Source: a virus. Taken from it: a DNA stretch of 64,000 bases. The notes beneath the pieces were generated by a model. The model was not told the origin of the DNA and made no database searches. It saw only the letters and a list, made by a program, of their open reading frames with translations. The DNA is taken from positions 39,947 through 103,946 of IMG/VR virus record IMGVR_UViG_3300032116_021241; one strand, 5' to 3'. Shown one piece after another: positions 1 through 64,000 of the stretch. A program made the translations under genes and the position numbers. The first letter of the stretch is position 1; the number at the start of each line of letters is the position of its first letter.

Positions 1-342
1 TATGTTATCTGGAAAAACACATGTAGATAAAAAACAAACTAAATTTTTTATGCCAAATTTTCTACTCGATTCTATAACATTTGTATTTATCATTATATTG
101 TCATAGAAAAATTCTCCTTTTAAATTCATATTACTTCCTAATCCACCAACTTTTGCAGCACAATGTATAACTTTATCTACAGCAAATTCGTTTTGTATTT
201 TTGAGTCAGTATAAAATTCAAATATTTGCTCTGTACTTTTTTTATCTCTCAAATCACAAACCTTAGAAGATAATGCAATTAAATCTCCTTTAAATTGAGA
301 TCCAACTAAACCACTTTGACCAGTTACTAATAACCTTCCCAT
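1..342 (-). CDS. fcl: GDP-L-fucose synthase-like SDR (partial, N-terminal 114 residues)
   Basis: The gene starts at an ATG at 342 and runs off the left edge of the window, so only the N-terminal 114 residues are visible. Residues 2-12 (GRLLVTGQSGL) form the glycine-rich NAD(P)-binding turn of an extended short-chain dehydrogenase. HCAAKVGG near residue 70 and LSTCVFP near residue 110 match the signatures of GDP-L-fucose synthase (GDP-4-keto-6-deoxymannose epimerase/reductase), whose catalytic region reads SSCIYP. Known enzymes turn the product of GDP-mannose 4,6-dehydratase into GDP-L-fucose, and that dehydratase is encoded at 995-1969. It is the most downstream visible gene of the minus-strand glycan operon. 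The catalytic YxxxK lies outside the window, so activity cannot be judged. Confidence 0.82.
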   Translation of the reverse strand, partial: MGRLLVTGQSGLVGSQFKGDLIALSSKVCDLRDKKSTEQIFEFYTDSKIQNEFAVDKVIHCAAKVGGLGSNMNLKGEFFYDNIMINTNVIESSRKFGIKNLVCFLSTCVFPDNI

Positions 343-348
343 AATTAT

Positions 349-993
349 TTAATTAAAGTTTTTTTTCCAATTATTATCAAATAATTCTTTTTCTTCGTAA
401 GTATTGAATCTAAATGGACTTTTATTATTGAAAAATAATACGTGGTTTTTTATTTCTTGAACTTTTGTAAAACCAAAACTTTCAAGGTAATCAAAATTAG
501 TCCACTCGTCATTTATTTTATGTATTTCTATGACCATACAATGTATGTAAACATCATCAAAATTTATTCCTTCTAACACTTCTTTCTCATAACCTTCAAC
601 ATCAAGGCTAAAAAAATGTATTTCATTTATATTATGTTTCTTGAGTAAGAAATCTAAAGTTTTACAAGGAAACTTAGTAGGAGACCAATTAGATTTATTA
701 TGAATGTTTATTATGCCACCAGTCATAAAATCATCAAAATCACCTTCTATGAAATCTTCTTTATGATTTTTACTAACTAAAACATAATTTTCTAAAATTG
801 TTTTAGGTCTAAAATCTCTATATGTAGAATTCCAATAATCTTTTGGTTCTACAACTAAACCAGACCAACCATTTTCTTCTAAAAAAGTAGTATTACATTG
901 ATCATAAGGATTAGATCCACCAGCTTCAAAAAATATTTTTTCTTTGCCAAAAATATTATATATTATTTTATCAATCTGATTTTGAGAAGACAT
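349..993 (-). CDS. FkbM-family SAM-dependent methyltransferase
   Basis: A 214-residue class I methyltransferase of the FkbM type. FFEAGGSNPYDQCNT (about residues 21-35) is the SAM-binding motif I, normally VDVGAN-like in this family. GLVVEPK (about 45-51) is the acidic end of strand 2, and FSLDVEGYEKEVLEG (about 128-142) is the highly conserved FkbM LDVEG(A/Y)E motif. Members methylate hydroxyls of sugars or small molecules. It lies 6 bases upstream of the fucose synthase-like gene and 1 base downstream of the GDP-mannose dehydratase, so it belongs to the same transcription unit and most likely O-methylates a sugar of the encoded glycan. The substrate cannot be read from sequence. Confidence 0.85.
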   Translation of the reverse strand: MSSQNQIDKIIYNIFGKEKIFFEAGGSNPYDQCNTTFLEENGWSGLVVEPKDYWNSTYRDFRPKTILENYVLVSKNHKEDFIEGDFDDFMTGGIINIHNKSNWSPTKFPCKTLDFLLKKHNINEIHFFSLDVEGYEKEVLEGINFDDVYIHCMVIEIHKINDEWTNFDYLESFGFTKVQEIKNHVLFFNNKSPFRFNTYEEKELFDNNWKKNFN

Positions 994-994
994 A

Positions 995-1969
995 TTAATT
1001 TTTATTTAACCAATACTCAATCATTTCATCAATCATACTATTAAAATTATATGAAGGGTTCCAATTTAATTCTTCTCTAATCTTAGTAGAATCCCCTCTT
1101 AAATAATTTAATTCTTCTGGTCTTTGATATTTTTCACTGGATTCAACATAAATTTCTTTTGATAAATTTAATTTATTAAAAACATAATCAACTAATTCTT
1201 GAACAGATCTACTTTCACCGGTTGCACAAACATAATCTTTTGCTTCATTGTTTTGTAGCATTAACCACATTGCTTGAACATAGTCTTTAGCATGTCCCCA
1301 ATCTCTCTTTGCATTTAGATTTCCGAGTATTAATTTTTTAGACAATCCTTTATGAATCTTTACAGCTTCTGATACTACTTTATTTGTTACAAAATTTATA
1401 CCTCTTCTTGGAGATTCGTGATTAAATAAAATCCCGGAGGTTATAAACATATTATAAGAATTTCTATAGTTATTACATAAATTATGTGCAAATAATTTGC
1501 TACAACCATATGGACTAACTGGTTTCATTGGTGTAATTTCTCTTTGAAAAAAATCTTGATCATAATTGTTGCCGAACATTTCAGAAGTTGCTGCGTGATA
1601 AATCTTTGAATCAGGTGAAAATTTTCTTACTGCTTCTAAAATAGATAGTGTACCACCTGCATTAACGTCTAATGTATATTTTGGTAACTCAAAACTTATT
1701 TGAACATGTGATTGAGCTGCCAAATGATAAATCTCATCCGGTTTTAATTTATTTACTATAGTTTCTATACTTATTGGATCTGTTAAGTCTGCGTAGTGTA
1801 ACTGGATTAAATTATTTTTGTGTAAATGTTCAATTCTTGTTGTTTGTGATTCTGGCACTGAATTTCTTCTTATGGTTCCGTGAACACTGTAATCTTTTTC
1901 AATTAAAAATTCAGATAAATAACTTGCATCTTGACCATTTGCACCAATTATCAAAGCCGTTTTTTTCAT
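995..1969 (-). CDS. gmd: GDP-mannose 4,6-dehydratase
   Basis: A 324-residue extended SDR. ALIIGANGQDASYL (about residues 5-18) is the NADP-binding GxxGxxG region as found in GMD. The RR of GTIRRNS, the segment HLAAQSHV, the catalytic TSEMFGN with the active-site Thr/Glu, and SPYGCSKLFAHN, which supplies the YxxxK, all match the family. So does the GMD segment NHESPRRGINFVT, which contacts GDP-mannose. The length is slightly below bacterial GMD (about 340-370). It converts GDP-D-mannose to GDP-4-keto-6-deoxy-D-mannose, the branch point to GDP-fucose, rhamnose, perosamine and colitose. The partial fucose synthase-like gene two genes downstream supplies the next step. No broken motif is visible. 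Confidence 0.95.
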   Translation of the reverse strand: MKKTALIIGANGQDASYLSEFLIEKDYSVHGTIRRNSVPESQTTRIEHLHKNNLIQLHYADLTDPISIETIVNKLKPDEIYHLAAQSHVQISFELPKYTLDVNAGGTLSILEAVRKFSPDSKIYHAATSEMFGNNYDQDFFQREITPMKPVSPYGCSKLFAHNLCNNYRNSYNMFITSGILFNHESPRRGINFVTNKVVSEAVKIHKGLSKKLILGNLNAKRDWGHAKDYVQAMWLMLQNNEAKDYVCATGESRSVQELVDYVFNKLNLSKEIYVESSEKYQRPEELNYLRGDSTKIREELNWNPSYNFNSMIDEMIEYWLNKN

Positions 1970-1977
1970 TTATTTAA

Positions 1978-3111
1978 TTATTTATTTATTTTTTTATTGA
2001 TCCAATCAAAAGTTTTTTCTAGTCCTTTTGTCAATGGTTCAGAAACTTTCCATCCAATTTTTTCAAAGAATAGAGTATTATCAGATTTTCTACCTCTCAC
2101 GCCTTGAGGGCATTTATGACCATATTTTTTTAAAAATTCATCACCCCAAATATTATTTATGTTTATTTTTTTTCCAGAAATTTTAATTACTATTTCTGCC
2201 ATTTCATTTATAGTGATCATTTCTTCTGAACCTATATTGACAGGTCCTATAAATTCTGAATTCATAAATTTTTCTATTGCTTCTAAACATTCATCAATAT
2301 ACAAAAATGATCTTGTTTGTAATCCATCACCCCAAATTTCGATACTACCACCATTTTGAGTTTCTGCAACCTTCCTACAAATTGCTGCAGGGGCTTTTTC
2401 TTTGCCATTATTATATGAACCAAACGGGCCAAAAATATTGTGAAATCTTGCTATTCTGACATTTAATCCATAGTTTCTATTGAAGGCTAGATATAATCTT
2501 TCACTAAATAATTTTTCCCAACCATATTCACTATCTGGGTTGGCTGGATATGCTGAATCTTCTACACAATTCGGATTTTCAGGATCATTTTGATTGTGCT
2601 CTGGATACATACAAGCAGATGAAGAATAAAAAATTTTCTTAACTTTTTTTACAACACACTCGTGGGATACATTTAAATTTATTATTGCTGAATTAAGCAT
2701 CACGTTGGCATCATTTTCTCCTGTAAAAATGTATCCAGCACCACCCATATCAGCCGCTAATTGATATAATTCATCTGTGTTTTCTAAAATTGACTTCTTT
2801 ACTATTTCTGGATTTGTCAAATCTCCGACTATGAAATCATCTGCATGAGTATTTTCATATTCAGGATATTTGATATCAACAGCTCTAACCCAGAAACCTT
2901 TATTTTTTAATTTTTTAACTAAATGGCTACCAATGAAACCGCCTCCCCCAAGTACAATTGCAATTTTTTTATTTTCTGGACTTTGAAAAGAAGTATTTCC
3001 TACAAATCTTTTTTCATTTGTATCTAAACATTTTTGAAAAAATGTAACCTCATCATCTGTAATATAGATTGAGTTTTTGAATGTGTAATTTTCGAAATCG
3101 TAATATTTCAT
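1978..3111 (-). CDS. GDP-mannose 3,5-epimerase-like NAD-dependent epimerase
   Basis: A 377-residue extended SDR with a roughly 45-residue N-terminal extension before the Rossmann turn IVLGGGGFIGSHL. It carries the segments that set GDP-mannose 3,5-epimerase (GME) apart: LAADMGGAGYI, YSSSACMYPE with the catalytic Cys used in epimerisation, EYGWEKLFSE with YxxxK, RFHNIFGPFG, KEKAPAAICRK, WGDGLQTRSF and VNIGSEEM. Plant GME makes GDP-L-galactose for ascorbate synthesis and also GDP-L-gulose; bacterial relatives supply surface-sugar precursors. The product here could be either sugar. It lies 8 bases upstream of gmd and would compete with it for GDP-mannose. A 64-base gap precedes it. Confidence 0.85.
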   Translation of the reverse strand: MKYYDFENYTFKNSIYITDDEVTFFQKCLDTNEKRFVGNTSFQSPENKKIAIVLGGGGFIGSHLVKKLKNKGFWVRAVDIKYPEYENTHADDFIVGDLTNPEIVKKSILENTDELYQLAADMGGAGYIFTGENDANVMLNSAIINLNVSHECVVKKVKKIFYSSSACMYPEHNQNDPENPNCVEDSAYPANPDSEYGWEKLFSERLYLAFNRNYGLNVRIARFHNIFGPFGSYNNGKEKAPAAICRKVAETQNGGSIEIWGDGLQTRSFLYIDECLEAIEKFMNSEFIGPVNIGSEEMITINEMAEIVIKISGKKININNIWGDEFLKKYGHKCPQGVRGRKSDNTLFFEKIGWKVSEPLTKGLEKTFDWINKKINK

Positions 3112-3175
3112 ATAATTTATTTTGTCTTTAATGAAATAAAAATAAAATAAAATATAGGAAATAAAATATTAAAGA

Positions 3176-3931
3176 TCAGTTTATTTTACAAACTGGTATT
3201 GGTATCATTTTATGTAAATTCTTAGAATTTAAAAAATTATATATATTAATTATCTCCAATTGTCTTTCTGAATATTTTAATGGATCAATTGTATTGCTTT
3301 TACTTAATAATTCCATAGCCCACTCTAATTCTTCGTATGAAGCACCAATTTGTTGTTCATCTGTTCTGTCATCTGACCATAATCCATCTGTAGGAGCAGC
3401 TTCAATGATTTCTGAAATTATACCTAAATTTGATGCCATTTTTCTTACTTCAGTTTTAGTCAAATCTGCTATTGGGGAAATATCAACTCCACCATCACCA
3501 TATTTTGTAAAGAATCCAATTCCAAAATCTTCTATTTTGTTGCCAGTTCCAACCACAATTCCATTAACACTTGTTGCTATTTGATAAAGAGTAATCATTC
3601 TTAACCTTGAACGAGTGTTTGCAAAAGCTAGATTGTTATTATATTCATTTGCAAATTTTTTTAAAAAAACATCATATATGTTAGTCAAATCATATTCTTT
3701 TTCAACAACATTGTTGTATTTATTTTTTAACCAATTAATATGCTTTCTTGCTCTTGTCAATTCAAGTTCATTTTGATAAATTGGCATTGAAACTAATATG
3801 GTTTCAATTTCAGTCATAGCACAAAGAGTTGAAACTAAAGCGGAGTCTATACCCCCAGAAACACCAACAACTAACTTAAATTTTTTTTCACTACAATAAT
3901 TCTTAATCCAATCTACTATTTTTCTCTTCAT
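3176..3931 (-). CDS. nadE: NH3-dependent NAD(+) synthetase
   Basis: A 251-residue N-type ATP pyrophosphatase. VVGVSGGIDSALVS (about residues 21-34) is the PP-loop, and GTGNKIEDFGIGFFTKYGDGG (split by the family into GT-NK-E and FTKYGDGG), ISPIADLTKTEVR and APTDGLWSDDRTDEQQIG follow in NadE order. No glutaminase domain is present, so it would use free ammonia to amidate deamido-NAD to NAD. It overlaps the upstream gene by ATGA at 3931-3928. The placement inside a sugar cluster is unusual. It may support the NAD(P)-dependent dehydratase, epimerase and dehydrogenase encoded here, or offset NAD-depleting host defences. A sugar-amidating role for a NadE-like fold cannot be excluded. Confidence 0.88.
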   Translation of the reverse strand: MKRKIVDWIKNYCSEKKFKLVVGVSGGIDSALVSTLCAMTEIETILVSMPIYQNELELTRARKHINWLKNKYNNVVEKEYDLTNIYDVFLKKFANEYNNNLAFANTRSRLRMITLYQIATSVNGIVVGTGNKIEDFGIGFFTKYGDGGVDISPIADLTKTEVRKMASNLGIISEIIEAAPTDGLWSDDRTDEQQIGASYEELEWAMELLSKSNTIDPLKYSERQLEIINIYNFLNSKNLHKMIPIPVCKIN

Positions 3932-5034
3932 GTGTGTAAAAATTTGTCTATGAATACATTTATTTTTTCGAAATTATCTGAATTGAAATTATATGATATT
4001 GATTTTTTATTTTTTAATTCACAAACTTTTGAAACAAAAGTATTTTTATTTTGTTTGTCATCGAGTAAAACTAAATTTGTATTACAATAATATGATGCTA
4101 GATCGATTGGTGAAGTTGATGGGCTTATAAAAATTTCAGAATTATGAACCACACTCAAAAATTTTTTTACATCGAAAAAATTTCTCATATCATATTCTAT
4201 GATATAATCGTTTTCTGGAATTGGATATTTTACTAAATCGTTTATAATCACTAAAAATTTCTTTTCTGAAATAAATTTGTTCACAAGTTTATTATAGAAA
4301 TCTAAATCTACAAAACCAAAACCCGGATTTCCTTTTGTTCCATCTCCAACTAAAATTTCATTTATATTGGATGATCTAAAATTTCTACTTTTCCAAGTAT
4401 TTTTTACAAATAAAGTACAATATTTCTTATCTAATTTTAAAACATCTTCAAATTCGTAATTATTTTTCCACAAATCTAAATTCCAACCTAAAGTTCCACT
4501 AGTTTTCCAAGCAGTATTTTCCGATGTATAATAATCTCTTTCCCCCGAAGCATATTTATATGATTGTAGACTAAATAAGTTGTATTTCCAAGGCAAATCT
4601 CTTCCTATAGCATGAATTTTATTCTTAAATTTATATTTTGATAGAATTAAATCATAATCATCCTCATTAAAATTTCTTATCGTATACCAAAAAGCAATAC
4701 CTCTATCTCCTTGGTTCTGAAAATTATTAATTAATAAATCGGTTTCTTTATTATTTTTATAAGCTTTATTTGTATCAATAAAACCTTCTAATATAATCAA
4801 TTCATCTACCCAAGGTTCATAAAAAATTTCTTGACCCTCAAAACAAATTCCAACTGTTGGCCCATTGATATTTTTGAAAAAATCTAAAAACAATTCATTG
4901 AAAAAAATAGGATAAAAACCATATTCACACCAAAAATAATTTATCAAATTATATTGTTCCGTATTTCCAATTGAACTTAAATAAAGATCTAAATCTTTTA
5001 AATTGTTTATTTTTACTTTTTTAATTTTTTGCAT
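3928..5034 (-). CDS. Putative GT-B-like glycosyltransferase
   Basis: No confident family match, 368 residues. The C-terminal third contains SEIFISPSTSPIDLASYYCN (about residues 305-324), which resembles the nucleotide-sugar-binding loop of heptosyltransferase-like GT-B enzymes (typically GPDTGPxHLA), followed by a strand reading NLVLLDD. An N-terminal strand reads PTVGICFEG. Length and neighbourhood fit a glycosyltransferase. A longer reading from position 5046 would begin at TTG; the ATG at 5034 (fifth codon of that reading) is preferred. It overlaps the end of the upstream FkbM-like gene by 14 bases, and its TGA overlaps the ATG of nadE. Function is inferred mainly from context. Confidence 0.5.
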   Translation of the reverse strand: MQKIKKVKINNLKDLDLYLSSIGNTEQYNLINYFWCEYGFYPIFFNELFLDFFKNINGPTVGICFEGQEIFYEPWVDELIILEGFIDTNKAYKNNKETDLLINNFQNQGDRGIAFWYTIRNFNEDDYDLILSKYKFKNKIHAIGRDLPWKYNLFSLQSYKYASGERDYYTSENTAWKTSGTLGWNLDLWKNNYEFEDVLKLDKKYCTLFVKNTWKSRNFRSSNINEILVGDGTKGNPGFGFVDLDFYNKLVNKFISEKKFLVIINDLVKYPIPENDYIIEYDMRNFFDVKKFLSVVHNSEIFISPSTSPIDLASYYCNTNLVLLDDKQNKNTFVSKVCELKNKKSISYNFNSDNFEKINVFIDKFLHT

Positions 5035-5752
5035 TATTGATTTCAATTATATCTTCTATATCATTTATTTCTAACATTTCTCTACTATCATTAGATGCCC
5101 ATTTCATAAACCAAGGATATTGATTTGTTGAAACTATGGGTAAATTATTAAATTCTTTTGAAATAAAAAACATATTTACTCCATTTATTCCTACTAAATC
5201 ATAGTTCTTAAATTTACCTAAAAGTTCTAGTGCTGGAGGAGTAGCACCGTAATAAATAGTATTGTGATGAACATAATTTTTATCATATGGCATGATGCAA
5301 CTTTTTTGAATATTGCTATTATATTCGATTACTACAATTTTAGGTCTATATTTATTTAAGCTATTCCATATCCACCAATCATTACCGTCTATGTCAATAG
5401 AGATTAAATCAAAATTTATAGGACAGTTATTTTGTTCTAAAAGATAATCTATACAATTATCTTCTTCAATTGATATAAAAGAATTTAGACATTTAACATT
5501 AAATGATGACATATTATTTGTTAATTGATCAAATTTATTTTTATCAGCTTCTATACAGATACCTGAAAAATTTTTATCTTTAATTAAATGATAAACGTTA
5601 CTTAAATAAATTCCATCCCAACTTCCTACATCTACGAAGTATCCATTTTCATTTATATTTAAGGACTCGAGACATTCTTTAATCATTCCGTCTTCTCCAT
5701 ATTGAGAATAATAATTTTCTTGGTACTTATTTAAACCGTAATTTTTTGACAT
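5021..5752 (-). CDS. FkbM-like methyltransferase
   Basis: A 243-residue protein beginning with YYSQYGEDGMIKECL, a segment common at the start of FkbM-type methyltransferases (SQxGED). NGYFVDVGSWDGIYLSN (about residues 36-52) is motif I, SGICIEADK is the acidic strand-2 end, and FDLISIDIDGNDWWIWN (about 124-140) is a variant of the LDVEGxE motif in which Glu is replaced (IDGND). It probably transfers a methyl group to a sugar in the glycan made by this operon. The IDGND variant marks a distinct subgroup also seen in capsule clusters. The 3' end overlaps the next gene by 14 bases, which suggests coupled translation. Confidence 0.75.
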   Translation of the reverse strand: MSKNYGLNKYQENYYSQYGEDGMIKECLESLNINENGYFVDVGSWDGIYLSNVYHLIKDKNFSGICIEADKNKFDQLTNNMSSFNVKCLNSFISIEEDNCIDYLLEQNNCPINFDLISIDIDGNDWWIWNSLNKYRPKIVVIEYNSNIQKSCIMPYDKNYVHHNTIYYGATPPALELLGKFKNYDLVGINGVNMFFISKEFNNLPIVSTNQYPWFMKWASNDSREMLEINDIEDIIEINNAKN

Positions 5753-5761
5753 AATTTTAAT

Positions 5762-6433
5762 TTATAGAATTGAATAATTAATATTGTTTTCTTTTTTAAT
5801 CAAGTAATCTTCCTTTATATCTAATTCTTCAAAAGAGTTTTTTGGTAAAACATAAATTTTTCCAACACCACCTATACTACCATCCCTAATTGGTAATTTT
5901 CTGTTAGTGGAATTAAGATAATAATATAGATATCCATTATCATCATAACAAGTATTTAATTCTTTTTCAATAAAAGAAAAATCACATTTTACGTTATGAT
6001 ATGAATCATATTGAAAATTTCTATTAGGTACGAAAAAATCATCAATTACTATAATTGCTCTGTTTTTGAAAGATTTAGATATTGCAATTAATTCGTCTTG
6101 TAATGGCCAATAATTTTCCCAGTGTGCATCCAAATAAAACATCACAAAATTATAGTCATTTTCAATTTTTGGTAAAATTTCAGAAAGAAATTTTTCTGAG
6201 GAATCTTTGTATATTTCAACATTTTTTAAATGATTACATTTTTGATTTGACAATTGGAAAAAATGATCTGTAATTTCTACACTTAAAACTTTTTCAAAAT
6301 TTTCGCCTAAAAATTTTGTTGTATTACCCTCATATGAACCTGTTTCTATTACACATTTTATGTCAAATAGATTCTTTAATTTTAATATTTCCTCACAAAC
6401 TTTTGTGTCTGAGTTGAAAGCTGTTGTTTCCAT
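5762..6433 (-). CDS. Class I SAM-dependent methyltransferase-like protein
   Basis: 223 residues when started from the ATG at 6433. A longer reading from 6481 would need a GTG and would overlap the upstream dehydrogenase gene by 29 bases, so the shorter start with its A-rich leader is preferred. VIETGSYEGNTTKFL is a SAM-binding motif I, VLSVEITD is the acidic strand-2 end, and FMFYLDAHWENYW followed by IVIDDFFVP looks like the metal-binding core of TylF/MycF-type O-methyltransferases. The acceptor is unknown. It lies between a second methyltransferase and the nucleotide-sugar dehydrogenase, consistent with glycan modification. It is not closely related to the FkbM proteins of the operon. Confidence 0.65.
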   Translation of the reverse strand: METTAFNSDTKVCEEILKLKNLFDIKCVIETGSYEGNTTKFLGENFEKVLSVEITDHFFQLSNQKCNHLKNVEIYKDSSEKFLSEILPKIENDYNFVMFYLDAHWENYWPLQDELIAISKSFKNRAIIVIDDFFVPNRNFQYDSYHNVKCDFSFIEKELNTCYDDNGYLYYYLNSTNRKLPIRDGSIGGVGKIYVLPKNSFEELDIKEDYLIKKENNINYSIL

Positions 6434-6452
6434 ATTTATTATTTTAATTTGT

Positions 6453-7550
6453 TTAATTAGATGTATATTCGAATAAATCACCGTAAATTTTTTTGACTTG
6501 AGTTATTACTTCTATTTTATCTTTTATTACTATTTTTAAACCTTTTTTTGCCAATTCTACAGCGAATTTTAGTTGTTGAGATTCTTCGATTATAATAGAA
6601 TCTTTTTTATAACTAACACCATCAATTTCTATAGTTTGTTTTTCATTTTTTCTAATAAAATCTTCTATTTGATAATTTAAATGAATGTTGTTATATTGAT
6701 CTGATGCTTTTGGTATTAAAGGATCAATGTTTATTTCTTCAGCAAAAATTCCCAATGCTCTATTATCTCTTGGAAAACAAGGGCCACCAAACCCATAACC
6801 CCATTTCAGATATTTATTATTTATTCTCGAATCACAACCGATAGCATTGAGAACATTAAAATGAGAAATTTCTAATTTGTTACAAATATCGCCTATCATA
6901 TTGGCAAAAGATATTTTTGTAGTTACAAAACAATTAATTGAAATTTTCGTTATTTCAGCTTCTGTTCTTGACATTTTACAAAAAACAGGTTGATTTTCTA
7001 CTAAATTTTTATATACATTTTCAATCAGATTTCCAGATATTTCATCTGCTTGTCCTATTAAAACCATGTCTGGATATAATTGGTCCTTTATAATGCTACC
7101 CTGTGCTATGAATTCAGGATTATAAGATATTTTGTAATTATAAGAATCTAATTCTTCTTGGATTTTATCACAATAAGTTGGCATAGTAGTGCAACAAATT
7201 ACTAAATCTTTTCTTTTTTGTTGTTTTCCTATTTTTTTTAATTTACTCACTAAAATATCTATTTGTTCGTGATTGTATTTTCCGTTAGGAAGAGAGGGTG
7301 TTGCAACTACTACAAATATTATATCATTTTCTAATGCTAACTCTAGATTGTTAGATGCATATAAATTTTCACATCTACTTAATAATAATTCAACATCTTT
7401 TTCAAGAGATTTCAATGTTTTATAATTTATAGAATTTATATAATTTTCATCAATGTCAATTCCTGTAATTTGAAAACCTTTTTTTTCTAGATTAAGAGCA
7501 AAACACAAGCCTAATTTTCCTAATCCTATAACACTTATTTTTTTATTCAT
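6453..7550 (-). CDS. UDP-glucose / GDP-mannose 6-dehydrogenase family protein
   Basis: 365 residues. ISVIGLGKLGLCFALNL (residues 5-21) is the NAD-binding turn. The family motifs FVVVATPSLP, CCTTMPTY, YNPEFIAQGSI and AEITKISINCFVTTKISFAN follow, and the catalytic cysteine lies in GYGFGGPCFPRDN (about residues 250-262). The enzyme oxidises C6 of a nucleotide sugar to a uronic acid with two NAD. Full-length members have about 400-450 residues, so the C-terminal nucleotide-binding domain is shortened. It ends with FEYTSN at the expected end of that domain, with no sign of a frameshift. The substrate (UDP-glucose, UDP-HexNAc or GDP-mannose) cannot be assigned. Confidence 0.9.
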   Translation of the reverse strand: MNKKISVIGLGKLGLCFALNLEKKGFQITGIDIDENYINSINYKTLKSLEKDVELLLSRCENLYASNNLELALENDIIFVVVATPSLPNGKYNHEQIDILVSKLKKIGKQQKRKDLVICCTTMPTYCDKIQEELDSYNYKISYNPEFIAQGSIIKDQLYPDMVLIGQADEISGNLIENVYKNLVENQPVFCKMSRTEAEITKISINCFVTTKISFANMIGDICNKLEISHFNVLNAIGCDSRINNKYLKWGYGFGGPCFPRDNRALGIFAEEINIDPLIPKASDQYNNIHLNYQIEDFIRKNEKQTIEIDGVSYKKDSIIIEESQQLKFAVELAKKGLKIVIKDKIEVITQVKKIYGDLFEYTSN

Positions 7551-7579
7551 ATGTTGTAATGTTGATTTTATTAAATTTA

Positions 7580-8443
7580 TTACATTCCATGTAAATTTTC
7601 AAGACTTGGAAAGAAATTGTATTTAATTTTATTATTAATAATTAATATTCCAAAAACCATATTACTTGTTGACATAATTAATTCATCACACATTGTCAAA
7701 TTATATACATCAGTAAAACAATTTACAATTTCTTCGTTGTAACAAAAATTCGGTTTATCTCTCCAGTCCATGTTACCTACCCCTCTTTGGTAATCATGAT
7801 ATATGATTTTATGTTTTGGTATATATAGTTCTATTTTTTCTATAAATTCTGAAATATCACATGCAATATATATCTCGTCAAAATTATTATTTTCGAAGTA
7901 ATCTCTTACGAATTTTGCATTCTCAGAATAAAAATTGGAATTTTCAACTCTTAGTTGAGGACCATTATGTTTTCCTATACAATAATGTTGTGGAGATCTT
8001 AGATGTACACCTAATATTTTTTTATTTGAATTATCAATTATTTTTTTTGAAGAATCAATAAATGATTTTTTAAATTTCAAGTTTTTATTAAAAACTAAAT
8101 TCCATTCATTTCTTAATATTTCAAAATCTTTTTCTCTATAAATTTCTGGTGTGGTATAAAAATAGCCATTATATTTATTGTAGAAGGGAATTTTATCTAT
8201 AAAATTTTGATATTTTTCATTTAATCTATAATTTGAGTAATTAACCCAATTATTGGTATTTAAATTTATTTTTTCGTTGATGACAGGATTTGAATAATCA
8301 AAAACTAAATTAAGTAGGTCTATGTTATTAAAGTGCCAGTCAATAAAAACTTTTTCTCCAGTGTATTCTTGATAGCAATACCAATCTATAATTCTTAAAA
8401 AATTCGAGAAAATACCATTTTCATCTTTTTTTAAAACTATCAT
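7580..8443 (-). CDS. Fucosyltransferase-like (GT-B) protein
   Basis: 287 residues, not assigned to a family with certainty. The central strand LGVHLRSPQHY (about residues 145-155) carries the HxR motif that binds GDP in alpha-1,6- and O-fucosyltransferases. It is followed by IYIACDISEF, a helix-strand unit, and then by DVYNLTMCDELIMSTSNMVF, which matches the late D...L..CD......S.. pattern of those enzymes. This fits a cluster that appears to make GDP-fucose. The gene lies 2 bases downstream of the 8446-9261 glycosyltransferase gene. The alternative is an unrelated GT-B enzyme. Confidence in a glycosyltransferase is moderate; confidence in fucose as donor is low. Confidence 0.5.
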   Translation of the reverse strand: MIVLKKDENGIFSNFLRIIDWYCYQEYTGEKVFIDWHFNNIDLLNLVFDYSNPVINEKINLNTNNWVNYSNYRLNEKYQNFIDKIPFYNKYNGYFYTTPEIYREKDFEILRNEWNLVFNKNLKFKKSFIDSSKKIIDNSNKKILGVHLRSPQHYCIGKHNGPQLRVENSNFYSENAKFVRDYFENNNFDEIYIACDISEFIEKIELYIPKHKIIYHDYQRGVGNMDWRDKPNFCYNEEIVNCFTDVYNLTMCDELIMSTSNMVFGILIINNKIKYNFFPSLENLHGM

Positions 8444-8445
8444 AT

Positions 8446-9261
8446 TTATTTAGTTTTTATAATAATATTTTCATCGTTAAAATCTGAAAATATCTTACAG
8501 TGTGAAATATCTGCAAATTTATTTGACAGTTTTGAATTTTTACTGAAATCGTCATGAACGCTGGATAAAAAATTATTAAAATCTAAATTACCCTCCTCTC
8601 CATATTTATGATCTTGATGTATAGAAAAAATTGTCTTAGTAACATCAATAGTAAATTGATTATTAGATATTGCATTAGATACAAGCCAATTATCATATCT
8701 CATTCTTGCAATATAAAAATCAGGAATATTATCAAATGTTTTTTCACTACATACGAAATAATCAATAGCACATGCTGGATTAAGAACACCATCATTTCTC
8801 AAATTAGAGATTAATTTTTTGCTCCAATCAGTATCTTCGAAATTTATAGGTTCAGGCGTTTTCCAACTGGTTCTTTGTCCTATAAAACAGAAATTTCTTG
8901 TATTAATTTGATCTATAATTTCGTTAATTGTTTTTGAAAAATCGTCAAATAATATCATGTCAGCATTTATCTGACAAATAAAATCGTTTTCAGATTTTAT
9001 TTCGCTGACTGCTTTCGAGTAAAGTGACCTAAAAGTAGGTATTTGTGTTGAAGGACTTTTTTCAAAATCTTTGATTATCTTTATTTTGTTTTCATTATTT
9101 TTAAGTTTATTTATTTCATCTTCAATATTTTCTTGGGTCAAAATAAAAATTTCTTTGTCAATATTCTTTAACAATAGCCAACTTTGAATAGCGTTTAATT
9201 GTCTAAATTTGAATACTTCATTAAAAGGTTTTATAGTTGTAACAAATATTACTTTTTTCAT
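8446..9261 (-). CDS. GT-A-type glycosyltransferase
   Basis: 271 residues. The N-terminal strand VIFVTTIKPF and the segment QLNAIQSWLLL resemble the start of GT-A enzymes acting on phage and capsule glycans. NDFICQINADMILFDDF (about residues 91-107) carries the metal- and sugar-nucleotide-binding acidic motif (NADMI in place of DxD). CAIDYFVCSE and MRYDNWLVSNA follow, with the D..D/N-W pattern of an acceptor pocket. It lies in the middle of the operon, 6 bases downstream of a methyltransferase gene. Donor and acceptor are unknown. Fold assignment comes from motif order only. Confidence 0.65.
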   Translation of the reverse strand: MKKVIFVTTIKPFNEVFKFRQLNAIQSWLLLKNIDKEIFILTQENIEDEINKLKNNENKIKIIKDFEKSPSTQIPTFRSLYSKAVSEIKSENDFICQINADMILFDDFSKTINEIIDQINTRNFCFIGQRTSWKTPEPINFEDTDWSKKLISNLRNDGVLNPACAIDYFVCSEKTFDNIPDFYIARMRYDNWLVSNAISNNQFTIDVTKTIFSIHQDHKYGEEGNLDFNNFLSSVHDDFSKNSKLSNKFADISHCKIFSDFNDENIIIKTK

Positions 9262-9267
9262 GCCAAT

Positions 9268-9891
9268 TTATTTTTTTTTATTTTTTGCAATCAAAAAACC
9301 ATTCCTATCATTTTCATCTTCTGCAATTATTTCATAATCAATATTGTTTTTCATAATTTTTGCAACTTCAATATTTTTCATCAAATTAGTATCGTCTAAA
9401 ATAAAATATTTAGATCTAGATTCCAATTTTTTAAATTCTGCAAAACTGCTAAATTCACCACCATCTAAAATTAAAACATCAATTTTATTAGGTAATTTGT
9501 CAATGATATTAGGTATTTTTTTATAATTTAAAATATCTTCTTTAAGCCATTTTTCTAAATGAAATCTAGCAATTTTATTAAAATATTCTGATCCAAGAGA
9601 ATCTTCATTTAATAATTCATTTAATTCAATTATTCTGCCTAACAATAAATTGAAATTATCAATTTTAGGAATATTTAATACAGCTTGATTGTACATGTCT
9701 TCATTAGATTCTATAGAGAAAACTTCATAATTTTCTTTAGATGAATCTATTATTGCATCATAAATACATTTTGTTGTCCCCAATCCATTCCAAGTGCCAA
9801 TGTCAACTATGATTTTATTTTCATCAAGTTTGCAAATATTATATATTAATTCTCCTAATTTGCTACCTCTGTTAATTTGGCCTAATTGCAT
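9268..9891 (-). CDS. Class I SAM-dependent methyltransferase-like protein
   Basis: 207 residues. KIIVDIGTWNGLGTTKCI (about residues 24-41) is motif I of a class I methyltransferase, and VFSIESNEDMYNQA (about 57-70) is the acidic strand-2 end with a tyrosine helix. IDVLILDGGEFSSFAEF (about 132-148) and YFILDDTNLMKN follow, which resembles the D-G-x(n)-DD metal site of TylF-like O-methyltransferases. It probably methylates a sugar hydroxyl. It starts at ATG 9891, 41 bases downstream of a family 2 glycosyltransferase gene. No key region is missing. Confidence 0.65.
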   Translation of the reverse strand: MQLGQINRGSKLGELIYNICKLDENKIIVDIGTWNGLGTTKCIYDAIIDSSKENYEVFSIESNEDMYNQAVLNIPKIDNFNLLLGRIIELNELLNEDSLGSEYFNKIARFHLEKWLKEDILNYKKIPNIIDKLPNKIDVLILDGGEFSSFAEFKKLESRSKYFILDDTNLMKNIEVAKIMKNNIDYEIIAEDENDRNGFLIAKNKKK

Positions 9892-9932
9892 ATATTATAA
9901 AATTTTTTTTGTAATATTAATTAATTAAACAA

Positions 9933-10754
9933 TTATAGTAAATATTTGTCTTGTATAATTTTAGGATGTTCTCCTATAAATTTTATATTGTGACAACCAA
10001 ATGGTTTATAATTTTTATCTTTATCAAATTTGTTCCATTCCTCTAAACATTTTTCGTTTTTATAAAAAGAAGCTTTGAATTTAACTTGATTTAATTCTAC
10101 GTAACTATAATGATATAATTTGATTCCTAATGCGAGTGTTTGGTCTCTAGTAAGTACTTTTCCTGTATTGCATACTGTATTATCACATACATAGTTAGGT
10201 GGTTCATGCGATATCCAATATGATTTACCCGGTACATTTCTGAATATTCTCATCCATGGTATTTGATTTGCCCATTTACTGTCAGTTTCATTTATACAAT
10301 AATCATAACCGCCAAAAAAATGATTTGCATAAAAATGCACAGCATCAATTTTCTTTTTCTCTAATATTAATAATAAAGACTCTATGTCTTCATGATGATA
10401 AAATTCATCTGAATCTAATTGCCAAATATAATCTCCGGTTGCAATTTTTGCATATTCATTACACATTTGAGTTTTACCATCCCAAAACCCTTTGGATTCA
10501 ATTAGTTTTATTTTATTTTGAGGATCAGGAAAAGATTTTATAATATCTAAAGTTCCATCATTTGATTTTCCATCATTTGTGAATTTACTTGTATCCCCAT
10601 CAAAATAATGATTTACTGCTTTTGTAGCTCCCTCTACTATTATAATTTCGTGTGCAAAGTCATAAATATTTTTAATGCAATTGTATAACATACCGTCTGG
10701 TAAGTTTTTTTCTGCATTAAAAACTATCATTCCAAAAGTAATTTTTATGCTCAT
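9933..10754 (-). CDS. Glycosyltransferase family 2-like
   Basis: 273 residues with a GT-A fold. TFGMIVFNAEKNLPDGM (residues 5-21) is the first nucleotide-binding strand, EIIIVEGAT the second, and SNDGTLDIIKSF the family 2 S-x-DGT-x-DI motif. GDYIWQLDSDEFYHHED (about residues 107-123) supplies the DxD metal site. WMRIFRN and the late histidine-rich KLYHYSYV complete the domain. It probably adds a hexose to a growing oligosaccharide in the cytoplasm, since no membrane segment is visible. The start ATG overlaps the stop of the upstream gene (ATGA). Confidence 0.82.
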   Translation of the reverse strand: MSIKITFGMIVFNAEKNLPDGMLYNCIKNIYDFAHEIIIVEGATKAVNHYFDGDTSKFTNDGKSNDGTLDIIKSFPDPQNKIKLIESKGFWDGKTQMCNEYAKIATGDYIWQLDSDEFYHHEDIESLLLILEKKKIDAVHFYANHFFGGYDYCINETDSKWANQIPWMRIFRNVPGKSYWISHEPPNYVCDNTVCNTGKVLTRDQTLALGIKLYHYSYVELNQVKFKASFYKNEKCLEEWNKFDKDKNYKPFGCHNIKFIGEHPKIIQDKYLL

Positions 10755-11536
10755 AATTTTGATTCTATATCTTCTATTGTATAGTTTAATAATTCTTTAT
10801 ATGTAAACAAACATTTATCACTTTTAAGATAATATTCATTGTTTTTTTCATATTCATTGAATCTGTCAAAATTTTCTGTTATATAATTATCATATCTTAA
10901 ATTAAAGTGATGATACAAATCTTTTATAAAATCATTGACAAAAATCATTCTGCCAGAACCTATGAGTTGATGCTTTTCCGCTATTAAAGAAGTTTTTACA
11001 ACTAATTTAGGATGTATTATATCTCTATAAAAATATGTGTTTCCTATTTGTGTTGGTTGTTTATTGATAATTGAATTAAATATTTTACCAAATAAAAAAT
11101 TTTCATTTCTATAAATCGAGTTGAAATTAAATGGAAACATTATTAAAACATTTCTATAAATTTCATTATTTTTTAAAATATAGTCAGTGATTTTAAATTT
11201 AGATGATAGATAACTAGTATTAAAGAATTTTATTTCTTTTTTCAAGTCTACGGGTCCTGAATATTGGTTCCATAATTCACATGTTGAATAAATTATTACT
11301 TTATTTGCCCTATCTTTAAAAAAATCTATAATTTTTAAAGTTAAAAAAAAATTAATGTCATCATATGTATTTTTATCTTCTAAAAACTTTCTTGATTCCC
11401 CAAAACATAAAAAAACTTTATCATAATTTTCATTTAAAGAATTGTAATTTATATTTCTAGATGAAATAAAATCGAAGTTTTCTTTTGGAAAATAATGTGA
11501 TAATTGTGAAGTATTGCCAATAACTAAATTTCTCAT
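10751..11536 (-). CDS. Degenerate SDR / sugar epimerase-like protein
   Basis: 261 residues that look like an extended short-chain dehydrogenase with eroded motifs. The N-terminus NLVIGNTSQLSHYF lacks the usual GxxGxxG (only GNTSQL remains). VIIYSTCELW keeps the catalytic Ser/Thr strand and TSYLSSKFKITDY keeps a YxxxK. The domain is short compared with the roughly 320 residues of sugar epimerases. It may bind a nucleotide sugar without normal NAD use, or be a reductase with an unusual cofactor pocket. The order Rossmann strand, S/T-C, YxxxK, HP-L is still recognisable. It is embedded between two glycosyltransferase-like genes with coupled starts. Confidence 0.55.
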   Translation of the reverse strand: MRNLVIGNTSQLSHYFPKENFDFISSRNINYNSLNENYDKVFLCFGESRKFLEDKNTYDDINFFLTLKIIDFFKDRANKVIIYSTCELWNQYSGPVDLKKEIKFFNTSYLSSKFKITDYILKNNEIYRNVLIMFPFNFNSIYRNENFLFGKIFNSIINKQPTQIGNTYFYRDIIHPKLVVKTSLIAEKHQLIGSGRMIFVNDFIKDLYHHFNLRYDNYITENFDRFNEYEKNNEYYLKSDKCLFTYKELLNYTIEDIESKL

Positions 11537-11540
11537 ACTC

Positions 11541-12608
11541 TTATTTATTGGATAATCTATTTAATAGATCTTTCCATTTATCTAAAATAAGATTTTTTCT
11601 TTTTAAATTAAACTCTTCCATTTTATTACTGATTGAATCAAGATCTGTATTTTTTATTTTATATTTTAAATCGTCAAATGAATCAAAATAAGTTATGTAT
11701 GGCATCCATTCTTGATTATAAAAATCAGACAACTCGATCCATCTTCTAATATTTTCAGTATTATTATAGTCATTTGGATCATCATTTTTTTTGTTATTAA
11801 ACAAAATGGATCCGGAAGGCAAATTGAATACTTGATTCCAAGTTAATTCAGATAAAACACCATTGTTTTTATGTTCTTTAAACAGCTCTAACATAAAATT
11901 TATGCTAGGTACAAATAATGGTATATTTGCAGTATAATGTTCAAATATTGACATTATAGAACAGTTATATGGTATCAGAACTATTCCTTTAAAGTTTGCT
12001 AAATCTTGCCAATCATATTTGCCTAAAAGTTTTTTATTAAAAAATTCAGAACCCAAATTTATATCTAATTTGCTCGAATAGAGGAATTTTTTATTTATGG
12101 GATCGTATTTGCTTTTAGTGTATTCACAAATATTTGGTATATAATTACAATCTTTTTCGACAAAATATTCAAAATATTTTTTATCATATAAAGAATTAGA
12201 TACTGGAAAAATAATATTTTTATCTATATTTTTTCTTAGAAAGTTATTAAACTTAATCCAATTGTTTTGATTATTGTGAAAAGGAACTTCATATCTTATT
12301 GGAATTTGTATTATGATAGGTTTTTCAAATTTTTCAAATAACATTGAAAAAGATGGTGGATATGTCAATACAAAACCATCATATTCACTTAATTCTTCTT
12401 TGTAAGTATTATAAAAATCATCTGCTAATTTTTGATCCAAATTCCACCAATTATTTGAGTTAATAACTTCTATTTGATCGGGGTTTTTACCGAAAATCCA
12501 GTTGTGTCCAGAAATTGATTTACTATCAATTGAGTGTCCTAAATCTTCAAATATTTTTTTTAAATCTGCTATAACAGATATGTGGCAGTCTAAATTGAAA
12601 AATTTCAT
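11541..12608 (-). CDS. Putative glycosyltransferase, GT-B-like, unknown family
   Basis: 355 residues without a confident family match. It opens with FFNLDCHISVIADLKKIFED, a strand-helix unit with a histidine as in GT-B N-domains. In the middle it has YDGFVLTYPPSFSML and KPIIIQIPIRYE. The C-terminal half has FKGIVLIPYNCSIMSIFEHY (about residues 229-248), where the E-H-Y after a Ser-rich turn resembles the donor-binding E of GT4-like proteins, followed by NIPLFVPS. Context in a glycan operon, with both ends overlapping or abutting neighbours, supports a transferase. It could equally be a glycan-binding or regulatory protein. Confidence 0.5.
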   Translation of the reverse strand: MKFFNLDCHISVIADLKKIFEDLGHSIDSKSISGHNWIFGKNPDQIEVINSNNWWNLDQKLADDFYNTYKEELSEYDGFVLTYPPSFSMLFEKFEKPIIIQIPIRYEVPFHNNQNNWIKFNNFLRKNIDKNIIFPVSNSLYDKKYFEYFVEKDCNYIPNICEYTKSKYDPINKKFLYSSKLDINLGSEFFNKKLLGKYDWQDLANFKGIVLIPYNCSIMSIFEHYTANIPLFVPSINFMLELFKEHKNNGVLSELTWNQVFNLPSGSILFNNKKNDDPNDYNNTENIRRWIELSDFYNQEWMPYITYFDSFDDLKYKIKNTDLDSISNKMEEFNLKRKNLILDKWKDLLNRLSNK

Positions 12609-13294
12609 AATTGATTTGTTTGTTTTAAATAATTCTTTAGCAATTCAGTGTGTTCGGGTACATTGTTGTTTTTTTCATCAAATACTTCTCCAACAAATTC
12701 TAATTCTTTCCTTGGTGTAGGAAAAGGAAGATTGCATGGAAAATTAAATATTTCATCGTGACATATATGACTTTTAAAATATTTTCTATATAAATCAGTC
12801 AAAAAAATTTGATCATCCATGTACTTGAAATCTGGTTTTATTTCTAAGAATTTAATTATTGCATCCTTCATATTAAAATCAAATGAGTTCAATAATCCCC
12901 ATGTTCCTCCTAAAATTTGAATTCCATGACTTGGATGATCTCTCATTATATGTAATTTTTTATCTGTTTCTATCCATTCGTCTACAGCATATTTTTCTCT
13001 GAAGTTTAGTCTTGAATCAGTGTCTCTAACAATAAATCTTTCAACACTTTTATCATCATATACTAGAAATCTCCAAAACATTCCATGATTGTCCATTCCT
13101 GAATTTGTCATATCTACAAGTTCAATCTTTAAATCTCTTAACTCGTCAATATATTTTTCTGGAACTGAATTGTCATAATATATTCGACAGATCCAATCTG
13201 GATATATAAGTGGTTGCAATTTGACATTTTCGATTGCCCCAATACAATATTTCGGATTTTCTCCGTACAAACTGAAACTTATAATTTTTTTCAT
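12605..13294 (-). CDS. GT-A-type glycosyltransferase with DTD motif
   Basis: 229 residues from the ATG at 13294, which follows the upstream stop codon by one base; a longer reading from 13312 would need GTG. ISFSLYGENPKYCIGAIENV is the first strand and helix, WICRIYYD the second strand. ERFIVRDTDSRLNFREK (about residues 87-103) carries the DxD motif (DTD) with the RxxD-S-R pattern seen in capsule transferases. The next segment, MRDHPSHGIQILGGTWGL, contains the H and GG turn found in the same group. It is probably a hexosyltransferase in the encoded pathway. Its 3' end overlaps the next gene by ATGA. Confidence 0.7.
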   Translation of the reverse strand: MKKIISFSLYGENPKYCIGAIENVKLQPLIYPDWICRIYYDNSVPEKYIDELRDLKIELVDMTNSGMDNHGMFWRFLVYDDKSVERFIVRDTDSRLNFREKYAVDEWIETDKKLHIMRDHPSHGIQILGGTWGLLNSFDFNMKDAIIKFLEIKPDFKYMDDQIFLTDLYRKYFKSHICHDEIFNFPCNLPFPTPRKELEFVGEVFDEKNNNVPEHTELLKNYLKQTNQL

Positions 13295-13295
13295 T

Positions 13296-14120
13296 TTACC
13301 AATAGCAGCCACCCTCTACCATTTTAAATTTTTCTGGAATTTCTATATCAAAAGGTCTTCTCCAATGTTCATTATAGAATTTATTGATATTTTTATTTTC
13401 GTCCCATCTTTTTCCTTTTATTCCAAATAATATTTGAGTCGCACCACCAACATAAATTCCAGATTTTTTCATTTCATTTTTTATGAAATTTAATAATGGT
13501 AGCCCATATGAACCACAACCAAGTAAGGCTATATCGAAATTTAATTCTGAAATTTCTTTCTTCATTATTTCGAGAGATTCTTTCCAGCTTGAATGAGGCC
13601 CTTCAGCACCAACAGATTGTACTGAAGTATAATTTATAAGATTAAATTTAGGTAACATTTTTCCATCTGGCCAAATTTTTTCTCTTTTTTTATATTGATA
13701 TCTTATTGATTGACTAAATGGATTTATAATTAATACATTCTTACCTTCTAGTTCTTGACTCCATGGATCATCAAAGTAATAAGGCTCAACTATTTTGAAT
13801 CCTACTTTTGTTGAATTAGGAGAAAGTTTTTCGAATATTTTATGTTGTATATTATCTATCATACTTCCATTCCATACCACTTGTAGATCTCCACAAGCTA
13901 TTCCCTTTGAGTATTCTTCGAAAAAATCTTCTATTTTACCCCCATAAAATCCTGCTTGAATTGAAAGATAATATAATTGTTCATCTGTCACTTTTAAACC
14001 AGATAAAATTTGATTAGTCACAATTGTTTCAAAACCTGTTGCTATTCTCGAAACTGCAAAAAGTTTATTGTTCTTAATATTTTGTTTAATTATTTCGTTC
14101 CCTTCTATTTCAGTTATCAT
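13296..14120 (-). CDS. GT-D-like / polysaccharide-synthesis protein
   Basis: 274 residues from ATG 14120; an earlier in-frame codon at 14126 is TTG. RIATGFETIV (about residues 25-34) and the CGDLQVVW segment (about 75-82) with its acidic GD are followed by KNVLIINPFSQSI and FDIALLGCGSYGLPLLNFI (about 196-214). GIYVGGATQILFGIKGKRW (about 222-240) comes after that. These last two segments are highly characteristic of a capsule-associated family with GT-D-like features (DUF1792-related folds). Enzymatic activity is not proven from sequence. It lies within the operon, 1 base upstream of a GT-A gene. Confidence 0.55.
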   Translation of the reverse strand: MITEIEGNEIIKQNIKNNKLFAVSRIATGFETIVTNQILSGLKVTDEQLYYLSIQAGFYGGKIEDFFEEYSKGIACGDLQVVWNGSMIDNIQHKIFEKLSPNSTKVGFKIVEPYYFDDPWSQELEGKNVLIINPFSQSIRYQYKKREKIWPDGKMLPKFNLINYTSVQSVGAEGPHSSWKESLEIMKKEISELNFDIALLGCGSYGLPLLNFIKNEMKKSGIYVGGATQILFGIKGKRWDENKNINKFYNEHWRRPFDIEIPEKFKMVEGGCYW

Positions 14121-14122
14121 GA

Positions 14123-14746
14123 TCAAATTATTTTTTTATTAATACAAAAGCATTGATATGGTTTTTGACTATCGTAACTTACTTTTTTCATATTTTCTAA
14201 ATCAATACAAGTTAATTCATATTTTTTTATAATTAAATCTTTTATAATGTCCCAATCTTGTTGTAAATGACATTCAACCAAGATATATTTTGTTTTATAG
14301 ATTATTTTTTCTAATCCCTCAAGAACAAATTTTTCTGCTCCTTCAACATCAATTTTAATTAGTTTAATAGATTCTTCATTCGAAAAAAAAGTATCGAGCC
14401 TTATTGATTCAACTTTTCCAGCTATTGGGTTTTCTACAAAATTCATGTCATGTCCAATTATATTATTTGTCCACGCATCTTTGCCTTTATAATAATTTAT
14501 GATAGAATTTTCATTAGACACTGCTTTATTGTGTATGATTACATTTTGATTATTTTCAAATCTATTCAATAAAACTTTTGTTGTATCAGGGTCTAATTCA
14601 AAAGAATAAATTTTTCCTGTATTTTCTAGATTTTTCAAAAAAAATTCAGTGTAATCTCCATAATTAGCACCTACATCAATTATAATATCACCTTTTTCGA
14701 TGAATGATTTTAGAAATTCAAAATTTCTTATGTCGTTGTGGTCCAT
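14123..14746 (-). CDS. FkbM-family methyltransferase
   Basis: 207 residues, the clearest FkbM protein in the operon. GDIIIDVGANYGDYTEFFLK (about residues 18-37) is motif I, IYSFELDPDTTKVLL the strand-2 motif with the acidic end, and IRLDTFFSNEESIKLIKIDVEGAEKFVLEGL (positions about 120-150) holds the family hallmark IDVEGAE. The length is typical for a single FkbM domain. It is expected to O-methylate a sugar residue. The start overlaps the end of the upstream glycosyltransferase gene by 19 bases. No signal peptide is seen, so it acts in the cytoplasm. Confidence 0.9.
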   Translation of the reverse strand: MDHNDIRNFEFLKSFIEKGDIIIDVGANYGDYTEFFLKNLENTGKIYSFELDPDTTKVLLNRFENNQNVIIHNKAVSNENSIINYYKGKDAWTNNIIGHDMNFVENPIAGKVESIRLDTFFSNEESIKLIKIDVEGAEKFVLEGLEKIIYKTKYILVECHLQQDWDIIKDLIIKKYELTCIDLENMKKVSYDSQKPYQCFCINKKII

Positions 14747-15408
14747 TGTATAAAAAAATTTTCTTTTTTTCTTTTTTCGTAATTTAATTTATCAATATTG
14801 TTAAATGAATCATTTTTAATTTGTAGTGGATCCCATATTTCGCCTAACCAAACTGGATGTTCGTGCTTAATAATAACATGAGGTATATATTTTACTTTTT
14901 TCAGAATTTTGGATATATCTGTAAATTCAGTATCACACCAAAGAGATATATAGGTTGGGTTGTAGATGTAATTAAATCTTTTATAATATTTTTTCCCTAA
15001 AATACAAAGTGTATTAAGATTGTTTCCTTGATATCCGTCATTGAACCAAAGAACACCGTCAGTATCTGGAAAAAACTTGTTAAAGCTTTGTCTAATTATT
15101 GTATCATATCCTTTTTCTTGAGGTATCATATCATCTGAAGCTAGTAGAATAATGTCATAATCCTCATCATTCATATCAGCATTAATAGCTTCAACTTTAT
15201 TTTTGTTATTCCCAAAGAAAAATTCTAAATTTTTATACTCTTTAAATTTATTAATAACATTGTCACAATTCATGGATAAATCATCAGAATCACAACTTAT
15301 TATGAAACGGGTTTTTGACAATTCATCTAGCAATTCATAATATTTATCTAAAACTGAAAAAAACTTATCCGGTCTTGATCTTGTTGGAAATTTAATTAAT
15401 AAATTCAT
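14728..15408 (-). CDS. Glycosyltransferase family 2-like (GT-A)
   Basis: 226 residues. LLIKFPTRSRPDKFFSVLD (residues 3-21) is a GT2-like first strand with the T-R-x-R-P turn, and FIISCDSDD the second strand. NKVEAINADM matches the NxAxNxxM donor segment. YDIILLASDDMIPQEKG (about residues 82-98) supplies the metal-binding ASDDM motif. VLWFNDGYQG and the late HEHPVW segment resemble family 2 enzymes acting on capsule or phage glycans. The start ATG lies 17 bases inside the upstream gene, so translation is probably coupled. Confidence 0.75.
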   Translation of the reverse strand: MNLLIKFPTRSRPDKFFSVLDKYYELLDELSKTRFIISCDSDDLSMNCDNVINKFKEYKNLEFFFGNNKNKVEAINADMNDEDYDIILLASDDMIPQEKGYDTIIRQSFNKFFPDTDGVLWFNDGYQGNNLNTLCILGKKYYKRFNYIYNPTYISLWCDTEFTDISKILKKVKYIPHVIIKHEHPVWLGEIWDPLQIKNDSFNNIDKLNYEKRKKENFFIQWTTTT

Positions 15409-16096
15409 TAGTTATTTTTGATTCTATAATAAATTTAGTTCTGTCTATTTTTAGACTATTATAATCAAAATTAATAATTTCTTCCTTATTTTCAAAAATA
15501 ACTTCTATTATTTTATTTTTATTGAAACATGACATGATATTTTTAGGATAATTATCAAAGATTTGTAAGTTATTCTCCAGTTCTAGTGGGTTTTCAAAAT
15601 TTATATTTTTTATAAATTTTAATAATTCTTTGCCTCTATATACTGTTCCGTCTAAATTTAATGGATAACCAAAATCCATATAGTGAACCGACCAATCCCA
15701 GTATAATAAATTGTTTTTTTCTTCTATAGGTTTAAAAATATTGTCACAATTCATATTTGAACAAAAAGTAATATTTTTCCCTAAGGATAAACTAAAACAA
15801 AAAACTTCATCATTTTTTAGACAATTATCAATTTCCTCTATACGAAATTCATCGTAACATAGTTTATTTTCATCAAGGATCATATAATTGATACTTGTAT
15901 TTTCATTAATTTCTGAAATTAAATCATTCTTTAAATTATTGGTTTTTATTATTTTACATCCCAATATTTCAGTATATAATTTATTGTTTTGATCAAAAAT
16001 TACAATTTGATTATCACCAATCGCTTTTTGATTTAAACTTTTAATTAGAATGTTTAAATTCTCTTTATTTTTATTAAAAAAAATTATAGTTTTCAT
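15392..16096 (-). CDS. Glycosyltransferase-like protein (GT-A remnant)
   Basis: 234 residues. The protein starts with a strand TIIFFNKNKENLNILIKSL that resembles a GT-A N-terminus. It continues with INYMILDENKLCYDEFRIEE (about residues 89-108), where LDENK may stand for the DxD site, and VFCFSLSLGKNI. LLYWDWSVHYMDFGYPLNLDGTVYRGKEL resembles the acceptor-side segment of transferases in this type of cluster (YPLxxDGxxYR). The motifs are weak and the usual two-strand donor site is not obvious, so it may be a degenerate or regulatory transferase. It is coupled to the upstream gene by ATGA. Confidence 0.5.
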   Translation of the reverse strand: MKTIIFFNKNKENLNILIKSLNQKAIGDNQIVIFDQNNKLYTEILGCKIIKTNNLKNDLISEINENTSINYMILDENKLCYDEFRIEEIDNCLKNDEVFCFSLSLGKNITFCSNMNCDNIFKPIEEKNNLLYWDWSVHYMDFGYPLNLDGTVYRGKELLKFIKNINFENPLELENNLQIFDNYPKNIMSCFNKNKIIEVIFENKEEIINFDYNSLKIDRTKFIIESKITNEFIN

Positions 16097-16923
16097 GCTT
16101 TTAATTGTTTTTTATTTTGAATTATTTCTAAAGTATCATAATAAAGATCGGAATTAATTTTTTCCGAATTTAAAGGATTGTCAATATTATAAAAATACAT
16201 TACATCGCTTATGTGAAATGTTTTTTCAAATCCTGCCAAATCAGCCAAAGGATAAAATAATGCATAGTTAGAACAGGTTGAAAACCATTCACCTTTATCA
16301 TCAGTAAAATATTCGAATTTCGGGTCTAATTGACAAAATTTATCATAAAGTGATTTTCTAAAAGTAATTGGATGGGAAAATTTAGGTGTTATTCTTCTTA
16401 ATATAGGAAATTCTTTTTCTTGATAAGTGGTAGAATAGCATTTTTTACCATCTGTCAATTTAGAAGATCCATAAGTCATCAAACAATCTTTTTCATTATA
16501 GATTTCATTTATTTTTTTTAGAACGTTTTTATTTGATAACCAGTCGTCACCATATAAAATAAAAATAATATCATCAGGATCCGTCGAAGCATTTATAATA
16601 GCATTGTGAATATTCGGTAGAGCAGTAAGTCTTCTACTTGATTTCCAAGCATTTACCTTTAAACATTTGGTTATTTCTAGTATGGGATGAATTTCGGTGA
16701 TTATTAATTCTCCTTTTTCATCCCTGACAGGTTCATTTTTATCATCTGTCTGGTAAATACAAGCAGGTATTTTATTATAGCTATCGTCATTTGAAAAATC
16801 GTCTATAAATAAAACTTCATAATTATCATAATCTTGAGTCAGTACTGAATTAACACACATGTCAAAATAATCTCCGGGATTATGCAAGGGAATGATGACC
16901 TTAATTTTGTTATTTTTTATCAT
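16093..16923 (-). CDS. Glycosyltransferase family 2, first gene of the glycan operon
   Basis: 276 residues. IKVIIPLHNPGDYFDMCVNS (residues 7-26) and YEVLFIDDFSNDDSYN (about 33-48) are the two nucleotide-binding strands of family 2. DDIIFILYGDDWLSNKNVL (about 115-133) contains the DD metal motif, and FSHPITFRKSLYDKF the acceptor-loop segment. Between the second strand and the metal site is an insert of about 40 residues rich in charged residues. It is the promoter-proximal gene of the 17-kb minus-strand run; upstream lies only an 80-base divergent region shared with the plus-strand gene at 17004. Donor and acceptor are unknown. Confidence 0.85.
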   Translation of the reverse strand: MIKNNKIKVIIPLHNPGDYFDMCVNSVLTQDYDNYEVLFIDDFSNDDSYNKIPACIYQTDDKNEPVRDEKGELIITEIHPILEITKCLKVNAWKSSRRLTALPNIHNAIINASTDPDDIIFILYGDDWLSNKNVLKKINEIYNEKDCLMTYGSSKLTDGKKCYSTTYQEKEFPILRRITPKFSHPITFRKSLYDKFCQLDPKFEYFTDDKGEWFSTCSNYALFYPLADLAGFEKTFHISDVMYFYNIDNPLNSEKINSDLYYDTLEIIQNKKQLKA

Positions 16924-17003
16924 GCATTAAAATTATAAGCAAACTTTTTAATTGAAATAATTGATTTTAAAAAAATTGTAATATTTATAAGAAAATATTT
17001 AAC
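16924..17003. promoter_or_regulatory. Divergent promoter region
   Basis: An 80-base AT-rich gap between the first gene of the minus-strand glycan operon and the plus-strand gene at 17004. It must drive at least the 17-kb operon. On the plus side a TATTTATAA element lies about 15 bases before the ATG. On the minus side AGTTTGC resembles part of a Bacteroidota -7 element, but the leading TA is missing. No convincing -33 is visible. Confidence 0.4.
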
Positions 17004-17357
17004 ATGAAGACAAATAAAATTACAAAAGATTTTATTTTAGAATCAATTGAAAAACAAGCTAAAATATACGCTAGAAAAGCTGAGCTTTATGATCTTATAA
17101 AAGAAGTTAATGAAGAATTAAAAAGTTTAAATGAAAATTCTCCAGTTGCATCTTTTGGTTTTATAGCATCTAATGATGCTTTTGGAAGAAGTAAAACTGG
17201 TTTTGCCTCTACTCCTAATATTTCTTATATAGCTCAACTTGAACAAGAAATGAATTCTAATAATATAAATGAAGAAAATCTAATGGAAATAGATGAGTTG
17301 AAAAAAGAAAACGAAACTCTAAAAAAAGAAATCGAAGATTTAAAGAAGAAAAAATAA
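17004..17357 (+). CDS. Small coiled-coil protein of unknown function
   Basis: 117 residues, family not recognised. The N-terminal half is a charged helix (about residues 1-45), the middle is a Ser/Gly/Asn-rich stretch with ASFGFIASNDAFG and TGFASTPN, and the C-terminal 30 residues form a Lys/Glu heptad coiled coil (MEIDELKKENETLKKEIEDL). No membrane segment or catalytic motif is visible. It is the first gene of a short plus-strand unit with the acidic protein at 17411. The two charged helical proteins could both belong to the prohead core, but that is inference from context. Confidence 0.65.
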   Translation: MKTNKITKDFILESIEKQAKIYARKAELYDLIKEVNEELKSLNENSPVASFGFIASNDAFGRSKTGFASTPNISYIAQLEQEMNSNNINEENLMEIDELKKENETLKKEIEDLKKKK

Positions 17358-17410
17358 TTTTTTCACATATTTAATATTATATACACAAATTAATAAAAAA
17401 TTCAAATAAA

Positions 17411-18055
17411 ATGAAAATCACAAAATCACAGCTTGTGCAAATTATAAAAGAAGAAGCAGATTCTTTCAAAAAAGAATTAAAACTTAAAAAAGAATTAGCT
17501 GAAATTGAAAAGCAATTGAACGAAGTTCATGCAAATGGAGAAATGAGTTCTACTGAAGATGATGGAGTTCATTCTGGTCAGAGAAAACCAGTATTCAAGA
17601 AAAAGGGAAGTCATTTGATTGAAGTAGAAGATGAAGGTAATGATCAAGAAGCTTTGTTAAATGCTTTAAAAACAATTGCATCTGCTTGTGGTTTGACTGG
17701 TACTATTGAGTTAGATTCTGAAGAAGAAGTTGAAATGGGTGATGAAGAAGATGTTGATGTTGATGTAGTTGAGCCAGAAACTTCTGATGAAGAAGGTGAA
17801 GAGGATGAAGAAGGTGAAGAAGAGAAAGAAGATGAACAAGAAGAAGGTGAAATAGAAGAAGTAGATATGGAAGAAGAATCTATGGAAGAAGGTGAAATGG
17901 AAGAAGAAGGCGTTAAAGAAGAAGGTGAAATGGAAGAGGAAGGTGTTAAAGAAGAAGGTGAAATGGAAGAAGAAGGTACCAAAGAAGAAAATAAAATCAT
18001 GAACGAATCTTTCGAAAGAAAGAGAATGATGGAATTGGCAGGTATCAAGAAGTAA
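17411..18055 (+). CDS. Very acidic repeat protein, candidate prohead core or internal protein
   Basis: 214 residues. The N-terminus MKITKSQLVQIIKEEADSF is a short helix motif often seen at the start of virion-associated proteins of large marine phages. Residues 100-193 are almost entirely Glu/Asp with few other residues and include three perfect-length 11-residue repeats of the type GEMEEEGVKEE (161-193). The C-terminus NESFERKRMMELAGIKK is a basic helix ending in the ELAGI motif. A basic tail on a strongly acidic body recalls the core and internal proteins of T4-like proheads, but no family match is certain. A strong terminator follows at 18092-18120. Confidence 0.65.
   Translation: MKITKSQLVQIIKEEADSFKKELKLKKELAEIEKQLNEVHANGEMSSTEDDGVHSGQRKPVFKKKGSHLIEVEDEGNDQEALLNALKTIASACGLTGTIELDSEEEVEMGDEEDVDVDVVEPETSDEEGEEDEEGEEEKEDEQEEGEIEEVDMEEESMEEGEMEEEGVKEEGEMEEEGVKEEGEMEEEGTKEENKIMNESFERKRMMELAGIKK
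17891..17989 (+). repeat. Three 33-bp in-frame tandem repeats
   Basis: Three consecutive 33-bp units encode GEMEEEGVKEE, GEMEEEGVKEE and GEMEEEGTKEE in the acidic protein. The third copy has Val to Thr at unit position 8 plus silent changes. Flanking sequence at 17870-17890 is a related but degenerate unit. The tract is likely to vary in copy number by slippage or recombination. Confidence 0.9.
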
Positions 18056-18091
18056 ATTACCACTACCAAATCAATATATATAATTTGAATT

Positions 18092-18120
18092 AGCCCGAAG
18101 AAATTCGGGCTTTTTCTTTT
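18092..18120 (+). terminator. Rho-independent terminator after the acidic-protein gene
   Basis: A 7-bp GC-rich stem, gcccgaa at 18093-18099 pairing with ttcgggc at 18104-18110 around a 4-base loop, is followed by tttttctttt. It ends the plus-strand unit 17004-18055. Confidence 0.85.
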
Positions 18121-18140
18121 AATAATTTTTTATAAATAAA

Positions 18141-18165
18141 AAAACCCGAAAAAAATTCGGGTTTT
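18141..18165 (-). terminator. Rho-independent terminator for the zinc-ribbon gene
   Basis: A perfect 10-bp stem (aaaacccgaa 18141-18150 with ttcgggtttt 18156-18165, 5-base loop) has a run of A on its left side, which is a U-tract when read on the minus strand. It ends the minus-strand unit that finishes at 18187. Its core cccgaa matches the neighbouring plus-strand terminator. Confidence 0.8.
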
Positions 18166-18186
18166 GAAATATTTTATATAATTCAA

Positions 18187-18399
18187 TTAAAGAATTATAT
18201 TATTATTTTTTTGATACATTTCAAATGTAGATCCACAACAATTGCAATTATATACTTTTACTTTTTTAACTTTTGGTTGTTGATGTGATGACTCATTTAA
18301 TAGTTGATGTGAGTTTTCCACTATTGTTTTAATAGACTCTGTAAAAATTGGATTTGAGCAACCATTGGGACAATTAACTCTGTTTAGTAATTCTGACAT
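18187..18399 (-). CDS. Small zinc-ribbon protein
   Basis: 70 residues. Two cysteine pairs, CPNGC (about residues 10-14) and CNCCG (about 52-56), are spaced as in a treble-clef or zinc-ribbon fold. Between them lies a helix with ENSHQLLNESSHQQPK. Such small zinc ribbons in phages often bind nucleic acid or host RNA polymerase, but nothing here proves it. It is the second gene of a minus-strand pair with phoH (29-base gap), has a CTATTTATATA element 11 bases before its ATG, and is followed by its own terminator. Confidence 0.75.
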   Translation of the reverse strand: MSELLNRVNCPNGCSNPIFTESIKTIVENSHQLLNESSHQQPKVKKVKVYNCNCCGSTFEMYQKNNNIIL

Positions 18400-18410
18400 T
18401 TTACTTTTTT

Positions 18411-18421
18411 TATATAAATAG
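18411..18421 (-). promoter_or_regulatory. CTATTTAT-type candidate promoter element
   Basis: Read on the minus strand this is CTATTTATATA, ending 11 bases before the ATG of the zinc-ribbon gene. The same CTATTTAY core precedes several virion genes in this window. It also lies right after the stop of phoH, as expected for an internal promoter. Confidence 0.4.
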
Positions 18422-18428
18422 ATTAAAA

Positions 18429-19136
18429 TTATTTATATTTATCTAAAATTTTTGAGATAACTTTATTTCTAACTATGTCGTTCTCAGAAAATCTAAACAC
18501 CCCTATTTCTTCTAAATCAGATAATCTCGTCAGAGCATCATATAATCCAGTTTCTTTTGTGTCTTTGTATCTATCAGACTGTTCAAGATCTCCACTTATT
18601 ATAAACTTTGAATTATATCCTATTCTTGTTAGTAAAGTTTTTACTTGTCTTGGTGTTGCGTTTTGAAATTCTTCAGCAATTACTATGGCATTGTCTATAT
18701 TTATACCTCTCATAAAAGCAAGCGGTATAACTTTTATATATTCTCTTTCGATTAAACTTTGTACTCTATTTTTTCCTAATGCTTTTTCAAATAGATAAAT
18801 TGAAGAATAAATATACGGTTCCATTTTTTCCTCTAATGAACCTTTTAAATATCCAAGTTTTTCATCAGCTTCAACTGCTGGTGTACATAGAATAATCTGA
18901 TAAAAATCTGTATTTGGATTTTTTAAAAGCTCTAATGCTTTGAGAATAGATATCATCGATTTTCCGACACCCGCTGGTCCAGAACAAATAATTATTTCCT
19001 TATTATCTATGAGTTCTAAAAATTCTTTTTGACTATTATTTTTTGGTTGGAAATATAAATCTCCTATTAAAATTTCTAAATCTTTTTTGGTTTCATTTTG
19101 GTAACCACTGATTCTAGTCTTTTTCTTAGATGCCAT
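18429..19136 (-). CDS. phoH: PhoH-like ATPase
   Basis: 235 residues. CSGPAGVGKSMISILKAL (about residues 51-68) is the Walker A region and IILCTPAVEADEKLGYLKG (about 85-103) the PhoH-specific R/PxVEAxExLGxLPG-type segment. IVIAEEFQNATPRQVKTLLTR (positions about 131-151) is the Walker B/ QN-T motif, and FIISGDLEQSDRY the sensor strand. The usual DEaQN of Walker B reads EEFQN here, an Asp to Glu change. PhoH proteins are RNA/DNA-associated ATPases frequent in marine T4-like phages with unproven function. The gene is the first of a minus-strand pair and faces the plus-strand gene at 19255 across a 118-base gap. Confidence 0.92.
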   Translation of the reverse strand: MASKKKTRISGYQNETKKDLEILIGDLYFQPKNNSQKEFLELIDNKEIIICSGPAGVGKSMISILKALELLKNPNTDFYQIILCTPAVEADEKLGYLKGSLEEKMEPYIYSSIYLFEKALGKNRVQSLIEREYIKVIPLAFMRGINIDNAIVIAEEFQNATPRQVKTLLTRIGYNSKFIISGDLEQSDRYKDTKETGLYDALTRLSDLEEIGVFRFSENDIVRNKVISKILDKYK

Positions 19137-19254
19137 ATAAAATCATTTATTTATAAATATATTATAATTATTATTATATGTAATCAATTGATAAAATTAA
19201 TTTTTTAAAAGATTAATAATTTTAGTTGACTATTTATTATAATAAATTAGGATC
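19137..19254. promoter_or_regulatory. Divergent intergenic region, phoH / 19255
   Basis: 118 bases of nearly pure A/T with no open frame. On the minus side a TATTTATAAATAAATG stretch leads into phoH. On the plus side TTAGTTGACTATTTATTATAATAAATTAGG precedes the 19255 start and contains a CTATTTATT core. Promoters for both genes must lie here. Confidence 0.45.
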
Positions 19255-20133
19255 ATGAAAAAAAGAATTTCTATTGAAGAAATTGAGGATATAATTAAAG
19301 AAAAACTAAAACAAAATGGTGTTTTAGAGGTAATTAGTCAAGAAAAAATTTCTGAAATAAAAAATAAAATTAAAGATATTTTGGAAGCTGGTAAAAAACT
19401 TGATGAACAAGAATTAGATGTAAAACCTGTTCAAACTGTTAATCCTAATATTACTGTGAAAACTACAGAAGATCCTGAAAAAACAGATATTATAAAGAAA
19501 GAGACTGAGCTTGATATAAAAGAAAAAGAATTAATTAATAAAGAAATAGAATTAGAAGATAAAGAAAAAAAACTAGAAGATAAACAAGAGGAATTGAGCT
19601 ATAAGCCAGAAATTCCTGAAGTTTTAAGAAATATAAAACCCGGTGAAATTATTGTTTTTGATACTAATGAATTGAGTTTGGGGTTTGAAAATTTATCTAA
19701 CAGGAAATTCAGATTAAAATCAGATCCTGATGACAAGAAATCAATTAAAGATTTATGGTTGTTAAGTGCAATTACTAAAACAGACGTTTATAAAATAGAG
19801 TTAAAGAAAATTGGAGAACTGGATTTTAACCCATATGAAGGGACTACTGAATTTAAAAATATCACACAGTTTGATATAGAATCTACTAATGAAAGTAATG
19901 AATCTGATCATAATGTGCAATCAGCTGTGAAAAGTCAATTTCCTAATGAGGAACAAGAGATGTTAGATTCTGTAGAGCCGATTAAAAATGTTACTCAACC
20001 ATTAATGAATGTAAATGATTTAGAGAAAGAAAAATTTGAGAATAATTTTAAAGATGTGATTACTAAAATAGTCAGTGATCAACTTAATAAAATTAGTTCA
20101 GAGACCACTAAAAAAAATATTTTCAGTTTATGA
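19255..20133 (+). CDS. Coiled-coil protein of unknown function
   Basis: 292 residues, no recognised family. The N-terminal 50 residues are helical and charged. Residues about 80-115 form a strong Lys/Glu/Asp coiled coil with internal repetition (ELDIKEKELINKEIELEDKE). A globular middle (about 118-205) contains VLRNIKPGEIIVFDTNEL. The C-terminal 40 residues are again helical. Length and composition would suit a scaffold or head-core protein, but this is inferred only from position among small virion-like genes. Its TGA overlaps the ATG of the next gene. Confidence 0.6.
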   Translation: MKKRISIEEIEDIIKEKLKQNGVLEVISQEKISEIKNKIKDILEAGKKLDEQELDVKPVQTVNPNITVKTTEDPEKTDIIKKETELDIKEKELINKEIELEDKEKKLEDKQEELSYKPEIPEVLRNIKPGEIIVFDTNELSLGFENLSNRKFRLKSDPDDKKSIKDLWLLSAITKTDVYKIELKKIGELDFNPYEGTTEFKNITQFDIESTNESNESDHNVQSAVKSQFPNEEQEMLDSVEPIKNVTQPLMNVNDLEKEKFENNFKDVITKIVSDQLNKISSETTKKNIFSL

Positions 20134-20600
20134 TATCCGAATCATATAAAAATAGAATAAAAAAATTAAGTGGTATTAGACTTAATGAGGTAGAATTAAA
20201 TGCCACTTCTGGAAGGAGTGGTAAAAATACATTTGGATATTTTGTCGAAGAATACTTATTAAATGTAGGGGAAATTTTCTTTAATGATCTCAAGAAAAAA
20301 ATAAACGAAAACCAAAATAAAAATTTGGAAATAAAAAATTCCAATAATAAAATACAAAATAATTCAGTTTTAATAAATTTTCAAATAGAAGATACTACAG
20401 ATAGAAATAATATTGAAGAACTTGATTTCTCTATAACTTTTTTGGTAAAAATAGAGTCTAATTCTAATACTGTTGCTTTATTAAAATATGAAAATGTAAA
20501 TGACGAATTCAATCTGCAATCAAAACATTCAGAAAATGACTTGCAAGATTTTATAAATGAAATCACTTTGAGAGTGATTAATGTGGAAAAGACAAATTAA
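20130..20600 (+). CDS. Hypothetical protein with N-terminal SGI/AGI motif
   Basis: 156 residues, function unknown. The N-terminus MISESYKNRIKKLSGIRLNE resembles the C-terminal ESFERKRMMELAGIKK of the acidic protein at 17411, a short basic helix ending in (L/A)-x-GI. The rest is a mixed alpha/beta region with Asn/Lys-rich loops and a late FSITFLVKIES strand. No membrane helix is visible. It is translationally coupled to the upstream gene by ATGA. It may be virion-associated by analogy with other phage proteins carrying this short motif. Confidence 0.55.
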   Translation: MISESYKNRIKKLSGIRLNEVELNATSGRSGKNTFGYFVEEYLLNVGEIFFNDLKKKINENQNKNLEIKNSNNKIQNNSVLINFQIEDTTDRNNIEELDFSITFLVKIESNSNTVALLKYENVNDEFNLQSKHSENDLQDFINEITLRVINVEKTN

Positions 20601-20647
20601 TATTCTTTTTTTCTATATTTTAATTTAATTTAACAAAAACAATAAAT

Positions 20648-20965
20648 ATGATTTACTGGAAAATTACAAATTTATCAAATCAAAACGCTAAATTAATTGT
20701 TAGCACAGCACCAAACCATTCAAAAGGTTTAATTATAAAACCCGGAGAGTTTTGCCTATCTAATCCGAAACAAACCCCGGTGATGGATGCCCAAATAAGA
20801 AGAGGACTTATTAGTGTTGAAAAAGAATTTGATAATTCAAAATATGGATTTAAAATAGCAGAGGCTTATAATTTAGACATTCTAAATAATTTAATTCAGC
20901 AGGAAGAAGATAAAATGAAACAAGCTAAAATTGATGCTGAAAACTATATAAACAATCCTGAATAA
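20648..20965 (+). CDS. Small hypothetical protein, possibly virion-associated
   Basis: 105 residues, family not recognised. The first 45 residues look like a beta-sandwich strand pattern (IYWKITNLSNQNAKLIVST, then GLIIKPGEFCL), followed by QTPVMDAQIRRGLISVEKEF, and the last 30 residues form a charged helix. The K-P-G-E turn and the beta content suggest a small structural or neck protein, without proof. It lies 4 bases upstream of the next gene, in the same plus-strand unit as 19255 and 20130. Confidence 0.55.
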   Translation: MIYWKITNLSNQNAKLIVSTAPNHSKGLIIKPGEFCLSNPKQTPVMDAQIRRGLISVEKEFDNSKYGFKIAEAYNLDILNNLIQQEEDKMKQAKIDAENYINNPE

Positions 20966-20969
20966 TTTT

Positions 20970-21587
20970 ATGAAAGAAACTTTTAATTATATAGCAAATA
21001 ATTATACTTATATAGATTCAACTGAAATATCCAATATAACAACCACAACATCATTAACAGGTGTAAGTAGTTCTAATTCTGGATACATTACGTTGAGTAA
21101 TCCAATCACATACAATGGTACAGATTTCATTACTCTTCAGGGAAATACAACAGCAGGAATCAATACTAATATAGTTAATGTTGATAATTTAAATATCAAA
21201 CAATCTTTTATAAAAAATATTTTAGATAGAGTTATTGAAATTAGAAGTTTAACCAAAAAAGCTTTTTATGAATTTTTTGACATTAAAAAAATAGTTTATT
21301 ATAAAAACAGTACTAAAATTGTTTGTACAAAAAATGTGGATTTAGAATACATAGATGAACTTAAAGACACGTCAGAACTTTTGTTGGAATGTATTGACGT
21401 TCCTTTTGACGACTACAAAAAAAAAGCTATTAGAAAAACAGATAATAATATCAATTTAAACGGCAGTAATTCAATATGGGTTACTTCAGGTACTAATACT
21501 ATTACTATAAATAATTCAAACACTTATATAAGTCCTAATAATTTTAATTGGATTTACAATACAAATAATATAACTTATACGGCTTAG
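20970..21587 (+). CDS. Hypothetical Thr/Asn-rich protein, likely structural
   Basis: 205 residues with no recognised domain. The N-terminal 70 residues are rich in Thr, Ser and Asn with strand patterns such as GYITLSNPITYNGTDFITLQG, typical of phage virion proteins. A helix with IKNILDRVIEIRSLTKKAFYEF follows (about 77-98). The C-terminus is again Asn/Thr-rich and ends with an aromatic strand. It follows the preceding gene by 4 bases. Low-complexity Asn/Thr content fits a decoration or fibre-associated protein, but no function can be named. Confidence 0.5.
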   Translation: MKETFNYIANNYTYIDSTEISNITTTTSLTGVSSSNSGYITLSNPITYNGTDFITLQGNTTAGINTNIVNVDNLNIKQSFIKNILDRVIEIRSLTKKAFYEFFDIKKIVYYKNSTKIVCTKNVDLEYIDELKDTSELLLECIDVPFDDYKKKAIRKTDNNINLNGSNSIWVTSGTNTITINNSNTYISPNNFNWIYNTNNITYTA

Positions 21588-21638
21588 TATTTTATTTGTT
21601 TTTTTTATTTAGTATTTTTTGAGAAATAATTAAAAAAT

Positions 21639-22901
21639 ATGTCAGATAATCAAATTAAAATTTTAATGGTGCCAAGTGATTTGGCGGGTGTTGGTCATTA
21701 CAGAAATATTTGGCCCGGTCAAGAAATTAATAAAAAATTCGGTAATCAATTCAAAATTGAGATTGATCATACACCAGATTTTAATAATGTTGATTTTTTC
21801 GCTCAATTTGATATTGTTCATTTTCATAGACAGTTAGGTCCATTTGAAAATCAAGAAAAATTAATTAAGGAACTTAGAAGCAGAGGTGTTGTAGTTGTGA
21901 TGGATTTAGATGATTACTGGATGCCATCAAAAGATCATCCTATGTACGGTGCAGCCCTCAAAGAGAAATTGGCAGAGAAAGTTACTGCTACATTTAAAAT
22001 GGTAGATTATGTGACCACAACTACTGATATTTTTGCAAGTCATATTAAGAGATATAATCCAAATGTAAAAGTCGTTCCAAATGCTATTGATATGGCACAT
22101 CCTATGTGGGCTCAAGAGAATACAAAAAAAACAGACAGAGTTAGAATATCTTGGATTGGTGGTTCCAGTCATGCAAAAGATTTAGAGTTGCTTAAGAACT
22201 CTATGAATATATTGCACAATGACTCGAATTTGAGAAACAAATATCAAATTGTAATGTGTGGTTATGATATTCGTGGCTATATAACAGAAGTCGACCAAGA
22301 TGGTAATGTAATTAATAACAGAAAAATAACTCCTCAAGAAACAATATGGAACGTATTTGAAGGAGTTTTTACAGATAATTATAATCCTAATTTTATATCA
22401 GAAGATTATAAAAAATATTTATTGAAGTGTGAAAACGCTCAATTTAAAGGATTTGATGTTTATGAAGGACCATATGTTAGAAGGTGGACTCTTCCACTTA
22501 CTCAGTATGGAAAACACTATAATTATTGTGATGTTTGTTTGGCTCCCTTAGCTGAAAATACATTTAATGAAGTTAAGTCTGAATTGAAAATCATAGAAGC
22601 TGGTTTGACTAAGAAAGTTCTTATAGCACAAGAATATGGTATTTATAAAGAATTGATAAAGAATGGTGAAAATGGAATTTTAATTCCTAAATCTAAAAAC
22701 GTAAGAGGTTGGTATGAGGCAATTAGAAAGGTCGTAAACGATAAAGAATACAGAGAGAAATTAGCGAACAATCTTTATGAATTTGTGAAAGACAAATATA
22801 CTTTGGAGATAGTAACCGCAAATAGGGTTCAGTGGTATAAAGAAATTGTTGAAAAAGCTCAAAAAAATAAACCAATTCTTCAAGAGTCTTACTCAAACTA
22901 A
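21639..22901 (+). CDS. GT4-type (GT-B) glycosyltransferase
   Basis: 420 residues. ILMVPSDLAGVGHYRNIWPG (residues 8-27) is the GT-B N-domain start, and IVHFHRQLGPF and GVVVVMDLDDYW (about 88-99) follow. VVPNAIDMAHPMW (about 148-160) is the linker segment common in GT4, VRISWIGGSSHAKDLELL the C-domain start, and YCDVCLAPLAENTFNEVKSELKIIEAGLTKK (positions about 301-331) contains the E-x7-E donor motif. It stands alone among virion-type genes, away from the glycan operon. Relatives occur beside structural genes of other T4-like phages, which suggests glycosylation of a virion component; that role is inference. Confidence 0.88.
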   Translation: MSDNQIKILMVPSDLAGVGHYRNIWPGQEINKKFGNQFKIEIDHTPDFNNVDFFAQFDIVHFHRQLGPFENQEKLIKELRSRGVVVVMDLDDYWMPSKDHPMYGAALKEKLAEKVTATFKMVDYVTTTTDIFASHIKRYNPNVKVVPNAIDMAHPMWAQENTKKTDRVRISWIGGSSHAKDLELLKNSMNILHNDSNLRNKYQIVMCGYDIRGYITEVDQDGNVINNRKITPQETIWNVFEGVFTDNYNPNFISEDYKKYLLKCENAQFKGFDVYEGPYVRRWTLPLTQYGKHYNYCDVCLAPLAENTFNEVKSELKIIEAGLTKKVLIAQEYGIYKELIKNGENGILIPKSKNVRGWYEAIRKVVNDKEYREKLANNLYEFVKDKYTLEIVTANRVQWYKEIVEKAQKNKPILQESYSN

Positions 22902-22937
22902 TTAAATTTCTTAATATTTATAATTAAAAATATAATT

Positions 22938-23753
22938 ATGAAGAATATTAGTTTAAATTTTGGTTCTATAAAAGATACTATTTTTAGGTATTCATCGAAA
23001 ACCATTATAAACGAAGGAAAAACATCCAGTTTTGTCGATTTATTTGTTGAAGAATTAAAGAAAAAGCCAATTCTCAAACTTCAGTATTTGATCTATAAAA
23101 ATATAGAAAATGCTAATTTTAAGAAAGAATACCTTGCTGAAAGATATTTGAATCAAAATATAAACTTGATAAAAGATTATAATTGGAATGATATTTTGAA
23201 GGAAAATAAAGATTTTAGAGTTGATATTCTTAAGAATTTCCATGTAGAATCTTCTCCGGAAAAAGCAGGTCTCTTTGAATCAATACATATTCTGATCAAA
23301 TCTAAAACAATGAAAAATTTTAATGATTTAGATGATGAAAACAGGTCATATGAAACAGTAATAAATTATTTGACCAGAGATATAGAAGTAGAAAAAAGCT
23401 CATTACAAGAAAATAAAACTAACGAAGAAATAGAGTTTCCTAAATTATTATCTTGGAAGTATGTGACTGAACTTGCAGTGAACAATTTTAACGAAAGATA
23501 TTCTCACTTAAATGAATCAGAACAAAATTTAGTTAAAATTCTTATGTCTGAAGAAAATTACAAGGTAAATTATTTAGAGGATTTAAAACAAGAAAATCTT
23601 ACATTGATAAATACTTTTCTCACTAATGCAGTTGATTCTGAAACAGCAAACAATCTCAATAAATTTAAAAATAAAATAGAGAATTTAACGAACTCAAACT
23701 TAGATGAATCTATTATAAATCTCTATGAATTGAATTTGAACCTGAAAGATTAA
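22938..23753 (+). CDS. Hypothetical alpha-helical protein
   Basis: 271 residues, not recognised. The whole chain is predicted helical with Lys/Glu/Asn-rich segments. Short conserved-looking stretches are SSFVDLFVEELKKKPILKLQ (about 30-49) and GLFESIHILIKSKTM (about 112-126). There is no signal peptide, membrane helix or catalytic motif. It is the last gene of the plus-strand unit and ends just before a bidirectional terminator. A TATTTATAATTA element lies just upstream of its ATG. A head-scaffold or chaperone role is possible but unsupported. Confidence 0.6.
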   Translation: MKNISLNFGSIKDTIFRYSSKTIINEGKTSSFVDLFVEELKKKPILKLQYLIYKNIENANFKKEYLAERYLNQNINLIKDYNWNDILKENKDFRVDILKNFHVESSPEKAGLFESIHILIKSKTMKNFNDLDDENRSYETVINYLTRDIEVEKSSLQENKTNEEIEFPKLLSWKYVTELAVNNFNERYSHLNESEQNLVKILMSEENYKVNYLEDLKQENLTLINTFLTNAVDSETANNLNKFKNKIENLTNSNLDESIINLYELNLNLKD

Positions 23754-23771
23754 AAAGTTTTTTTTAAAAAT

Positions 23772-23796
23772 AAACCCCCTAATTGGGGGTTTTTTT
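23772..23796. terminator. Bidirectional Rho-independent terminator
   Basis: An 8-bp stem (aaaccccc with gggggttt, 5-base loop at 23780-23784) is flanked by an A-run on the left and a T-run on the right. It separates the convergent genes ending at 23753 (plus) and 23795 (minus), whose last codons it touches. Confidence 0.85.
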
Positions 23797-24631
23797 ATTG
23801 TAGGTTATACTTCTTTCTGTGTTCTACCATTAAATCAACTATTATTTTACGAGTTTGGGTTGTGAACTCACCCTTGGTCATAATCCAATCATAATAAGAT
23901 TTATCTTTTTCAAGAACTAATGTTACTGATTGACCTTGATATTTGCCAAATCCAAATACAGGAATATTGTCAGTATTTAATTTAATTGTTCCAGCAAAAT
24001 CTACACTATCAAAATCTTTTGTAAAATCAGATAAAGCTTGAACATCGTTAATAACTGGTTCACTAATGACACTATCATCCTTTTCAACACAATCAATTCC
24101 AGAATAATGATCTAACATTGATTCTAATACCTCTACGGTGGCTTTTACGTCATTTAAAGCATCGTGGGCACCTTCTAGGTTCTTTTTACAATAAAATTGA
24201 TATGCAGCCTTTAAATCACGTCTTTCCATTCTGTGGTAAATTCTTTTTACATCTACACACCTTCTATCAGACATATCCAATTCAAAACCTGCCCTAGCAA
24301 ATTCCTCCATTAACATAGGAATATCAAATCTATTGCCGTTAAAGGTGCAAAAATCAGAATCTCCTATTAGATCAAACAAGGATTTAGCAATTCTATCGAA
24401 TGTGGGTTGGTCTTTGACCATATCGTCAGTAATGTGATGGACATCACTGGCTTGTTTTGGAATCGGAATTTCGGGATTCACTAATCTAGATTTGACTAAT
24501 TTTTCCCTGCCATCAGCAAAAATTTTGATTATTGCCAACTGAACAATTCTGTCGTTTTTAACACTTAATCCCGTAGATTCAATGTCAAAACAAATAAGGT
24601 CTTTTTCTAAATTTAATTTCATATTTGCCAT
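23795..24631 (-). CDS. DnaQ-like 3'-5' exonuclease
   Basis: 278 residues. LICFDIESTGLSVKNDRIVQ (about residues 12-31) is ExoI with the catalytic D-x-E, HHITDDMV the second conserved helix, CTFNGNRFDIPML (about 95-107) ExoII, and AHDALNDVKATVEVLE (about 154-169) ExoIII with the H-x4-D signature of epsilon-type nucleases. A C-terminal domain of about 60 residues (VFGFGKYQGQSVTLVLEKD, then YDWIM) resembles the small domain fused to DnaQ in Bacteroidota. It could proofread or act in repair. A TATATTTGC element 12 bases before the ATG matches the Bacteroidota -7 box, so it probably starts its own transcript. Confidence 0.92.
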   Translation of the reverse strand: MANMKLNLEKDLICFDIESTGLSVKNDRIVQLAIIKIFADGREKLVKSRLVNPEIPIPKQASDVHHITDDMVKDQPTFDRIAKSLFDLIGDSDFCTFNGNRFDIPMLMEEFARAGFELDMSDRRCVDVKRIYHRMERRDLKAAYQFYCKKNLEGAHDALNDVKATVEVLESMLDHYSGIDCVEKDDSVISEPVINDVQALSDFTKDFDSVDFAGTIKLNTDNIPVFGFGKYQGQSVTLVLEKDKSYYDWIMTKGEFTTQTRKIIVDLMVEHRKKYNLQ

Positions 24632-24642
24632 TTTTATCCAAG

Positions 24643-24650
24643 CAAATATA
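24643..24650 (-). promoter_or_regulatory. Bacteroidota-type -7 element upstream of the DnaQ-like gene
   Basis: Read on the minus strand this is TATATTTG followed by C, a perfect TAnnTTTG. No TTG is visible at the expected 19-21 base spacing upstream, so the call rests on the -7 box alone. Confidence 0.35.
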
Positions 24651-24661
24651 ATAAAAAAAAA

Positions 24662-25063
24662 TTAAATCTCAGTTATATCAAATTCATCAAGAAGACAACT
24701 TTCTCCATCCTCTCCGAAATTTCCAGTATTTTTGTCGGTAATCCAACCTCTGAAAAAAGCATAATATCCAGTTTTAATATTTCCGTCAGGATACGATTCT
24801 AAATAAGCCTCTGTACCTTGATCAAACCATTCGTTTGGTTTTGTAATAAATCTATAGTTTTGTCTGTAGATCTTATAAGGATAATTATCGTCTAGTTTGA
24901 AGTAATCTATAAATCTATCCTCAAAAATATTGAACCATTTATTGTTAATAATAATAAAATGTTCATAAGAACCCTTTCCATCATACCATAAATAAATGAT
25001 ATCATTATTTTTTAGTTCTTCAATTTTTATCTCTTGCCAAAAAGGTTTATTGAATTCAATCAT
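24662..25063 (-). CDS. Hypothetical protein
   Basis: 133 residues, family not recognised. Aromatic- and acid-rich, with short strand-like segments IIYLWYDGKGSYEHFIIIN (about 22-40), YPYKIYRQNYRFI and GYYAFFRGWI, and an acidic C-terminus (GEDGESCLLDEFDITEI). The pattern suggests a small beta protein. It overlaps the stop of topA by ATGA at 25063-25060, so it is co-translated with topoisomerase I and lies just upstream of the exonuclease gene. No function can be named. Confidence 0.6.
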   Translation of the reverse strand: MIEFNKPFWQEIKIEELKNNDIIYLWYDGKGSYEHFIIINNKWFNIFEDRFIDYFKLDDNYPYKIYRQNYRFITKPNEWFDQGTEAYLESYPDGNIKTGYYAFFRGWITDKNTGNFGEDGESCLLDEFDITEI

Positions 25064-27390
25064 TTTTTCTTAGCGTATTTTTTTGATTTTGATGAACTTT
25101 TACCCTCTCCGATTATTTCTTCACAATCTTTTTTAGTGATAGTTTCTATATCATAAATAGCCGGAATCTTATAATTTTTATTTTTAAATTTAATGTATGG
25201 TCCATATTGACCATTCAATACTTTTATATCACCAAATTCTTTTGTAGATCCCGATTTTTCATTACTTGAATTTTCCTTTATTAATTCTGAAGCTTCCTTT
25301 AGATTTATTTTTTCAGGATCATATTCTGTATTTGACAATCCAATAAACTTACCATCATATTTTACATACGGTCCAAATTTACCAATCGCTACTTGAACAG
25401 GTTTTGATTTATATTCTCCTAGGTTTCTAGGCCATTTTAAAAGTTCCAATGCTTCTTCAAGAGTTATACTACCAACTTCTTTGTCTTTTGGTATAGATGC
25501 ATATTTTAAATCTTCATCTCCTTTTTCTCCAAGTTGTACCATAGGTCCAAATCTTCCAAATCGAGAATAAACATTTTTCTTTGTAGATTTATCAACACCA
25601 ATTAATCTTTCATTTGATGTTCCGATTTCACCAAGAGCAGATTTAACCTTTTTATCAAAAGGAGAATAAAAATCTTTAAGCATTATTTTCCATTCTTTAT
25701 TACCATCTGAAATTTCATCTAGTTGATTTTCTATTCCAGCAGTAAATTTATAATCCATAATATCTGGAAAATTATCTGTTAGATAATCACAAACTACAAT
25801 TCCAATTTCAGTAGGAATCATTTTAGCTTTTTCTGCACCAAATTTTTCATCTAATTCATTAGTGGATAATTTATCATTTTTTAGACTGATATTTTTTACT
25901 TTTCTTGATTTAGCAGGCAGGTCTTTTTTCTCAACATATTCTCTTTTTTGAATAGTTGATAAAATTGATGCATATGTAGAAGGTCTTCCTATTCCAAGTT
26001 CTTCTAATTTTTTTACTAATGAAGCTTCATTGTATCTAGCTGCTGGTTTAGTATAAATTTCTAACCCATCAATTTGTTCATAATCAAGAATTTGACCTTT
26101 CTCCATCTTCGGTAAAGTTCCATTTTCATCTTGATCATCTTGATTTTCTTCTTCTTCAGCATCTTCATTACTATATACCTTTAAAAAACCGTCAAATGTT
26201 ATTACTTCGCCTTTTGCAACAAATAAATCTTTTTTACCACCTTTGGAACTTTCAATTTCAATAGTGGTTTTATCCAATAAAGCATCTGACATCTGAGAAG
26301 CCACTGCTCTCCTCCAAATTAAACCATAAAGTTTCATTTCATCTTGTCCAGAAACTACTTCTTCATGTTCAAAATGAGTTGGCCTTATTGCTTCGTGGGC
26401 CTCTTGAGCACTGGCGTTTTTATTCTTAAATTTTTTAGGATTAGAAAATTTATTACCATACTTTTCAACTATAAATTGAGTTGCTGCCTGAACAGATTCC
26501 TCTGATAAATTTACACTGTCTGTACGATGATAAGATATATGACCTTGCTCATAAAGATTTTGAGCAGTTCTCATTGTTCTGTCTACACTAAATCCAAATT
26601 TTTTTGATGCTTCTTGTTGTAAACTTGAAGTTGTAAATGGTGCTGGAGAACTTCTTTTTCCGGGTTTAGTTTCAATCGAGCTTACACTGAATTCTGAACC
26701 AACTAATTTATTTAAGAATTTTTCAGTCTCTTCAAAATTTTTGAATCTTTTATTTAGTACAGCTTTTATTTTCTGTTTTTTACCACCTTTGTCAATTGAA
26801 AAAATTGCTACAACTTTATAATCAGAAGTAGAATCAAATGATTTATGTTCTTTTTCTCTTTCTACAAGAATTCTTAATGCAACACTTTGAACCCTTCCTG
26901 CAGATAAACCTAATTTTATTTTTTTCCAAAGCAATGGCGATAAATCAAACCCCACTAAACGGTCCAACACCCTCCTTGCTTGTTGAGCATTGACCATATT
27001 CATATTAAGTGTTGTAGGATTATTTATAGCTTCATTAATAGCTTTTTCGGTGATCTCTTTAAAAATAATTCTTTTGGTTTTTTTTACGTTTAAGCCAAGA
27101 ACCTCTGCAACATGCCAAGAAATTGCTTCTCCTTCTAAATCGTAGTCACCTGCTAAAATAACTTCATCACATTTTTTTGCTAAATCTTTTAATTCTTTAA
27201 CAACATCTTTTTTGTCAGTAGAAACCACATATGAAGGTTCAAAATCATTTTTTTTATCAATTCCTTCTTTACCTTTTTTTAATTCTCTAATGTGACCTAT
27301 ACTAGCTTTGACTATATAATCTTTTCCAAGATAAGATTGAATTTTCTTGATCTTACCCGGACTTTCACATATTACTAATTTTTTTCCCAT
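25060..27390 (-). CDS. topA: DNA topoisomerase I (type IA)
   Basis: 776 residues. The TOPRIM domain opens with KKLVICESPGKIKKIQSYLG and has the acidic triad in GDYDLEGEAISWH (D82, D84, E86; the common form is DPDREGE). QARRVLDRLVGF and SAGRVQSVALRILVERE follow, and the catalytic tyrosine is Y287 in HISYHRTDSVNLS. The C-terminus has no Cys zinc ribbons but three or more FGP(Y/M)(V/I) repeats (RFGRFGPMVQLG, IGKFGPYVKYDG, LNGQYGPYIKFKN), as in Bacteroidota TopA. It relaxes negative supercoils and may replace or supplement T4-type topoisomerase II. It is most likely acquired from a host. Confidence 0.97.
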   Translation of the reverse strand: MGKKLVICESPGKIKKIQSYLGKDYIVKASIGHIRELKKGKEGIDKKNDFEPSYVVSTDKKDVVKELKDLAKKCDEVILAGDYDLEGEAISWHVAEVLGLNVKKTKRIIFKEITEKAINEAINNPTTLNMNMVNAQQARRVLDRLVGFDLSPLLWKKIKLGLSAGRVQSVALRILVEREKEHKSFDSTSDYKVVAIFSIDKGGKKQKIKAVLNKRFKNFEETEKFLNKLVGSEFSVSSIETKPGKRSSPAPFTTSSLQQEASKKFGFSVDRTMRTAQNLYEQGHISYHRTDSVNLSEESVQAATQFIVEKYGNKFSNPKKFKNKNASAQEAHEAIRPTHFEHEEVVSGQDEMKLYGLIWRRAVASQMSDALLDKTTIEIESSKGGKKDLFVAKGEVITFDGFLKVYSNEDAEEEENQDDQDENGTLPKMEKGQILDYEQIDGLEIYTKPAARYNEASLVKKLEELGIGRPSTYASILSTIQKREYVEKKDLPAKSRKVKNISLKNDKLSTNELDEKFGAEKAKMIPTEIGIVVCDYLTDNFPDIMDYKFTAGIENQLDEISDGNKEWKIMLKDFYSPFDKKVKSALGEIGTSNERLIGVDKSTKKNVYSRFGRFGPMVQLGEKGDEDLKYASIPKDKEVGSITLEEALELLKWPRNLGEYKSKPVQVAIGKFGPYVKYDGKFIGLSNTEYDPEKINLKEASELIKENSSNEKSGSTKEFGDIKVLNGQYGPYIKFKNKNYKIPAIYDIETITKKDCEEIIGEGKSSSKSKKYAKKK

Positions 27391-27396
27391 AATAAA

Positions 27397-27756
27397 TTAT
27401 TTTATTTTTTTTGGCCTACCCCTCTTTTTTTTATTTTCAATTTCAACTGTAACAGTATCAATAATAATTTTTTTATTGTCTTTTAAATCAGATTCAAACC
27501 AAGTTTCCTTTAAATCTTTATTATGATCATCAAAATTCTTTTTTGTCCAAACTTGATTTTTTGTAATAGAATTTTTAGCCTGATCTTGTGTAATCCAAAA
27601 TATTTTTTTTACATTTTGACCTTCATTAATTTCAACATTTAAATGTGGACCCTCTTTAAAGTTCATTCTTACAGAACTACCTTTATCTATTACTGTACCA
27701 TCCATTAATTTAATATTTTCCAGTAACTTCATGTATGTTATTTTATTTTTTGCCAT
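27397..27756 (-). CDS. Small protein with C-terminal AT-hook
   Basis: 119 residues. Residues 1-100 form an unrecognised domain with strands KLMDGTVIDKGSSVRMNF, LNVEINEG and KKIFWITQDQAKNSI. The last 10 residues, KKRGRPKKIK, are a textbook AT-hook (RGRP core flanked by Lys), which binds the minor groove of A/T tracts. In a genome this AT-rich it could coat or organise phage DNA, or guide a partner such as topoisomerase I or the sigma factors encoded on each side. It lies 6 bases upstream of topA. Confidence 0.7.
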   Translation of the reverse strand: MAKNKITYMKLLENIKLMDGTVIDKGSSVRMNFKEGPHLNVEINEGQNVKKIFWITQDQAKNSITKNQVWTKKNFDDHNKDLKETWFESDLKDNKKIIIDTVTVEIENKKKRGRPKKIK

Positions 27757-27758
27757 TT

Positions 27759-28622
27759 CTATATGTGTTGACGTAAAACTTTGCTATTCTTGTTACATTT
27801 TAATACTCTGATAGTCATATCTTTAATTTGACGAACTCTTTCTCTTGTTAAATCCAAATAGTCACCTATTTCTTCTAGAGTCATAGTTTGGTAACCCAAA
27901 ATTCCATAATACATACAAACTATAACTCTTTGACGGGGTTGGAGACTTTTCAAAATTTTCTCTAAATCATCGCAAAAAGATTCATTAATTAATTTTTCAT
28001 CCGGTGATGTTATTTCTTTGTTGATCAAACAATCACTTAAAACCATATCCTCACTGTCAGAAACAGGACTATCCAAAGAAGCAACCTTTCCAGTGTTACT
28101 TAGCATAGTATCTTTAATTTTAATTTCTGTTTCTTCAAGGACTTGAGCAATTTCCTGTTCAGTGGGTTCTCTTTCAAGTTTTATTTCTAATTGCTGTGCA
28201 GTTCTATTAATTTTATTTATTGCCAAATTTTGATTATTTGGTAGACGAATTAATTTGCCGTTATCAGAAATTGATTGCATGATTGATTGACGAATCCACC
28301 AAACTGCGTAAGAAATAAATTTAAATCCTCTAGAATTGTCAAATCTCTCGGCTGCTTTAATTAAACCCAAATTTCCATCAGAAATCAAATCTTCCAAGCT
28401 CATACCTTGGTTTTGAAATTGCTTAGCTACAGAAACAACAAAACGGAGATTAGCTTTCACAATTTCATTTAGTGCAGCTTTATCTCCGTTTGCTATTCTC
28501 TCTAATAAATTATATTCTTCTTCTTCTGTTAGTAGTTTGATTTTTGATACTTCTGAGAAATAATAATCTAATGATTGACTCTCTCTCTTTGTGATTGATT
28601 TAGTGATTTTTAGTTGTCTCAT
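27759..28622 (-). CDS. RpoD-like sigma-70 factor (copy 1)
   Basis: 287 residues. The N-terminus MRQLKITKSITKRESQSLDY is characteristic of Bacteroidota RpoD, which lacks region 1.1. Region 2 is complete, with LRFVVSVAKQFQNQGMSLEDL (2.1-2.2) and RGFKFISYAVWWIRQSIMQSI (2.3-2.4). Region 3 (REPTEQEIAQVLE) follows, and region 4.2 has the helix-turn-helix MTLEEIGDYLDLTRERVRQIKD. It should direct host RNA polymerase core to phage promoters. The gene lies 2 bases upstream of the AT-hook gene. A TTG-N20-TATATTTG promoter precedes it, so the host housekeeping sigma can probably start its synthesis. Confidence 0.95.
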   Translation of the reverse strand: MRQLKITKSITKRESQSLDYYFSEVSKIKLLTEEEEYNLLERIANGDKAALNEIVKANLRFVVSVAKQFQNQGMSLEDLISDGNLGLIKAAERFDNSRGFKFISYAVWWIRQSIMQSISDNGKLIRLPNNQNLAINKINRTAQQLEIKLEREPTEQEIAQVLEETEIKIKDTMLSNTGKVASLDSPVSDSEDMVLSDCLINKEITSPDEKLINESFCDDLEKILKSLQPRQRVIVCMYYGILGYQTMTLEEIGDYLDLTRERVRQIKDMTIRVLKCNKNSKVLRQHI

Positions 28623-28659
28623 TTTGTTTGTGATTTTACTATAGATAAAAGTAATCTCA

Positions 28660-28690
28660 CAAATATAAGAAATATGAACTATAAAGACAA
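28660..28690 (-). promoter_or_regulatory. Bacteroidota housekeeping promoter (TTG-N20-TATATTTG)
   Basis: On the minus strand a TTG (28690-28688) is separated by exactly 20 bases from TATATTTG (28667-28660). This matches the Bacteroidota sigma-70 consensus TTG-N19-21-TAnnTTTG. It lies 38 bases upstream of the ATG of the first RpoD-like sigma gene at 28622. Confidence 0.75.
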
Positions 28691-28727
28691 CACTTTTCTA
28701 ATTTTTTATAATTTTTTATAATTTTTA

Positions 28728-29585
28728 TTAAAAACGAAGTTCTGAACCCAAATTTCTTTTCATGAAACCTCTCAATTTTCTGATTGCTTTATCTTTAATT
28801 TGCCTGATCCTTTCCGAAGAAAATTCAAGTTTGTGTGCAATTTCAGTGTTTGTTAATTCCAGATTTTTATCATTTAATCCATAACTGAGTTTTATTACCT
28901 CCTTTTCCATTTCTGAAAGACAAGAAAAAGCTAATTCAATCTGTTTTTTTCTATAATTACCTGCAACGTAATCTTCAATATTCAAAACATCTTGATTGAG
29001 TACATCTAATAAAGTGGTTTCGCAATCAGGTGTTAATTTTGTATCTAAAGAAGAAGTCTTGTTTCCGACGTATAAAATATCGAATGTTTTATGATCAATA
29101 TTTAATTCTTTACAAACTTCATCTATAGAGAAATAACCATTATTCTCTAATTTCTTTTTATTTATTAAATCTTTTAAATGATTTTGTTGTTGGATTTTAT
29201 TTTGAGGTAATCTAACTAATTGTCCATGTTTAGCAATTGCTTCTAGTATTGATTGTCTTACCCAAGCTACAGCATAAGAAATAAATTTGAAACCTCTAGT
29301 TTCATCAAATCTTTGAGCTGCTTTTATTAAACCAACATTTCCTTCTGCTATCAGTTCCTCTAATGACAAACCACGATTCTGATATTTTTTTGCACATGAA
29401 ATAACAAATCTTAAATTGGCTTTTACCAATTCATTTTCTGCGTTTTTATCTCCGGTTCTAATTTTTTGAGCTAATTCAACTTCCTTTTGTTGATCAATCA
29501 TCGGAATTAAAGAAACATCATTGAAATATTTATCAATTATAAAAGTTCTATCCGTGATGGTTGCTGTAATCTTTAGGCTTCTCAT
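28728..29585 (-). CDS. RpoD-like sigma-70 factor (copy 2)
   Basis: 285 residues, a divergent paralogue of the neighbouring sigma factor. It keeps MRSLKITATITDRT at the N-terminus, LRFVISCAKKYQNRGLSLEEL and RGFKFISYAVAWVRQSILEAI in region 2 and a region 4.2 helix-turn-helix, NTEIAHKLEFSSERIRQIKD. Region 3 is strongly altered (NNGYFSIDEVCKELNIDHKT). In region 2.4, AVAWVRQSI replaces AVWWIRQSI, and in region 4.2 FSSERIRQI replaces LTRERVRQI. These promoter-reading residues differ between copies, so they may recognise different promoter classes, for example middle and late. A 105-base intergenic region separates the two genes. Confidence 0.94.
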   Translation of the reverse strand: MRSLKITATITDRTFIIDKYFNDVSLIPMIDQQKEVELAQKIRTGDKNAENELVKANLRFVISCAKKYQNRGLSLEELIAEGNVGLIKAAQRFDETRGFKFISYAVAWVRQSILEAIAKHGQLVRLPQNKIQQQNHLKDLINKKKLENNGYFSIDEVCKELNIDHKTFDILYVGNKTSSLDTKLTPDCETTLLDVLNQDVLNIEDYVAGNYRKKQIELAFSCLSEMEKEVIKLSYGLNDKNLELTNTEIAHKLEFSSERIRQIKDKAIRKLRGFMKRNLGSELRF

Positions 29586-29643
29586 GTTTATAATTTGTTT
29601 TTTGTGGTTAATTAAAACGAAATTATAAAAAAAAAGTTACAAA

Positions 29644-30480
29644 TTACATTTTGCTTTTAATTTCATTTAAACGGTCACGAATTTTTGCACAGAATTCATA
29701 TTGCTCCTTTTCTTCAGCATTTATTTTTAAAGCTTCTAAAAATTCTATGTTATTGATATTCTGTAGATTCTGTTCTGAAAAACCATCATAAAAGGTAAAT
29801 CCAGAATTTTTAAAATAATCTTTTTCAAGATTTAAATTAAAACCATCTATAATAATAAAAGATGGAGAATTAATATTATTTAAAATATTATTTATAAAAA
29901 TATCTTGCTGTTCGTTATTTAATTGAGAAAATTTCTCAAATTCCTCTTTTTCTTTTTTTAATTGTTCTTGGGTTTTTTTATAAAAGTCATTACATAATTC
30001 TTCTATTTCTTTTGGAAGATTTTTATAATCTAATTTTACTACAATTAAATTATTCTTACTTTTTAAATCCAAGTCTTTGACGTGATTAACATTTTTTTTA
30101 TTTGTGCCAATCAAAAAACATCCTGTAACATCATTCAATAAACCAAGTTTAGAAAAACATTTAGGTTCATTTTCTTTTTTATCTTTAATGTATTTCTCTA
30201 CTTTATCTTTCTCTTCAATTAGTTTTTCTATATTTATAACATCATTTTTTTTGCCGGATTTTTTATCCAAAATGTTGTTGAAATTAAATTTTTTTTTTAA
30301 AATATTATCATATTCTAAGACGAAAAAATAATTTAATTTAGAAGCATCTTTAGTTCTTTTTATAGAGTTATGTTTATCAATATTTTGATCTTCTTTGAAT
30401 TTATCAAAAATCGTAATTACCTTTTTGTGTTGAGGTAATTGCATTACTCTATTATAGGTAATTTTCTTTACTAATTTCAT
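29644..30480 (-). CDS. UVR-motif protein of unknown function
   Basis: 278 residues, family not recognised apart from the C-terminus. Residues about 248-278 (EALKINAEEKEQYEFCAKIRD, then RLNEIK) form a UVR motif as in UvrB, UvrC, McsA and ClpC, a helical hairpin for protein-protein contact. The middle is Lys/Glu-rich and probably coiled (KKTQEQLKKEKEEFEKF). A central domain contains VTGCFLIGTNKKNVNHVKDL, and SFIIIDGFNLNLEKDYF lies just before the motif. It may recruit host nucleotide-excision repair or Clp machinery, but this is inferred from one motif. It lies 58 bases downstream of the second sigma gene. Confidence 0.65.
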   Translation of the reverse strand: MKLVKKITYNRVMQLPQHKKVITIFDKFKEDQNIDKHNSIKRTKDASKLNYFFVLEYDNILKKKFNFNNILDKKSGKKNDVINIEKLIEEKDKVEKYIKDKKENEPKCFSKLGLLNDVTGCFLIGTNKKNVNHVKDLDLKSKNNLIVVKLDYKNLPKEIEELCNDFYKKTQEQLKKEKEEFEKFSQLNNEQQDIFINNILNNINSPSFIIIDGFNLNLEKDYFKNSGFTFYDGFSEQNLQNINNIEFLEALKINAEEKEQYEFCAKIRDRLNEIKSKM

Positions 30481-30491
30481 AAAAAAAATAA

Positions 30492-30791
30492 TTAACTATT
30501 CCAGTCAAGTTGATTAAAAAAATTCTTTATTGTTTCAAAGGCTTCCTCATTATCTATGTTTATGAATGCACTTTGTATTTGACCGGTTTTATGATTAACA
30601 CCACTAAATGTTAAAGACAAATATCTCATAGAAACATTTTTTTCCCTGAATTGAACAAGATCAATCTCTAGTTGACCATCTTGTTCATTACCTATGCATA
30701 AATAGGTTGAAGGTTCATCATTGTTTTCTCTATTGTTATTTTCTTCTTGCGGAATAAGATTAGACTTGCTAATAAAATTGTTATCAGACAT
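30492..30791 (-). CDS. Small hypothetical protein
   Basis: 99 residues, not recognised. The first 25 residues are Asn/Glu-rich and probably disordered. The rest is a compact alpha/beta region with strand-like STYLCIGNEQDGQLEIDLVQF and MRYLSLTFSGVNHKTGQIQSAFINI, and a final helix EEAFETIKNFFNQLDW. The pattern could be a small single-strand-binding or regulatory fold, but no signature supports a name. It lies 11 bases upstream of the UVR-motif gene, within the same minus-strand group. Confidence 0.6.
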   Translation of the reverse strand: MSDNNFISKSNLIPQEENNNRENNDEPSTYLCIGNEQDGQLEIDLVQFREKNVSMRYLSLTFSGVNHKTGQIQSAFINIDNEEAFETIKNFFNQLDWNS

Positions 30792-30842
30792 TTTTTCTAT
30801 ATTTTATAAAATAAAAATATGAAAATAAAATAACAAAGTAAA

Positions 30843-31067
30843 TTAATATTCAGAATCAAATTCTTGACCTTGATGCATAATCCCAATACTTACTTTGTGA
30901 GCTAATTCTTTTAATCTAATTAGTTTTTTTCTTGCCCTTCTTCCAGCTTTTCTGTTTCTAGTAGGTCCAATAAATTTATATAAATCTTGTTCAGTTTGTT
31001 GAATTAAGAATTTTAATTTTTGAAAATTCTCATCAATATTATTATTATCGTTAAATTGTGGTATCAT
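30843..31067 (-). CDS. Histone H1-like small basic protein
   Basis: 74 residues. The C-terminal half, NRKAGRRARKKLIRLKELAHKVSI (positions about 38-61), resembles the helical KAAGxRARKxxxEL core of the histone H1-like (Hc1-like) proteins common in Bacteroidota. The N-terminal half is an acidic helix with FQKLKFLIQQTEQDLYKF. These proteins bind DNA, so it may act as a phage nucleoid-associated protein, or alter host DNA. It starts 5 bases downstream of the portal gene, so it probably shares the portal transcript. The similarity is short. Confidence 0.6.
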   Translation of the reverse strand: MIPQFNDNNNIDENFQKLKFLIQQTEQDLYKFIGPTRNRKAGRRARKKLIRLKELAHKVSIGIMHQGQEFDSEY

Positions 31068-31072
31068 ATAAT

Positions 31073-34000
31073 TTATTCAGAATCACTATTCTCATCCTTG
31101 ATCTTATTCAAATATGAGTCTATGCTTTTCATCATTTTTCTTGTTTGGATATCAAATTTTCTATTTTCAACAATTAATTTATTTTCAGTTAAAGGGGCAC
31201 CAGCTTCAGCTTCTGCTCCGCCTGCTGCTGGTTCAGTTCCACCTGCTTCCGGTGCTGCTTCAGCTCCTCCTAATTCAGGGGTTGCTTCTGGTGTTGCTTC
31301 TGCACCACCTCCAAGACCACCTAATACGCTAGAACCTCCAAAACCTCCACTGGACTCTTCTCCCCCTGATGATTCAGATCCACCTTCAGGTGTTGAACCA
31401 CCATCACCAGCATCAAAATCTGGTTTTCTAAATTTTTCATCCAAATCTTTGAATATACCAGTATCCATATATTCATCATTTGCTCTCTCAATCTCAGAAA
31501 ACATTTTCTTTTCAACTTTCTTTTGTCTAAGAATTTGTTTGATCTCTGACTTTGAAAAACCTAGAATATATTCCATTGCCCAAGAATAAGAAACAGGAGC
31601 AGTGGCATCACTTGAGAATAATTCTTTGAAAACTTCCATTCTTGCTTTCCAAGTTTCGAGTTTTAATAACTCTAGCTGTGTTGATGGATTTGTCAAAGTC
31701 AAAGTAAAATTATCTAAGTCATCTTCAAATCCTAAAAAGTATAAATGTACATTAGCTATTCTTCTTAATTCAAGAACTATCTGTTCTTGAATTCTGTTTA
31801 TAGTTCTAGCAAATCTCAAATCAACTTGAGAAAGAGTTGAACCTCCCGGCATAGATTCAGCATAGTTCAAATATGTTTTTGGAACTTTGATTGCAGCAAA
31901 TAATTTGTTTTGTAAATATTCTATATCGGCTATGGCATCTAAATTAGAATTTTGTGTAAAAATGCCTACGGTTAAAGCAAAATTGTGAAAATTATGATAT
32001 TGTTCAGGGCCATCAATTGTGATAGTTCCTGTATCTTGTTTATCGGATAAAAATTCCACTGAAACAATTTTATGGTTGTAGCAATAAGCACTATTTTTGA
32101 ATTCTCTCCAATTTTTGTATCCAAAATGTTTTACTAATTTATCTAAATTATTATGTGTGATTCCTTTGCTTTTTAAAAATTGTTTATTATTTGAATTTAA
32201 CTCATTAAAAATTTTATAAAATTCATTGTTTGAATCATTTATAATTGGTAAAATATCCTGAGTTTTATTAAAACCATTTTTTATCAAATCAGATAAAATA
32301 GAGATCATTCTTTCATCATATTTAATCCTTTGTGGACCAATAACACTTTCTACATAATCTTTATTTTCCCATAATTTTTTTGAGTTTTGACTGTATCGAA
32401 TTTTATTTTCTAACTTGTTTTTAGTTATTTTTGCTTTATTAGAAGTTCTTTTAATTATTTCATCTTTTTTTGGATTACTTTTAAAAGTAGAAGCTGATTT
32501 TTTTCTTGATTTTAAACTGTTATCTATCGCTGTCTTTATTTTTTTATCAAGCTCTTCAGGGCTAAGGTTTTCAAAATATTTTACAAGTCCCTTTTTTCTT
32601 TCTTTTTTCCATGATTCAGTTATTTCATTTCCAAAAAATTTATACATTTCATCAATTTTATCTTGGTGATAATAAAAATGATCTTTCGGATTCATAAAAC
32701 ATAAATTTTCGGGTGAATTGTTATATCTATTGAAGTCTTTGTGATGAATTGTGTTTTTTTCACTATCAAAATATTCATTTAGATATGAAAATATTTCATG
32801 TTCATTTAAATTTTTAAAATAATTAGCTACTAATCTATGTGTATATATCCATTCATTTGAATTATGATCAAACACCATTTCATAAGTGTTTCTTTTTCTT
32901 TTTTTACCAGCTCCTTTAATTTTTTGAAATTTTTTATTGAATGACCACATAGATTCACCTATTTGCAAATCCTTTGCTTGTTTAATTCCATTAAATTTAG
33001 TTGGAAATTTGTGATCAGGTGTTGTGGTAATTGTTTCACCATTATCTAATGTTATTTTTACTACATCAGTATTTTTTCTAGTTAATCCAGCCCAAGTTAT
33101 TTTTCCGGGAACTATTTCTCCTGTTTCTGGATTAATTGAATATGACCAAAGTTGTTTTCCATTTTCAAATTCAGAAATTATATCTTTTAGTTCTAGGCTT
33201 CTTCCATCTAATAATTCAATTTTTGTATCTAAAGCAAGACATGCTCCGGGTAAAGTTTCAATTTTAGAACTCTTATCCCCTCTTATTGGCAAGAAATAAT
33301 CCTCTTCGTAAGTTATTGGATTGTATTTTAAATTTACTTGACCACTATTCGGATCAACAACAGGAGATTTTTTAACATTCTTTTTTACCTGCTCAATTAA
33401 TTGATAAACATCATTTGGATCTGTGTTCCCAACTTCAATATAAAATATTCTCCTCTCAGGTGCTCTGGATAAACGATAAACCAACATAGCGTCTTCTGCT
33501 AACTGTAATTGTTTCCAAAGTTTTCTTGCAGGATCTAACAAACTTCTACCATAAGGCAATCTTGAAGCATCAAATAATAAACAAAAGTGAGCAACTTGCC
33601 ATTCCTCAAAAAACATATTGTTAATATCCCATTTGTATCTTGTCGATTTTGGATTTCCATCATAACCAACTTCTTTATGAATTTCACCAACTGGTAAAAT
33701 CATACAATCGTATATTCCTTGATCCTGATCAATTTCTAATTTCAAGAAACAATCTCCGTATTTACATAATTCTCTTGTCCAAAAACTTAAATTAAATTCA
33801 GCATTTAATGTATTATAAAATAATTCTTGTAAAATTTTCTTTATTCTTAAATTATCAGAATATATTGTTATTACATGACCCCTTTCACTTCTAGTGCAAA
33901 CTTCATCTGAGATTATATCTAAAGCAGCAGCGATTTCAGGAGACAAATCCATGGACCTAAAATCGTTATATGCTGTAATTCTGTCTGAATCATAAAACAA

Positions 34001-34216
34001 CGTTCTTGAATATAAATCTTGAGCAATTTTAACAGATTGTATGTCAAGATATTGTTGTTGTTTTTGCTGAATAAAATTAATATCAGAGGATTGTGTCGGA
34101 GGAGTACTGGATAATATATCCTTACTTTGTTCCAAAGACTTCATCGGGTCTTTTCGACCTCTTAAAGCCCTCATAACACCATAAAATACACTTTTTGGGT
34201 CTAATTCGTTTGCCAT
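31073..34216 (-). CDS. Portal vertex protein, interrupted by an HNH intein
   Basis: 1047 residues: N-extein 1-325, intein 326-756, C-extein 757-1047. The joined extein is 616 residues and has T4 gp20-type segments: AYNDFRSMDLSPEIAAALDI, IISDEVCT, WTRELCKYGDCFLKLE, PYGRSLLDPARKLWKQL, YRLSRAPERRIFYIEVGN, ADIEYLQNKLFAAIKVPKTYL (after the intein) and LSQVDLRFARTINRIQ. It forms the dodecameric DNA channel at one capsid vertex and docks the terminase. The insertion site is within the conserved TLPGA/SNLDAIAD strand, so the virus depends on splicing. The C-terminal 110 residues are Gly/Glu/Ala/Ser-rich with an apparently disordered linker before a basic helix. T4 gp20 has 524 residues. Confidence 0.93.
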   Translation of the reverse strand: MANELDPKSVFYGVMRALRGRKDPMKSLEQSKDILSSTPPTQSSDINFIQQKQQQYLDIQSVKIAQDLYSRTLFYDSDRITAYNDFRSMDLSPEIAAALDIISDEVCTRSERGHVITIYSDNLRIKKILQELFYNTLNAEFNLSFWTRELCKYGDCFLKLEIDQDQGIYDCMILPVGEIHKEVGYDGNPKSTRYKWDINNMFFEEWQVAHFCLLFDASRLPYGRSLLDPARKLWKQLQLAEDAMLVYRLSRAPERRIFYIEVGNTDPNDVYQLIEQVKKNVKKSPVVDPNSGQVNLKYNPITYEEDYFLPIRGDKSSKIETLPGACLALDTKIELLDGRSLELKDIISEFENGKQLWSYSINPETGEIVPGKITWAGLTRKNTDVVKITLDNGETITTTPDHKFPTKFNGIKQAKDLQIGESMWSFNKKFQKIKGAGKKRKRNTYEMVFDHNSNEWIYTHRLVANYFKNLNEHEIFSYLNEYFDSEKNTIHHKDFNRYNNSPENLCFMNPKDHFYYHQDKIDEMYKFFGNEITESWKKERKKGLVKYFENLSPEELDKKIKTAIDNSLKSRKKSASTFKSNPKKDEIIKRTSNKAKITKNKLENKIRYSQNSKKLWENKDYVESVIGPQRIKYDERMISILSDLIKNGFNKTQDILPIINDSNNEFYKIFNELNSNNKQFLKSKGITHNNLDKLVKHFGYKNWREFKNSAYCYNHKIVSVEFLSDKQDTGTITIDGPEQYHNFHNFALTVGIFTQNSNLDAIADIEYLQNKLFAAIKVPKTYLNYAESMPGGSTLSQVDLRFARTINRIQEQIVLELRRIANVHLYFLGFEDDLDNFTLTLTNPSTQLELLKLETWKARMEVFKELFSSDATAPVSYSWAMEYILGFSKSEIKQILRQKKVEKKMFSEIERANDEYMDTGIFKDLDEKFRKPDFDAGDGGSTPEGGSESSGGEESSGGFGGSSVLGGLGGGAEATPEATPELGGAEAAPEAGGTEPAAGGAEAEAGAPLTENKLIVENRKFDIQTRKMMKSIDSYLNKIKDENSDSE
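31949..33241 (-). other. Intein with HNH endonuclease domain (in portal)
   Basis: 431 residues, beginning at Cys326 in GACLALDTKIELLDG (splicing block A). Block B is TTTPDHKFPT. The homing domain carries NTIHHKDFNRYNNSPENL, an HNH signature (H-H ... N ... N). The C-terminal blocks are DTGTITIDGPEQYHNF and ALTVGIFTQN, followed by Ser as the +1 residue. The penultimate position is Gln rather than the usual His, which may slow Asn cyclisation. Removing it leaves an intact portal sequence. Confidence 0.93.
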
Positions 34217-34275
34217 AATAATAAATATCTCTTAAATTAATTAAATTGATTAGCAAATCATATAATTATAGATTT

Positions 34276-37017
34276 TTATCCAGACATCAACCAGCTCAAA
34301 TCATTATCATCGTCTGATTTTCTGTTTTGACTCGTCAAAATAATACCCTCTGTTGGTTTGGAATCAAAATCTATTTTATCTCCGATTTCAGTTTTTTGGT
34401 TCGAAATCGCACCAATCATAGCTTTGTATAAATCTCTACTGGCAAAATGTTTGAAATATTCAGTATCTCTTACAAAAAGTAATACTCCCAAAGCAAAAAT
34501 TAAATCATCATTAAATCCATCAGCATGTTCTGGTTTATTGCCATTATATATAAAAGTATCAAATTCCTCCAGTAATCTCACTGAATTTATCTTAATCTTT
34601 CCTTCTCTCATATAAGAATTTAAACTGCTTATAATTAAAGGTCTTGTTACCTGAGTTGTTTGAATACCGGGAATATCATCATTCTCTTTGATTTTAACTT
34701 TTGCTACCGGATTTATAATGTCTTTTATTGATTTTGAATGATAAATTCTGTCTTCTGGATATTTAAGACTATTTTTTATATTCAAAGTTGTTGCTAAACC
34801 AAAACTATTACATTCGATTACCAAATAAGCATTATTATAATCACGTCCAACTTTATCAATTAAGCTTCCAAATACATCTGGTGGAATTTTACCTTGATAC
34901 TCTGCTACTTGTTCACATGTATCAGCGTCAAAAACTTGTAATGTTGAAAAGTCTTTTGAATCGCCTCTTGCAACGTCTCCGCCCACAATGTAGTTTTTTC
35001 CATATTCTGGTTTTTTCCAAACCCAAAAATTTGTTTTTGTATTGATAAATCTTTCTTCAGACCTTGTATAATCATAATAAAATTCTGGTTTTTCGTTTAT
35101 AATAGATCTTTTGTATTTTTCAATAATAGCACTTTCAATAACCAATTGTCTTGAACCCTCAAATGACAAATCTAACTCTTGTGCGATTTTTACCCTATCA
35201 TACTGTAATCGTTCACATTCTTTTTCATACCATGGACTTGTCCAATATTTTTGACCATAATCATTAATTTTTTCCTCCATTTCTTTACAATAAACAGGAT
35301 GTTGAGTCCAATGTATTTCAAATGGTATAAAATCATTTTCACTCTTTTTTGTTCCAACCCAAGTTCTATGATATAGGTTCCCCGTGCCTTGTGGAGTGCT
35401 TATCATGATACATTTACCTTGTGTTGCAGATAAAGCAAGACCAGCAGCCATCCAAATATCTTCTGCATTCTCTATAAACGCAGTCTCATCCAATATCAAC
35501 ATTGTTAATGATTCTCCACGACCTGCATTTTTGGAACTTGCAACTGCTTTTACCCATGATATTTTACCTTCTGGATTTTTCAATGAAAAGAATTTTTCAT
35601 TGTCTTTTTCAGATTGTGTATCTGGATCAAATAAAAATTTAGGAAGAAATTGAAAATATTGTTTAACGGTACTTAAAAAACGAATTGCTCCAGCACCATC
35701 GTTTGCAACAATTAATATTCTTTGGTCCATTTTGAACAATAACATCCAAACTACAAAGCCTGCTGTGATTACAGAAAGTCCTGTATTGTGAACTAAAAGA
35801 CCATCAATAAAGTAGTTTTCATTTTTAGTTACTGAAATGTCATAACAATTAATTTTTCCAACTCTCTCTATTTTTCTAACTTTTGATTGATCTTTTACAT
35901 CATGTTTTCTTGAATTTGAAATTGAAACGTGTTCTGAATTTATTTTTTTATAAATTCCTATATCATTAATAAATTTTGATATGCTTTTGGAGTGAGTTAT
36001 TCTTAATTTAAAAAAAGGATTTTTTTGAAGTTTCATATTTTTAACTTCATAAATATTACATTTAATATCAAATTTTTTTAATAAAAATTTTACTTGTTCT
36101 AAAAATTCCTTGCTTGGGGAAGCTATTCCTATTTCTAATCTTTTATTTGTTTTTTTCTTTAAAATACTTATCCAACCATCTCCTGCAAACATTCTATTTA
36201 ATAAAATAGATAATGAATTCTTATTCCAATAAAAAACTTCTTGAGGTAATATTTTATTTTCTGTTTTCTTTCCAGCTATTTTTTTATTTTCACACCATTC
36301 CATGATTGGACTTTTGGTATTAACCCCATGCTTTTGATGAGGTAAATAATCGAATCCTTTTAGTTTTGGTATTTTTCTTAAACTTAATTCTGGAAAAATA
36401 TAATTTATTGATTCTTCAAATTCTTTTAGATAATCAATATTGTTGTTTGTAAATTTTACTTGTTTGATTGTACTTCCATCCGTTATGAGATAAGCTAACA
36501 ATTTTATTTCATTTATATCAGCTTCAATTTCCCCAAATTGAAATTTTTGATCTAAAATTTCATCGTCAATTTCTAAATCTTTTGCTGATACCCATTTGTT
36601 TTTATTTTTTATGAAAAAAGGGTGATTTTCACCAACAACAATATTTCTTGAATCTTTTAATTTTATTTTTACAGATTCTATTTCTCCGCATTCCCAATGA
36701 TCATAAACCGTATCTAATTCATATTTATTTTTATTTAAATTGAATGAATATACTATATCTCCTTTGTTTATTTCACTTATTTTTTTTGGCCCATCTGGTG
36801 TACTTATAAAAGTATCTTCTGGTAAACATTGTCTTGATTTTAGAATAATATTATTCTGATATTTTATGTAATTTTTCAATACATTCTCTTGATACTCAAA
36901 ACAAGATAATTTATCTACTTTGCTTTTTCTAATATCATAAACATATCCATAGTTATTTAGAAAATAAACTGGATCTTTTGCACATTTAATATATTCTTGT
37001 ATCTCTTGAGGTGTCAT
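34276..37017 (-). CDS. Terminase large subunit, interrupted by a LAGLIDADG intein
   Basis: 913 residues: N-extein 1-63, intein 64-411, C-extein 412-913; joined extein 565 residues (T4 gp17 has 610). The intein splits the Walker A loop, SRQ on one side and TGLSVITAGF on the other. MLILDETAFIENAED is Walker B, MISTPQGTGNLYH the coupling motif III, and the nuclease has the acidic residues in GGDVARGDSKDFSTLQVFD, YLVIECNSFG and DDLIFALG. It pumps DNA into the prohead through the portal (next gene downstream, 59-base gap) and cuts concatemers. The joined P-loop reads SRQTGLS, a variant seen in other T4-like phages without the classic GKT lysine. Confidence 0.95.
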   Translation of the reverse strand: MTPQEIQEYIKCAKDPVYFLNNYGYVYDIRKSKVDKLSCFEYQENVLKNYIKYQNNIILKSRQCLPEDTFISTPDGPKKISEINKGDIVYSFNLNKNKYELDTVYDHWECGEIESVKIKLKDSRNIVVGENHPFFIKNKNKWVSAKDLEIDDEILDQKFQFGEIEADINEIKLLAYLITDGSTIKQVKFTNNNIDYLKEFEESINYIFPELSLRKIPKLKGFDYLPHQKHGVNTKSPIMEWCENKKIAGKKTENKILPQEVFYWNKNSLSILLNRMFAGDGWISILKKKTNKRLEIGIASPSKEFLEQVKFLLKKFDIKCNIYEVKNMKLQKNPFFKLRITHSKSISKFINDIGIYKKINSEHVSISNSRKHDVKDQSKVRKIERVGKINCYDISVTKNENYFIDGLLVHNTGLSVITAGFVVWMLLFKMDQRILIVANDGAGAIRFLSTVKQYFQFLPKFLFDPDTQSEKDNEKFFSLKNPEGKISWVKAVASSKNAGRGESLTMLILDETAFIENAEDIWMAAGLALSATQGKCIMISTPQGTGNLYHRTWVGTKKSENDFIPFEIHWTQHPVYCKEMEEKINDYGQKYWTSPWYEKECERLQYDRVKIAQELDLSFEGSRQLVIESAIIEKYKRSIINEKPEFYYDYTRSEERFINTKTNFWVWKKPEYGKNYIVGGDVARGDSKDFSTLQVFDADTCEQVAEYQGKIPPDVFGSLIDKVGRDYNNAYLVIECNSFGLATTLNIKNSLKYPEDRIYHSKSIKDIINPVAKVKIKENDDIPGIQTTQVTRPLIISSLNSYMREGKIKINSVRLLEEFDTFIYNGNKPEHADGFNDDLIFALGVLLFVRDTEYFKHFASRDLYKAMIGAISNQKTEIGDKIDFDSKPTEGIILTSQNRKSDDDNDLSWLMSG
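35785..36828 (-). other. Intein with LAGLIDADG endonuclease domain (in terminase)
   Basis: 348 residues, beginning at Cys64 in SRQCLPEDTFISTPDG (block A). Block B is VVGENHPFFI. LLAYLITDGS and LLNRMFAGDGWIS are the two LAGLIDADG (dodecapeptide) helices. The C-terminal blocks are CYDISVTKNENYFIDG and LLVHN, with canonical His-Asn and Thr as the +1 residue. All splicing residues are present. Its endonuclease class differs from that of the portal intein. Confidence 0.95.
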
Positions 37018-37030
37018 CTAAAATAAATAG
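37018..37030 (-). promoter_or_regulatory. CTATTTATTTTAG element directly upstream of the terminase start
   Basis: Read on the minus strand this CTATTTATTTTAG abuts the terminase ATG at 37017. If it is a promoter the transcript would be almost leaderless. The same element precedes other virion genes, but this spacing is unusually short. Confidence 0.3.
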
Positions 37031-37055
37031 CTCTATTATTAAAAATAGAGCTATT
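37026..37055 (-). terminator. Hairpin between the small virion gene and terminase, possible terminator
   Basis: A perfect 12-bp inverted repeat (37026-37037 and 37044-37055, 6-base loop) is followed on the minus strand by TTATTTT. It lies between the stop at 37073 and the terminase ATG, so it could attenuate read-through. The stem is AT-rich (3 GC pairs per arm), so its strength is uncertain. Confidence 0.4.
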
Positions 37056-37072
37056 ATAGAAAAATTGAATGA

Positions 37073-37390
37073 TTATAAACCTACATATACTATAGGTTGA
37101 GAATTTACAGTTGCACCAGAATTAACATTGTATAATTCTGAAACATACATAACATTTGTTGTTTGATTTCTCAAATAAAATTGATGATAACCATAAGTGT
37201 CAGAAGACCAACTTACCGAAAAAGTAGCAGCACTCTGATTTATTAGATTTATATCAGGTATTATTGTGTTTGAGATTTGGCCATTCACATAGAAATTCAA
37301 ATCAAAAGTTGCAGCAGATACCGGATTATTATTGGTATCAAACGATTGAACTATTTCATAAACTGTTTGTCCTGTTGTTGCGTCTATCAT
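37073..37390 (-). CDS. Small virion-type protein (beta-rich)
   Basis: 105 residues, not recognised. It is Thr/Ser/Asn-rich with alternating strands (TGQTVYEIVQSFDTNNNPVS, ATFDLNFYVNG, AATFSVSWSSDTYGYHQFYL), which looks like a single immunoglobulin- or carbohydrate-binding-type beta-sandwich. It lies 20 bases downstream of the giant fibre gene and could be a fibre tip, chaperone or decoration protein. Hairpin 37026-37055 follows it. No catalytic motif is present. Confidence 0.6.
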   Translation of the reverse strand: MIDATTGQTVYEIVQSFDTNNNPVSAATFDLNFYVNGQISNTIIPDINLINQSAATFSVSWSSDTYGYHQFYLRNQTTNVMYVSELYNVNSGATVNSQPIVYVGL

Positions 37391-37410
37391 TTTAGTATTT
37401 ATTTATTTTT

Positions 37411-40400
37411 TTAAGCAGGTTCATAGCTAATTGTATAAGAAAATTCTAAAGTATTTCCCAAGGTATTATCTACTTGAAATCCCACATAAAGAAATGTTTC
37501 ACATGCTAATAAATCTACCGGAGCATTTGCACTTACTGAAAAACATGCATGTCCACTTGTTGAATTAAAACCTACGGGTGTTGCTTCATTGTCTGCTATT
37601 GCTTTTGTTGATCTTGCATCTATAGCAAAGTCGGAACATAATAGGTAAGACAATTGAACTGTCAAATTTCTCGATACACCTACAGCTCCTCTTGAATAAG
37701 CCATTCCACAAACTTTAATTTTATAAGAGGTCCCAATATCTCTTGGTAAAGGAACACCACAATTGAAATCTGAATTATCAGTTAAAGTTGCTGGGGCATT
37801 AATTCCTGCTTGTAAATCCCAAGGAACAGCATTCCAGCCTCCATCTATTGAATTACCTACATAATATCTATTTGCATTAGGGTTGTTTATATAGCCAGAG
37901 TTTGCAGCTATTAATCCCTTATCTGTACCACTTGTACCAGAAGTTCCACTTGATCCAGAGCTACCAGAAGAACCAGATGTACCACGACTCCCTGAACTAC
38001 CAGAGGAACCTGATGTACCTGCTGCACCGGAACTACCAGAAGAGCCTGATGTACCGCCACCACCTCCACTTGTTGAAGAATAAACATATCCATTAGCATC
38101 TATGGTAAGGAATTTTGTTCCACCGTTTGGTGTGTTCCTTATTCTAAGATAATCTACATATGTATGATTGTTATCATTTCCAGTTGATGATGAAGAAGGA
38201 TTTGATAATGAAAGACCAGTGCTTCCTAAAATTACTGCGTTTGTTACATTTGAATTTATAATATTTGCAGAACCTCCAACTATTGATGAATTAGTTGAAC
38301 CTGCACTAACAGTATTTCCTGAACCATTTAGAATTGCTGATCTAATTGCATTTGTAATATTTTCTTGACCATTAACGACCGCTGAATATTGTCCTAGAGT
38401 TGTGTTTGAAAGACCATTTCCAATAAAACTTCCTATTCCAGTAGCTTTATTACTTATACCATTTATGGTTGATGAATATGTATTTATTGCTGTGTTTCCA
38501 GAACCATTTCCTATAAAACTACCAATTCCACTTGCTGTATTATTTTTACCGTTTATTATAGTTGCATAAGTATTAAAGCCTGCTGTATTTCCAGACCCTT
38601 GAGCTATGAAAGTTTTTATTCCATTAGCTAAATTATATTCTCCATTTATAACTGTAGAATAAAAAGTTGTTGCTGAGTTTTTGAAACCATTTAAGATAGA
38701 GCCCCATTTTCTAACAACTTTATTTTGAACGCCATTAACAATTACATTATAGCCTTGATTTCCTTGATTTGCAAAAATACCAGCATAATTTTCAACTCCA
38801 GTACCTATAAATACATGTTTTGTAATAGCTGTATTTGCAACTCCGTTCACAATGGTTGTATAACCGGTTTTTGGCATATTGCCGTTACCGCCTCTCGATT
38901 CAATATAATTATCCTTACCATTTAGTATTGTACTGAATTTTGTTTTGTTTGTATTTCCAGTACCATTCAAAATGGTTGCAAATTCAGGTTGGTAAATTGA
39001 GAATGGAAAACTATAACCAGCACCTCTTGTTGGTATTATTCTATTCAAAAATCCTTGGCCTATTAATGCAAATATATTTGTGGTATTCTGCCCACTTATA
39101 TAATTACTTATACCACCAATTATAGAACTTTGTGTAGTCAATCGATGTGTGGTATTTCCAGAACCATTTATAATTGTTGAATAACTAGAGAAAATTTCAT
39201 TATCTTGTCCATTTCCAATTAAAGATGTTGCACCTGAAATTAAATTGCTTCTACCATTACCAATAAAAGATTGACTTCCATAAACTGTATTTCCTGATCC
39301 ATTGAAAATGCCAGAATAAGTTGAATTGAATGCATTGTTTTTGATAACTCTGTTAATTTTTCCATTTATTACGGATGAATAATTAGAGTAGACATCATTT
39401 GTAAAACCATTTAAAATTGCTGAAGTTGATCCCGATATTAAATTAGATGTACCATTTCCAATAAATGATAAATCTCCAAAAACAGTATTTCCTGAACCAT
39501 TGAAAATGCCAGAATAAGTAGAATTAAATGCGTTATTTTTGATAACTCTGTTAATTTTACCATTTACAATTGCTGAATAATTTGAGTAAATATCATTTGT
39601 TAATCCATTTAGAATTGCTGAAGTTGATCCGGATATTAAATTAGATTTACCGTTTCCAATAATAGAAGTGCTTCCATAAACTGTATTTGCGGATCCACTA
39701 AAAATTGCAGAATAAGTAGAGTCTATTACACCTCTATCTTTACCTACTAAATTAACTCTGCCGTTTATAATTGTAGTGAATTGAGTTCTTGCTGTGTTTA
39801 TATATCCATTTAATACTTGAGAGAACTTAGTGTCATACCGTGTACCAGATGGTGTAGGACTAGAAAATCCTACCCTGTTTAACCAACCAGCTAAAACTGT
39901 ATTAAATCCTAAGCTATTTGTTAATCTAGCATGATAAATAGTATTTTGTTTACCACCACCAATTAAATTATATCCACCATTATTTAAAGTTATTAAATTA
40001 TTAATTCCATTTAATATTGTACTGTGTCTATAATCAGCTATTTGATTGTTTCTGCCACCCAATATAGTATGACCCAAACTATACACATTTGGAGGTAATC
40101 CTGATCTTGTTCCAACGGTGTTTCCAGATCCACCAATAATTGAATTTTCAGATGAAAAACCAGCATTATTTGGTCTGATGAAATTATCATATCCATTTAA
40201 AATTGTTGATACTGATGGGCCTGCACTTATGAAATTTCCACGACCATTACCTATTAAATGATATTTTCTACCATAATGTACTGTGTTTCCAGAACCGTTT
40301 ATTACAGTAGAGAAACGCGAATTAGCTGTATTAAATCTTCCGCTTCCAATTAAACTATAATATTTAGATGCTCTGTTGTGTTTTCCATTTATAATAGTAT

Positions 40401-43400
40401 TAAAATCATAGGCTGATACTCCGTATGCTATATTGTGTTGACCATTTAAAATTAAACTATATGAAGTACTTGCTGTATTTCCAGAACCATTTACTATTGA
40501 TGAAAAATTACCATTTATTATAAAGTTATTTCTACCATTATCGATAGTTGAATAATCAGTTTTAATTGTGTTGCCAGTTCCATTAAAAATACTTGACTTC
40601 GATTTGCTATTTCCAATATAATTATATTCGCCATTAATTATAGTAGTATAGAAACCATTTACGGCTGTATTAAATTTACCAGTTCCAAAGAAATTAAATC
40701 TACCAAAATTTGAAAAATTATTTTGTCCATTTCCTATAAACGAAAATCCAAAATTTACATTAGATGTAAATGCCGTATTATTTTGTCCGTTTGTTATAAC
40801 ATTGAAAGCTCCTTTTGTTGTATTTCCAGAACCATTAAGTATTGTACTAAATGAAGAATTATTATCATAAGAATTTACATAGTTGTAAGCCCCATTACCT
40901 ATAAAAGAATAAGCAAAATTTGTTAAATCTTTTGTGGAATTGTTTTTTCCATTTACTATTGTTGAAAAACCTCCTTTGGCAGTATTTCCACTTCCATTTC
41001 CAATGAATTGATATCCTCTGGTCAGATAGGAACTTGCAAATGTTGAATTTTTATATCCTCCACCAATAATAAAAAATTTAGTTTTTCCTGAATTGTATTT
41101 ACCGTTTACAATTGTGGCATATTGTGTAATCGCAGTATTTGAATTACCATTTAAAATTGATGTATAAGAATTATCTACGTAATTGTTATATCCATTTCCT
41201 ATAAAAGAATGTTTTCCAGATGCTTTATTATCTCTTCCATTAACAATGGTTGGAAATAAAAATTGCGTAGCAGTATTTCCTGAGCCATTTATTATTGAAG
41301 AATATTTAGAATTAGCGTTGTTATATATTCCTTGATTAATTATAGAAAGTTCTCCATCTGCTACATTGTATTGTCCATTGATAATTGAAGCTCTGAATCC
41401 ATCAGCAAGATTTGCTCTACCATTAATTATTATTGATGTAACTGTTTTTGCAGAATTCTCAATTCCGTTTCCTATGAAAGATCTTAAACCGCTTGCTGTG
41501 TTTCCAGATCCATTAATTATCGTTGACCAATTACTAGATCCTGTATTTTTTATACCTGAACCTATAAATGAATATTTCGAACCACTTTCAATTAAATTCT
41601 GATATCCACCTATGATAGTAGAATATTGTGATAATCCAGAGTTTGATTTTCCTGCTACAAGTGCAAAATTAGAAGAAGCTTGATTGTCTCCTTTTTGTAA
41701 TTGTACAGCCATGGTTGCAGCAGCATATGTGCTAGTGCTTGTTCTTCCGCTTTCCCACAATGTGTGTCTAATACCAAAAGTATCATTAAGTGTAAGTCCT
41801 GTTACAATTTCTATTGCAGTTCCAGCTGAGATGTTAGGTGCTGTTTGACCAGTAACATTTATTGTAATATAATTATTGTTAAGTGATCTTATTACTTGAA
41901 CATTGGTACCGGCAGAAATTGTTCTTAAATATACTACCCCTAAGTTTTGATTACTGTAAATATTTCCATCAGGAGATCCGGCATTACCTAGATTGTTAAA
42001 AGTCAGTCCGTATCCACCGGGTATTGTTATACCTGTTTTAAATACATATCCATTATTGTCAATGGTTAAAAATTGAAAAGGTGTAGGTGGACCTTGGTAT
42101 ATATTTGTAATTCTTAAATATGGTACTGCAGTTGTATCTGCTGTTAATGCAATAGAAATGTTTTTGCCTCCGGTGATAGTAGATCCTGATTTAAATATAC
42201 TATTGTTTAAACCATTTATTATTGTAGAATAATAAGTATTTCCAGTTGGAATGTAATTATTCTTACCATTAATAATTGAATTATATCTTGTTTCTAGATT
42301 TTTATCATTTGAATAAATTCTGTTGTTTGATCCATTAAAAATTGAATTGAAATAACTATTTTTATTACAATTCAAAACTAAAGAACAATTAATACTTGAT
42401 CCACTTATTAAATTATATACACCATTTTGTATTATTGAATAGAAACTTCCATATATTTTATTTTTATGACCGTTGCCAATTAAAGAATTTACACCTATAT
42501 TTAAATTATTTGTTCCATTTAATATTGTTGTGAAACTACTAGTTGCAGTATTTTGAATACCATTTAAAATTGTTGAATTTACATTTGTTGTTAAAAGAAA
42601 ATTTATACTAGGTGGATATACTAACTCATCTAAAGTTGGAGAAAAACTAAATATTTGATTATACAAACCATTTAATATGGATGAATATCTTAATGTTTTA
42701 TCATGATAAACTTTATCACCAATTTGATTGTAAATACCACTTCCTATTAATGATTGCTTAGATTTTACAAAATTATATCTACCGTTTATAACGTTTGAAT
42801 AACTTGAATAACCAGAATTAAATTTACCTGCTAAAATATTAGAGTGTTCTGGCAAACCAATACCACTGTATAGATATACTCTGCTTAATTTATTTTTATA
42901 TCCATTAATTATATCAGCATAGTTAAATATACCTATATAATTCTGATTACCATTTTTTATTGAAGAATAATAAATTACATAACCTCTATTTTGTTTTCCG
43001 TTATCTATGGATGAATAATTAGAATACTTTACATAATTTTCTTTACCATTTAAAATTGAAAAGAAATTTGTAGTAAGGGCAGAATTACTAGAACCATTTT
43101 TAATTGAGCTTTTTGAAGAATTTTTTATATAATTATCTGTACCCTGAATAATGGTATTAAAATAACCATCATCAATTGTATTGCCGCTACCATTAATTAT
43201 TGTACCATAATCACTAGACGCACTTAAAGAATTATAAGCTCCATTTAATATTGAACCAAATCTGGTGTTATTTTTTCCATATAAACCATTTCCTATAAAA
43301 GAATATGGTTTTGTTGAAATATTATTATAACCATTTGTTATAATTGAAAATCTTTCATTGGCTAAATTATTTGATCCATTAACAACAGTTGTGTATGCAC

Positions 43401-44439
43401 TTAAGCCTGAATTAGAAAAACCATTACCTATTAAAGAAAAACCTCCATAAGATCTATTTCCAGAACCTCCAATTATAGAGGCAAAATTACTATAAGAATA
43501 ATTTGAATTACCTCCAACTACTAAAGAAGAATTTCCGTTTGTATAGTTATTAACTCCACCGCCTATAAAACTGGTAAATCCGGAAGATAAATTAGAATAA
43601 CCACCAACAACTGTTGAATAGTATCCATATACACTATTTCCAGTTCCGTTTAATATAGAGGAAAATCTAGAGTTATTCGATATAAAATTTAAAGAACCAT
43701 TTCCTATAAAAGAATATTGTGAAGTATATCCTGAATTATATGTTCCATTACCTATAAAAGAATAAGTAGAAGATGATAGAAAGTTTTTTCTACCGCCTAA
43801 AATGTTGCCAAATTTGCTATAATTTGTATTTCCACTACCTGCCACTAAAGCCCAATCTGCATCAGTAATATGATTGCCTCGTTGGAGTTGTACAGGCATA
43901 AAATAACTAGAATAACCACCTGTATTTGTTCTACCAGTTTCCCAAAGAGTATGTCTTATGGTTACTATGTTTGATCCACTTATTATCTCAATAGCTGTAC
44001 CAGCAGATAAATTTGTATAAAAAACTGTGGTATTGGCACTAGTTGTAAGATTGCCAAAACAATCAAGAGTTACAATATCATTACAATTTCCACTTAAAGA
44101 TGATACTTGAATAGTAGATGCAGTTAATCCGCTTACTGAAATATTTGGTTGTAAATAATATGTTATTACATTTCCGGTTGAGATACCTAAATTTGTTCCT
44201 GCCGAAAAACTTCTAAAATAATATGTGACACCAGTTCTTCCCGCAAAAACAGGAAAACCATTACCTAGTGTTGAAATACTTACTGTTCCGGTCTTTCCTC
44301 CAGTACTTGCACTAAATTCATCCAAATAATATCTTAAAGAACGTAAATTTACAACATCCTTATCGTGTAATGGATCTGCTGCATTTACACCTCTTCTTCC
44401 AAAAAAATTTACACCTTCTGGTCCTAAAAGTTCAACCAT
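37411..44439 (-). CDS. Giant tail-fibre / adhesin-like repeat protein
   Basis: 2342 residues. Residues 1-145 are a virion-attachment-like domain (GPEGVNFFGRRGVNAADPLHD). Two large modules follow. Each opens with SAGTAIEI, RHTLWE(T/S)GRT, VQLQ(R/K)G and a LVAG strand, runs through dozens of roughly 20-residue repeats of the type YSTIINGSGNTA / SFIGNGxxN, and closes with YLRI and FLTIDxNGYVF/Y. The repeats resemble the left-handed beta-rolls of YadA-like trimeric adhesin heads. A Gly-x-x collagen-like stretch (about residues 2120-2175; GTSGSSG type) precedes a 165-residue C-terminal domain. It is probably a trimeric receptor-binding fibre. Repeat tracts invite recombination and host-range change. 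Confidence 0.88.
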   Translation of the reverse strand: MVELLGPEGVNFFGRRGVNAADPLHDKDVVNLRSLRYYLDEFSASTGGKTGTVSISTLGNGFPVFAGRTGVTYYFRSFSAGTNLGISTGNVITYYLQPNISVSGLTASTIQVSSLSGNCNDIVTLDCFGNLTTSANTTVFYTNLSAGTAIEIISGSNIVTIRHTLWETGRTNTGGYSSYFMPVQLQRGNHITDADWALVAGSGNTNYSKFGNILGGRKNFLSSSTYSFIGNGTYNSGYTSQYSFIGNGSLNFISNNSRFSSILNGTGNSVYGYYSTVVGGYSNLSSGFTSFIGGGVNNYTNGNSSLVVGGNSNYSYSNFASIIGGSGNRSYGGFSLIGNGFSNSGLSAYTTVVNGSNNLANERFSIITNGYNNISTKPYSFIGNGLYGKNNTRFGSILNGAYNSLSASSDYGTIINGSGNTIDDGYFNTIIQGTDNYIKNSSKSSIKNGSSNSALTTNFFSILNGKENYVKYSNYSSIDNGKQNRGYVIYYSSIKNGNQNYIGIFNYADIINGYKNKLSRVYLYSGIGLPEHSNILAGKFNSGYSSYSNVINGRYNFVKSKQSLIGSGIYNQIGDKVYHDKTLRYSSILNGLYNQIFSFSPTLDELVYPPSINFLLTTNVNSTILNGIQNTATSSFTTILNGTNNLNIGVNSLIGNGHKNKIYGSFYSIIQNGVYNLISGSSINCSLVLNCNKNSYFNSIFNGSNNRIYSNDKNLETRYNSIINGKNNYIPTGNTYYSTIINGLNNSIFKSGSTITGGKNISIALTADTTAVPYLRITNIYQGPPTPFQFLTIDNNGYVFKTGITIPGGYGLTFNNLGNAGSPDGNIYSNQNLGVVYLRTISAGTNVQVIRSLNNNYITINVTGQTAPNISAGTAIEIVTGLTLNDTFGIRHTLWESGRTSTSTYAAATMAVQLQKGDNQASSNFALVAGKSNSGLSQYSTIIGGYQNLIESGSKYSFIGSGIKNTGSSNWSTIINGSGNTASGLRSFIGNGIENSAKTVTSIIINGRANLADGFRASIINGQYNVADGELSIINQGIYNNANSKYSSIINGSGNTATQFLFPTIVNGRDNKASGKHSFIGNGYNNYVDNSYTSILNGNSNTAITQYATIVNGKYNSGKTKFFIIGGGYKNSTFASSYLTRGYQFIGNGSGNTAKGGFSTIVNGKNNSTKDLTNFAYSFIGNGAYNYVNSYDNNSSFSTILNGSGNTTKGAFNVITNGQNNTAFTSNVNFGFSFIGNGQNNFSNFGRFNFFGTGKFNTAVNGFYTTIINGEYNYIGNSKSKSSIFNGTGNTIKTDYSTIDNGRNNFIINGNFSSIVNGSGNTASTSYSLILNGQHNIAYGVSAYDFNTIINGKHNRASKYYSLIGSGRFNTANSRFSTVINGSGNTVHYGRKYHLIGNGRGNFISAGPSVSTILNGYDNFIRPNNAGFSSENSIIGGSGNTVGTRSGLPPNVYSLGHTILGGRNNQIADYRHSTILNGINNLITLNNGGYNLIGGGKQNTIYHARLTNSLGFNTVLAGWLNRVGFSSPTPSGTRYDTKFSQVLNGYINTARTQFTTIINGRVNLVGKDRGVIDSTYSAIFSGSANTVYGSTSIIGNGKSNLISGSTSAILNGLTNDIYSNYSAIVNGKINRVIKNNAFNSTYSGIFNGSGNTVFGDLSFIGNGTSNLISGSTSAILNGFTNDVYSNYSSVINGKINRVIKNNAFNSTYSGIFNGSGNTVYGSQSFIGNGRSNLISGATSLIGNGQDNEIFSSYSTIINGSGNTTHRLTTQSSIIGGISNYISGQNTTNIFALIGQGFLNRIIPTRGAGYSFPFSIYQPEFATILNGTGNTNKTKFSTILNGKDNYIESRGGNGNMPKTGYTTIVNGVANTAITKHVFIGTGVENYAGIFANQGNQGYNVIVNGVQNKVVRKWGSILNGFKNSATTFYSTVINGEYNLANGIKTFIAQGSGNTAGFNTYATIINGKNNTASGIGSFIGNGSGNTAINTYSSTINGISNKATGIGSFIGNGLSNTTLGQYSAVVNGQENITNAIRSAILNGSGNTVSAGSTNSSIVGGSANIINSNVTNAVILGSTGLSLSNPSSSSTGNDNNHTYVDYLRIRNTPNGGTKFLTIDANGYVYSSTSGGGGGTSGSSGSSGAAGTSGSSGSSGSRGTSGSSGSSGSSGTSGTSGTDKGLIAANSGYINNPNANRYYVGNSIDGGWNAVPWDLQAGINAPATLTDNSDFNCGVPLPRDIGTSYKIKVCGMAYSRGAVGVSRNLTVQLSYLLCSDFAIDARSTKAIADNEATPVGFNSTSGHACFSVSANAPVDLLACETFLYVGFQVDNTLGNTLEFSYTISYEPA
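37911..38075 (-). repeat. Collagen-like Gly-Ser/Thr-Ser repeat tract in the fibre gene
   Basis: This part of the fibre gene encodes about 18 Gly-x-x triplets (GTS, GSS, GAA, GSR). Such collagen-like stretches form triple helices in phage fibres and mark a flexible stalk before the tip domain. The exact ends are estimated from the translation. Confidence 0.8.
38150..43830 (-). repeat. Long tracts of adhesin-head-like ~20-residue repeats
   Basis: Two runs of degenerate units, about 38150-41650 and 42150-43830, encode NG(x)xN and GSGNT turns every 18-24 residues. They are separated at about 41650-42150 by a repeated module header and footer. The DNA units share words such as catttccaataaaa and ccagaaccattta, but are too diverged for a simple satellite. 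Confidence 0.85.
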
Positions 44440-44458
44440 TTTAATTAAATACTATATC

Positions 44459-44471
44459 TCAAGATAAATAG
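44459..44471 (-). promoter_or_regulatory. CTATTTATCTTGA candidate promoter element for the giant fibre gene
   Basis: On the minus strand CTATTTAT lies 24 bases before the ATG at 44439. It sits in one arm of an imperfect inverted repeat (AATACTAT ... ATAGTATT) that could also act as a weak terminator for the upstream fibre gene ending at 44511. Confidence 0.4.
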
Positions 44472-44510
44472 TATTTAAAATAAAACGAACTTAAAAATAA
44501 TCAATAAAAA

Positions 44511-46052
44511 TTATTTGAAAAATATAAGAACAATACCATAATTACCATCAAAATCTTTAAATTTATTTAATACAGGATAAGTTGTTCCGTTTTTGGCCAT
44601 TCCTGTGTTTGTATCAACATCAACGAAATTCCCAGTTATTTGTTCTGAGGTTCTGACACGTAATTTTCCTAATAAACCAACAACATCCCACTCTTTTCTC
44701 TTGTCTCTTGGAATGTAATTTATTGAATGATTATAATTCGGATTGAAAATTTCTTGCTCTCTTTCTTTCACAAAAATTCCATTTTTCTTATCTAAACCAT
44801 CTATAATAATTTTATTTGTATTTTCTGGGCAAGGAATATTTTCATAACAAATTTCATTTTCATCATAAAAAACAGTTTTTGTTTCGCCGTTTATTTCAAA
44901 ATTATATTCATAATACTTTTCTATAAGTACATTACCCCATTCATCTTTCAAATGCATTTCATTCCAATAATCTTGATTAGAATCTCCTATGAATGCAGTA
45001 GTTGTAGAAATAATACCTATGGTATTTAAATTGTCAGATATTTTTATTTTTCCATTAGATAAACCAACAAAATACCCAACTCTTTTTTCATCATTTTGAT
45101 TTCCATCTTCCCATTCAAAAAATTCTCCGTAGTCAGCACCTGATTGGTTAAAACTTCCCGGGCCTATTAAATTTATACTTGATGGAGATGTTCCAAATTC
45201 AATTCTTATCCTTCTTGTTGCACTAGTTCCCATTATCATGGAGTAACTATTAACAGGTCTTAGGGGAGTTGAAGAATTTGAACCTCTTCCAAACATGTGA
45301 ATATCATTTTTAGGTGTCGAAGAATTATATAAATTCGTCAAAAAAATACCATGAAATGTTGATGCTCCTCCTCTATAAATCCTATTATCTCCACCAACCA
45401 CTGAATTATAATTAGAGAAACTTGCTGTAGCAGTACCTCCGGGTAAAGTATTTACAACTACATTATTTATACCTATAACAAGATTATCTCTTACAGTACT
45501 ACTTCCAGAAACTACGTTTCCATCTCCGACTATAAAGTTTCTTGATGGATTGCTTGCAGATTTTTTTATTTTATTATTAGCTCCAAAAACTAAATTACTT
45601 GTTCCGTATATTGTATTGCCATTTCCATTAGCAATGTTATAGTTTCCTCCGTATATTTTATTTGTTTTTCCGTTTATTACTGTACTATACTTACTTAATG
45701 TTGTTATTCCTATTTGATTAGCTGAACCATTTAAAATAGAACTGTAAGTAGAAGAAGCATTTCTTATTTGATTGTTTACTCCATTTCCTATTAAATTAAA
45801 TGAGGCTCTTGTATAATTTGTTTTACCACCTATTAAACAACTATAATCTCCTGTAACAGCAGAATTATTTACACCTACAACTAAACCATAATTGCCAAAG
45901 GCAAAATTATAATTACTACCACCTATTCTACTAAAAATAGAATAATTTATAGTATCAGAAGACCAAACACCAGTAGTGGAGTTAACAAAACTATTAACTT
46001 TTATTCTTCCTTGATCTAGGGTATCTGTGGATAATATTAATTCGTATGGCAT
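44511..46052 (-). CDS. Tail-fibre protein with repeat head and Peptidase_G2-like autoproteolytic C-terminus
   Basis: 513 residues. Residues about 40-225 repeat the NG/GG-x-N units of the giant fibre (SLIGGKTN-type, SSILNGSANQIG, STVINGKTNKIYG, NIANGNGNTIYG). Residues about 303-513 match the Peptidase_G2 intramolecular-chaperone domain known from SPbeta-type prophage fibres: GADYGEFFEWEDGNQNDEKR, VGYFVGLSNGKIKIS, IGIIS and FIGDSNQDYW, then YIPRDKRKEWDVVGLLGKL. In known members this C-terminal domain folds the trimer and is then cleaved off. Peptidase activity was not verified residue by residue. It lies directly upstream of the giant fibre gene. Confidence 0.88.
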   Translation of the reverse strand: MPYELILSTDTLDQGRIKVNSFVNSTTGVWSSDTINYSIFSRIGGSNYNFAFGNYGLVVGVNNSAVTGDYSCLIGGKTNYTRASFNLIGNGVNNQIRNASSTYSSILNGSANQIGITTLSKYSTVINGKTNKIYGGNYNIANGNGNTIYGTSNLVFGANNKIKKSASNPSRNFIVGDGNVVSGSSTVRDNLVIGINNVVVNTLPGGTATASFSNYNSVVGGDNRIYRGGASTFHGIFLTNLYNSSTPKNDIHMFGRGSNSSTPLRPVNSYSMIMGTSATRRIRIEFGTSPSSINLIGPGSFNQSGADYGEFFEWEDGNQNDEKRVGYFVGLSNGKIKISDNLNTIGIISTTTAFIGDSNQDYWNEMHLKDEWGNVLIEKYYEYNFEINGETKTVFYDENEICYENIPCPENTNKIIIDGLDKKNGIFVKEREQEIFNPNYNHSINYIPRDKRKEWDVVGLLGKLRVRTSEQITGNFVDVDTNTGMAKNGTTYPVLNKFKDFDGNYGIVLIFFK

Positions 46053-46060
46053 TTTTTTTT

Positions 46061-46071
46061 TAAATAAATAG
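46061..46071 (-). promoter_or_regulatory. CTATTTATTTA candidate promoter element
   Basis: Read on the minus strand this lies about 8 bases before the ATG at 46052, followed by an A-run. It is one of the CTATTTAY elements upstream of virion genes. Confidence 0.4.
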
Positions 46072-46085
46072 TTTACTAAAGTTTT

Positions 46086-47882
46086 TTACAAAAATGTTTC
46101 ATTAGATAAATTATCAAATGTAAATGTTTGATTTCCCCAAATTATATAAAAAATTAAATTTAAACCAAGGTCCGAATCAATAGTTATATAAGTGTCTATA
46201 GGTTCGTAAGCAGCATAAGCAGGTGAAGGTTGTGCTACCAATCTATAATAGCCACCATTTAAAAATCCAAAATCAAAATATCCATCTGAGCCAGAGGTTC
46301 TATTAAATATTTGTCCACTTGAAGTTCCTACATAATCTTCAGTAACAGTTTCAGCAACAAGAGATGACGATATTCTATCAATTCTTAAATCTAAATTTGT
46401 ATTATTATATATGTTCGTCAAAGTCAAAGTCACATCTGGCATAGCTTGAGTTACAGTGCTAAATGAAAATGATGAATCAGTAATACCTGTATTTGGACTA
46501 CCATCAACTACATAAAGTCCAAGATTCGACCAATTTGTTGCACTATAAACAGCATTAACCCAATCTTGAGTATATAGTGTTCCAGTATAATCGATTGTCA
46601 CAGTATTTATACCATCAGTAGCAGCTGAAATTGTATTAGGTAGCATAGTCACACCCACATCTGTTGTTGTAAATGTAAATGTTGATGCATCTGGAGTGCT
46701 TCCCCCGATGGTCATACCAGAAATTTGATAAGAACCATTAAAAGTATTGCTAACATAATTTCTCCACGTATATCCAGAAAAATAATATTGTCCAGAAGAT
46801 TCAATTCTTGTATAAATTTCGTCAGACCAACTTGTAATACTTTGTTTATTTCCAAAAATATTTATTATTTCTTTAGTATTTCCTATTCTATAATTAAAGT
46901 CATCATTAGCTCTTAGCGGAGTTGAAAAAACTCTCACAAATTCAGCATCTCCAACTTGTTTATTAATAGTATAAGTATAAATTTCAGTACCCGAAAAAGG
47001 TGTATCTAAAATATCATAATTTACTTGCAATTGATAATAATCACCATCATCAACATTTGAAAAATTGAAGGTCGGGCTTAAGTTGTTTTGAACACCTTGA
47101 ACTGCTATTAATTGTCTTCCACCAGATACATTTAAATTTGGCTTTTTAGGAGGAACAAAATAAGTGAAAAATGCACCATTGATTGTAATTCCTGTAAATG
47201 GAGTATCTCCTGTTATTTCAAATGGACCTATATTTGAACTATAAATGGTTGTTGCACTAGGTTCCATATATAAAAATACAGGAGTATTGTTAAGAGAATC
47301 ATAATAATATGCATCTCCTAAAGTTAAGTCGTTACTGCTCTCAAAAGTAAAAACAGTATCTAATAAAAACTGATCTTTATCATTGAATATAGGTTGAGTA
47401 TATTGTCCTACATCTTTGTAAAGTGTCGGAAAGCTATATGTATAAGCACTATTAAAAATTGTTAATGCAGAAACACTTTCAACAACTGACACTAATTTAT
47501 TTTCGAAGAAACTTTCTATGTCACCAACTTCTTCAGTTTGAGGATTATTATAATATATTGTATACGCTGTAAATGGTAATCTATATAAATCATGAGAAAT
47601 AGTTGTATTTCCCGTATAATCAATTACAGATGTTGTTGATTCACCTGAAAAAAATAAAGTATATATTTTTCCGTTTGTTATATCGTAACTAATTGAATTA
47701 TAATCTTCTCCATAATAATCTAAAGTAGCTCCCTCTATTTTATAAACAGGATATAAATATGTAAAACAACTACCCAAAGAAATCTGATTAAAATAACCTG
47801 ATGCATTAGATGTTAAGACTTGAGAAGATGTGTCTTGATTACCTGTTGTTTGTGATAAATTTGTAAATATTCCTGATGGCAT
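46086..47882 (-). CDS. Large virion protein of unknown role (tail/fibre-associated)
   Basis: 598 residues, family not recognised. Almost wholly beta-predicted, rich in Thr, Ser, Tyr, Asn and Gly, without membrane helix or signal peptide. The N-terminus (SGIFTNLSQTTGNQDTSSQV) resembles virion proteins that attach to a baseplate. Segments such as PNLNVSGGRQLIAVQG and DDGDYYQLQVNYDI look like beta-sandwich strands of fibronectin-like repeats, and VTEDYVGTSSGQIFNRTSG with FDFGFLNGGYYRLVA resembles a carboxypeptidase-regulatory-like fold used in fibres. It lies between a tail-like gene and the fibre genes on the same strand. Confidence 0.6.
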   Translation of the reverse strand: MPSGIFTNLSQTTGNQDTSSQVLTSNASGYFNQISLGSCFTYLYPVYKIEGATLDYYGEDYNSISYDITNGKIYTLFFSGESTTSVIDYTGNTTISHDLYRLPFTAYTIYYNNPQTEEVGDIESFFENKLVSVVESVSALTIFNSAYTYSFPTLYKDVGQYTQPIFNDKDQFLLDTVFTFESSNDLTLGDAYYYDSLNNTPVFLYMEPSATTIYSSNIGPFEITGDTPFTGITINGAFFTYFVPPKKPNLNVSGGRQLIAVQGVQNNLSPTFNFSNVDDGDYYQLQVNYDILDTPFSGTEIYTYTINKQVGDAEFVRVFSTPLRANDDFNYRIGNTKEIINIFGNKQSITSWSDEIYTRIESSGQYYFSGYTWRNYVSNTFNGSYQISGMTIGGSTPDASTFTFTTTDVGVTMLPNTISAATDGINTVTIDYTGTLYTQDWVNAVYSATNWSNLGLYVVDGSPNTGITDSSFSFSTVTQAMPDVTLTLTNIYNNTNLDLRIDRISSSLVAETVTEDYVGTSSGQIFNRTSGSDGYFDFGFLNGGYYRLVAQPSPAYAAYEPIDTYITIDSDLGLNLIFYIIWGNQTFTFDNLSNETFL

Positions 47883-47895
47883 TTATTTATTTTTT

Positions 47896-50460
47896 TTATT
47901 CTGAAGGTGGAACTACTGGAGAAGGTCCTACTGATCCACCGGAACCTGTGTTACCTGTATATAATTGAGGTATCGGAGGAGGAGTTCCAAACGGAATTCC
48001 AGATAGTGGGAATATTATGGGTGTTCCAAAAAAACCAACTTTTTGTGTGTTTAGTGTGACAGCACTTAATATATTTGATGTCACTGATACAGCATTTACT
48101 GTCATTTGCAATGGTGTTGAAACAGTTCCTATTGCTTGAACAACATTCATATTTAAGTTAATGCTATTTTTTAAATTAGACGATACGAAAGCACCAACAA
48201 TATTTGCTTTGAAAATATTGTTAACGCTAGAAGTTACTACTGCACCATTTATTTGATTGTAAAATTGTGCTGGTAGTTTTGTTTGAAATTCTGAACCATC
48301 ATTTATTCCTTTTGGATATACAAATTTTTGTCTATTAAATACTGTATTTCTATAAATTGTTGAAACACCTTCAAAAATGGTTGTTGCAGGTATTATTTGT
48401 TCAAAATAAACAAATATCTTAGATTCAACAAATCTTATAAATTGCTCTAATTTTCTAAAAGTTACTTGACTAGAAATTTCATAAGATGGTGCTGTCACAT
48501 TCCAATAATAATAAGTCAAATATATTTTTCGCAAATTTGGATAAAAGAAATTATGATGAGGATCAAAATAAGTTTTTCTATTTTTTACGTCTATACTATT
48601 ATTATATACAAAATTCAACCATTCACTTATAGTATATCCAGAAATTTCTGGAGGTGCTACCAAATCTTCATTTGTTAATTTATAATCTGAAGGTAAATTT
48701 ACACTTGTATTTCCGGTATAAAAGAAACCTAATTTGTACCAATCAAATACATCGCACTCTATAGCTGAAGCAGGATCTAATCCAATACTAACTTCTTTAC
48801 TATTGACTAAATTTTCCGTTCCATAATAATTTGGATCTCCAGTATAAACTTTAACATTGTCAACTGTTTTTATAGGATCGAATTCAGGTTGCCATTGATT
48901 TATATAATCTTGTCCATTTCCTCTACCCGGTCCACCTTCTTGAAAAGCTAAAAAACTTTCATCGAAATTGATGTATCCGTTTTCATTAACTTTTCCAATT
49001 GGTACTGGTATAAAAGCTGTTGTTCCATCCCACCCACTTGTCGTTTGATCAGTAAGGCTTATGTTTGCATTTCTTTGAATTTTATAAACAAATTCATCAA
49101 AATTAACCATACAATCAGGTGCTCCAATAACTTTAAAAATAAACATTATTGCTTCTCTAGTACCTTTTCTTTTGTATAACCAATTTATATTGGTCAAGAT
49201 TCTTCTCCAGAGATCTAAATTATAGTCTTCTAATGTTTTATTACTATCATCTTCTTGTCCTAAGTATTCAAAAAAATCAGTATCAGTGAAATTAATCGGT
49301 TGTTTCCATCCTAATAATTCTGTTAATCTACCAATGAATTTATTTGATACTGTTTCAGACTCAGTATAATTAATTGAGTGTGAAAAAGCTAAGTTATCTA
49401 TATATCCTTTAATTTTATCGAATTCCTCAGCATAAGTTTGGATGAATTTATTATATATTTGACCATCAGAATCTAATTCTAAATAATTTTCCGGTATAAT
49501 TGTTCTAACCATCCAATTTGTTTTTAATTGGTCGGTTAAAGTAGCATATTTTAGAATTTCATCTAAATAATTATCGAAATTTGTTCCATAACTGTCAGGT
49601 GCAAAACCATCAATAGTTCTTGGCCACTCTATCAATTTATCAAAAAATTTATCGTTTTCTGGATTTGGAACGCTAAATTTTCCAACTTCTAATAACTGGT
49701 ATTGTAAATTATCAAGACTTCTTTTATATTGAAAATACCTTTTTTTTGATGGTCTAATATAAATTGCATCAGTTGTGTTCGCAGTAAAAATACCTGAAAC
49801 CTTAAAATTAAGATGATAATAATTTGAGAATGCACTAAAATTATATGATAAAATTGGATAAGAAGGGGAAGTATTTAAAGTTGTTGAACTTAATTGTATC
49901 TCAAATTTATCATAATTATCATATAAAGTTAGGGTATTAGAACTCAATGCATTGTAACTATTTCCTGAAGTAAAAATTATATTTCCTTGATTAGTAAGTG
50001 CAGAACTGATAATTGTTATTTCTGTATAACTTAATTGTGTACTTGATAATGTTATAAAATTAGTTTCACCAACATTTCCATCATAAGCTAATAGGGCGTA
50101 TGGAAAATTGTCTATGATTTTATTTATAGTATTTGCTAGTTTTGAATAATATGAACCAAAGTATGAATAAGAATTGGGATCTGAAAGATCCAAATTCAAA
50201 TCATTTATAGTTAAACCAATTGCTTCTCCAGCATTAAAATTTGAAGAAGTTAATGAGGTTAAACTTTGTAACCTATCAAAACTTAGTGATCTAGGATCAC
50301 CATCAACAATATTTGGATTAAGATCTCTACTTATTCTGAAATCTCCAAATGTAAAAATAGATTCAGTGTTCGTGTTCTGGTACAGCTTATCCTGTCCGGG
50401 AACACTTCGAACTGATAAAGTGTTCCTCACAAAAATATCTTCCGGTTCAAGCAATACCAT
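47896..50460 (-). CDS. Baseplate / tail protein (tail protein I-like core)
   Basis: 854 residues. The central region has DLWRRILTNINWLYKRKGTREAIMFIFKVIG (positions about 421-451). This is the hallmark of tail protein I-type and T4 baseplate wedge-like proteins (LLPxLYxxKGTxxAIxxLLxLIG). The N-terminal 300 residues are beta-rich, and residues 540-720 contain Trp/Tyr-rich strands. The C-terminal 60 residues are Pro/Gly-rich (GTPPPIPQ, GPSPVVPP), a likely flexible tail. It probably sits in the baseplate and anchors the fibres encoded next to it. T4 numbering cannot be assigned safely. Its promoter is the CTATTTAT element at 50499-50511. Confidence 0.7.
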   Translation of the reverse strand: MVLLEPEDIFVRNTLSVRSVPGQDKLYQNTNTESIFTFGDFRISRDLNPNIVDGDPRSLSFDRLQSLTSLTSSNFNAGEAIGLTINDLNLDLSDPNSYSYFGSYYSKLANTINKIIDNFPYALLAYDGNVGETNFITLSSTQLSYTEITIISSALTNQGNIIFTSGNSYNALSSNTLTLYDNYDKFEIQLSSTTLNTSPSYPILSYNFSAFSNYYHLNFKVSGIFTANTTDAIYIRPSKKRYFQYKRSLDNLQYQLLEVGKFSVPNPENDKFFDKLIEWPRTIDGFAPDSYGTNFDNYLDEILKYATLTDQLKTNWMVRTIIPENYLELDSDGQIYNKFIQTYAEEFDKIKGYIDNLAFSHSINYTESETVSNKFIGRLTELLGWKQPINFTDTDFFEYLGQEDDSNKTLEDYNLDLWRRILTNINWLYKRKGTREAIMFIFKVIGAPDCMVNFDEFVYKIQRNANISLTDQTTSGWDGTTAFIPVPIGKVNENGYINFDESFLAFQEGGPGRGNGQDYINQWQPEFDPIKTVDNVKVYTGDPNYYGTENLVNSKEVSIGLDPASAIECDVFDWYKLGFFYTGNTSVNLPSDYKLTNEDLVAPPEISGYTISEWLNFVYNNSIDVKNRKTYFDPHHNFFYPNLRKIYLTYYYWNVTAPSYEISSQVTFRKLEQFIRFVESKIFVYFEQIIPATTIFEGVSTIYRNTVFNRQKFVYPKGINDGSEFQTKLPAQFYNQINGAVVTSSVNNIFKANIVGAFVSSNLKNSINLNMNVVQAIGTVSTPLQMTVNAVSVTSNILSAVTLNTQKVGFFGTPIIFPLSGIPFGTPPPIPQLYTGNTGSGGSVGPSPVVPPSE

Positions 50461-50610
50461 ATTTTACTAATTTAATGTCTTTGTTTTTAAATTAAATTTT
50501 AAAATAAATAGACTTTCAAATTTTTTACAATAAAACTTTTATAATATTTTATTTTTTTTTTCTAAATCTATTTACTTTAAGTATTAAAAAAATATCTTTA
50601 AAAACAAAAA
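50461..50610. promoter_or_regulatory. Divergent virion-gene promoter region with two CTATTTAY elements
   Basis: 150 bases without a gene between the baseplate-like gene (minus, start 50460) and the virion gene at 50611 (plus). CTATTTATTTTAA on the minus strand (50499-50511) and CTATTTACTTTAA on the plus strand (50568-50580) point outward, 36-43 and 31-35 bases before their start codons. The arrangement suggests two back-to-back promoters of the same class. Confidence 0.55.
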
Positions 50611-52650
50611 ATGCCATTTTTACCACCAGAATCAACGACATATATTAATGTTAAGCTAACTGATGCTGGCCGAAGATTACTTTCTTTGGGGCAATTACAG
50701 TTTTCTAAAGCTGTAGTTTCTGATAGAGAGATAGATTATAATATAGATAGGGATAGAGTTAACGGATTATCTACTTACGATATTTTAAATAATAGAGTGT
50801 TAGCCCCAGTTGGAGATTATCCGAATATAGATCCCGTCAATTTAGATGGTACAAATCCAATTGAATTAACAAACCAAACAATTCAATCTGTAAAACAGTT
50901 CGCGACTGCACAAACTGCAACTTATGGTATGTTTTCAGGATACTCTAATAACTGGTATTTCTTGGATGATAATCAACATATTTTGGCAAGAAGTATTGGT
51001 GTTGAAGGGGCTACAACAACTTTTGGTACAAATAATATTCAAATTACAGCACCTGTTGGTTACACAATTAAAGAAGGTGATAATATATACATATTATGGG
51101 TTCCGGATGCATATCCAACAGCTTCTGCTTTGAATCCAAATACCTCAGCTGATTTAATTTATTCTGGAACTCCTTTTAATGGTCTTTGGTATAAAGTTTA
51201 TTCGGCTATTACAAACACAAATATTGATTTAGATAGAGCAATACCAAATATAGGTGGTGCTAAAACTAGATATCCACTATTCATTTATCCAGATAATGCC
51301 GTTGAATCATATTTTGGTTCAGGATATACTCAGCAAACAAAATTTTGGAACATGAATATTGTAAGACCATACGATGTTGCTGGTACGGATGTTACAATTG
51401 ATGGAGTTTCCGGTTATTCATCATATGGTTCAATAGAATATGCTGGAACTAAGACTTATTTGGGTTTTGATGAAAGTTATCCTGCTTTAGGATTGATTCA
51501 CTATACCAATAAATTTAGTGGATTAACTTATGGAGAACAGTTGATAGAGAAATCAGTAATAATGAATATGCCAACATTGATGTGGCATGGATTCCCTGCA
51601 AATAATGGACAAGGTACAGAATATGGATTAACATTATATGATTCATATGGGAATTCTTTTTATGATTCTGCAGCAAAAACAACATATAGAGAATTAAGAG
51701 ACGGTATTCAATCAACAAATAAAGTTGTTGGTAGAGTATATCATAAATTACAATTATTTGTAATTACTGATCAGGATTTATTAATGGCTATGTCTTACAA
51801 AGGAAATAGATCTTATACTTTACCAGAACCTATTGTAAATCTTGTTACTAATCCAGCTCCACCATTAACTACAAATGATGTGAATGGTTTGTGTGAATCT
51901 GGAAAAACATACTTTGTTACATATTTGATGGAAGTTGATCCTGCAAGTGTAGCGGGTTATGGTTATGATTATCCGATTCATTGTGGAAGTATAAAGCAAA
52001 TAGATGGAGCTGTTGATATTAATGGTAACCCTCAATATTTATCTGTTCAATTTCCGACTAATAGTTTTCCATACATGAGGAATTCAACAGAATTAGCAAA
52101 TGGTACAGGTTGGAATGCTCAGAGAGTTAAAATTTTAGTAAACGAACAAGATAAATCATTTGATTATAAACCGGGTAATGTACCAGCAACTGACTGGGTT
52201 GTTTTATCTGGTCAGGGGATTTATGATTGCACAACTTTAGTTGTGCCAGATACTACAATTGACCCAGTAGCTTTAAATTCTCATCAATTTATTGTTTCTA
52301 GAGAAGATTATAATTCTGGTGCTACAAGTGGAAATTATGTAATGTGGTCTGGACATACTTCTAATGGAGATATTTGTAATTTTGGAGGCGAATCTTTCTT
52401 TTTTGGTACTATAGATGCCCAAGTATTGACAACAACTTATAAAACAATCATAACAGTTATAGCAGCTAATTATCAATATAATGATTCAAATAATGAAACT
52501 TTTGATTCACTAGTTGATGAAAATACATATATAACTGAAGTAGCAATTCTAGATAATCAAAACAATACAGTGGCTGTTGGTAAACCTACATACCCACTGA
52601 AAAAAGCTAATTCTAGATATTTAGCTTTTCAATTAATAATAGATTTTTAA
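50611..52650 (+). CDS. Large virion structural protein (baseplate/tail-associated)
   Basis: 679 residues, family not named. The N-terminus (STTYINVKLTDAGRRLLSLGQ, FSKAVVSDREIDYNI) shares a pattern with the next gene (TVYARAYLTELGRQYLFDSL, FSLGDPDVNYTL). This suggests a common docking module found in baseplate-associated proteins of large phages. The middle is beta-rich and Asn/Tyr-rich. The C-terminus (YITEVAILDNQNNTVAVGKP) matches the ITEVxLYxxxNxLxAVxK end of the proteins at 54269 and 55493, a tail-collar or fibre-like terminal fold. It is the first gene of the plus-strand virion unit. Confidence 0.65.
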   Translation: MPFLPPESTTYINVKLTDAGRRLLSLGQLQFSKAVVSDREIDYNIDRDRVNGLSTYDILNNRVLAPVGDYPNIDPVNLDGTNPIELTNQTIQSVKQFATAQTATYGMFSGYSNNWYFLDDNQHILARSIGVEGATTTFGTNNIQITAPVGYTIKEGDNIYILWVPDAYPTASALNPNTSADLIYSGTPFNGLWYKVYSAITNTNIDLDRAIPNIGGAKTRYPLFIYPDNAVESYFGSGYTQQTKFWNMNIVRPYDVAGTDVTIDGVSGYSSYGSIEYAGTKTYLGFDESYPALGLIHYTNKFSGLTYGEQLIEKSVIMNMPTLMWHGFPANNGQGTEYGLTLYDSYGNSFYDSAAKTTYRELRDGIQSTNKVVGRVYHKLQLFVITDQDLLMAMSYKGNRSYTLPEPIVNLVTNPAPPLTTNDVNGLCESGKTYFVTYLMEVDPASVAGYGYDYPIHCGSIKQIDGAVDINGNPQYLSVQFPTNSFPYMRNSTELANGTGWNAQRVKILVNEQDKSFDYKPGNVPATDWVVLSGQGIYDCTTLVVPDTTIDPVALNSHQFIVSREDYNSGATSGNYVMWSGHTSNGDICNFGGESFFFGTIDAQVLTTTYKTIITVIAANYQYNDSNNETFDSLVDENTYITEVAILDNQNNTVAVGKPTYPLKKANSRYLAFQLIIDF

Positions 52651-52662
52651 AAAAGTAAAAAA

Positions 52663-53385
52663 ATGGGATTAATACCAAGTGCAACAACTGTTTATGCAAG
52701 AGCCTATCTTACTGAATTAGGAAGACAATATCTATTTGACAGTTTGTCAAAACCCAGATATATTCAACTTCCTAATGGAGTTACTGTAGATAGATTAAAA
52801 ATTACACGTTTCTCATTGGGTGATCCAGATGTAAATTATACTCTTCCACTTCCTTTATTATCTGGAGAAATACCAGATTTATCAGGCGAAAATGAAAATG
52901 CAGTAACTGGTGCAAAGGGAAGAACATTGGATAATTTGATTAGTCCTACTACATCAACAATTCCGGCAGAATCAATTGAAACAGTTGAGTATAAAACAAC
53001 ATATCAAAGTATTAATTTTAATTCAAATGTTGCTCCAACAACTTTTCCAGTTGTAACTACTCAACAATTACAAACATTTGTTGATGGTGCTTTGGTTAAT
53101 GATGGAGTTTATGTAGTGTCTCCAACTAGTTATGGTCCAAATGTCATCAATAATAATGAATTAATTATTCCTTTAAAACAACCTACAGCAACAGCTCCCG
53201 GTTATAGATTAAGAATATTCTTCCCTTCAACTGGAAGTAATTATAATAAAATTACTTTTCAATTTGAAAAAGCAAATCAAATTCAGGGAACACCAACGAC
53301 ACAAGTATCTACAGGTTTAAATCCCTTGGTTAATCCTACTTTAAACGTAGCACAAACAAATATAGGTGCAACAGCTGCAGAATAA
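52663..53385 (+). CDS. Virion protein sharing an N-terminal module with the 50611 protein
   Basis: 240 residues. Residues 1-60 (ATTVYARAYLTELGRQYLFD, then RFSLGDPDVNYTLPLPL) parallel the start of the 50611 protein. The rest is a Thr/Pro/Asn-rich region with strand patterns such as SINFNSNVAPTTFPVVTTQQ and GYRLRIFFPSTGSNYNKITF, typical of virion proteins. No enzyme motif is present. It lies 12 bases downstream of the previous gene and 24 bases before the duplicated pair, so the genes form one operon. It is probably a baseplate or tail-tube-associated subunit. Confidence 0.6.
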   Translation: MGLIPSATTVYARAYLTELGRQYLFDSLSKPRYIQLPNGVTVDRLKITRFSLGDPDVNYTLPLPLLSGEIPDLSGENENAVTGAKGRTLDNLISPTTSTIPAESIETVEYKTTYQSINFNSNVAPTTFPVVTTQQLQTFVDGALVNDGVYVVSPTSYGPNVINNNELIIPLKQPTATAPGYRLRIFFPSTGSNYNKITFQFEKANQIQGTPTTQVSTGLNPLVNPTLNVAQTNIGATAAE

Positions 53386-53409
53386 TAATAAAATATAAAT
53401 CAATAAATA

Positions 53410-53814
53410 ATGGCAAGAGCATTAGTAAACAAAGATTTATCAGCAAGATTGACTGAAAATAATTTTTCAGAATTACAATCTCAAGTGACACTAGGACCAA
53501 GTTTAAGTACAGCGACCGTACAAGGAGAAGCTATTGCTGCCAATGTAAATGATGCAGTATCGGTAAATCAATGGGTTGCTATGACTCAAGCAGATCAAGG
53601 TTTATTGAATGCAATATATGACTTTGTTAATACCACGAAAGAAGGTGCAAGTGTCATACCTGATAATAGATTTGGCAGAACAAAAAAACTATTCTTTAAT
53701 TTTTATGGTACTATGGGTAAGTCCATAAAACCCGGAGAAATAGGTCAATTTGAAGTTAATTTTAGTTATCCACCAAGATCTTTAACAGATACTGGTTCAT
53801 CCGCAGCACTTTAA
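53410..53814 (+). CDS. Small virion protein, tandem copy A
   Basis: 134 residues, one of a pair with the next gene that differ at only 4 positions (2, 5, 25 and 42). The sequence has a compact helical N-terminus (LSARLTENNFSELQSQVTLG), a central DAVSVNQWVAMTQADQGLLN helix, and a C-terminal beta segment GEIGQFEVNFSYPPRS. No family is recognised. Abundant small virion proteins are sometimes duplicated in this way so that two variants occupy different positions. It is expressed with the flanking tail or baseplate-type genes. Confidence 0.7.
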   Translation: MARALVNKDLSARLTENNFSELQSQVTLGPSLSTATVQGEAIAANVNDAVSVNQWVAMTQADQGLLNAIYDFVNTTKEGASVIPDNRFGRTKKLFFNFYGTMGKSIKPGEIGQFEVNFSYPPRSLTDTGSSAAL

Positions 53815-53844
53815 ATTCAAAAAACAACTATAAGTAAATAAAAA

Positions 53845-54249
53845 ATGGGAAGAGCAATAGTCAACAAAGATTTATCAGCAAGATTGACTGAAAATAATTT
53901 TTCAGAATTACAATCTGAAGTTACTTTGGGTCCAAGTTTAAGTACAGCGACCGTACAAGGAGAAGCTGTTGCTGCCAATGTAAATGATGCAGTATCGGTA
54001 AATCAATGGGTCGCAATGACTCAAGCAGATCAAGGTTTATTGAATGCAATATATGACTTTGTTAATACCACAAAAGAGGGTGCCAGTGTAATACCTGATA
54101 ATAGATTTGGAAGAACGAAAAAATTATTCTTTAATTTCTACGGGACTATGGGAAAATCTATAAAGCCCGGAGAAATAGGTCAATTTGAAGTTAATTTTAG
54201 TTATCCACCAAGATCTTTAACAGATACTGGTTCATCCGCAGCACTTTAA
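53845..54249 (+). CDS. Small virion protein, tandem copy B
   Basis: 134 residues, about 97% identical to copy A in protein and mosaic in DNA: long identical blocks (for example the last 70 or so bases and the start region from AACAAAGATTTATC) alternate with patches carrying several silent changes. This suggests an older duplication with later gene conversion rather than a fresh copy. Differences from copy A are Ala2Gly, Leu5Ile, Gln25Glu and Ile42Val. A 30-base spacer separates the copies. Function unknown; probably an abundant structural subunit. Confidence 0.7.
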   Translation: MGRAIVNKDLSARLTENNFSELQSEVTLGPSLSTATVQGEAVAANVNDAVSVNQWVAMTQADQGLLNAIYDFVNTTKEGASVIPDNRFGRTKKLFFNFYGTMGKSIKPGEIGQFEVNFSYPPRSLTDTGSSAAL

Positions 54250-54268
54250 AAAATAATAAAAAAAAGAA

Positions 54269-55456
54269 ATGAGTACAATTGATCCACGTTTTACAAAATT
54301 AGTAAGTTCATCGCTTACAGTTCAAGCTGAAACATTAGATAATAAAATAGTTTCAAATGAAGAATTATTTTTCACTGAATGTGACAGAAATTCAGTTGCA
54401 GATAATAAGGGAAATTATTTTGTTTCTTTTAATCTCCCAACTTCTGATGATGATTTAAGTACAAGTTCAACTATAGCAAAATATTTTCCAGAGCTTTATC
54501 AGTTAAATAATGAAAAGATTGTTTTTTGTTCTATACCCCCAACTGAATATTCAGAATTTATAGACGGAAGATCTATAACTCTTTTTGTACCAACAAGTGG
54601 TACAGCACCCGGACCTTTTGATGGAGTAAAGATTTATTCTTCAACATATTCATCTGATAAACCATTGAAATATGGCGAAACAAATCAACTGTTAGGTGAT
54701 AATATTTGTTTTTTATTTTGTGATGATATAAATATTCCTTATACTGGATTTACTGCAAATGAAATTGGAGTAAGAACTAATATGTCAGCTAATACAACTT
54801 GGGAACCAGATCCAACTGATTATACGAAGAGACCATCTGCTGTTTCATACAGAGAGGTTTTAGGTGGAGGAATTTCTTCTGTATTGAATCCTAATAATAG
54901 GCCAAACGGATTAAATACTGATACAAGATCAGGAAGTTATTCTATAACACCTCCTACTAATTTTCCAGACGGAGTTGCAGGTTATAATTACGATGTTCCA
55001 GTAGGTTTTTGTTATTTAGATATGGGTATTTGTGTTTTAACTCATACTGCCATAACACAAAATATTGTATGGACAGAGGGTACTGGTGGCCCCGGATCAG
55101 GTGACTTAAACTATACTTCTGGAAGAACAAATGTTTATTTTTCTGGATTAAATATTGATGATGATCCAGCAGCTTATTTGGAATACACCGATATTAACAC
55201 ATCTTTCAAAATTTCCGCAGTTTGTTTGGCAATGCCTACTGAGTTCTGGATCTCTAATAATTCTACTTGGGATAGAACTAGTGCTCTCAACAATATTAAT
55301 TCTCAAACAGGTATAATTACATTAGATCCAGTTTATGTAACTGAAGTTGGATTATACAATAGAATGAATGAATTAATAGCTGTTGCTAAACTTTCGGAAT
55401 ACGTTGAAAAAAACTATATAAATTTAGTTACTTTCAATATTGATATAGATATGTAA
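54269..55456 (+). CDS. Virion structural protein, paralogue A (tail/baseplate)
   Basis: 395 residues. The N-terminal 110 residues (STIDPRFTKLVSSSLTVQAE, NKGNYFVSFNLPTSDDDLST, TEYSEFIDGRSITLFVPTSG) and the C-terminal 45 residues (VTEVGLYNRMNELIAVAKLS) align with the next gene. The middle differs. The C-terminus ITEVGLY-x(5)-NELIAVAK is the fold also found at the end of the 50611 protein. Beta-rich, no signal peptide. Context and repeats suggest a baseplate or fibre-anchoring subunit. Its stop codon lies in one arm of an inverted repeat that reaches to the start of the next gene. Confidence 0.65.
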   Translation: MSTIDPRFTKLVSSSLTVQAETLDNKIVSNEELFFTECDRNSVADNKGNYFVSFNLPTSDDDLSTSSTIAKYFPELYQLNNEKIVFCSIPPTEYSEFIDGRSITLFVPTSGTAPGPFDGVKIYSSTYSSDKPLKYGETNQLLGDNICFLFCDDINIPYTGFTANEIGVRTNMSANTTWEPDPTDYTKRPSAVSYREVLGGGISSVLNPNNRPNGLNTDTRSGSYSITPPTNFPDGVAGYNYDVPVGFCYLDMGICVLTHTAITQNIVWTEGTGGPGSGDLNYTSGRTNVYFSGLNIDDDPAAYLEYTDINTSFKISAVCLAMPTEFWISNNSTWDRTSALNNINSQTGIITLDPVYVTEVGLYNRMNELIAVAKLSEYVEKNYINLVTFNIDIDM

Positions 55457-55491
55457 TTCTATTTGATATTGAAAGTCATTTAGAATTACAT
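55451..55491 (+). repeat. 10-bp inverted repeat across a gene junction
   Basis: atgtaattct (55451-55460) is repeated inverted as agaattacat (55482-55491) with a 21-base loop. The left arm contains the stop of the 54269 gene and the right arm ends one base before the ATG of the 55493 gene. In mRNA the hairpin could limit access to that start codon until ribosomes arrive from upstream. Confidence 0.5.
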
Positions 55492-55492
55492 T

Positions 55493-56923
55493 ATGATTGA
55501 TCCTAAATTCACAAGTCCTGTTAGTGGTTTTCTCTATATAAATGAAGAGAACGAAATTCCAATTTCGTTGTCAGGAGATAGTGTTTCTTTAAGTTTGTGT
55601 GATAGAACTGGTATAACAAATAATTTAGGTAATTATTTTGTTTCTTTAAATTTACCAACTGATAAAGATAAATTTCCAACAAATTCATCTTTATCTTTTT
55701 TTTATCCCGAATTACAACAATTAAATGTTGATAAAATATTATTAATAAAAATACCAAATACTGCTTATACTGAATTTATAGATGCTAGATCTATAAAATT
55801 AAATGTACCCGGTACTGGTAGTTCAGCTAATTTCTATACTTTATTTTCTTCGACTTATTCTGATAGTACACCCGACAAATATGGCGAAAGAAGTCCTTTG
55901 CTAGGAGATAATATTACTTATTTATTTAGTGATAGTGTTAATTTGCCATATACAGGATTAAGTGTAAATCAGATTGGACAAATTATATCAAATTCCGCTG
56001 TAACATCTTGGAATCCCATAGATAGAAGATATCAAGATAGACCTTCAGCAACTTCATATGCAGAAACAAAATTAAGTAATGATTCAATAAATACTGATAG
56101 AAGATATAGAATAAATAAATCTGTTTTTGTTGATGGGTTATATAATGATTATAGGGGTCAAGCAATAGGATATTATGATTCATATTTTGACGCAGGTGAT
56201 GTTGGTTTTGTAGTTTTACCAGATCGTAATTACTTTTCTGTAGGAGATTCAATAACAATTGATGAATTTGACCATACTTTAAACCCTACTTATTCTGGAA
56301 ATGTTCAAGTTACTAGTATTATAAAAAATTATTATCAATCTGGATTAATATATGCCCCAGATGGTTATGATGGACCATTTGATGTAATAGTAACAAATAA
56401 AGCTTTTGCAGCAACTACTAGTAATGAAGCTGGAATTTTATATATTAGTGGAGGAACATATTATAATTATGATATTCCTGTTGGTTTTGTTGTTCTTGAT
56501 AAAGGTTTAATTGCAATTACTCATACAGATATAGTAAATTCAATAGATTGGGTATCTGGTTTTCTACCTGATGGCAGTCCAAATTCAGGTGGCGAAACAA
56601 CCAATATTTATTTTGATACTACTGATACTTCAATATATGGAGATGAAGAACCTATATGTTCACTAGATTTCACATCTTTAGATACAGTTTTTAAATTAAG
56701 AACAACTTGTAATAGTTTATTGGGTCAATTTTATATTTCAAATAACGCTACTTGGGATAATGCATTAGCAAGCAATCCTTATGCAGCTAATCAACAAGTT
56801 TCAATTACTGAGGTTGGTTTATATAATGAATTAAATGAATTAGTTGCGGTTGCAAAATTTTCAGAACCAATTTATAAAGGTGCTTTAGATTTATTCACTT
56901 TTGAAATAGATATAAATCTTTAA
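55493..56923 (+). CDS. Virion structural protein, paralogue B (tail/baseplate)
   Basis: 476 residues, a longer paralogue of the preceding protein. IDPKFTSPVSGFLYINEENE, NLGNYFVSLNLPTDKDKFPT, TAYTEFIDARSIKLNVPGTG near the N-terminus and YDIPVGFVVLDKGLIAITHT and VSITEVGLYNELNELVAVAK near the C-terminus match its neighbour. An insert of about 80 residues in the middle (YFDAGDVGFVVLPDRNYFSV and following) is absent from paralogue A and looks like an added beta domain. The pair probably fills related positions in the baseplate or tail. It ends the plus-strand virion unit before the replication genes. Confidence 0.65.
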   Translation: MIDPKFTSPVSGFLYINEENEIPISLSGDSVSLSLCDRTGITNNLGNYFVSLNLPTDKDKFPTNSSLSFFYPELQQLNVDKILLIKIPNTAYTEFIDARSIKLNVPGTGSSANFYTLFSSTYSDSTPDKYGERSPLLGDNITYLFSDSVNLPYTGLSVNQIGQIISNSAVTSWNPIDRRYQDRPSATSYAETKLSNDSINTDRRYRINKSVFVDGLYNDYRGQAIGYYDSYFDAGDVGFVVLPDRNYFSVGDSITIDEFDHTLNPTYSGNVQVTSIIKNYYQSGLIYAPDGYDGPFDVIVTNKAFAATTSNEAGILYISGGTYYNYDIPVGFVVLDKGLIAITHTDIVNSIDWVSGFLPDGSPNSGGETTNIYFDTTDTSIYGDEEPICSLDFTSLDTVFKLRTTCNSLLGQFYISNNATWDNALASNPYAANQQVSITEVGLYNELNELVAVAKFSEPIYKGALDLFTFEIDINL

Positions 56924-56952
56924 TTTTTTTATTTAATTTTTATTTTAATTTT

Positions 56953-57501
56953 ATGATTTTAGCATTAGATATTTCTACCTCTGTAATAGGTGTTGCACTT
57001 TTTGGTTTAGAAAATGATAATTACAAACTTCATGAATTATCATATAAAAAATTTAAACCTAAACATAATCTTTTTGAAAAATACGATGATTTTGTAGAAT
57101 TTTTCAAGGATTACCAAGATATAAAATTTACTGATATAAGCATTGAAGAACCTTTGAAAAAATTTAAGGGTAAATTTTCAAATGCAGATACAATTCAAAA
57201 ATTAACTCAGATGAATTCAATGATAAGTTTATTTTTGTATCAGAAAACCGGTATTCAACCTACTTATTATAACGTTTCTGCTGCTAGGGGAATTGTTTTT
57301 CCGGACTTAAAAATTCCTAAATCACATCCAAATAAAAAATATTTAATTTGGGAGGCAGTAGACAGAGCTGAGCCAAAAGTTATATGGAAATATAGCAAAA
57401 CAACTCATAAGTTAATTGATGAAAATTTTGATATGGCGGATGCTTGGGTGGTTGGAATGGCACATGTTTGTTCTAAAATAAACTCAAAACAATTAGTATA
57501 A
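56953..57501 (+). CDS. RuvC-like Holliday-junction nuclease
   Basis: 182 residues with an RNase H fold. ILALDISTSVIGVALFGLE (residues 2-20) holds the first catalytic Asp in the LDxST turn. TDISIEEPLKKFKGKFSNADTIQ (about 64-86) holds the catalytic Glu, and FDMADAWVVGMAHVC (about 159-173) holds the late D-x-x-D. This matches the RuvC-like family of large phages. It likely cuts branched DNA before packaging, a role played in T4 by the unrelated endonuclease VII. It is the first gene of the plus-strand DNA-metabolism run. Confidence 0.85.
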   Translation: MILALDISTSVIGVALFGLENDNYKLHELSYKKFKPKHNLFEKYDDFVEFFKDYQDIKFTDISIEEPLKKFKGKFSNADTIQKLTQMNSMISLFLYQKTGIQPTYYNVSAARGIVFPDLKIPKSHPNKKYLIWEAVDRAEPKVIWKYSKTTHKLIDENFDMADAWVVGMAHVCSKINSKQLV

Positions 57502-57516
57502 TTTATAATTTTTTAT

Positions 57517-57524
57517 TATTTTTG
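57517..57524 (+). promoter_or_regulatory. Possible -7 element before the primase gene
   Basis: TATTTTTG matches TAnnTTTG and lies 5 bases before the ATG at 57530, which would give a nearly leaderless transcript. No TTG is visible at the expected spacing upstream, so this may be chance in AT-rich DNA. Confidence 0.2.
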
Positions 57525-57529
57525 CTCAA

Positions 57530-58591
57530 ATGGTCTCTGGCGAAAATAATATTGTCATTAATTCTATTCTGAAAAGGATCCTTGGTGATCCAAAAGATGA
57601 ATACGATAATATCATACAATTCGAATATAATTGTCCAAGTTCATATTGTAGAAGTGATATAGATAAATTTAATTTAGGCTACAATTCAGAATTAAATATT
57701 TTTCATTGCTGGAAGTGTAAATATAAGGGTTTTGTTAAGAGAGTTATAGAAGATTTTGGAACAGAAGATGAGAATGAAAAAATAAAATTAATTTTTCCTA
57801 AATCCTCTAAAAATTATTTACAAAACAACAACAACATTACTAATAATAAAATTGTTGTAGACCAAAATTTAATCTGTGAACTTCCGGAGGGTTTTAAGCC
57901 ACTTTCTCAAACTTATAGTAGTTTGAATTATAGAAAAGCAATAAAATATTTACAATCTAGAAAAGTTGATTTTGAAACAATAAAAAAATACAATATAGGT
58001 TATACCGAAGACGGTCCAAGAAAATTTAGAATTATAATTCCATCTTATAATGTCGATGGTAAAATAAATTATTATGAAGCAAGGAGTTATTTACCTAATA
58101 TAAAACCCACATATTTAAAACCTGATTTTCCTGATAAACAAGATATAATTTTTAATGTTAAAAACATAAATTTTAATTTGCCAGTTTATCTTGTTGAAGG
58201 TGTATTTGATATGTTTCCAATATTGAATGCTATTCCTTTATTGGGTAAGACTATTTCTGATCTTTTGCTGACCAAGCTTTTAGAATTTAAATCTAAAATT
58301 GTCATTTGTTTAGATGAAGACGCAAAAAAAGATGCATATAATCTATATTTTAAATTAGAAAGTTTGGGTTTAGACGTTTATTATGTTGATATTAAAGGAG
58401 ATATAGCAAAATATTATGAGCAAAATGGAAGAGAAGAATTGATTAAAATTCTAAGAAATCATAAAAAAATAGATTTTAATCATATTTTTGTTGATAAATT
58501 GAAAGGTAGAAAAAAAGGTTATTTAAAAAATATAAATCCTGATTTTGCAAAGAGGGAATTTGAGAGGTTAAAAAATAAAATAAATGAATAA
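57530..58591 (+). CDS. DnaG-like DNA primase
   Basis: 353 residues. The N-terminal zinc-binding domain has four cysteines (C35 and C40 in CPSSYC, C60 and C63 in HCWKC). The RNA polymerase core contains YLQSRKVDFETIKKYNIGYT, KFRIIIPSYNVDGKINYYEARSY (positions about 164-186) and the TOPRIM motifs VYLVEGVFDMFPIL (E near 222) and VICLDEDAKKDAYNL (D-x-D near 260). No helicase domain is fused, as in T4 gp61. It makes RNA primers for lagging strands. The gene ends 8 bases inside the fused recombination gene, so the two are probably translated together. Confidence 0.9.
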   Translation: MVSGENNIVINSILKRILGDPKDEYDNIIQFEYNCPSSYCRSDIDKFNLGYNSELNIFHCWKCKYKGFVKRVIEDFGTEDENEKIKLIFPKSSKNYLQNNNNITNNKIVVDQNLICELPEGFKPLSQTYSSLNYRKAIKYLQSRKVDFETIKKYNIGYTEDGPRKFRIIIPSYNVDGKINYYEARSYLPNIKPTYLKPDFPDKQDIIFNVKNINFNLPVYLVEGVFDMFPILNAIPLLGKTISDLLLTKLLEFKSKIVICLDEDAKKDAYNLYFKLESLGLDVYYVDIKGDIAKYYEQNGREELIKILRNHKKIDFNHIFVDKLKGRKKGYLKNINPDFAKREFERLKNKINE

Positions 58592-61500
58592 TAAAATTGC
58601 ACACATAGCTGATCTACATATTAGATTCGGTTCAAGACATCAAGAATATAAAACTGTATTTAACAGACTTATAAAAGATTTAAAAAATGAACAACCAAGA
58701 AGAATAGTTGTTGCTGGAGATATTTTTCACCTGAAAATAAATATGTCTCCAACGTCTATTGATATTGCCGGTAATTTATTGAGGGCCTTATCCAAAATAG
58801 CACCAGTTGATTTGATTATTGGAAATCACGATTTTAATCAACAAGATTTAACTCAGGGCGATGCAATTTCTCCATTAATTGATTTATTAGAGAATGGTTT
58901 TATTGTCACAAAAGAAAATCCAGAATTGATAATTCCCAAGGATGGCAATGGTGTATACTTTTTCAAGGATTCTGGTTTATATGAAATTGAAGAAGATATT
59001 ATTTATGGTGTTTATTCTTTATTAGATAACGAGATATTAACTTTAACTGAAAAAGAAAAAAACAAAAAATATATAGCTCTTTACCACGGTCCTGTTTATG
59101 GATGCGTAAATGACAATGGATATCAACTGAAGGGTGATGAATTAATGAAAATTACAGCCTTTAACAATTTTGACATTGTTATACTCGGTGATATACACGA
59201 ACACCAATCATTTGAAAGAAAAAATGGAGATACTGCAGCTTATTCCGGCAGTTTAATTCAACAAAATTTCGGTGAGTCAATTGAAAAAGGATATTTGATT
59301 TGGGACTTAAATTCAAATGAATTTGAGAGAAAACATATCCCAAATGATTATGGGTATTGTAAGTTAAATATCACTAAAGGTGAAATTGTTGAAGAAAGAT
59401 TACAGGATTTAAAGTTTTCTTTAGATAAGAAAAAAACTAGAGTTTATATCGAGATTGAGGATGATGCTGAAAACGAAAATGTTGAAAAGAAGTCACAAGT
59501 AAGAAAATGGATTAAAGACATTCATGGCTGCGAAAATGTAACCGTTGAATTTAAACCCATTATCAAGGATAAGGTTTTAGAATCAGATGAGGATGATTTT
59601 TCTTATGAAAATTCCGAAAGCTTTGAGAAGCTTTTGATTGATTATTTAAATCAAAATTCTTACGAAAATATTCAGGATGTTATTGAATTGAGCAAGGAAA
59701 TTGATTCTAAAATAAATTTAGAATCGAATGATAAGAAGGGTATTGAATGGGATTTGAATAAAATGGAAACCTTTAATATTTTTTCTCATCCAGCACAAAC
59801 AAATGAATTTGATTTTGACAAATTAAATGGAATCACCGGTATATTTGGAAAAAACTACTCAGGAAAATCCAATTTAATAAAAGCTTTAGTGTGGGGATTA
59901 TATGAAAAGATTTTGGGAGGAGGAGATAATCACAAGGTTGTTAATCTTTACACAGGTGTTAACAAGTCTTGGGTGAGAATTTACATTACAATAGCAGGTA
60001 TTAAATATAGAATTGAAAGAGGTATAACTGTTTCATCCAAAAGAGATGGAACAACCAAAGCTGCATATTCTGTCAAATATGAATATTTATCTCACGATGA
60101 AGATGGTGAAGAAATTTGGATCAATGAAGATTCTGATCGTGCTGCTAAAGAGAAAAAAGAGTTTAAAAAACTAATAATTGATAGTATAGGAACTTTCGAT
60201 GATTTTACAAAAATATCACTTCAGACACAAGGTGGAAAAGATGATTATTTAAGTTTACAACAACAACCAAAGAATGATTTGATAAGAAAGTTTTTTGGTT
60301 TGGAGGTTTTTGACATCAAATATGAATTCGCTAATAAAATTTTTAATCAAATAAAGTCTGTACAAAAACAACTTGGAGACCCATCTGAAATCGAAAAACA
60401 GATTGAAGAATTGAAGGATAAAAATTCTAATGATAAAATACATCTTGACTCTCTACAAAAGGATAAAGATGAAAATGATGAACAGATAGAAATTCACAAT
60501 TCTGAAATTTTAGAACTCACAAAAAAAATATTGCAATTAGAAGAAACTACTGAAAAAAATATAACTGAAGTAGAACAAAAAATAGAGAAAAATAATTCAG
60601 AAATTAATAAATTTTCTGAAAATATAAATTCATTATCTGATTGGACATCTAAAAACTTTCTTAAGGAAACACCTCAAGAAATTGCTGGATTAAAATCAAA
60701 TGACCTAGAAAATAAAATAGAGTCTATAAAAACACGATTCCAAAAAAATAAAAATTTATATCTTGAATTTGAGAAATGGATTAAGGAAAATCCTAAACTT
60801 ACTGTTGAGGAATCAAAACCATATGAAGATGAATTAGATTCTAAACGAAAAGATAAATTAAATTTAGATAATGATCTAAAGGTTTCTAGAGGAGAAAAGT
60901 GCCCAACTTGTAAACAAACCACTAAACAAGCTAATCCAGAAGTTGAGCAAGAATGTATTGTGAAGATTTCTTCAATCACATCAGAAATAAACGGATTACA
61001 AGAAAAAATAAATTCGATAAAAAGTGCTTCTACTCATAATATAAATTTTGATGGTCAAAAAAATAAGTTAGACTCTCTTAAAATATCATTACAATCTGAT
61101 AAAAATGAAATGGATTCATTGAAAGTCAATTTAGAAAAATTGAAACAAGCCGAAACTGACATCTTGCATAATGAGGAGGTAAAAAATAAAAACAGAGATT
61201 TGGAGGATCAAAAAAATAAATTGAAGAGTTTTGAAGATAAAAATAAAGACCTCAAAGAACAAATTTCTAAAATAAAATCAAACGAAACCAAGATATCATC
61301 TAATAGTAAAATTGATAACAAAATTGAAGCTTTAAAACAAAGTATAAAAGAATACAAGATTGTTATTCATCAACTTGATAATAAAATAAAAGATTTTTCC
61401 GGTACAATAAAAGTTAATCAAAACAATATCGAAAACTTGATTGATAAATTAAATCAGATAAAAGAATCAGTTAGAATATATGCTAAATATTCTGTTTATT

Positions 61501-62015
61501 TACAGGCTGTTTCAAGAGATGGAATACCAGCTCAGATAATTAAAAAGAAACTTCCAATTGTTAATTATAGAATCAACTCAATTCTATCAAATATTGTTAA
61601 CTTCAGAATTGATATGTTCATTAAAAACAATGGAGATGTTCAAGAAATATTTTATTTCAGTCCAGACAAAATAGATTCGCTTCCTTTATCTATGGGTTCT
61701 GGATCTCAGAAATTTGTTGGTAGTATAGCAATTACCGATGCATTACACTCTGTAAGCTGTTTGATGAAACCAAGTCTAAGGATTATAGATGAAGGTTTTG
61801 GTACGCTTGATGAAGATAAGACAGCAGACATTGGAAAGGTCTTTTCTTATTTAAGTAACAGATATAAAAATATTCTTATAATAACTCATAGAACAGAAAT
61901 AAAAGATTTTGTAAATAACATTATACAAGTTACCAAATCTAATTCCGGGTTGATTAAAGAACAGGTTGAGGCCAATCCTGATGCAGGAATTTCACAGTTT
62001 TCTATAACTTCATAA
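58584..62015 (+). CDS. Fused Mre11-Rad50-type recombination nuclease (T4 gp47-gp46-like)
   Basis: 1143 residues in one frame. Residues 1-260 are a calcineurin-type nuclease: HIADLHIRFG (D10, H12), VVAGDIFHLK (D46), LIIGNHDFN (N81, H82), ALYHGPVYGC, ILGDIHEHQ, AYSGSLIQQ. Residues about 395-1143 are a Rad50/SbcC-type SMC ATPase: Walker A GKNYSGKS at 422-429, long coiled coils with a CPTC zinc hook near 772-775, signature LSMGSGSQKF near 1035 and Walker B LRIIDEGFGTLDEDKT near 1065. T4 encodes these as separate gp47 and gp46 in the same order. It resects DNA ends for recombination-dependent replication. Confidence 0.95.
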   Translation: MNNKIAHIADLHIRFGSRHQEYKTVFNRLIKDLKNEQPRRIVVAGDIFHLKINMSPTSIDIAGNLLRALSKIAPVDLIIGNHDFNQQDLTQGDAISPLIDLLENGFIVTKENPELIIPKDGNGVYFFKDSGLYEIEEDIIYGVYSLLDNEILTLTEKEKNKKYIALYHGPVYGCVNDNGYQLKGDELMKITAFNNFDIVILGDIHEHQSFERKNGDTAAYSGSLIQQNFGESIEKGYLIWDLNSNEFERKHIPNDYGYCKLNITKGEIVEERLQDLKFSLDKKKTRVYIEIEDDAENENVEKKSQVRKWIKDIHGCENVTVEFKPIIKDKVLESDEDDFSYENSESFEKLLIDYLNQNSYENIQDVIELSKEIDSKINLESNDKKGIEWDLNKMETFNIFSHPAQTNEFDFDKLNGITGIFGKNYSGKSNLIKALVWGLYEKILGGGDNHKVVNLYTGVNKSWVRIYITIAGIKYRIERGITVSSKRDGTTKAAYSVKYEYLSHDEDGEEIWINEDSDRAAKEKKEFKKLIIDSIGTFDDFTKISLQTQGGKDDYLSLQQQPKNDLIRKFFGLEVFDIKYEFANKIFNQIKSVQKQLGDPSEIEKQIEELKDKNSNDKIHLDSLQKDKDENDEQIEIHNSEILELTKKILQLEETTEKNITEVEQKIEKNNSEINKFSENINSLSDWTSKNFLKETPQEIAGLKSNDLENKIESIKTRFQKNKNLYLEFEKWIKENPKLTVEESKPYEDELDSKRKDKLNLDNDLKVSRGEKCPTCKQTTKQANPEVEQECIVKISSITSEINGLQEKINSIKSASTHNINFDGQKNKLDSLKISLQSDKNEMDSLKVNLEKLKQAETDILHNEEVKNKNRDLEDQKNKLKSFEDKNKDLKEQISKIKSNETKISSNSKIDNKIEALKQSIKEYKIVIHQLDNKIKDFSGTIKVNQNNIENLIDKLNQIKESVRIYAKYSVYLQAVSRDGIPAQIIKKKLPIVNYRINSILSNIVNFRIDMFIKNNGDVQEIFYFSPDKIDSLPLSMGSGSQKFVGSIAITDALHSVSCLMKPSLRIIDEGFGTLDEDKTADIGKVFSYLSNRYKNILIITHRTEIKDFVNNIIQVTKSNSGLIKEQVEANPDAGISQFSITS

Positions 62016-62017
62016 TA

Positions 62018-63433
62018 ATGGAAAAAACTAAAAACAAATATACAGAGGAACAATTATCATTTATCAATGCTAATATAAAATCAAATATTATTTTAAGAGC
62101 AACCGCAGGTTCGGGAAAAACCTTTTCAGCAGTCGAAAGAGTAAGGTATTTAATTTCACAAGGTGTAGATCCTTCAAAAATTTTATTTTTCTCTTACACT
62201 AAATCTGCTGTAGAAGAATTCAGATCAAGGCTTCAGAATGATGAAATTAAAATAACTACAATCCATGCTTTTTGCCAAGGAATGTTGTCAAAAATGAAAA
62301 AGTTTAAAAAGGTAGTAGAGATATATGAATTTATTTCTTGGTATAAAGAAAAAAATAGACCTAAGCCGAGTGCATCTAATGAGCTTAAAATTAAATTCTA
62401 TGAATTATTAAACGATATGTATGAGAATGCACAATACATAAGTGCTGAAATAACTTCATTCAAATTACAATCTGCAGAGGGCATTAAGTGTAAAAAACCA
62501 AATTTTATAGATGAATATAATAAATTCAAAAAGGAAACTAAAACCAGAGATTTTTCAGATATGTTGATTGAGATAAGGGATCTGTTAAAGGAAAATAAAT
62601 GGCTCGTGATGTTTAGGAATAAATATGATTATATTCTCATAGATGAATTTCAAGATACCTCTGCAATTCAAATGGATATATTACTAAAATTGAATGCAAA
62701 ATACTATACACTCATAGGAGATATAGGTCAATCTATTTTTGGTTATAGTGGTGCTAATGCTTTCAGGGTAATGGATATGTTGAAAAAAAGAAGACAGGTT
62801 GATGAAATGACACTTAGTATAAATTTCAGAAGTTCAATTTCAATTGTAGAAAATTCAAATAATTATTCGACATTAAAAGCTATACCATCTAAAACAGAAC
62901 AAGGTGTTGTTAATAAAAAAATTATGAAATTTGAAAATTTCATGAAAATGATAGATAATTACAGTGAGATTGTAATTTTGTGTAGAACTAATAATGTAAT
63001 CAAAGAAATAGAAAGGGAGTTTTTAGTTAAGAAATATCCCATGAATTATAAAAATTATTTTTCTGAATCTGAGATAGAGGGGATAAAAAAAGGTAATATA
63101 AGTGTAACTACACAAAATAAAATAACTTATGTTTTGCCGGTTTTTGGAAATGTAGAAAATATTATTAATTTTATAGAATCTAATAGAGAAAGTAGGAAAT
63201 TTTTATTGACTATACACAAATCTAAAGGGTTGGAATTTGATAATTGTGTAGTCGTCAATTGTTTTGCTCCAGATCTATTGGAATTTAACAACGTAAAAAA
63301 CCTAACAGACGAACAAAAGAAAAAATATTCTTTTGATCCTGATGATGAAGAAGATTTTGAATCAAAAAATGTTTTTTACGTTGCCATAACCAGACCAAAA
63401 AATTCTTTACACTTCATGGCATATAAAATCTAA
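62018..63433 (+). CDS. UvrD/Rep-type superfamily 1 helicase
   Basis: 471 residues, compact for the family. EEQLSFINANIKSNIILRAT with AGSGKT (about residues 10-35) is the Q motif and Walker A. ILFFSYTKSAVEEFRSRL is motif Ia, ITTIHAFCQGML Ib, and YDYILIDEFQDTSAIQMDIL (about 204-223) Walker B. LIGDIGQSIFGYSGAN is motif III, LSINFRSSISIVE IV, LTIHKSKGLEFDNCVVVN V, and VFYVAITRPKNSLHF VI. The 2B domain is mostly missing. It unwinds DNA 3' to 5', perhaps in recombination or fork restart with the SbcCD-like protein 2 bases upstream. Confidence 0.95.
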   Translation: MEKTKNKYTEEQLSFINANIKSNIILRATAGSGKTFSAVERVRYLISQGVDPSKILFFSYTKSAVEEFRSRLQNDEIKITTIHAFCQGMLSKMKKFKKVVEIYEFISWYKEKNRPKPSASNELKIKFYELLNDMYENAQYISAEITSFKLQSAEGIKCKKPNFIDEYNKFKKETKTRDFSDMLIEIRDLLKENKWLVMFRNKYDYILIDEFQDTSAIQMDILLKLNAKYYTLIGDIGQSIFGYSGANAFRVMDMLKKRRQVDEMTLSINFRSSISIVENSNNYSTLKAIPSKTEQGVVNKKIMKFENFMKMIDNYSEIVILCRTNNVIKEIEREFLVKKYPMNYKNYFSESEIEGIKKGNISVTTQNKITYVLPVFGNVENIINFIESNRESRKFLLTIHKSKGLEFDNCVVVNCFAPDLLEFNNVKNLTDEQKKKYSFDPDDEEDFESKNVFYVAITRPKNSLHFMAYKI

Positions 63434-63437
63434 TAAA

Positions 63438-63671
63438 ATGGAACACAAAGTCGAATTTAAAAATCTTATAGATAATTTTTTAGAGAAACATTCTCCATTC
63501 AAGATAAATGATTTGGTGTTTGTAAAATCTTTTGGACCTAGTAAAAGACCATATCAAGTTACTAAAGTTTCCGTTAGCGAAGATGGAGAAATTTACTATC
63601 AATTAACTTCTCCAAGAAGCCATTCTTCATTACCTAATAGATTCAAAATCAGTGATTTAGAAAGATTTTGA
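63438..63671 (+). CDS. Small hypothetical protein (SH3-like beta fold possible)
   Basis: 77 residues, not recognised. After an N-terminal helix it alternates short strands (INDLVFVKSFG, YQVTKVSVSEDGEIYYQLTS, NRFKISDLERF) in a pattern that resembles small SH3/KOW-like folds (a strand that begins NDLVFVK is typical). It lies 4 bases downstream of the helicase gene and may be co-expressed with it. No conserved residues allow a functional claim. Confidence 0.6.
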   Translation: MEHKVEFKNLIDNFLEKHSPFKINDLVFVKSFGPSKRPYQVTKVSVSEDGEIYYQLTSPRSHSSLPNRFKISDLERF

Positions 63672-63703
63672 TTATAGGAAAATCCTATTAAATATATTAG
63701 TTG

Positions 63704-63711
63704 TAACTTTG
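63704..63711 (+). promoter_or_regulatory. Possible -7 element before the last gene
   Basis: TAACTTTG matches TAnnTTTG and lies in the 87-base gap before the ATG at 63759, where a new transcript is likely. No TTG occurs 19-21 bases upstream, so the call is weak. A short hairpin (ATAGGA AAA TCCTAT, 63673-63687) sits between it and the previous stop. Confidence 0.3.
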
Positions 63712-63758
63712 GAAACGAGTATTTCGTTTAAATACAAAAAACTCCAAAAAACACCATC

Positions 63759-64000
63759 ATGTCTAAGAAATTGGATAAAAATGTTGATTCTGTTCCTGAC
63801 ACCATCTTTCAAGTTAAAGAAATGGGCAAGAGAATCAAATTTATATTAAAACAGGAAAATCTTTATCAGAACCGTGAAGATGTAAATGGTTATTTATGTG
63901 GAAAAATATCTGAGGACAATCCTGTTTTCAGTATTAAATTGAATGACCCATCTAAAATAAAATTTATTATAGATTTACTTACTAAAAAATACAATTACAT
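63759..64000 (+). CDS. Hypothetical protein (partial, 5' end only)
   Basis: The ATG at 63759 opens a frame that runs off the window. The first 80 or so residues begin MSKKLDKNVDSVPDTIFQVK and continue with KFILKQENLYQNREDVNGYL and a helix-rich DPSKIKFIIDLLTKKYN. No family is recognised and the C-terminus is unseen. The gap upstream (87 bases) suggests a separate promoter rather than read-through from the helicase operon. Confidence 0.6.
   Translation, partial: MSKKLDKNVDSVPDTIFQVKEMGKRIKFILKQENLYQNREDVNGYLCGKISEDNPVFSIKLNDPSKIKFIIDLLTKKYNY

Follow-up and report, generated by a model that had tools for sequence, protein, structure and literature searches.

Two described viral systems are among the closest to the locus reported here. 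In the cyanophage S-SCSM1, GDP-mannose 4,6-dehydratase (GMD), GDP-L-fucose synthase and GDP-mannose 3,5-epimerase (GME) are encoded by ORF121-123 and are accompanied by several fucosyltransferases and glycosyltransferases, according to the cited portion of its description (PMC9602691). In the chloroviruses, according to the cited portion of a review, GMD and fucose synthase supply sugars of the capsid-protein glycans, and glycosylation proceeds without host ER transferases; PBCV-1 in particular has transferases that lack an ER signal peptide, and its glycan sits on a structural protein (PMC7019647). Glycan clusters of phages are usually labelled lipopolysaccharide (LPS) genes without a test of their product.

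The DNA analysed here (the window) is a stretch of 64,000 nucleotides from a viral record, and its positions 1-16923 hold a glycan operon. The bearer is a T4-like phage, whose host is probably a member of the Bacteroidota; phage markers in the genome include an intein-bearing terminase, PhoH, portal and baseplate wedge. Like S-SCSM1, which is also T4-like, it combines GMD, a likely fucose synthase and GME with a predicted fucosyltransferase; as a difference, S-SCSM1 infects Synechococcus and Prochlorococcus, and neither an NAD synthetase (NadE) nor a UDP-glucose/GDP-mannose 6-dehydrogenase (UGD) is among the genes described for it in the portion cited (PMC9602691). With PBCV-1 it shares virus-encoded GMD and fucose synthase (PMC7019647, portion cited), and a further tie is an A075L-like transferase in a related phage locus (L239); PBCV-1, however, is a eukaryotic virus with a proven acceptor, whereas that of the phage operon is a predicted one. 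The operon is of a known type among large marine phages and ordinary there. A sequence-only reading of this DNA had thought the combination unusual, which does not hold: the S-SCSM1 set is already published, its fucosyltransferases included, and relatives of GME were matched in at least 600 viral-contig stretches as well as in 231 of 50,697 phage records (71 of the latter cover more than 80% of the query, and the weaker matches may be other epimerases).

Also close are the clusters of the Synechococcus phages S-SSM7 and Sf-FS3, Prochlorococcus phage P-TIM68 and Pelagibacter phage HTVC008M. In all four, UGD directly follows NadE amid glycosyltransferase or methyltransferase genes, and GME is found in three of the four stretches examined; gene order and transferase set differ, and in the window genes 6-8 stand between NadE and UGD. 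The same order as in the window (UGD, genes 8, 7 and 6, NadE, GME, GMD, fucose synthase) is found at 49-72% identity in two near-identical records, IMGVR_UViG_3300042924_004294 (L091) and 3300020549_000501 (L092), which differ in having extra genes between NadE and GME and no match to gene 2.

Layout and extent of the operon

Twenty-one genes run on the minus strand from position 16923 down to the window edge (all gene coordinates below are window positions on that strand), covering 16,753 of 16,923 bases with spacings of -29 to +64 bp. That agrees with the 21 genes with ATGA overlaps described earlier, the ORF listing having 4-bp overlaps at five of the 20 junctions (four ATGA, one TTGA). The operon exceeds the window, with further glycan genes up to 6.6 kb past its edge, and the parent contig has a second glycan cluster at 4.9-14.5 kb. 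With nucleotide-sugar enzymes and several glycosyltransferases in one phage genome, the locus is a phage-borne glycan (LPS-type) biosynthesis cluster. Beyond gene 21 lies a divergent, A+T-rich intergenic region of 80 bp (16924..17003), the presumed promoter region, although a promoter scan of it gave scores no better than shuffles.

The possibility had been raised that a bacterial capsule locus and a phage genome were wrongly joined near 16923-17004. We reject this and put its chances at practically nil: the junction recurs at 100% identity in a second viral record of 216,699 bases (possibly not independent as a sample), other viral contigs carry related modules, and base composition has no visible break. 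In one of these contigs (L214), some 3 kb separate the related module from a PhoH gene that is 56% identical to the window's PhoH. No support for misassembly was found.

Nucleotide-sugar enzymes, transferases and methyltransferases

All four nucleotide-sugar enzymes named in the sequence-only reading are recovered. Gene 3 (995..1969) encodes GMD (PF16363, 7.8e-113; GMDs in the PDB at about 1e-95) and scores 384 bits against TIGR01472, under the cut-off of 415. Gene 1 (1..342; PF01370) is the 5' part of a likely GDP-L-fucose synthase gene that is cut by the window edge and complete in the parent record; the best NCBIfam model for the full protein of 311 residues is NF047922, GDP-L-fucose synthase (1.5e-73), though its 248 bits fall below the 500-bit cut-off. 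Since both score below the curated cut-offs, these two assignments rest on best match; together they place a putative GDP-L-fucose pathway within one operon. Gene 4 (1978..3111), with about 45 extra N-terminal residues, is GME-like, and both its PDB matches and its viral relatives point this way: its closest solved relatives are GDP-mannose 3,5-epimerases (7e-84). Gene 9 (6453..7550) is a UGD-type enzyme (PF03721, PF00984, TIGR03026, phrog_9148) with a short C-terminal domain; it scores 220.6 bits against the TIGR03026 cut-off of 189.8, its N-terminal and central domains are over cut-off, and its C-terminal nucleotide-binding domain PF03720 is weakly matched (16 bits against a cut-off of 30). 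Judged by sequence, the assignments to GMD, GME and UGD-type enzymes are firm. Gene 14 (10751..11536), for which Pfam gave nothing over cut-off, is a candidate divergent nucleotide-sugar dehydratase or epimerase, as an iterative profile built from it reaches GMD-like proteins.

About ten glycosyltransferases had been claimed, and about half of these find support. Gene 10 (7580..8443) has the predicted fold of GDP-fucose fucosyltransferases (NodZ/FUT8/POFUT group): when its AlphaFold model (pLDDT 76) is compared by VIA-align, the best 43 rows are all fucosyltransferases (Z 13.2-15.8; next row 9.0), with NodZ 3siw at Z 14.8 and 3.2 A rmsd over 219 residues, and R149 is invariant across seven relatives. 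The claim that the phage carries an operon of nucleotide-sugar enzymes and glycosyltransferases with a GDP-fucose route (GMD and fucose synthase) is supported, and a predicted enzyme of this fold matches that route. Family matches identify genes 13 (9933..10754; PF00535, 5.4e-12) and 21 (16093..16923, the operon's first gene; PF00535, 1.6e-9, over the first 44 profile positions) as GT2 glycosyltransferases, both over cut-off, and gene 19 (14728..15408; phrog_14945, 4.2e-23) as a phage glycosyltransferase. Weaker are gene 17 (13296..14126), possibly GT-D-type (PF22882, 6e-4, below cut-off); gene 6 (3928..5046), GT-B-like from weak GT9/2-epimerase-like matches of its AlphaFold model (pLDDT 72); and gene 16 (12605..13312), whose sole GT-A-like feature is a conserved RDxDS motif (alignment A4), with no convincing match in a PDB search. 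Homologs of gene 6 occur in L091, L259, L217 and copies of these, all NadE-bearing, in a search that covered loci picked by GME or NadE. The claim finds no support for the remaining three: gene 11 (8446..9261) has one relative, in L214, and no Pfam or PHROG match; gene 15 (11541..12608) has no Pfam or PHROG family and gene 20 (15392..16096) no assigned family, and neither has a relative in the loci searched.

Five methyltransferase-like genes are present, in number as first read. Genes 2 (349..993; PF05050, 2.8e-13) and 18 (14123..14746; PF05050, 1.9e-17; TIGR01444, 88 bits) are of FkbM type and over cut-off, gene 2 scoring a sub-threshold 32 bits against TIGR01444. Gene 8 (5762..6481, its start perhaps nearer 6436) is a probable methyltransferase that passes the cut-off solely for PF00398, the rRNA adenine dimethylase family (31 bits; cut-off 24), with a weak Methyltransf_24 match. 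Probable methyltransferases with weaker signals are gene 7 (5021..5752), just under the PF05050 cut-off and joined to FkbM relatives by an iterative profile, and gene 12 (9268..9891), without a Pfam match over cut-off and sharing relatives with the gene 8 family by the same kind of profile.

Proposed route and probable acceptor of the glycan

Gene content, layout and the family or fold of each named enzyme are established here; from them we infer substrates, a single product and an acceptor. Host GDP-mannose would be converted to GDP-L-fucose by genes 3 and 1, and by gene 4 probably to GDP-L-galactose or gulose, while gene 9 would turn a host NDP-hexose into an NDP-uronic acid; soluble transferases, including the predicted fucosyltransferase, would build the glycan in the cytoplasm, and FkbM-type enzymes would methylate its sugars. 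The acceptor would most likely be a phage structural protein, for example the large fibres, as in chloroviruses, and the NadE encoded by gene 5 would be a working part of the pathway through UGD. To this explanation as a whole we give about an even chance. The operon offers a testable route, leading from GDP-mannose through GDP-fucose to a fucosyltransferase, in a phage whose host is probably of the Bacteroidota.

We rank a virion protein as the most likely target, the host envelope next and DNA least. No clear membrane helix was found in 30 cluster proteins (19-residue hydropathy, maximum 1.63, with two borderline cases at 1.63 and 1.62; the 31 rows count gene 1 twice and cover phage proteins only). 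This set thus shows no flippase, no polymerase and no lipid-linked starter, as would suit a cytoplasmic acceptor. The same result weighs against the view, which we hold at well under an even chance, that the operon remodels envelope glycans of the infected cell (lipopolysaccharide, capsule or a Bacteroidota O-glycan), for instance to block superinfection, with the host's flippase and ligase; an envelope target is nevertheless compatible with a lack of membrane genes, because host flippases could be borrowed. In its favour, the cited portion of the S-SCSM1 description (PMC9602691) treats cyanophage clusters that carry the same enzymes as LPS or cell-wall genes, the O-glycan of Tannerella, itself of the Bacteroidota, holds fucose, methylated sugars and uronic acids (PMC6120980, portion cited), and a TonB-receptor-like protein with a plug domain in the longer record G001 hints at surface changes. 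The fibre protein at 37411-44439 had no relative in the phage collection. Glycosylation of DNA exists in T4, and a glycan placed on the phage's own DNA is highly improbable here: no base-hydroxylating enzyme was spotted in a cursory look by eye through ORF lists outside the window (the window past 18.5 kb being partly annotated), and an adenylosuccinate synthetase in the longer record, closest to phrog_1211, suggests a different kind of DNA change.

NadE and its linkage to UGD

Gene 5 (3176..3931), absent from the gene list of the sequence-only reading, belongs to the NAD synthetase family (PF02540, 1.8e-50; phrog_11189), with 175 bits against the TIGR00552 cut-off of 63.65. UGD lies near NadE in 43 of 57 distinct phage NadE groups and abuts it in 28, in either order and with both genes invariably on one strand, and the next most frequent abutting family reaches a quarter of that count (7/57); beside the 80 best cellular relatives, searched by tblastn and the same UGD profile, it was never found. 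Judged from these gene neighbourhoods, the linkage across many phages is strong. NadE relatives are also fused to glycosyltransferase domains of two families, GT47-like and GT2; in L239 the PDB match of the fused transferase is a protein entered as AO75L/Exostosin (E 1.1e-13), presumably the chlorovirus A075L treated in the review cited above. The pairing admits two alternatives: phages have evolved a new amide ligase, or cofactor supply is tied to glycan synthesis.

On one reading, to which we give not quite an even chance, gene 5 encodes a genuine NAD synthetase that is retained next to UGD since that enzyme and the other sugar enzymes depend on NAD+ during infection. This accords with the family score, with the columns that are invariant across phage and cellular NadE (45 in 103 sequences, 35 in 137), and with cellular relatives that look like single-copy housekeeping genes: of 148 genomes in the order of Croceivirga lutea (Flavobacteriales), 140 had one NadE match at 1e-20, one had two and seven had none, and 15 of the 16 genomes that yielded the cellular relatives had one copy over cut-off, the other two. 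UGD, however, reduces NAD+ without consuming it, and NadE alone cannot push NAD above the precursor pool; a supply role also leaves unexplained the choice of UGD specifically and the fusions to transferases. Moreover, six of the 98 columns conserved at 90% or more in cells (33, 60, 65, 244, 248 and 250) are kept by fewer than 60% of UGD-linked or UGD-free phage NadE; the C-terminal tail past the invariant H240-K241 holds three of these columns.

The pairing and the fusions would be accounted for if the phage homolog had been recruited as an amide ligase that converts UGD's uronic acid product, either as the nucleotide sugar or within the glycan, to a uronamide, which we consider rather unlikely. 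Two of the shifted columns speak for it: the cellular proline at 244 (73/80 cellular) is kept in 18/43 UGD-linked and 13/14 UGD-free phage sequences (Fisher 0.001, linked versus free), and the cysteine at 248 (72/80 cellular) in 5/43 and 6/14 (0.018), with no correction of either value for the number of columns or for kinship. The remaining shifted columns show no such specificity for UGD-linked sequences, and the invariant NAD-synthetase columns and a family score far over cut-off count against a new reaction. A precedent is the Tannerella O-glycan, which has a mannosaminuronamide and whose gene cluster includes asnB and a dehydrogenase, wecC, although the cited portion of that report links asnB to a different modification (PMC6120980). 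A broader proposal is unlikely: many marine and freshwater phages would have moved an enzyme of the NadE family, with UGD as its partner and sometimes fused to a transferase, from NAD synthesis to glycan synthesis, where it would amidate uronic acids to give uncharged uronamide sugars. If true, the NAD synthetase family would gain a new reaction, and unrelated phages would share a chemical disguise.

Phage counter-defence against NAD depletion exists, and gene 5, as a member of the NAD synthetase family, could restore NAD+ in this way, its place in the operon being due to chance; its specific pairing with UGD in either order and the transferase fusions make this quite improbable. In the literature searched we found neither a discussion of the NadE-UGD pair nor a report of NAD supply tied to sugar oxidation or of NadE amidating uronic acid. 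Cyanophage NAD synthetase genes have been grouped with photosynthetic electron transport in the cited portions of two reports (PMC7238727, PMC10452541), whereas gene neighbourhood puts this NadE family with sugar oxidation.

Extent, integrity and enzymes of the glycan operon

The operon occupies the first 16.9 kb of the window, where the ORF listing gives 21 minus-strand genes with gaps of -29 to +64 bp and 4-bp overlaps at 5 of the 20 gene junctions; the sequence-only reading had described a phage glycan operon here, and this is borne out both by the packing of the genes and by the enzyme families that they match. The coding strand switches beside the operon at an 80-bp A+T-rich gap, and a promoter scan of window 15000-18500 returned matches not above those in shuffled sequence. 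The virus record G000 is linear (103,946 bases; the window covers its final 64 kb), and its minus-strand genes continue past the window edge, where the fucose synthase gene is completed and overlaps by 4 bp the gene of a GalE/TviC-like epimerase; beyond the epimerase lie an exonuclease and others, then a gene without a family and a GT1-type transferase, and glycan genes reach up to 6.6 kb past the edge. A second glycan cluster of the record (4.9-14.5 kb) encodes a GT2-GT9 fusion, one protein without a family, RmlD-like and PseB-like proteins, a methyltransferase and a GT1-FkbM fusion, so that, together with the genes past the edge, only part of a larger investment had been seen. A further GT1-type glycosyltransferase lies outside the operon (window 21639-22901, plus strand).

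Misassembly of a bacterial capsule locus onto a phage genome, a worry raised earlier for the stretch near 16923-17004, is ruled out: a second viral record, G001 (216,699 bases), is identical to G000 over the compared 13,931 and 6,822 bases and over 2,501 bases across the junction, related modules occur in other viral contigs, the module of one fetched locus (L214) lies near PhoH, and base composition is even.

GDP-mannose 4,6-dehydratase (GMD, gene 3) and GDP-mannose 3,5-epimerase (GME, gene 4) were assigned by Pfam and PDB matches; as assignments from sequence both are firm, as is that of the UDP-glucose/GDP-mannose 6-dehydrogenase (UGD, gene 9) at family level. GMD scores 384 bits against its NCBIfam model, slightly under the 415-bit cut-off, and the full-length fucose synthase is best fitted by the GDP-L-fucose synthase model, with a score well under the cut-off. 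Gene 10 matched no family in Pfam, PHROG or NCBIfam searches, and an AlphaFold model was built from seven relatives (pLDDT 76). All 49 Foldseek matches of this model at E 0.001 or better are to NodZ, FUT8, POFUT1/2 and plant FUT1, and the same groups fill the 43 best VIA-align rows (Z 13.2-15.8; next row 9.0); a profile search weakly agrees (E 0.003). On the model, gene 10 is a predicted fucosyltransferase fold, and a GDP-fucose supply and its putative fucosyltransferase share one operon. The model of gene 6 gave weak GT-B-like matches only, from which no function is claimed, and relatives of gene 16 matched nothing convincing in the PDB.

The gene combination had also been called unusual. Passages of PMC9602691 already describe a GMD, fucose synthase and GME set in S-SCSM1, and GME relatives occur in at least 600 stretches of viral contigs and in 231 of 50,697 phage records (71 covering at least 80% of the query), among them 84 from Synechococcus and 61 from Escherichia phages, all but one below 60% identity to the query. 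The operon therefore belongs to a known kind: the interpretation as a phage glycan and GDP-fucose operon stands, and the claim of rarity falls.

Pairing of NadE with UGD

The part of the operon worth following is a pairing that involves gene 5, an NAD synthetase family member (NadE) overlooked in the first reading. Among 80 loci picked by GME alone, NadE is present in 8 and UGD in 19, and all 8 NadE loci carry UGD, which abuts NadE in 7 of them. Grouping these loci at 90% identity leaves NadE in 8 of 63, UGD in 17 and both in 8 (hypergeometric 6e-6, uncorrected for shared ancestry). A NadE scan found 557 relatives among the matches listed, the best 80 of which form 57 groups at 90% identity. 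UGD lies inside the fetched flank (at most 6 kb) in 43 of the 57, always on the same strand as NadE (43/43), and in 28 groups it abuts NadE (60 bp or less), downstream in 15 and upstream in 13, the next most frequent abutting family being found in 7 of 57; the fetching patterns favour close relatives, and the pairing counts hold for this NadE family only. Several of the 14 groups lacking UGD have short flanks (L252, L267, L221), and L252, which the tree places with cellular sequences, may be non-viral. UGD is the gene after NadE in all four phage isolates inspected; in the window 2.5 kb separates them.

In the fetched flanks of the 80 best cellular NadE relatives (8 kb, full in 65 and shorter in 15), tblastn found neither UGD nor any other operon gene, and the UGD profile applied to the phage loci found no UGD either; just 1 of 148 Flavobacteriales genomes has an extra NadE match. 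Neither these relatives nor any widespread second NadE copy in Flavobacteriales thus provides a cellular NadE in a sugar cluster. In a tree built by a quick method, with weak support, 44 of the 57 phage sequences group together and 13 fall among or beside cellular ones, suggesting few exchanges. Searches of openly licensed PubMed Central papers showed, among the matches listed, no link of NadE to UGD or to glycans in phages. In PMC10452541 and PMC7238727, NAD synthetase figures among the auxiliary genes of cyanophages; S-SSM7 and P-TIM68 have short ORFs annotated as "NAD synthetase" (about 145 aa) that are distinct from the NadE paired with UGD, so published counts may mix both.

Possible roles of NadE

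Judged on its residues, NadE would be a true NAD synthetase, the reading that we rank first, albeit tentatively. It is supported by the family score, by invariant columns (45 across 103 sequences, 35 across 137) and by cellular relatives that are mostly single-copy; had phage NadE lost invariant NAD-synthetase residues, an amide ligase would be favoured, but a check for such losses found none. Context argues for such a ligase, recruited to act on the uronic acid made by UGD, which we rank second and regard as possible but rather unlikely: UGD yields a carboxylate, the kind of group that enzymes of the NadE family adenylate and amidate (PMC3376133). Passages of PMC6120980 describe a uronamide-bearing glycan in Tannerella; the gene cluster behind it includes a sugar dehydrogenase along with a gene resembling asparagine synthetase. 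Besides the pairing with UGD, fusions of NadE to glycosyltransferases support the ligase. In two fetched loci (L202 and L239) NadE is fused to mutually related N-terminal domains, that of L239 matching a PDB entry named AO75L/Exostosin GT47 (E 1.1e-13), and in L225 to a GT2 domain (25.7 bits, cut-off 23.3); in L214 the domain that follows NadE in the fusion matches no recognised family and was left out, so that two glycosyltransferase-type fusions are counted, not three.

Among 98 NadE columns conserved in at least 90% of cellular sequences, phages deviate at 6. Of the positions in the C-terminal tail, P244 is retained in 18 of 43 UGD-linked and 13 of 14 UGD-free phage sequences and in 73 of 80 cellular ones (Fisher 0.001, linked versus free, uncorrected), and C248 in 5 of 43, 6 of 14 and 72 of 80, respectively (Fisher 0.018, likewise uncorrected); columns 33, 107 and 223 also differ between phage and cellular NadE in a smaller alignment set. 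Being stronger in UGD-linked NadE, the shifts at P244 and C248 nudge the balance slightly from NAD synthesis toward the amide ligase. That NadE was recruited from NAD synthesis into glycan synthesis in many phages, giving uronamide sugars, seems less probable still.

Glycan target, phage and host

No clear membrane helix was found in 30 cluster proteins, which favours cytoplasmic assembly of the glycan; chlorovirus capsid glycosylation (PMC7019647) may serve as a model by analogy. The host envelope is a possible target, by way of host export, and DNA the least likely.

We read the virus as a T4-like contractile phage, on the basis of a PhoH gene in the window, a terminase large subunit (34276-37017, minus strand) split by an intein that contains a LAGLIDADG domain, a portal protein (31073-34216, minus strand) and a baseplate wedge protein upstream; an HNH endonuclease is inserted in the portal and may represent a second intein. 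For a fibre of 2342 aa (37411-44439, minus strand) with a weakly collagen-like stretch, a search of the phage collection at E 1e-5 found no relative; the fibre adjoins a Peptidase_G2 self-cleaving-type protein (44511-46052, minus strand). The fetched stretch L002 encodes a long GSSGTSG collagen-like repeat protein (1-2151), and a tRNA-Arg predicted inside this ORF is probably false.

G001 encodes a TonB-receptor-like protein (L273 251-3851) in which plug and CarboxypepD_reg domains are recognised; its neighbour matches no Pfam family and has, by eye, a lipoprotein-like start. Both are unusual phage cargo. By eye, too, the 20 bases 5' of start codons are A-rich and in most cases lack a clear Shine-Dalgarno motif; together with the TonB-receptor-like protein, these leaders suggest a Bacteroidota host. 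An adenylosuccinate synthetase of G001 (332 aa, L272 8643-9641) is closest to phrog_1211 ("2-aminooxy adenylosuccinate synthetase"); we take it to be PurZ-like, a likeness that would make 2-aminoadenine in the DNA conceivable. The same record encodes a PEP synthase/PPDK-type enzyme of 799 aa (L274 11957-14356).
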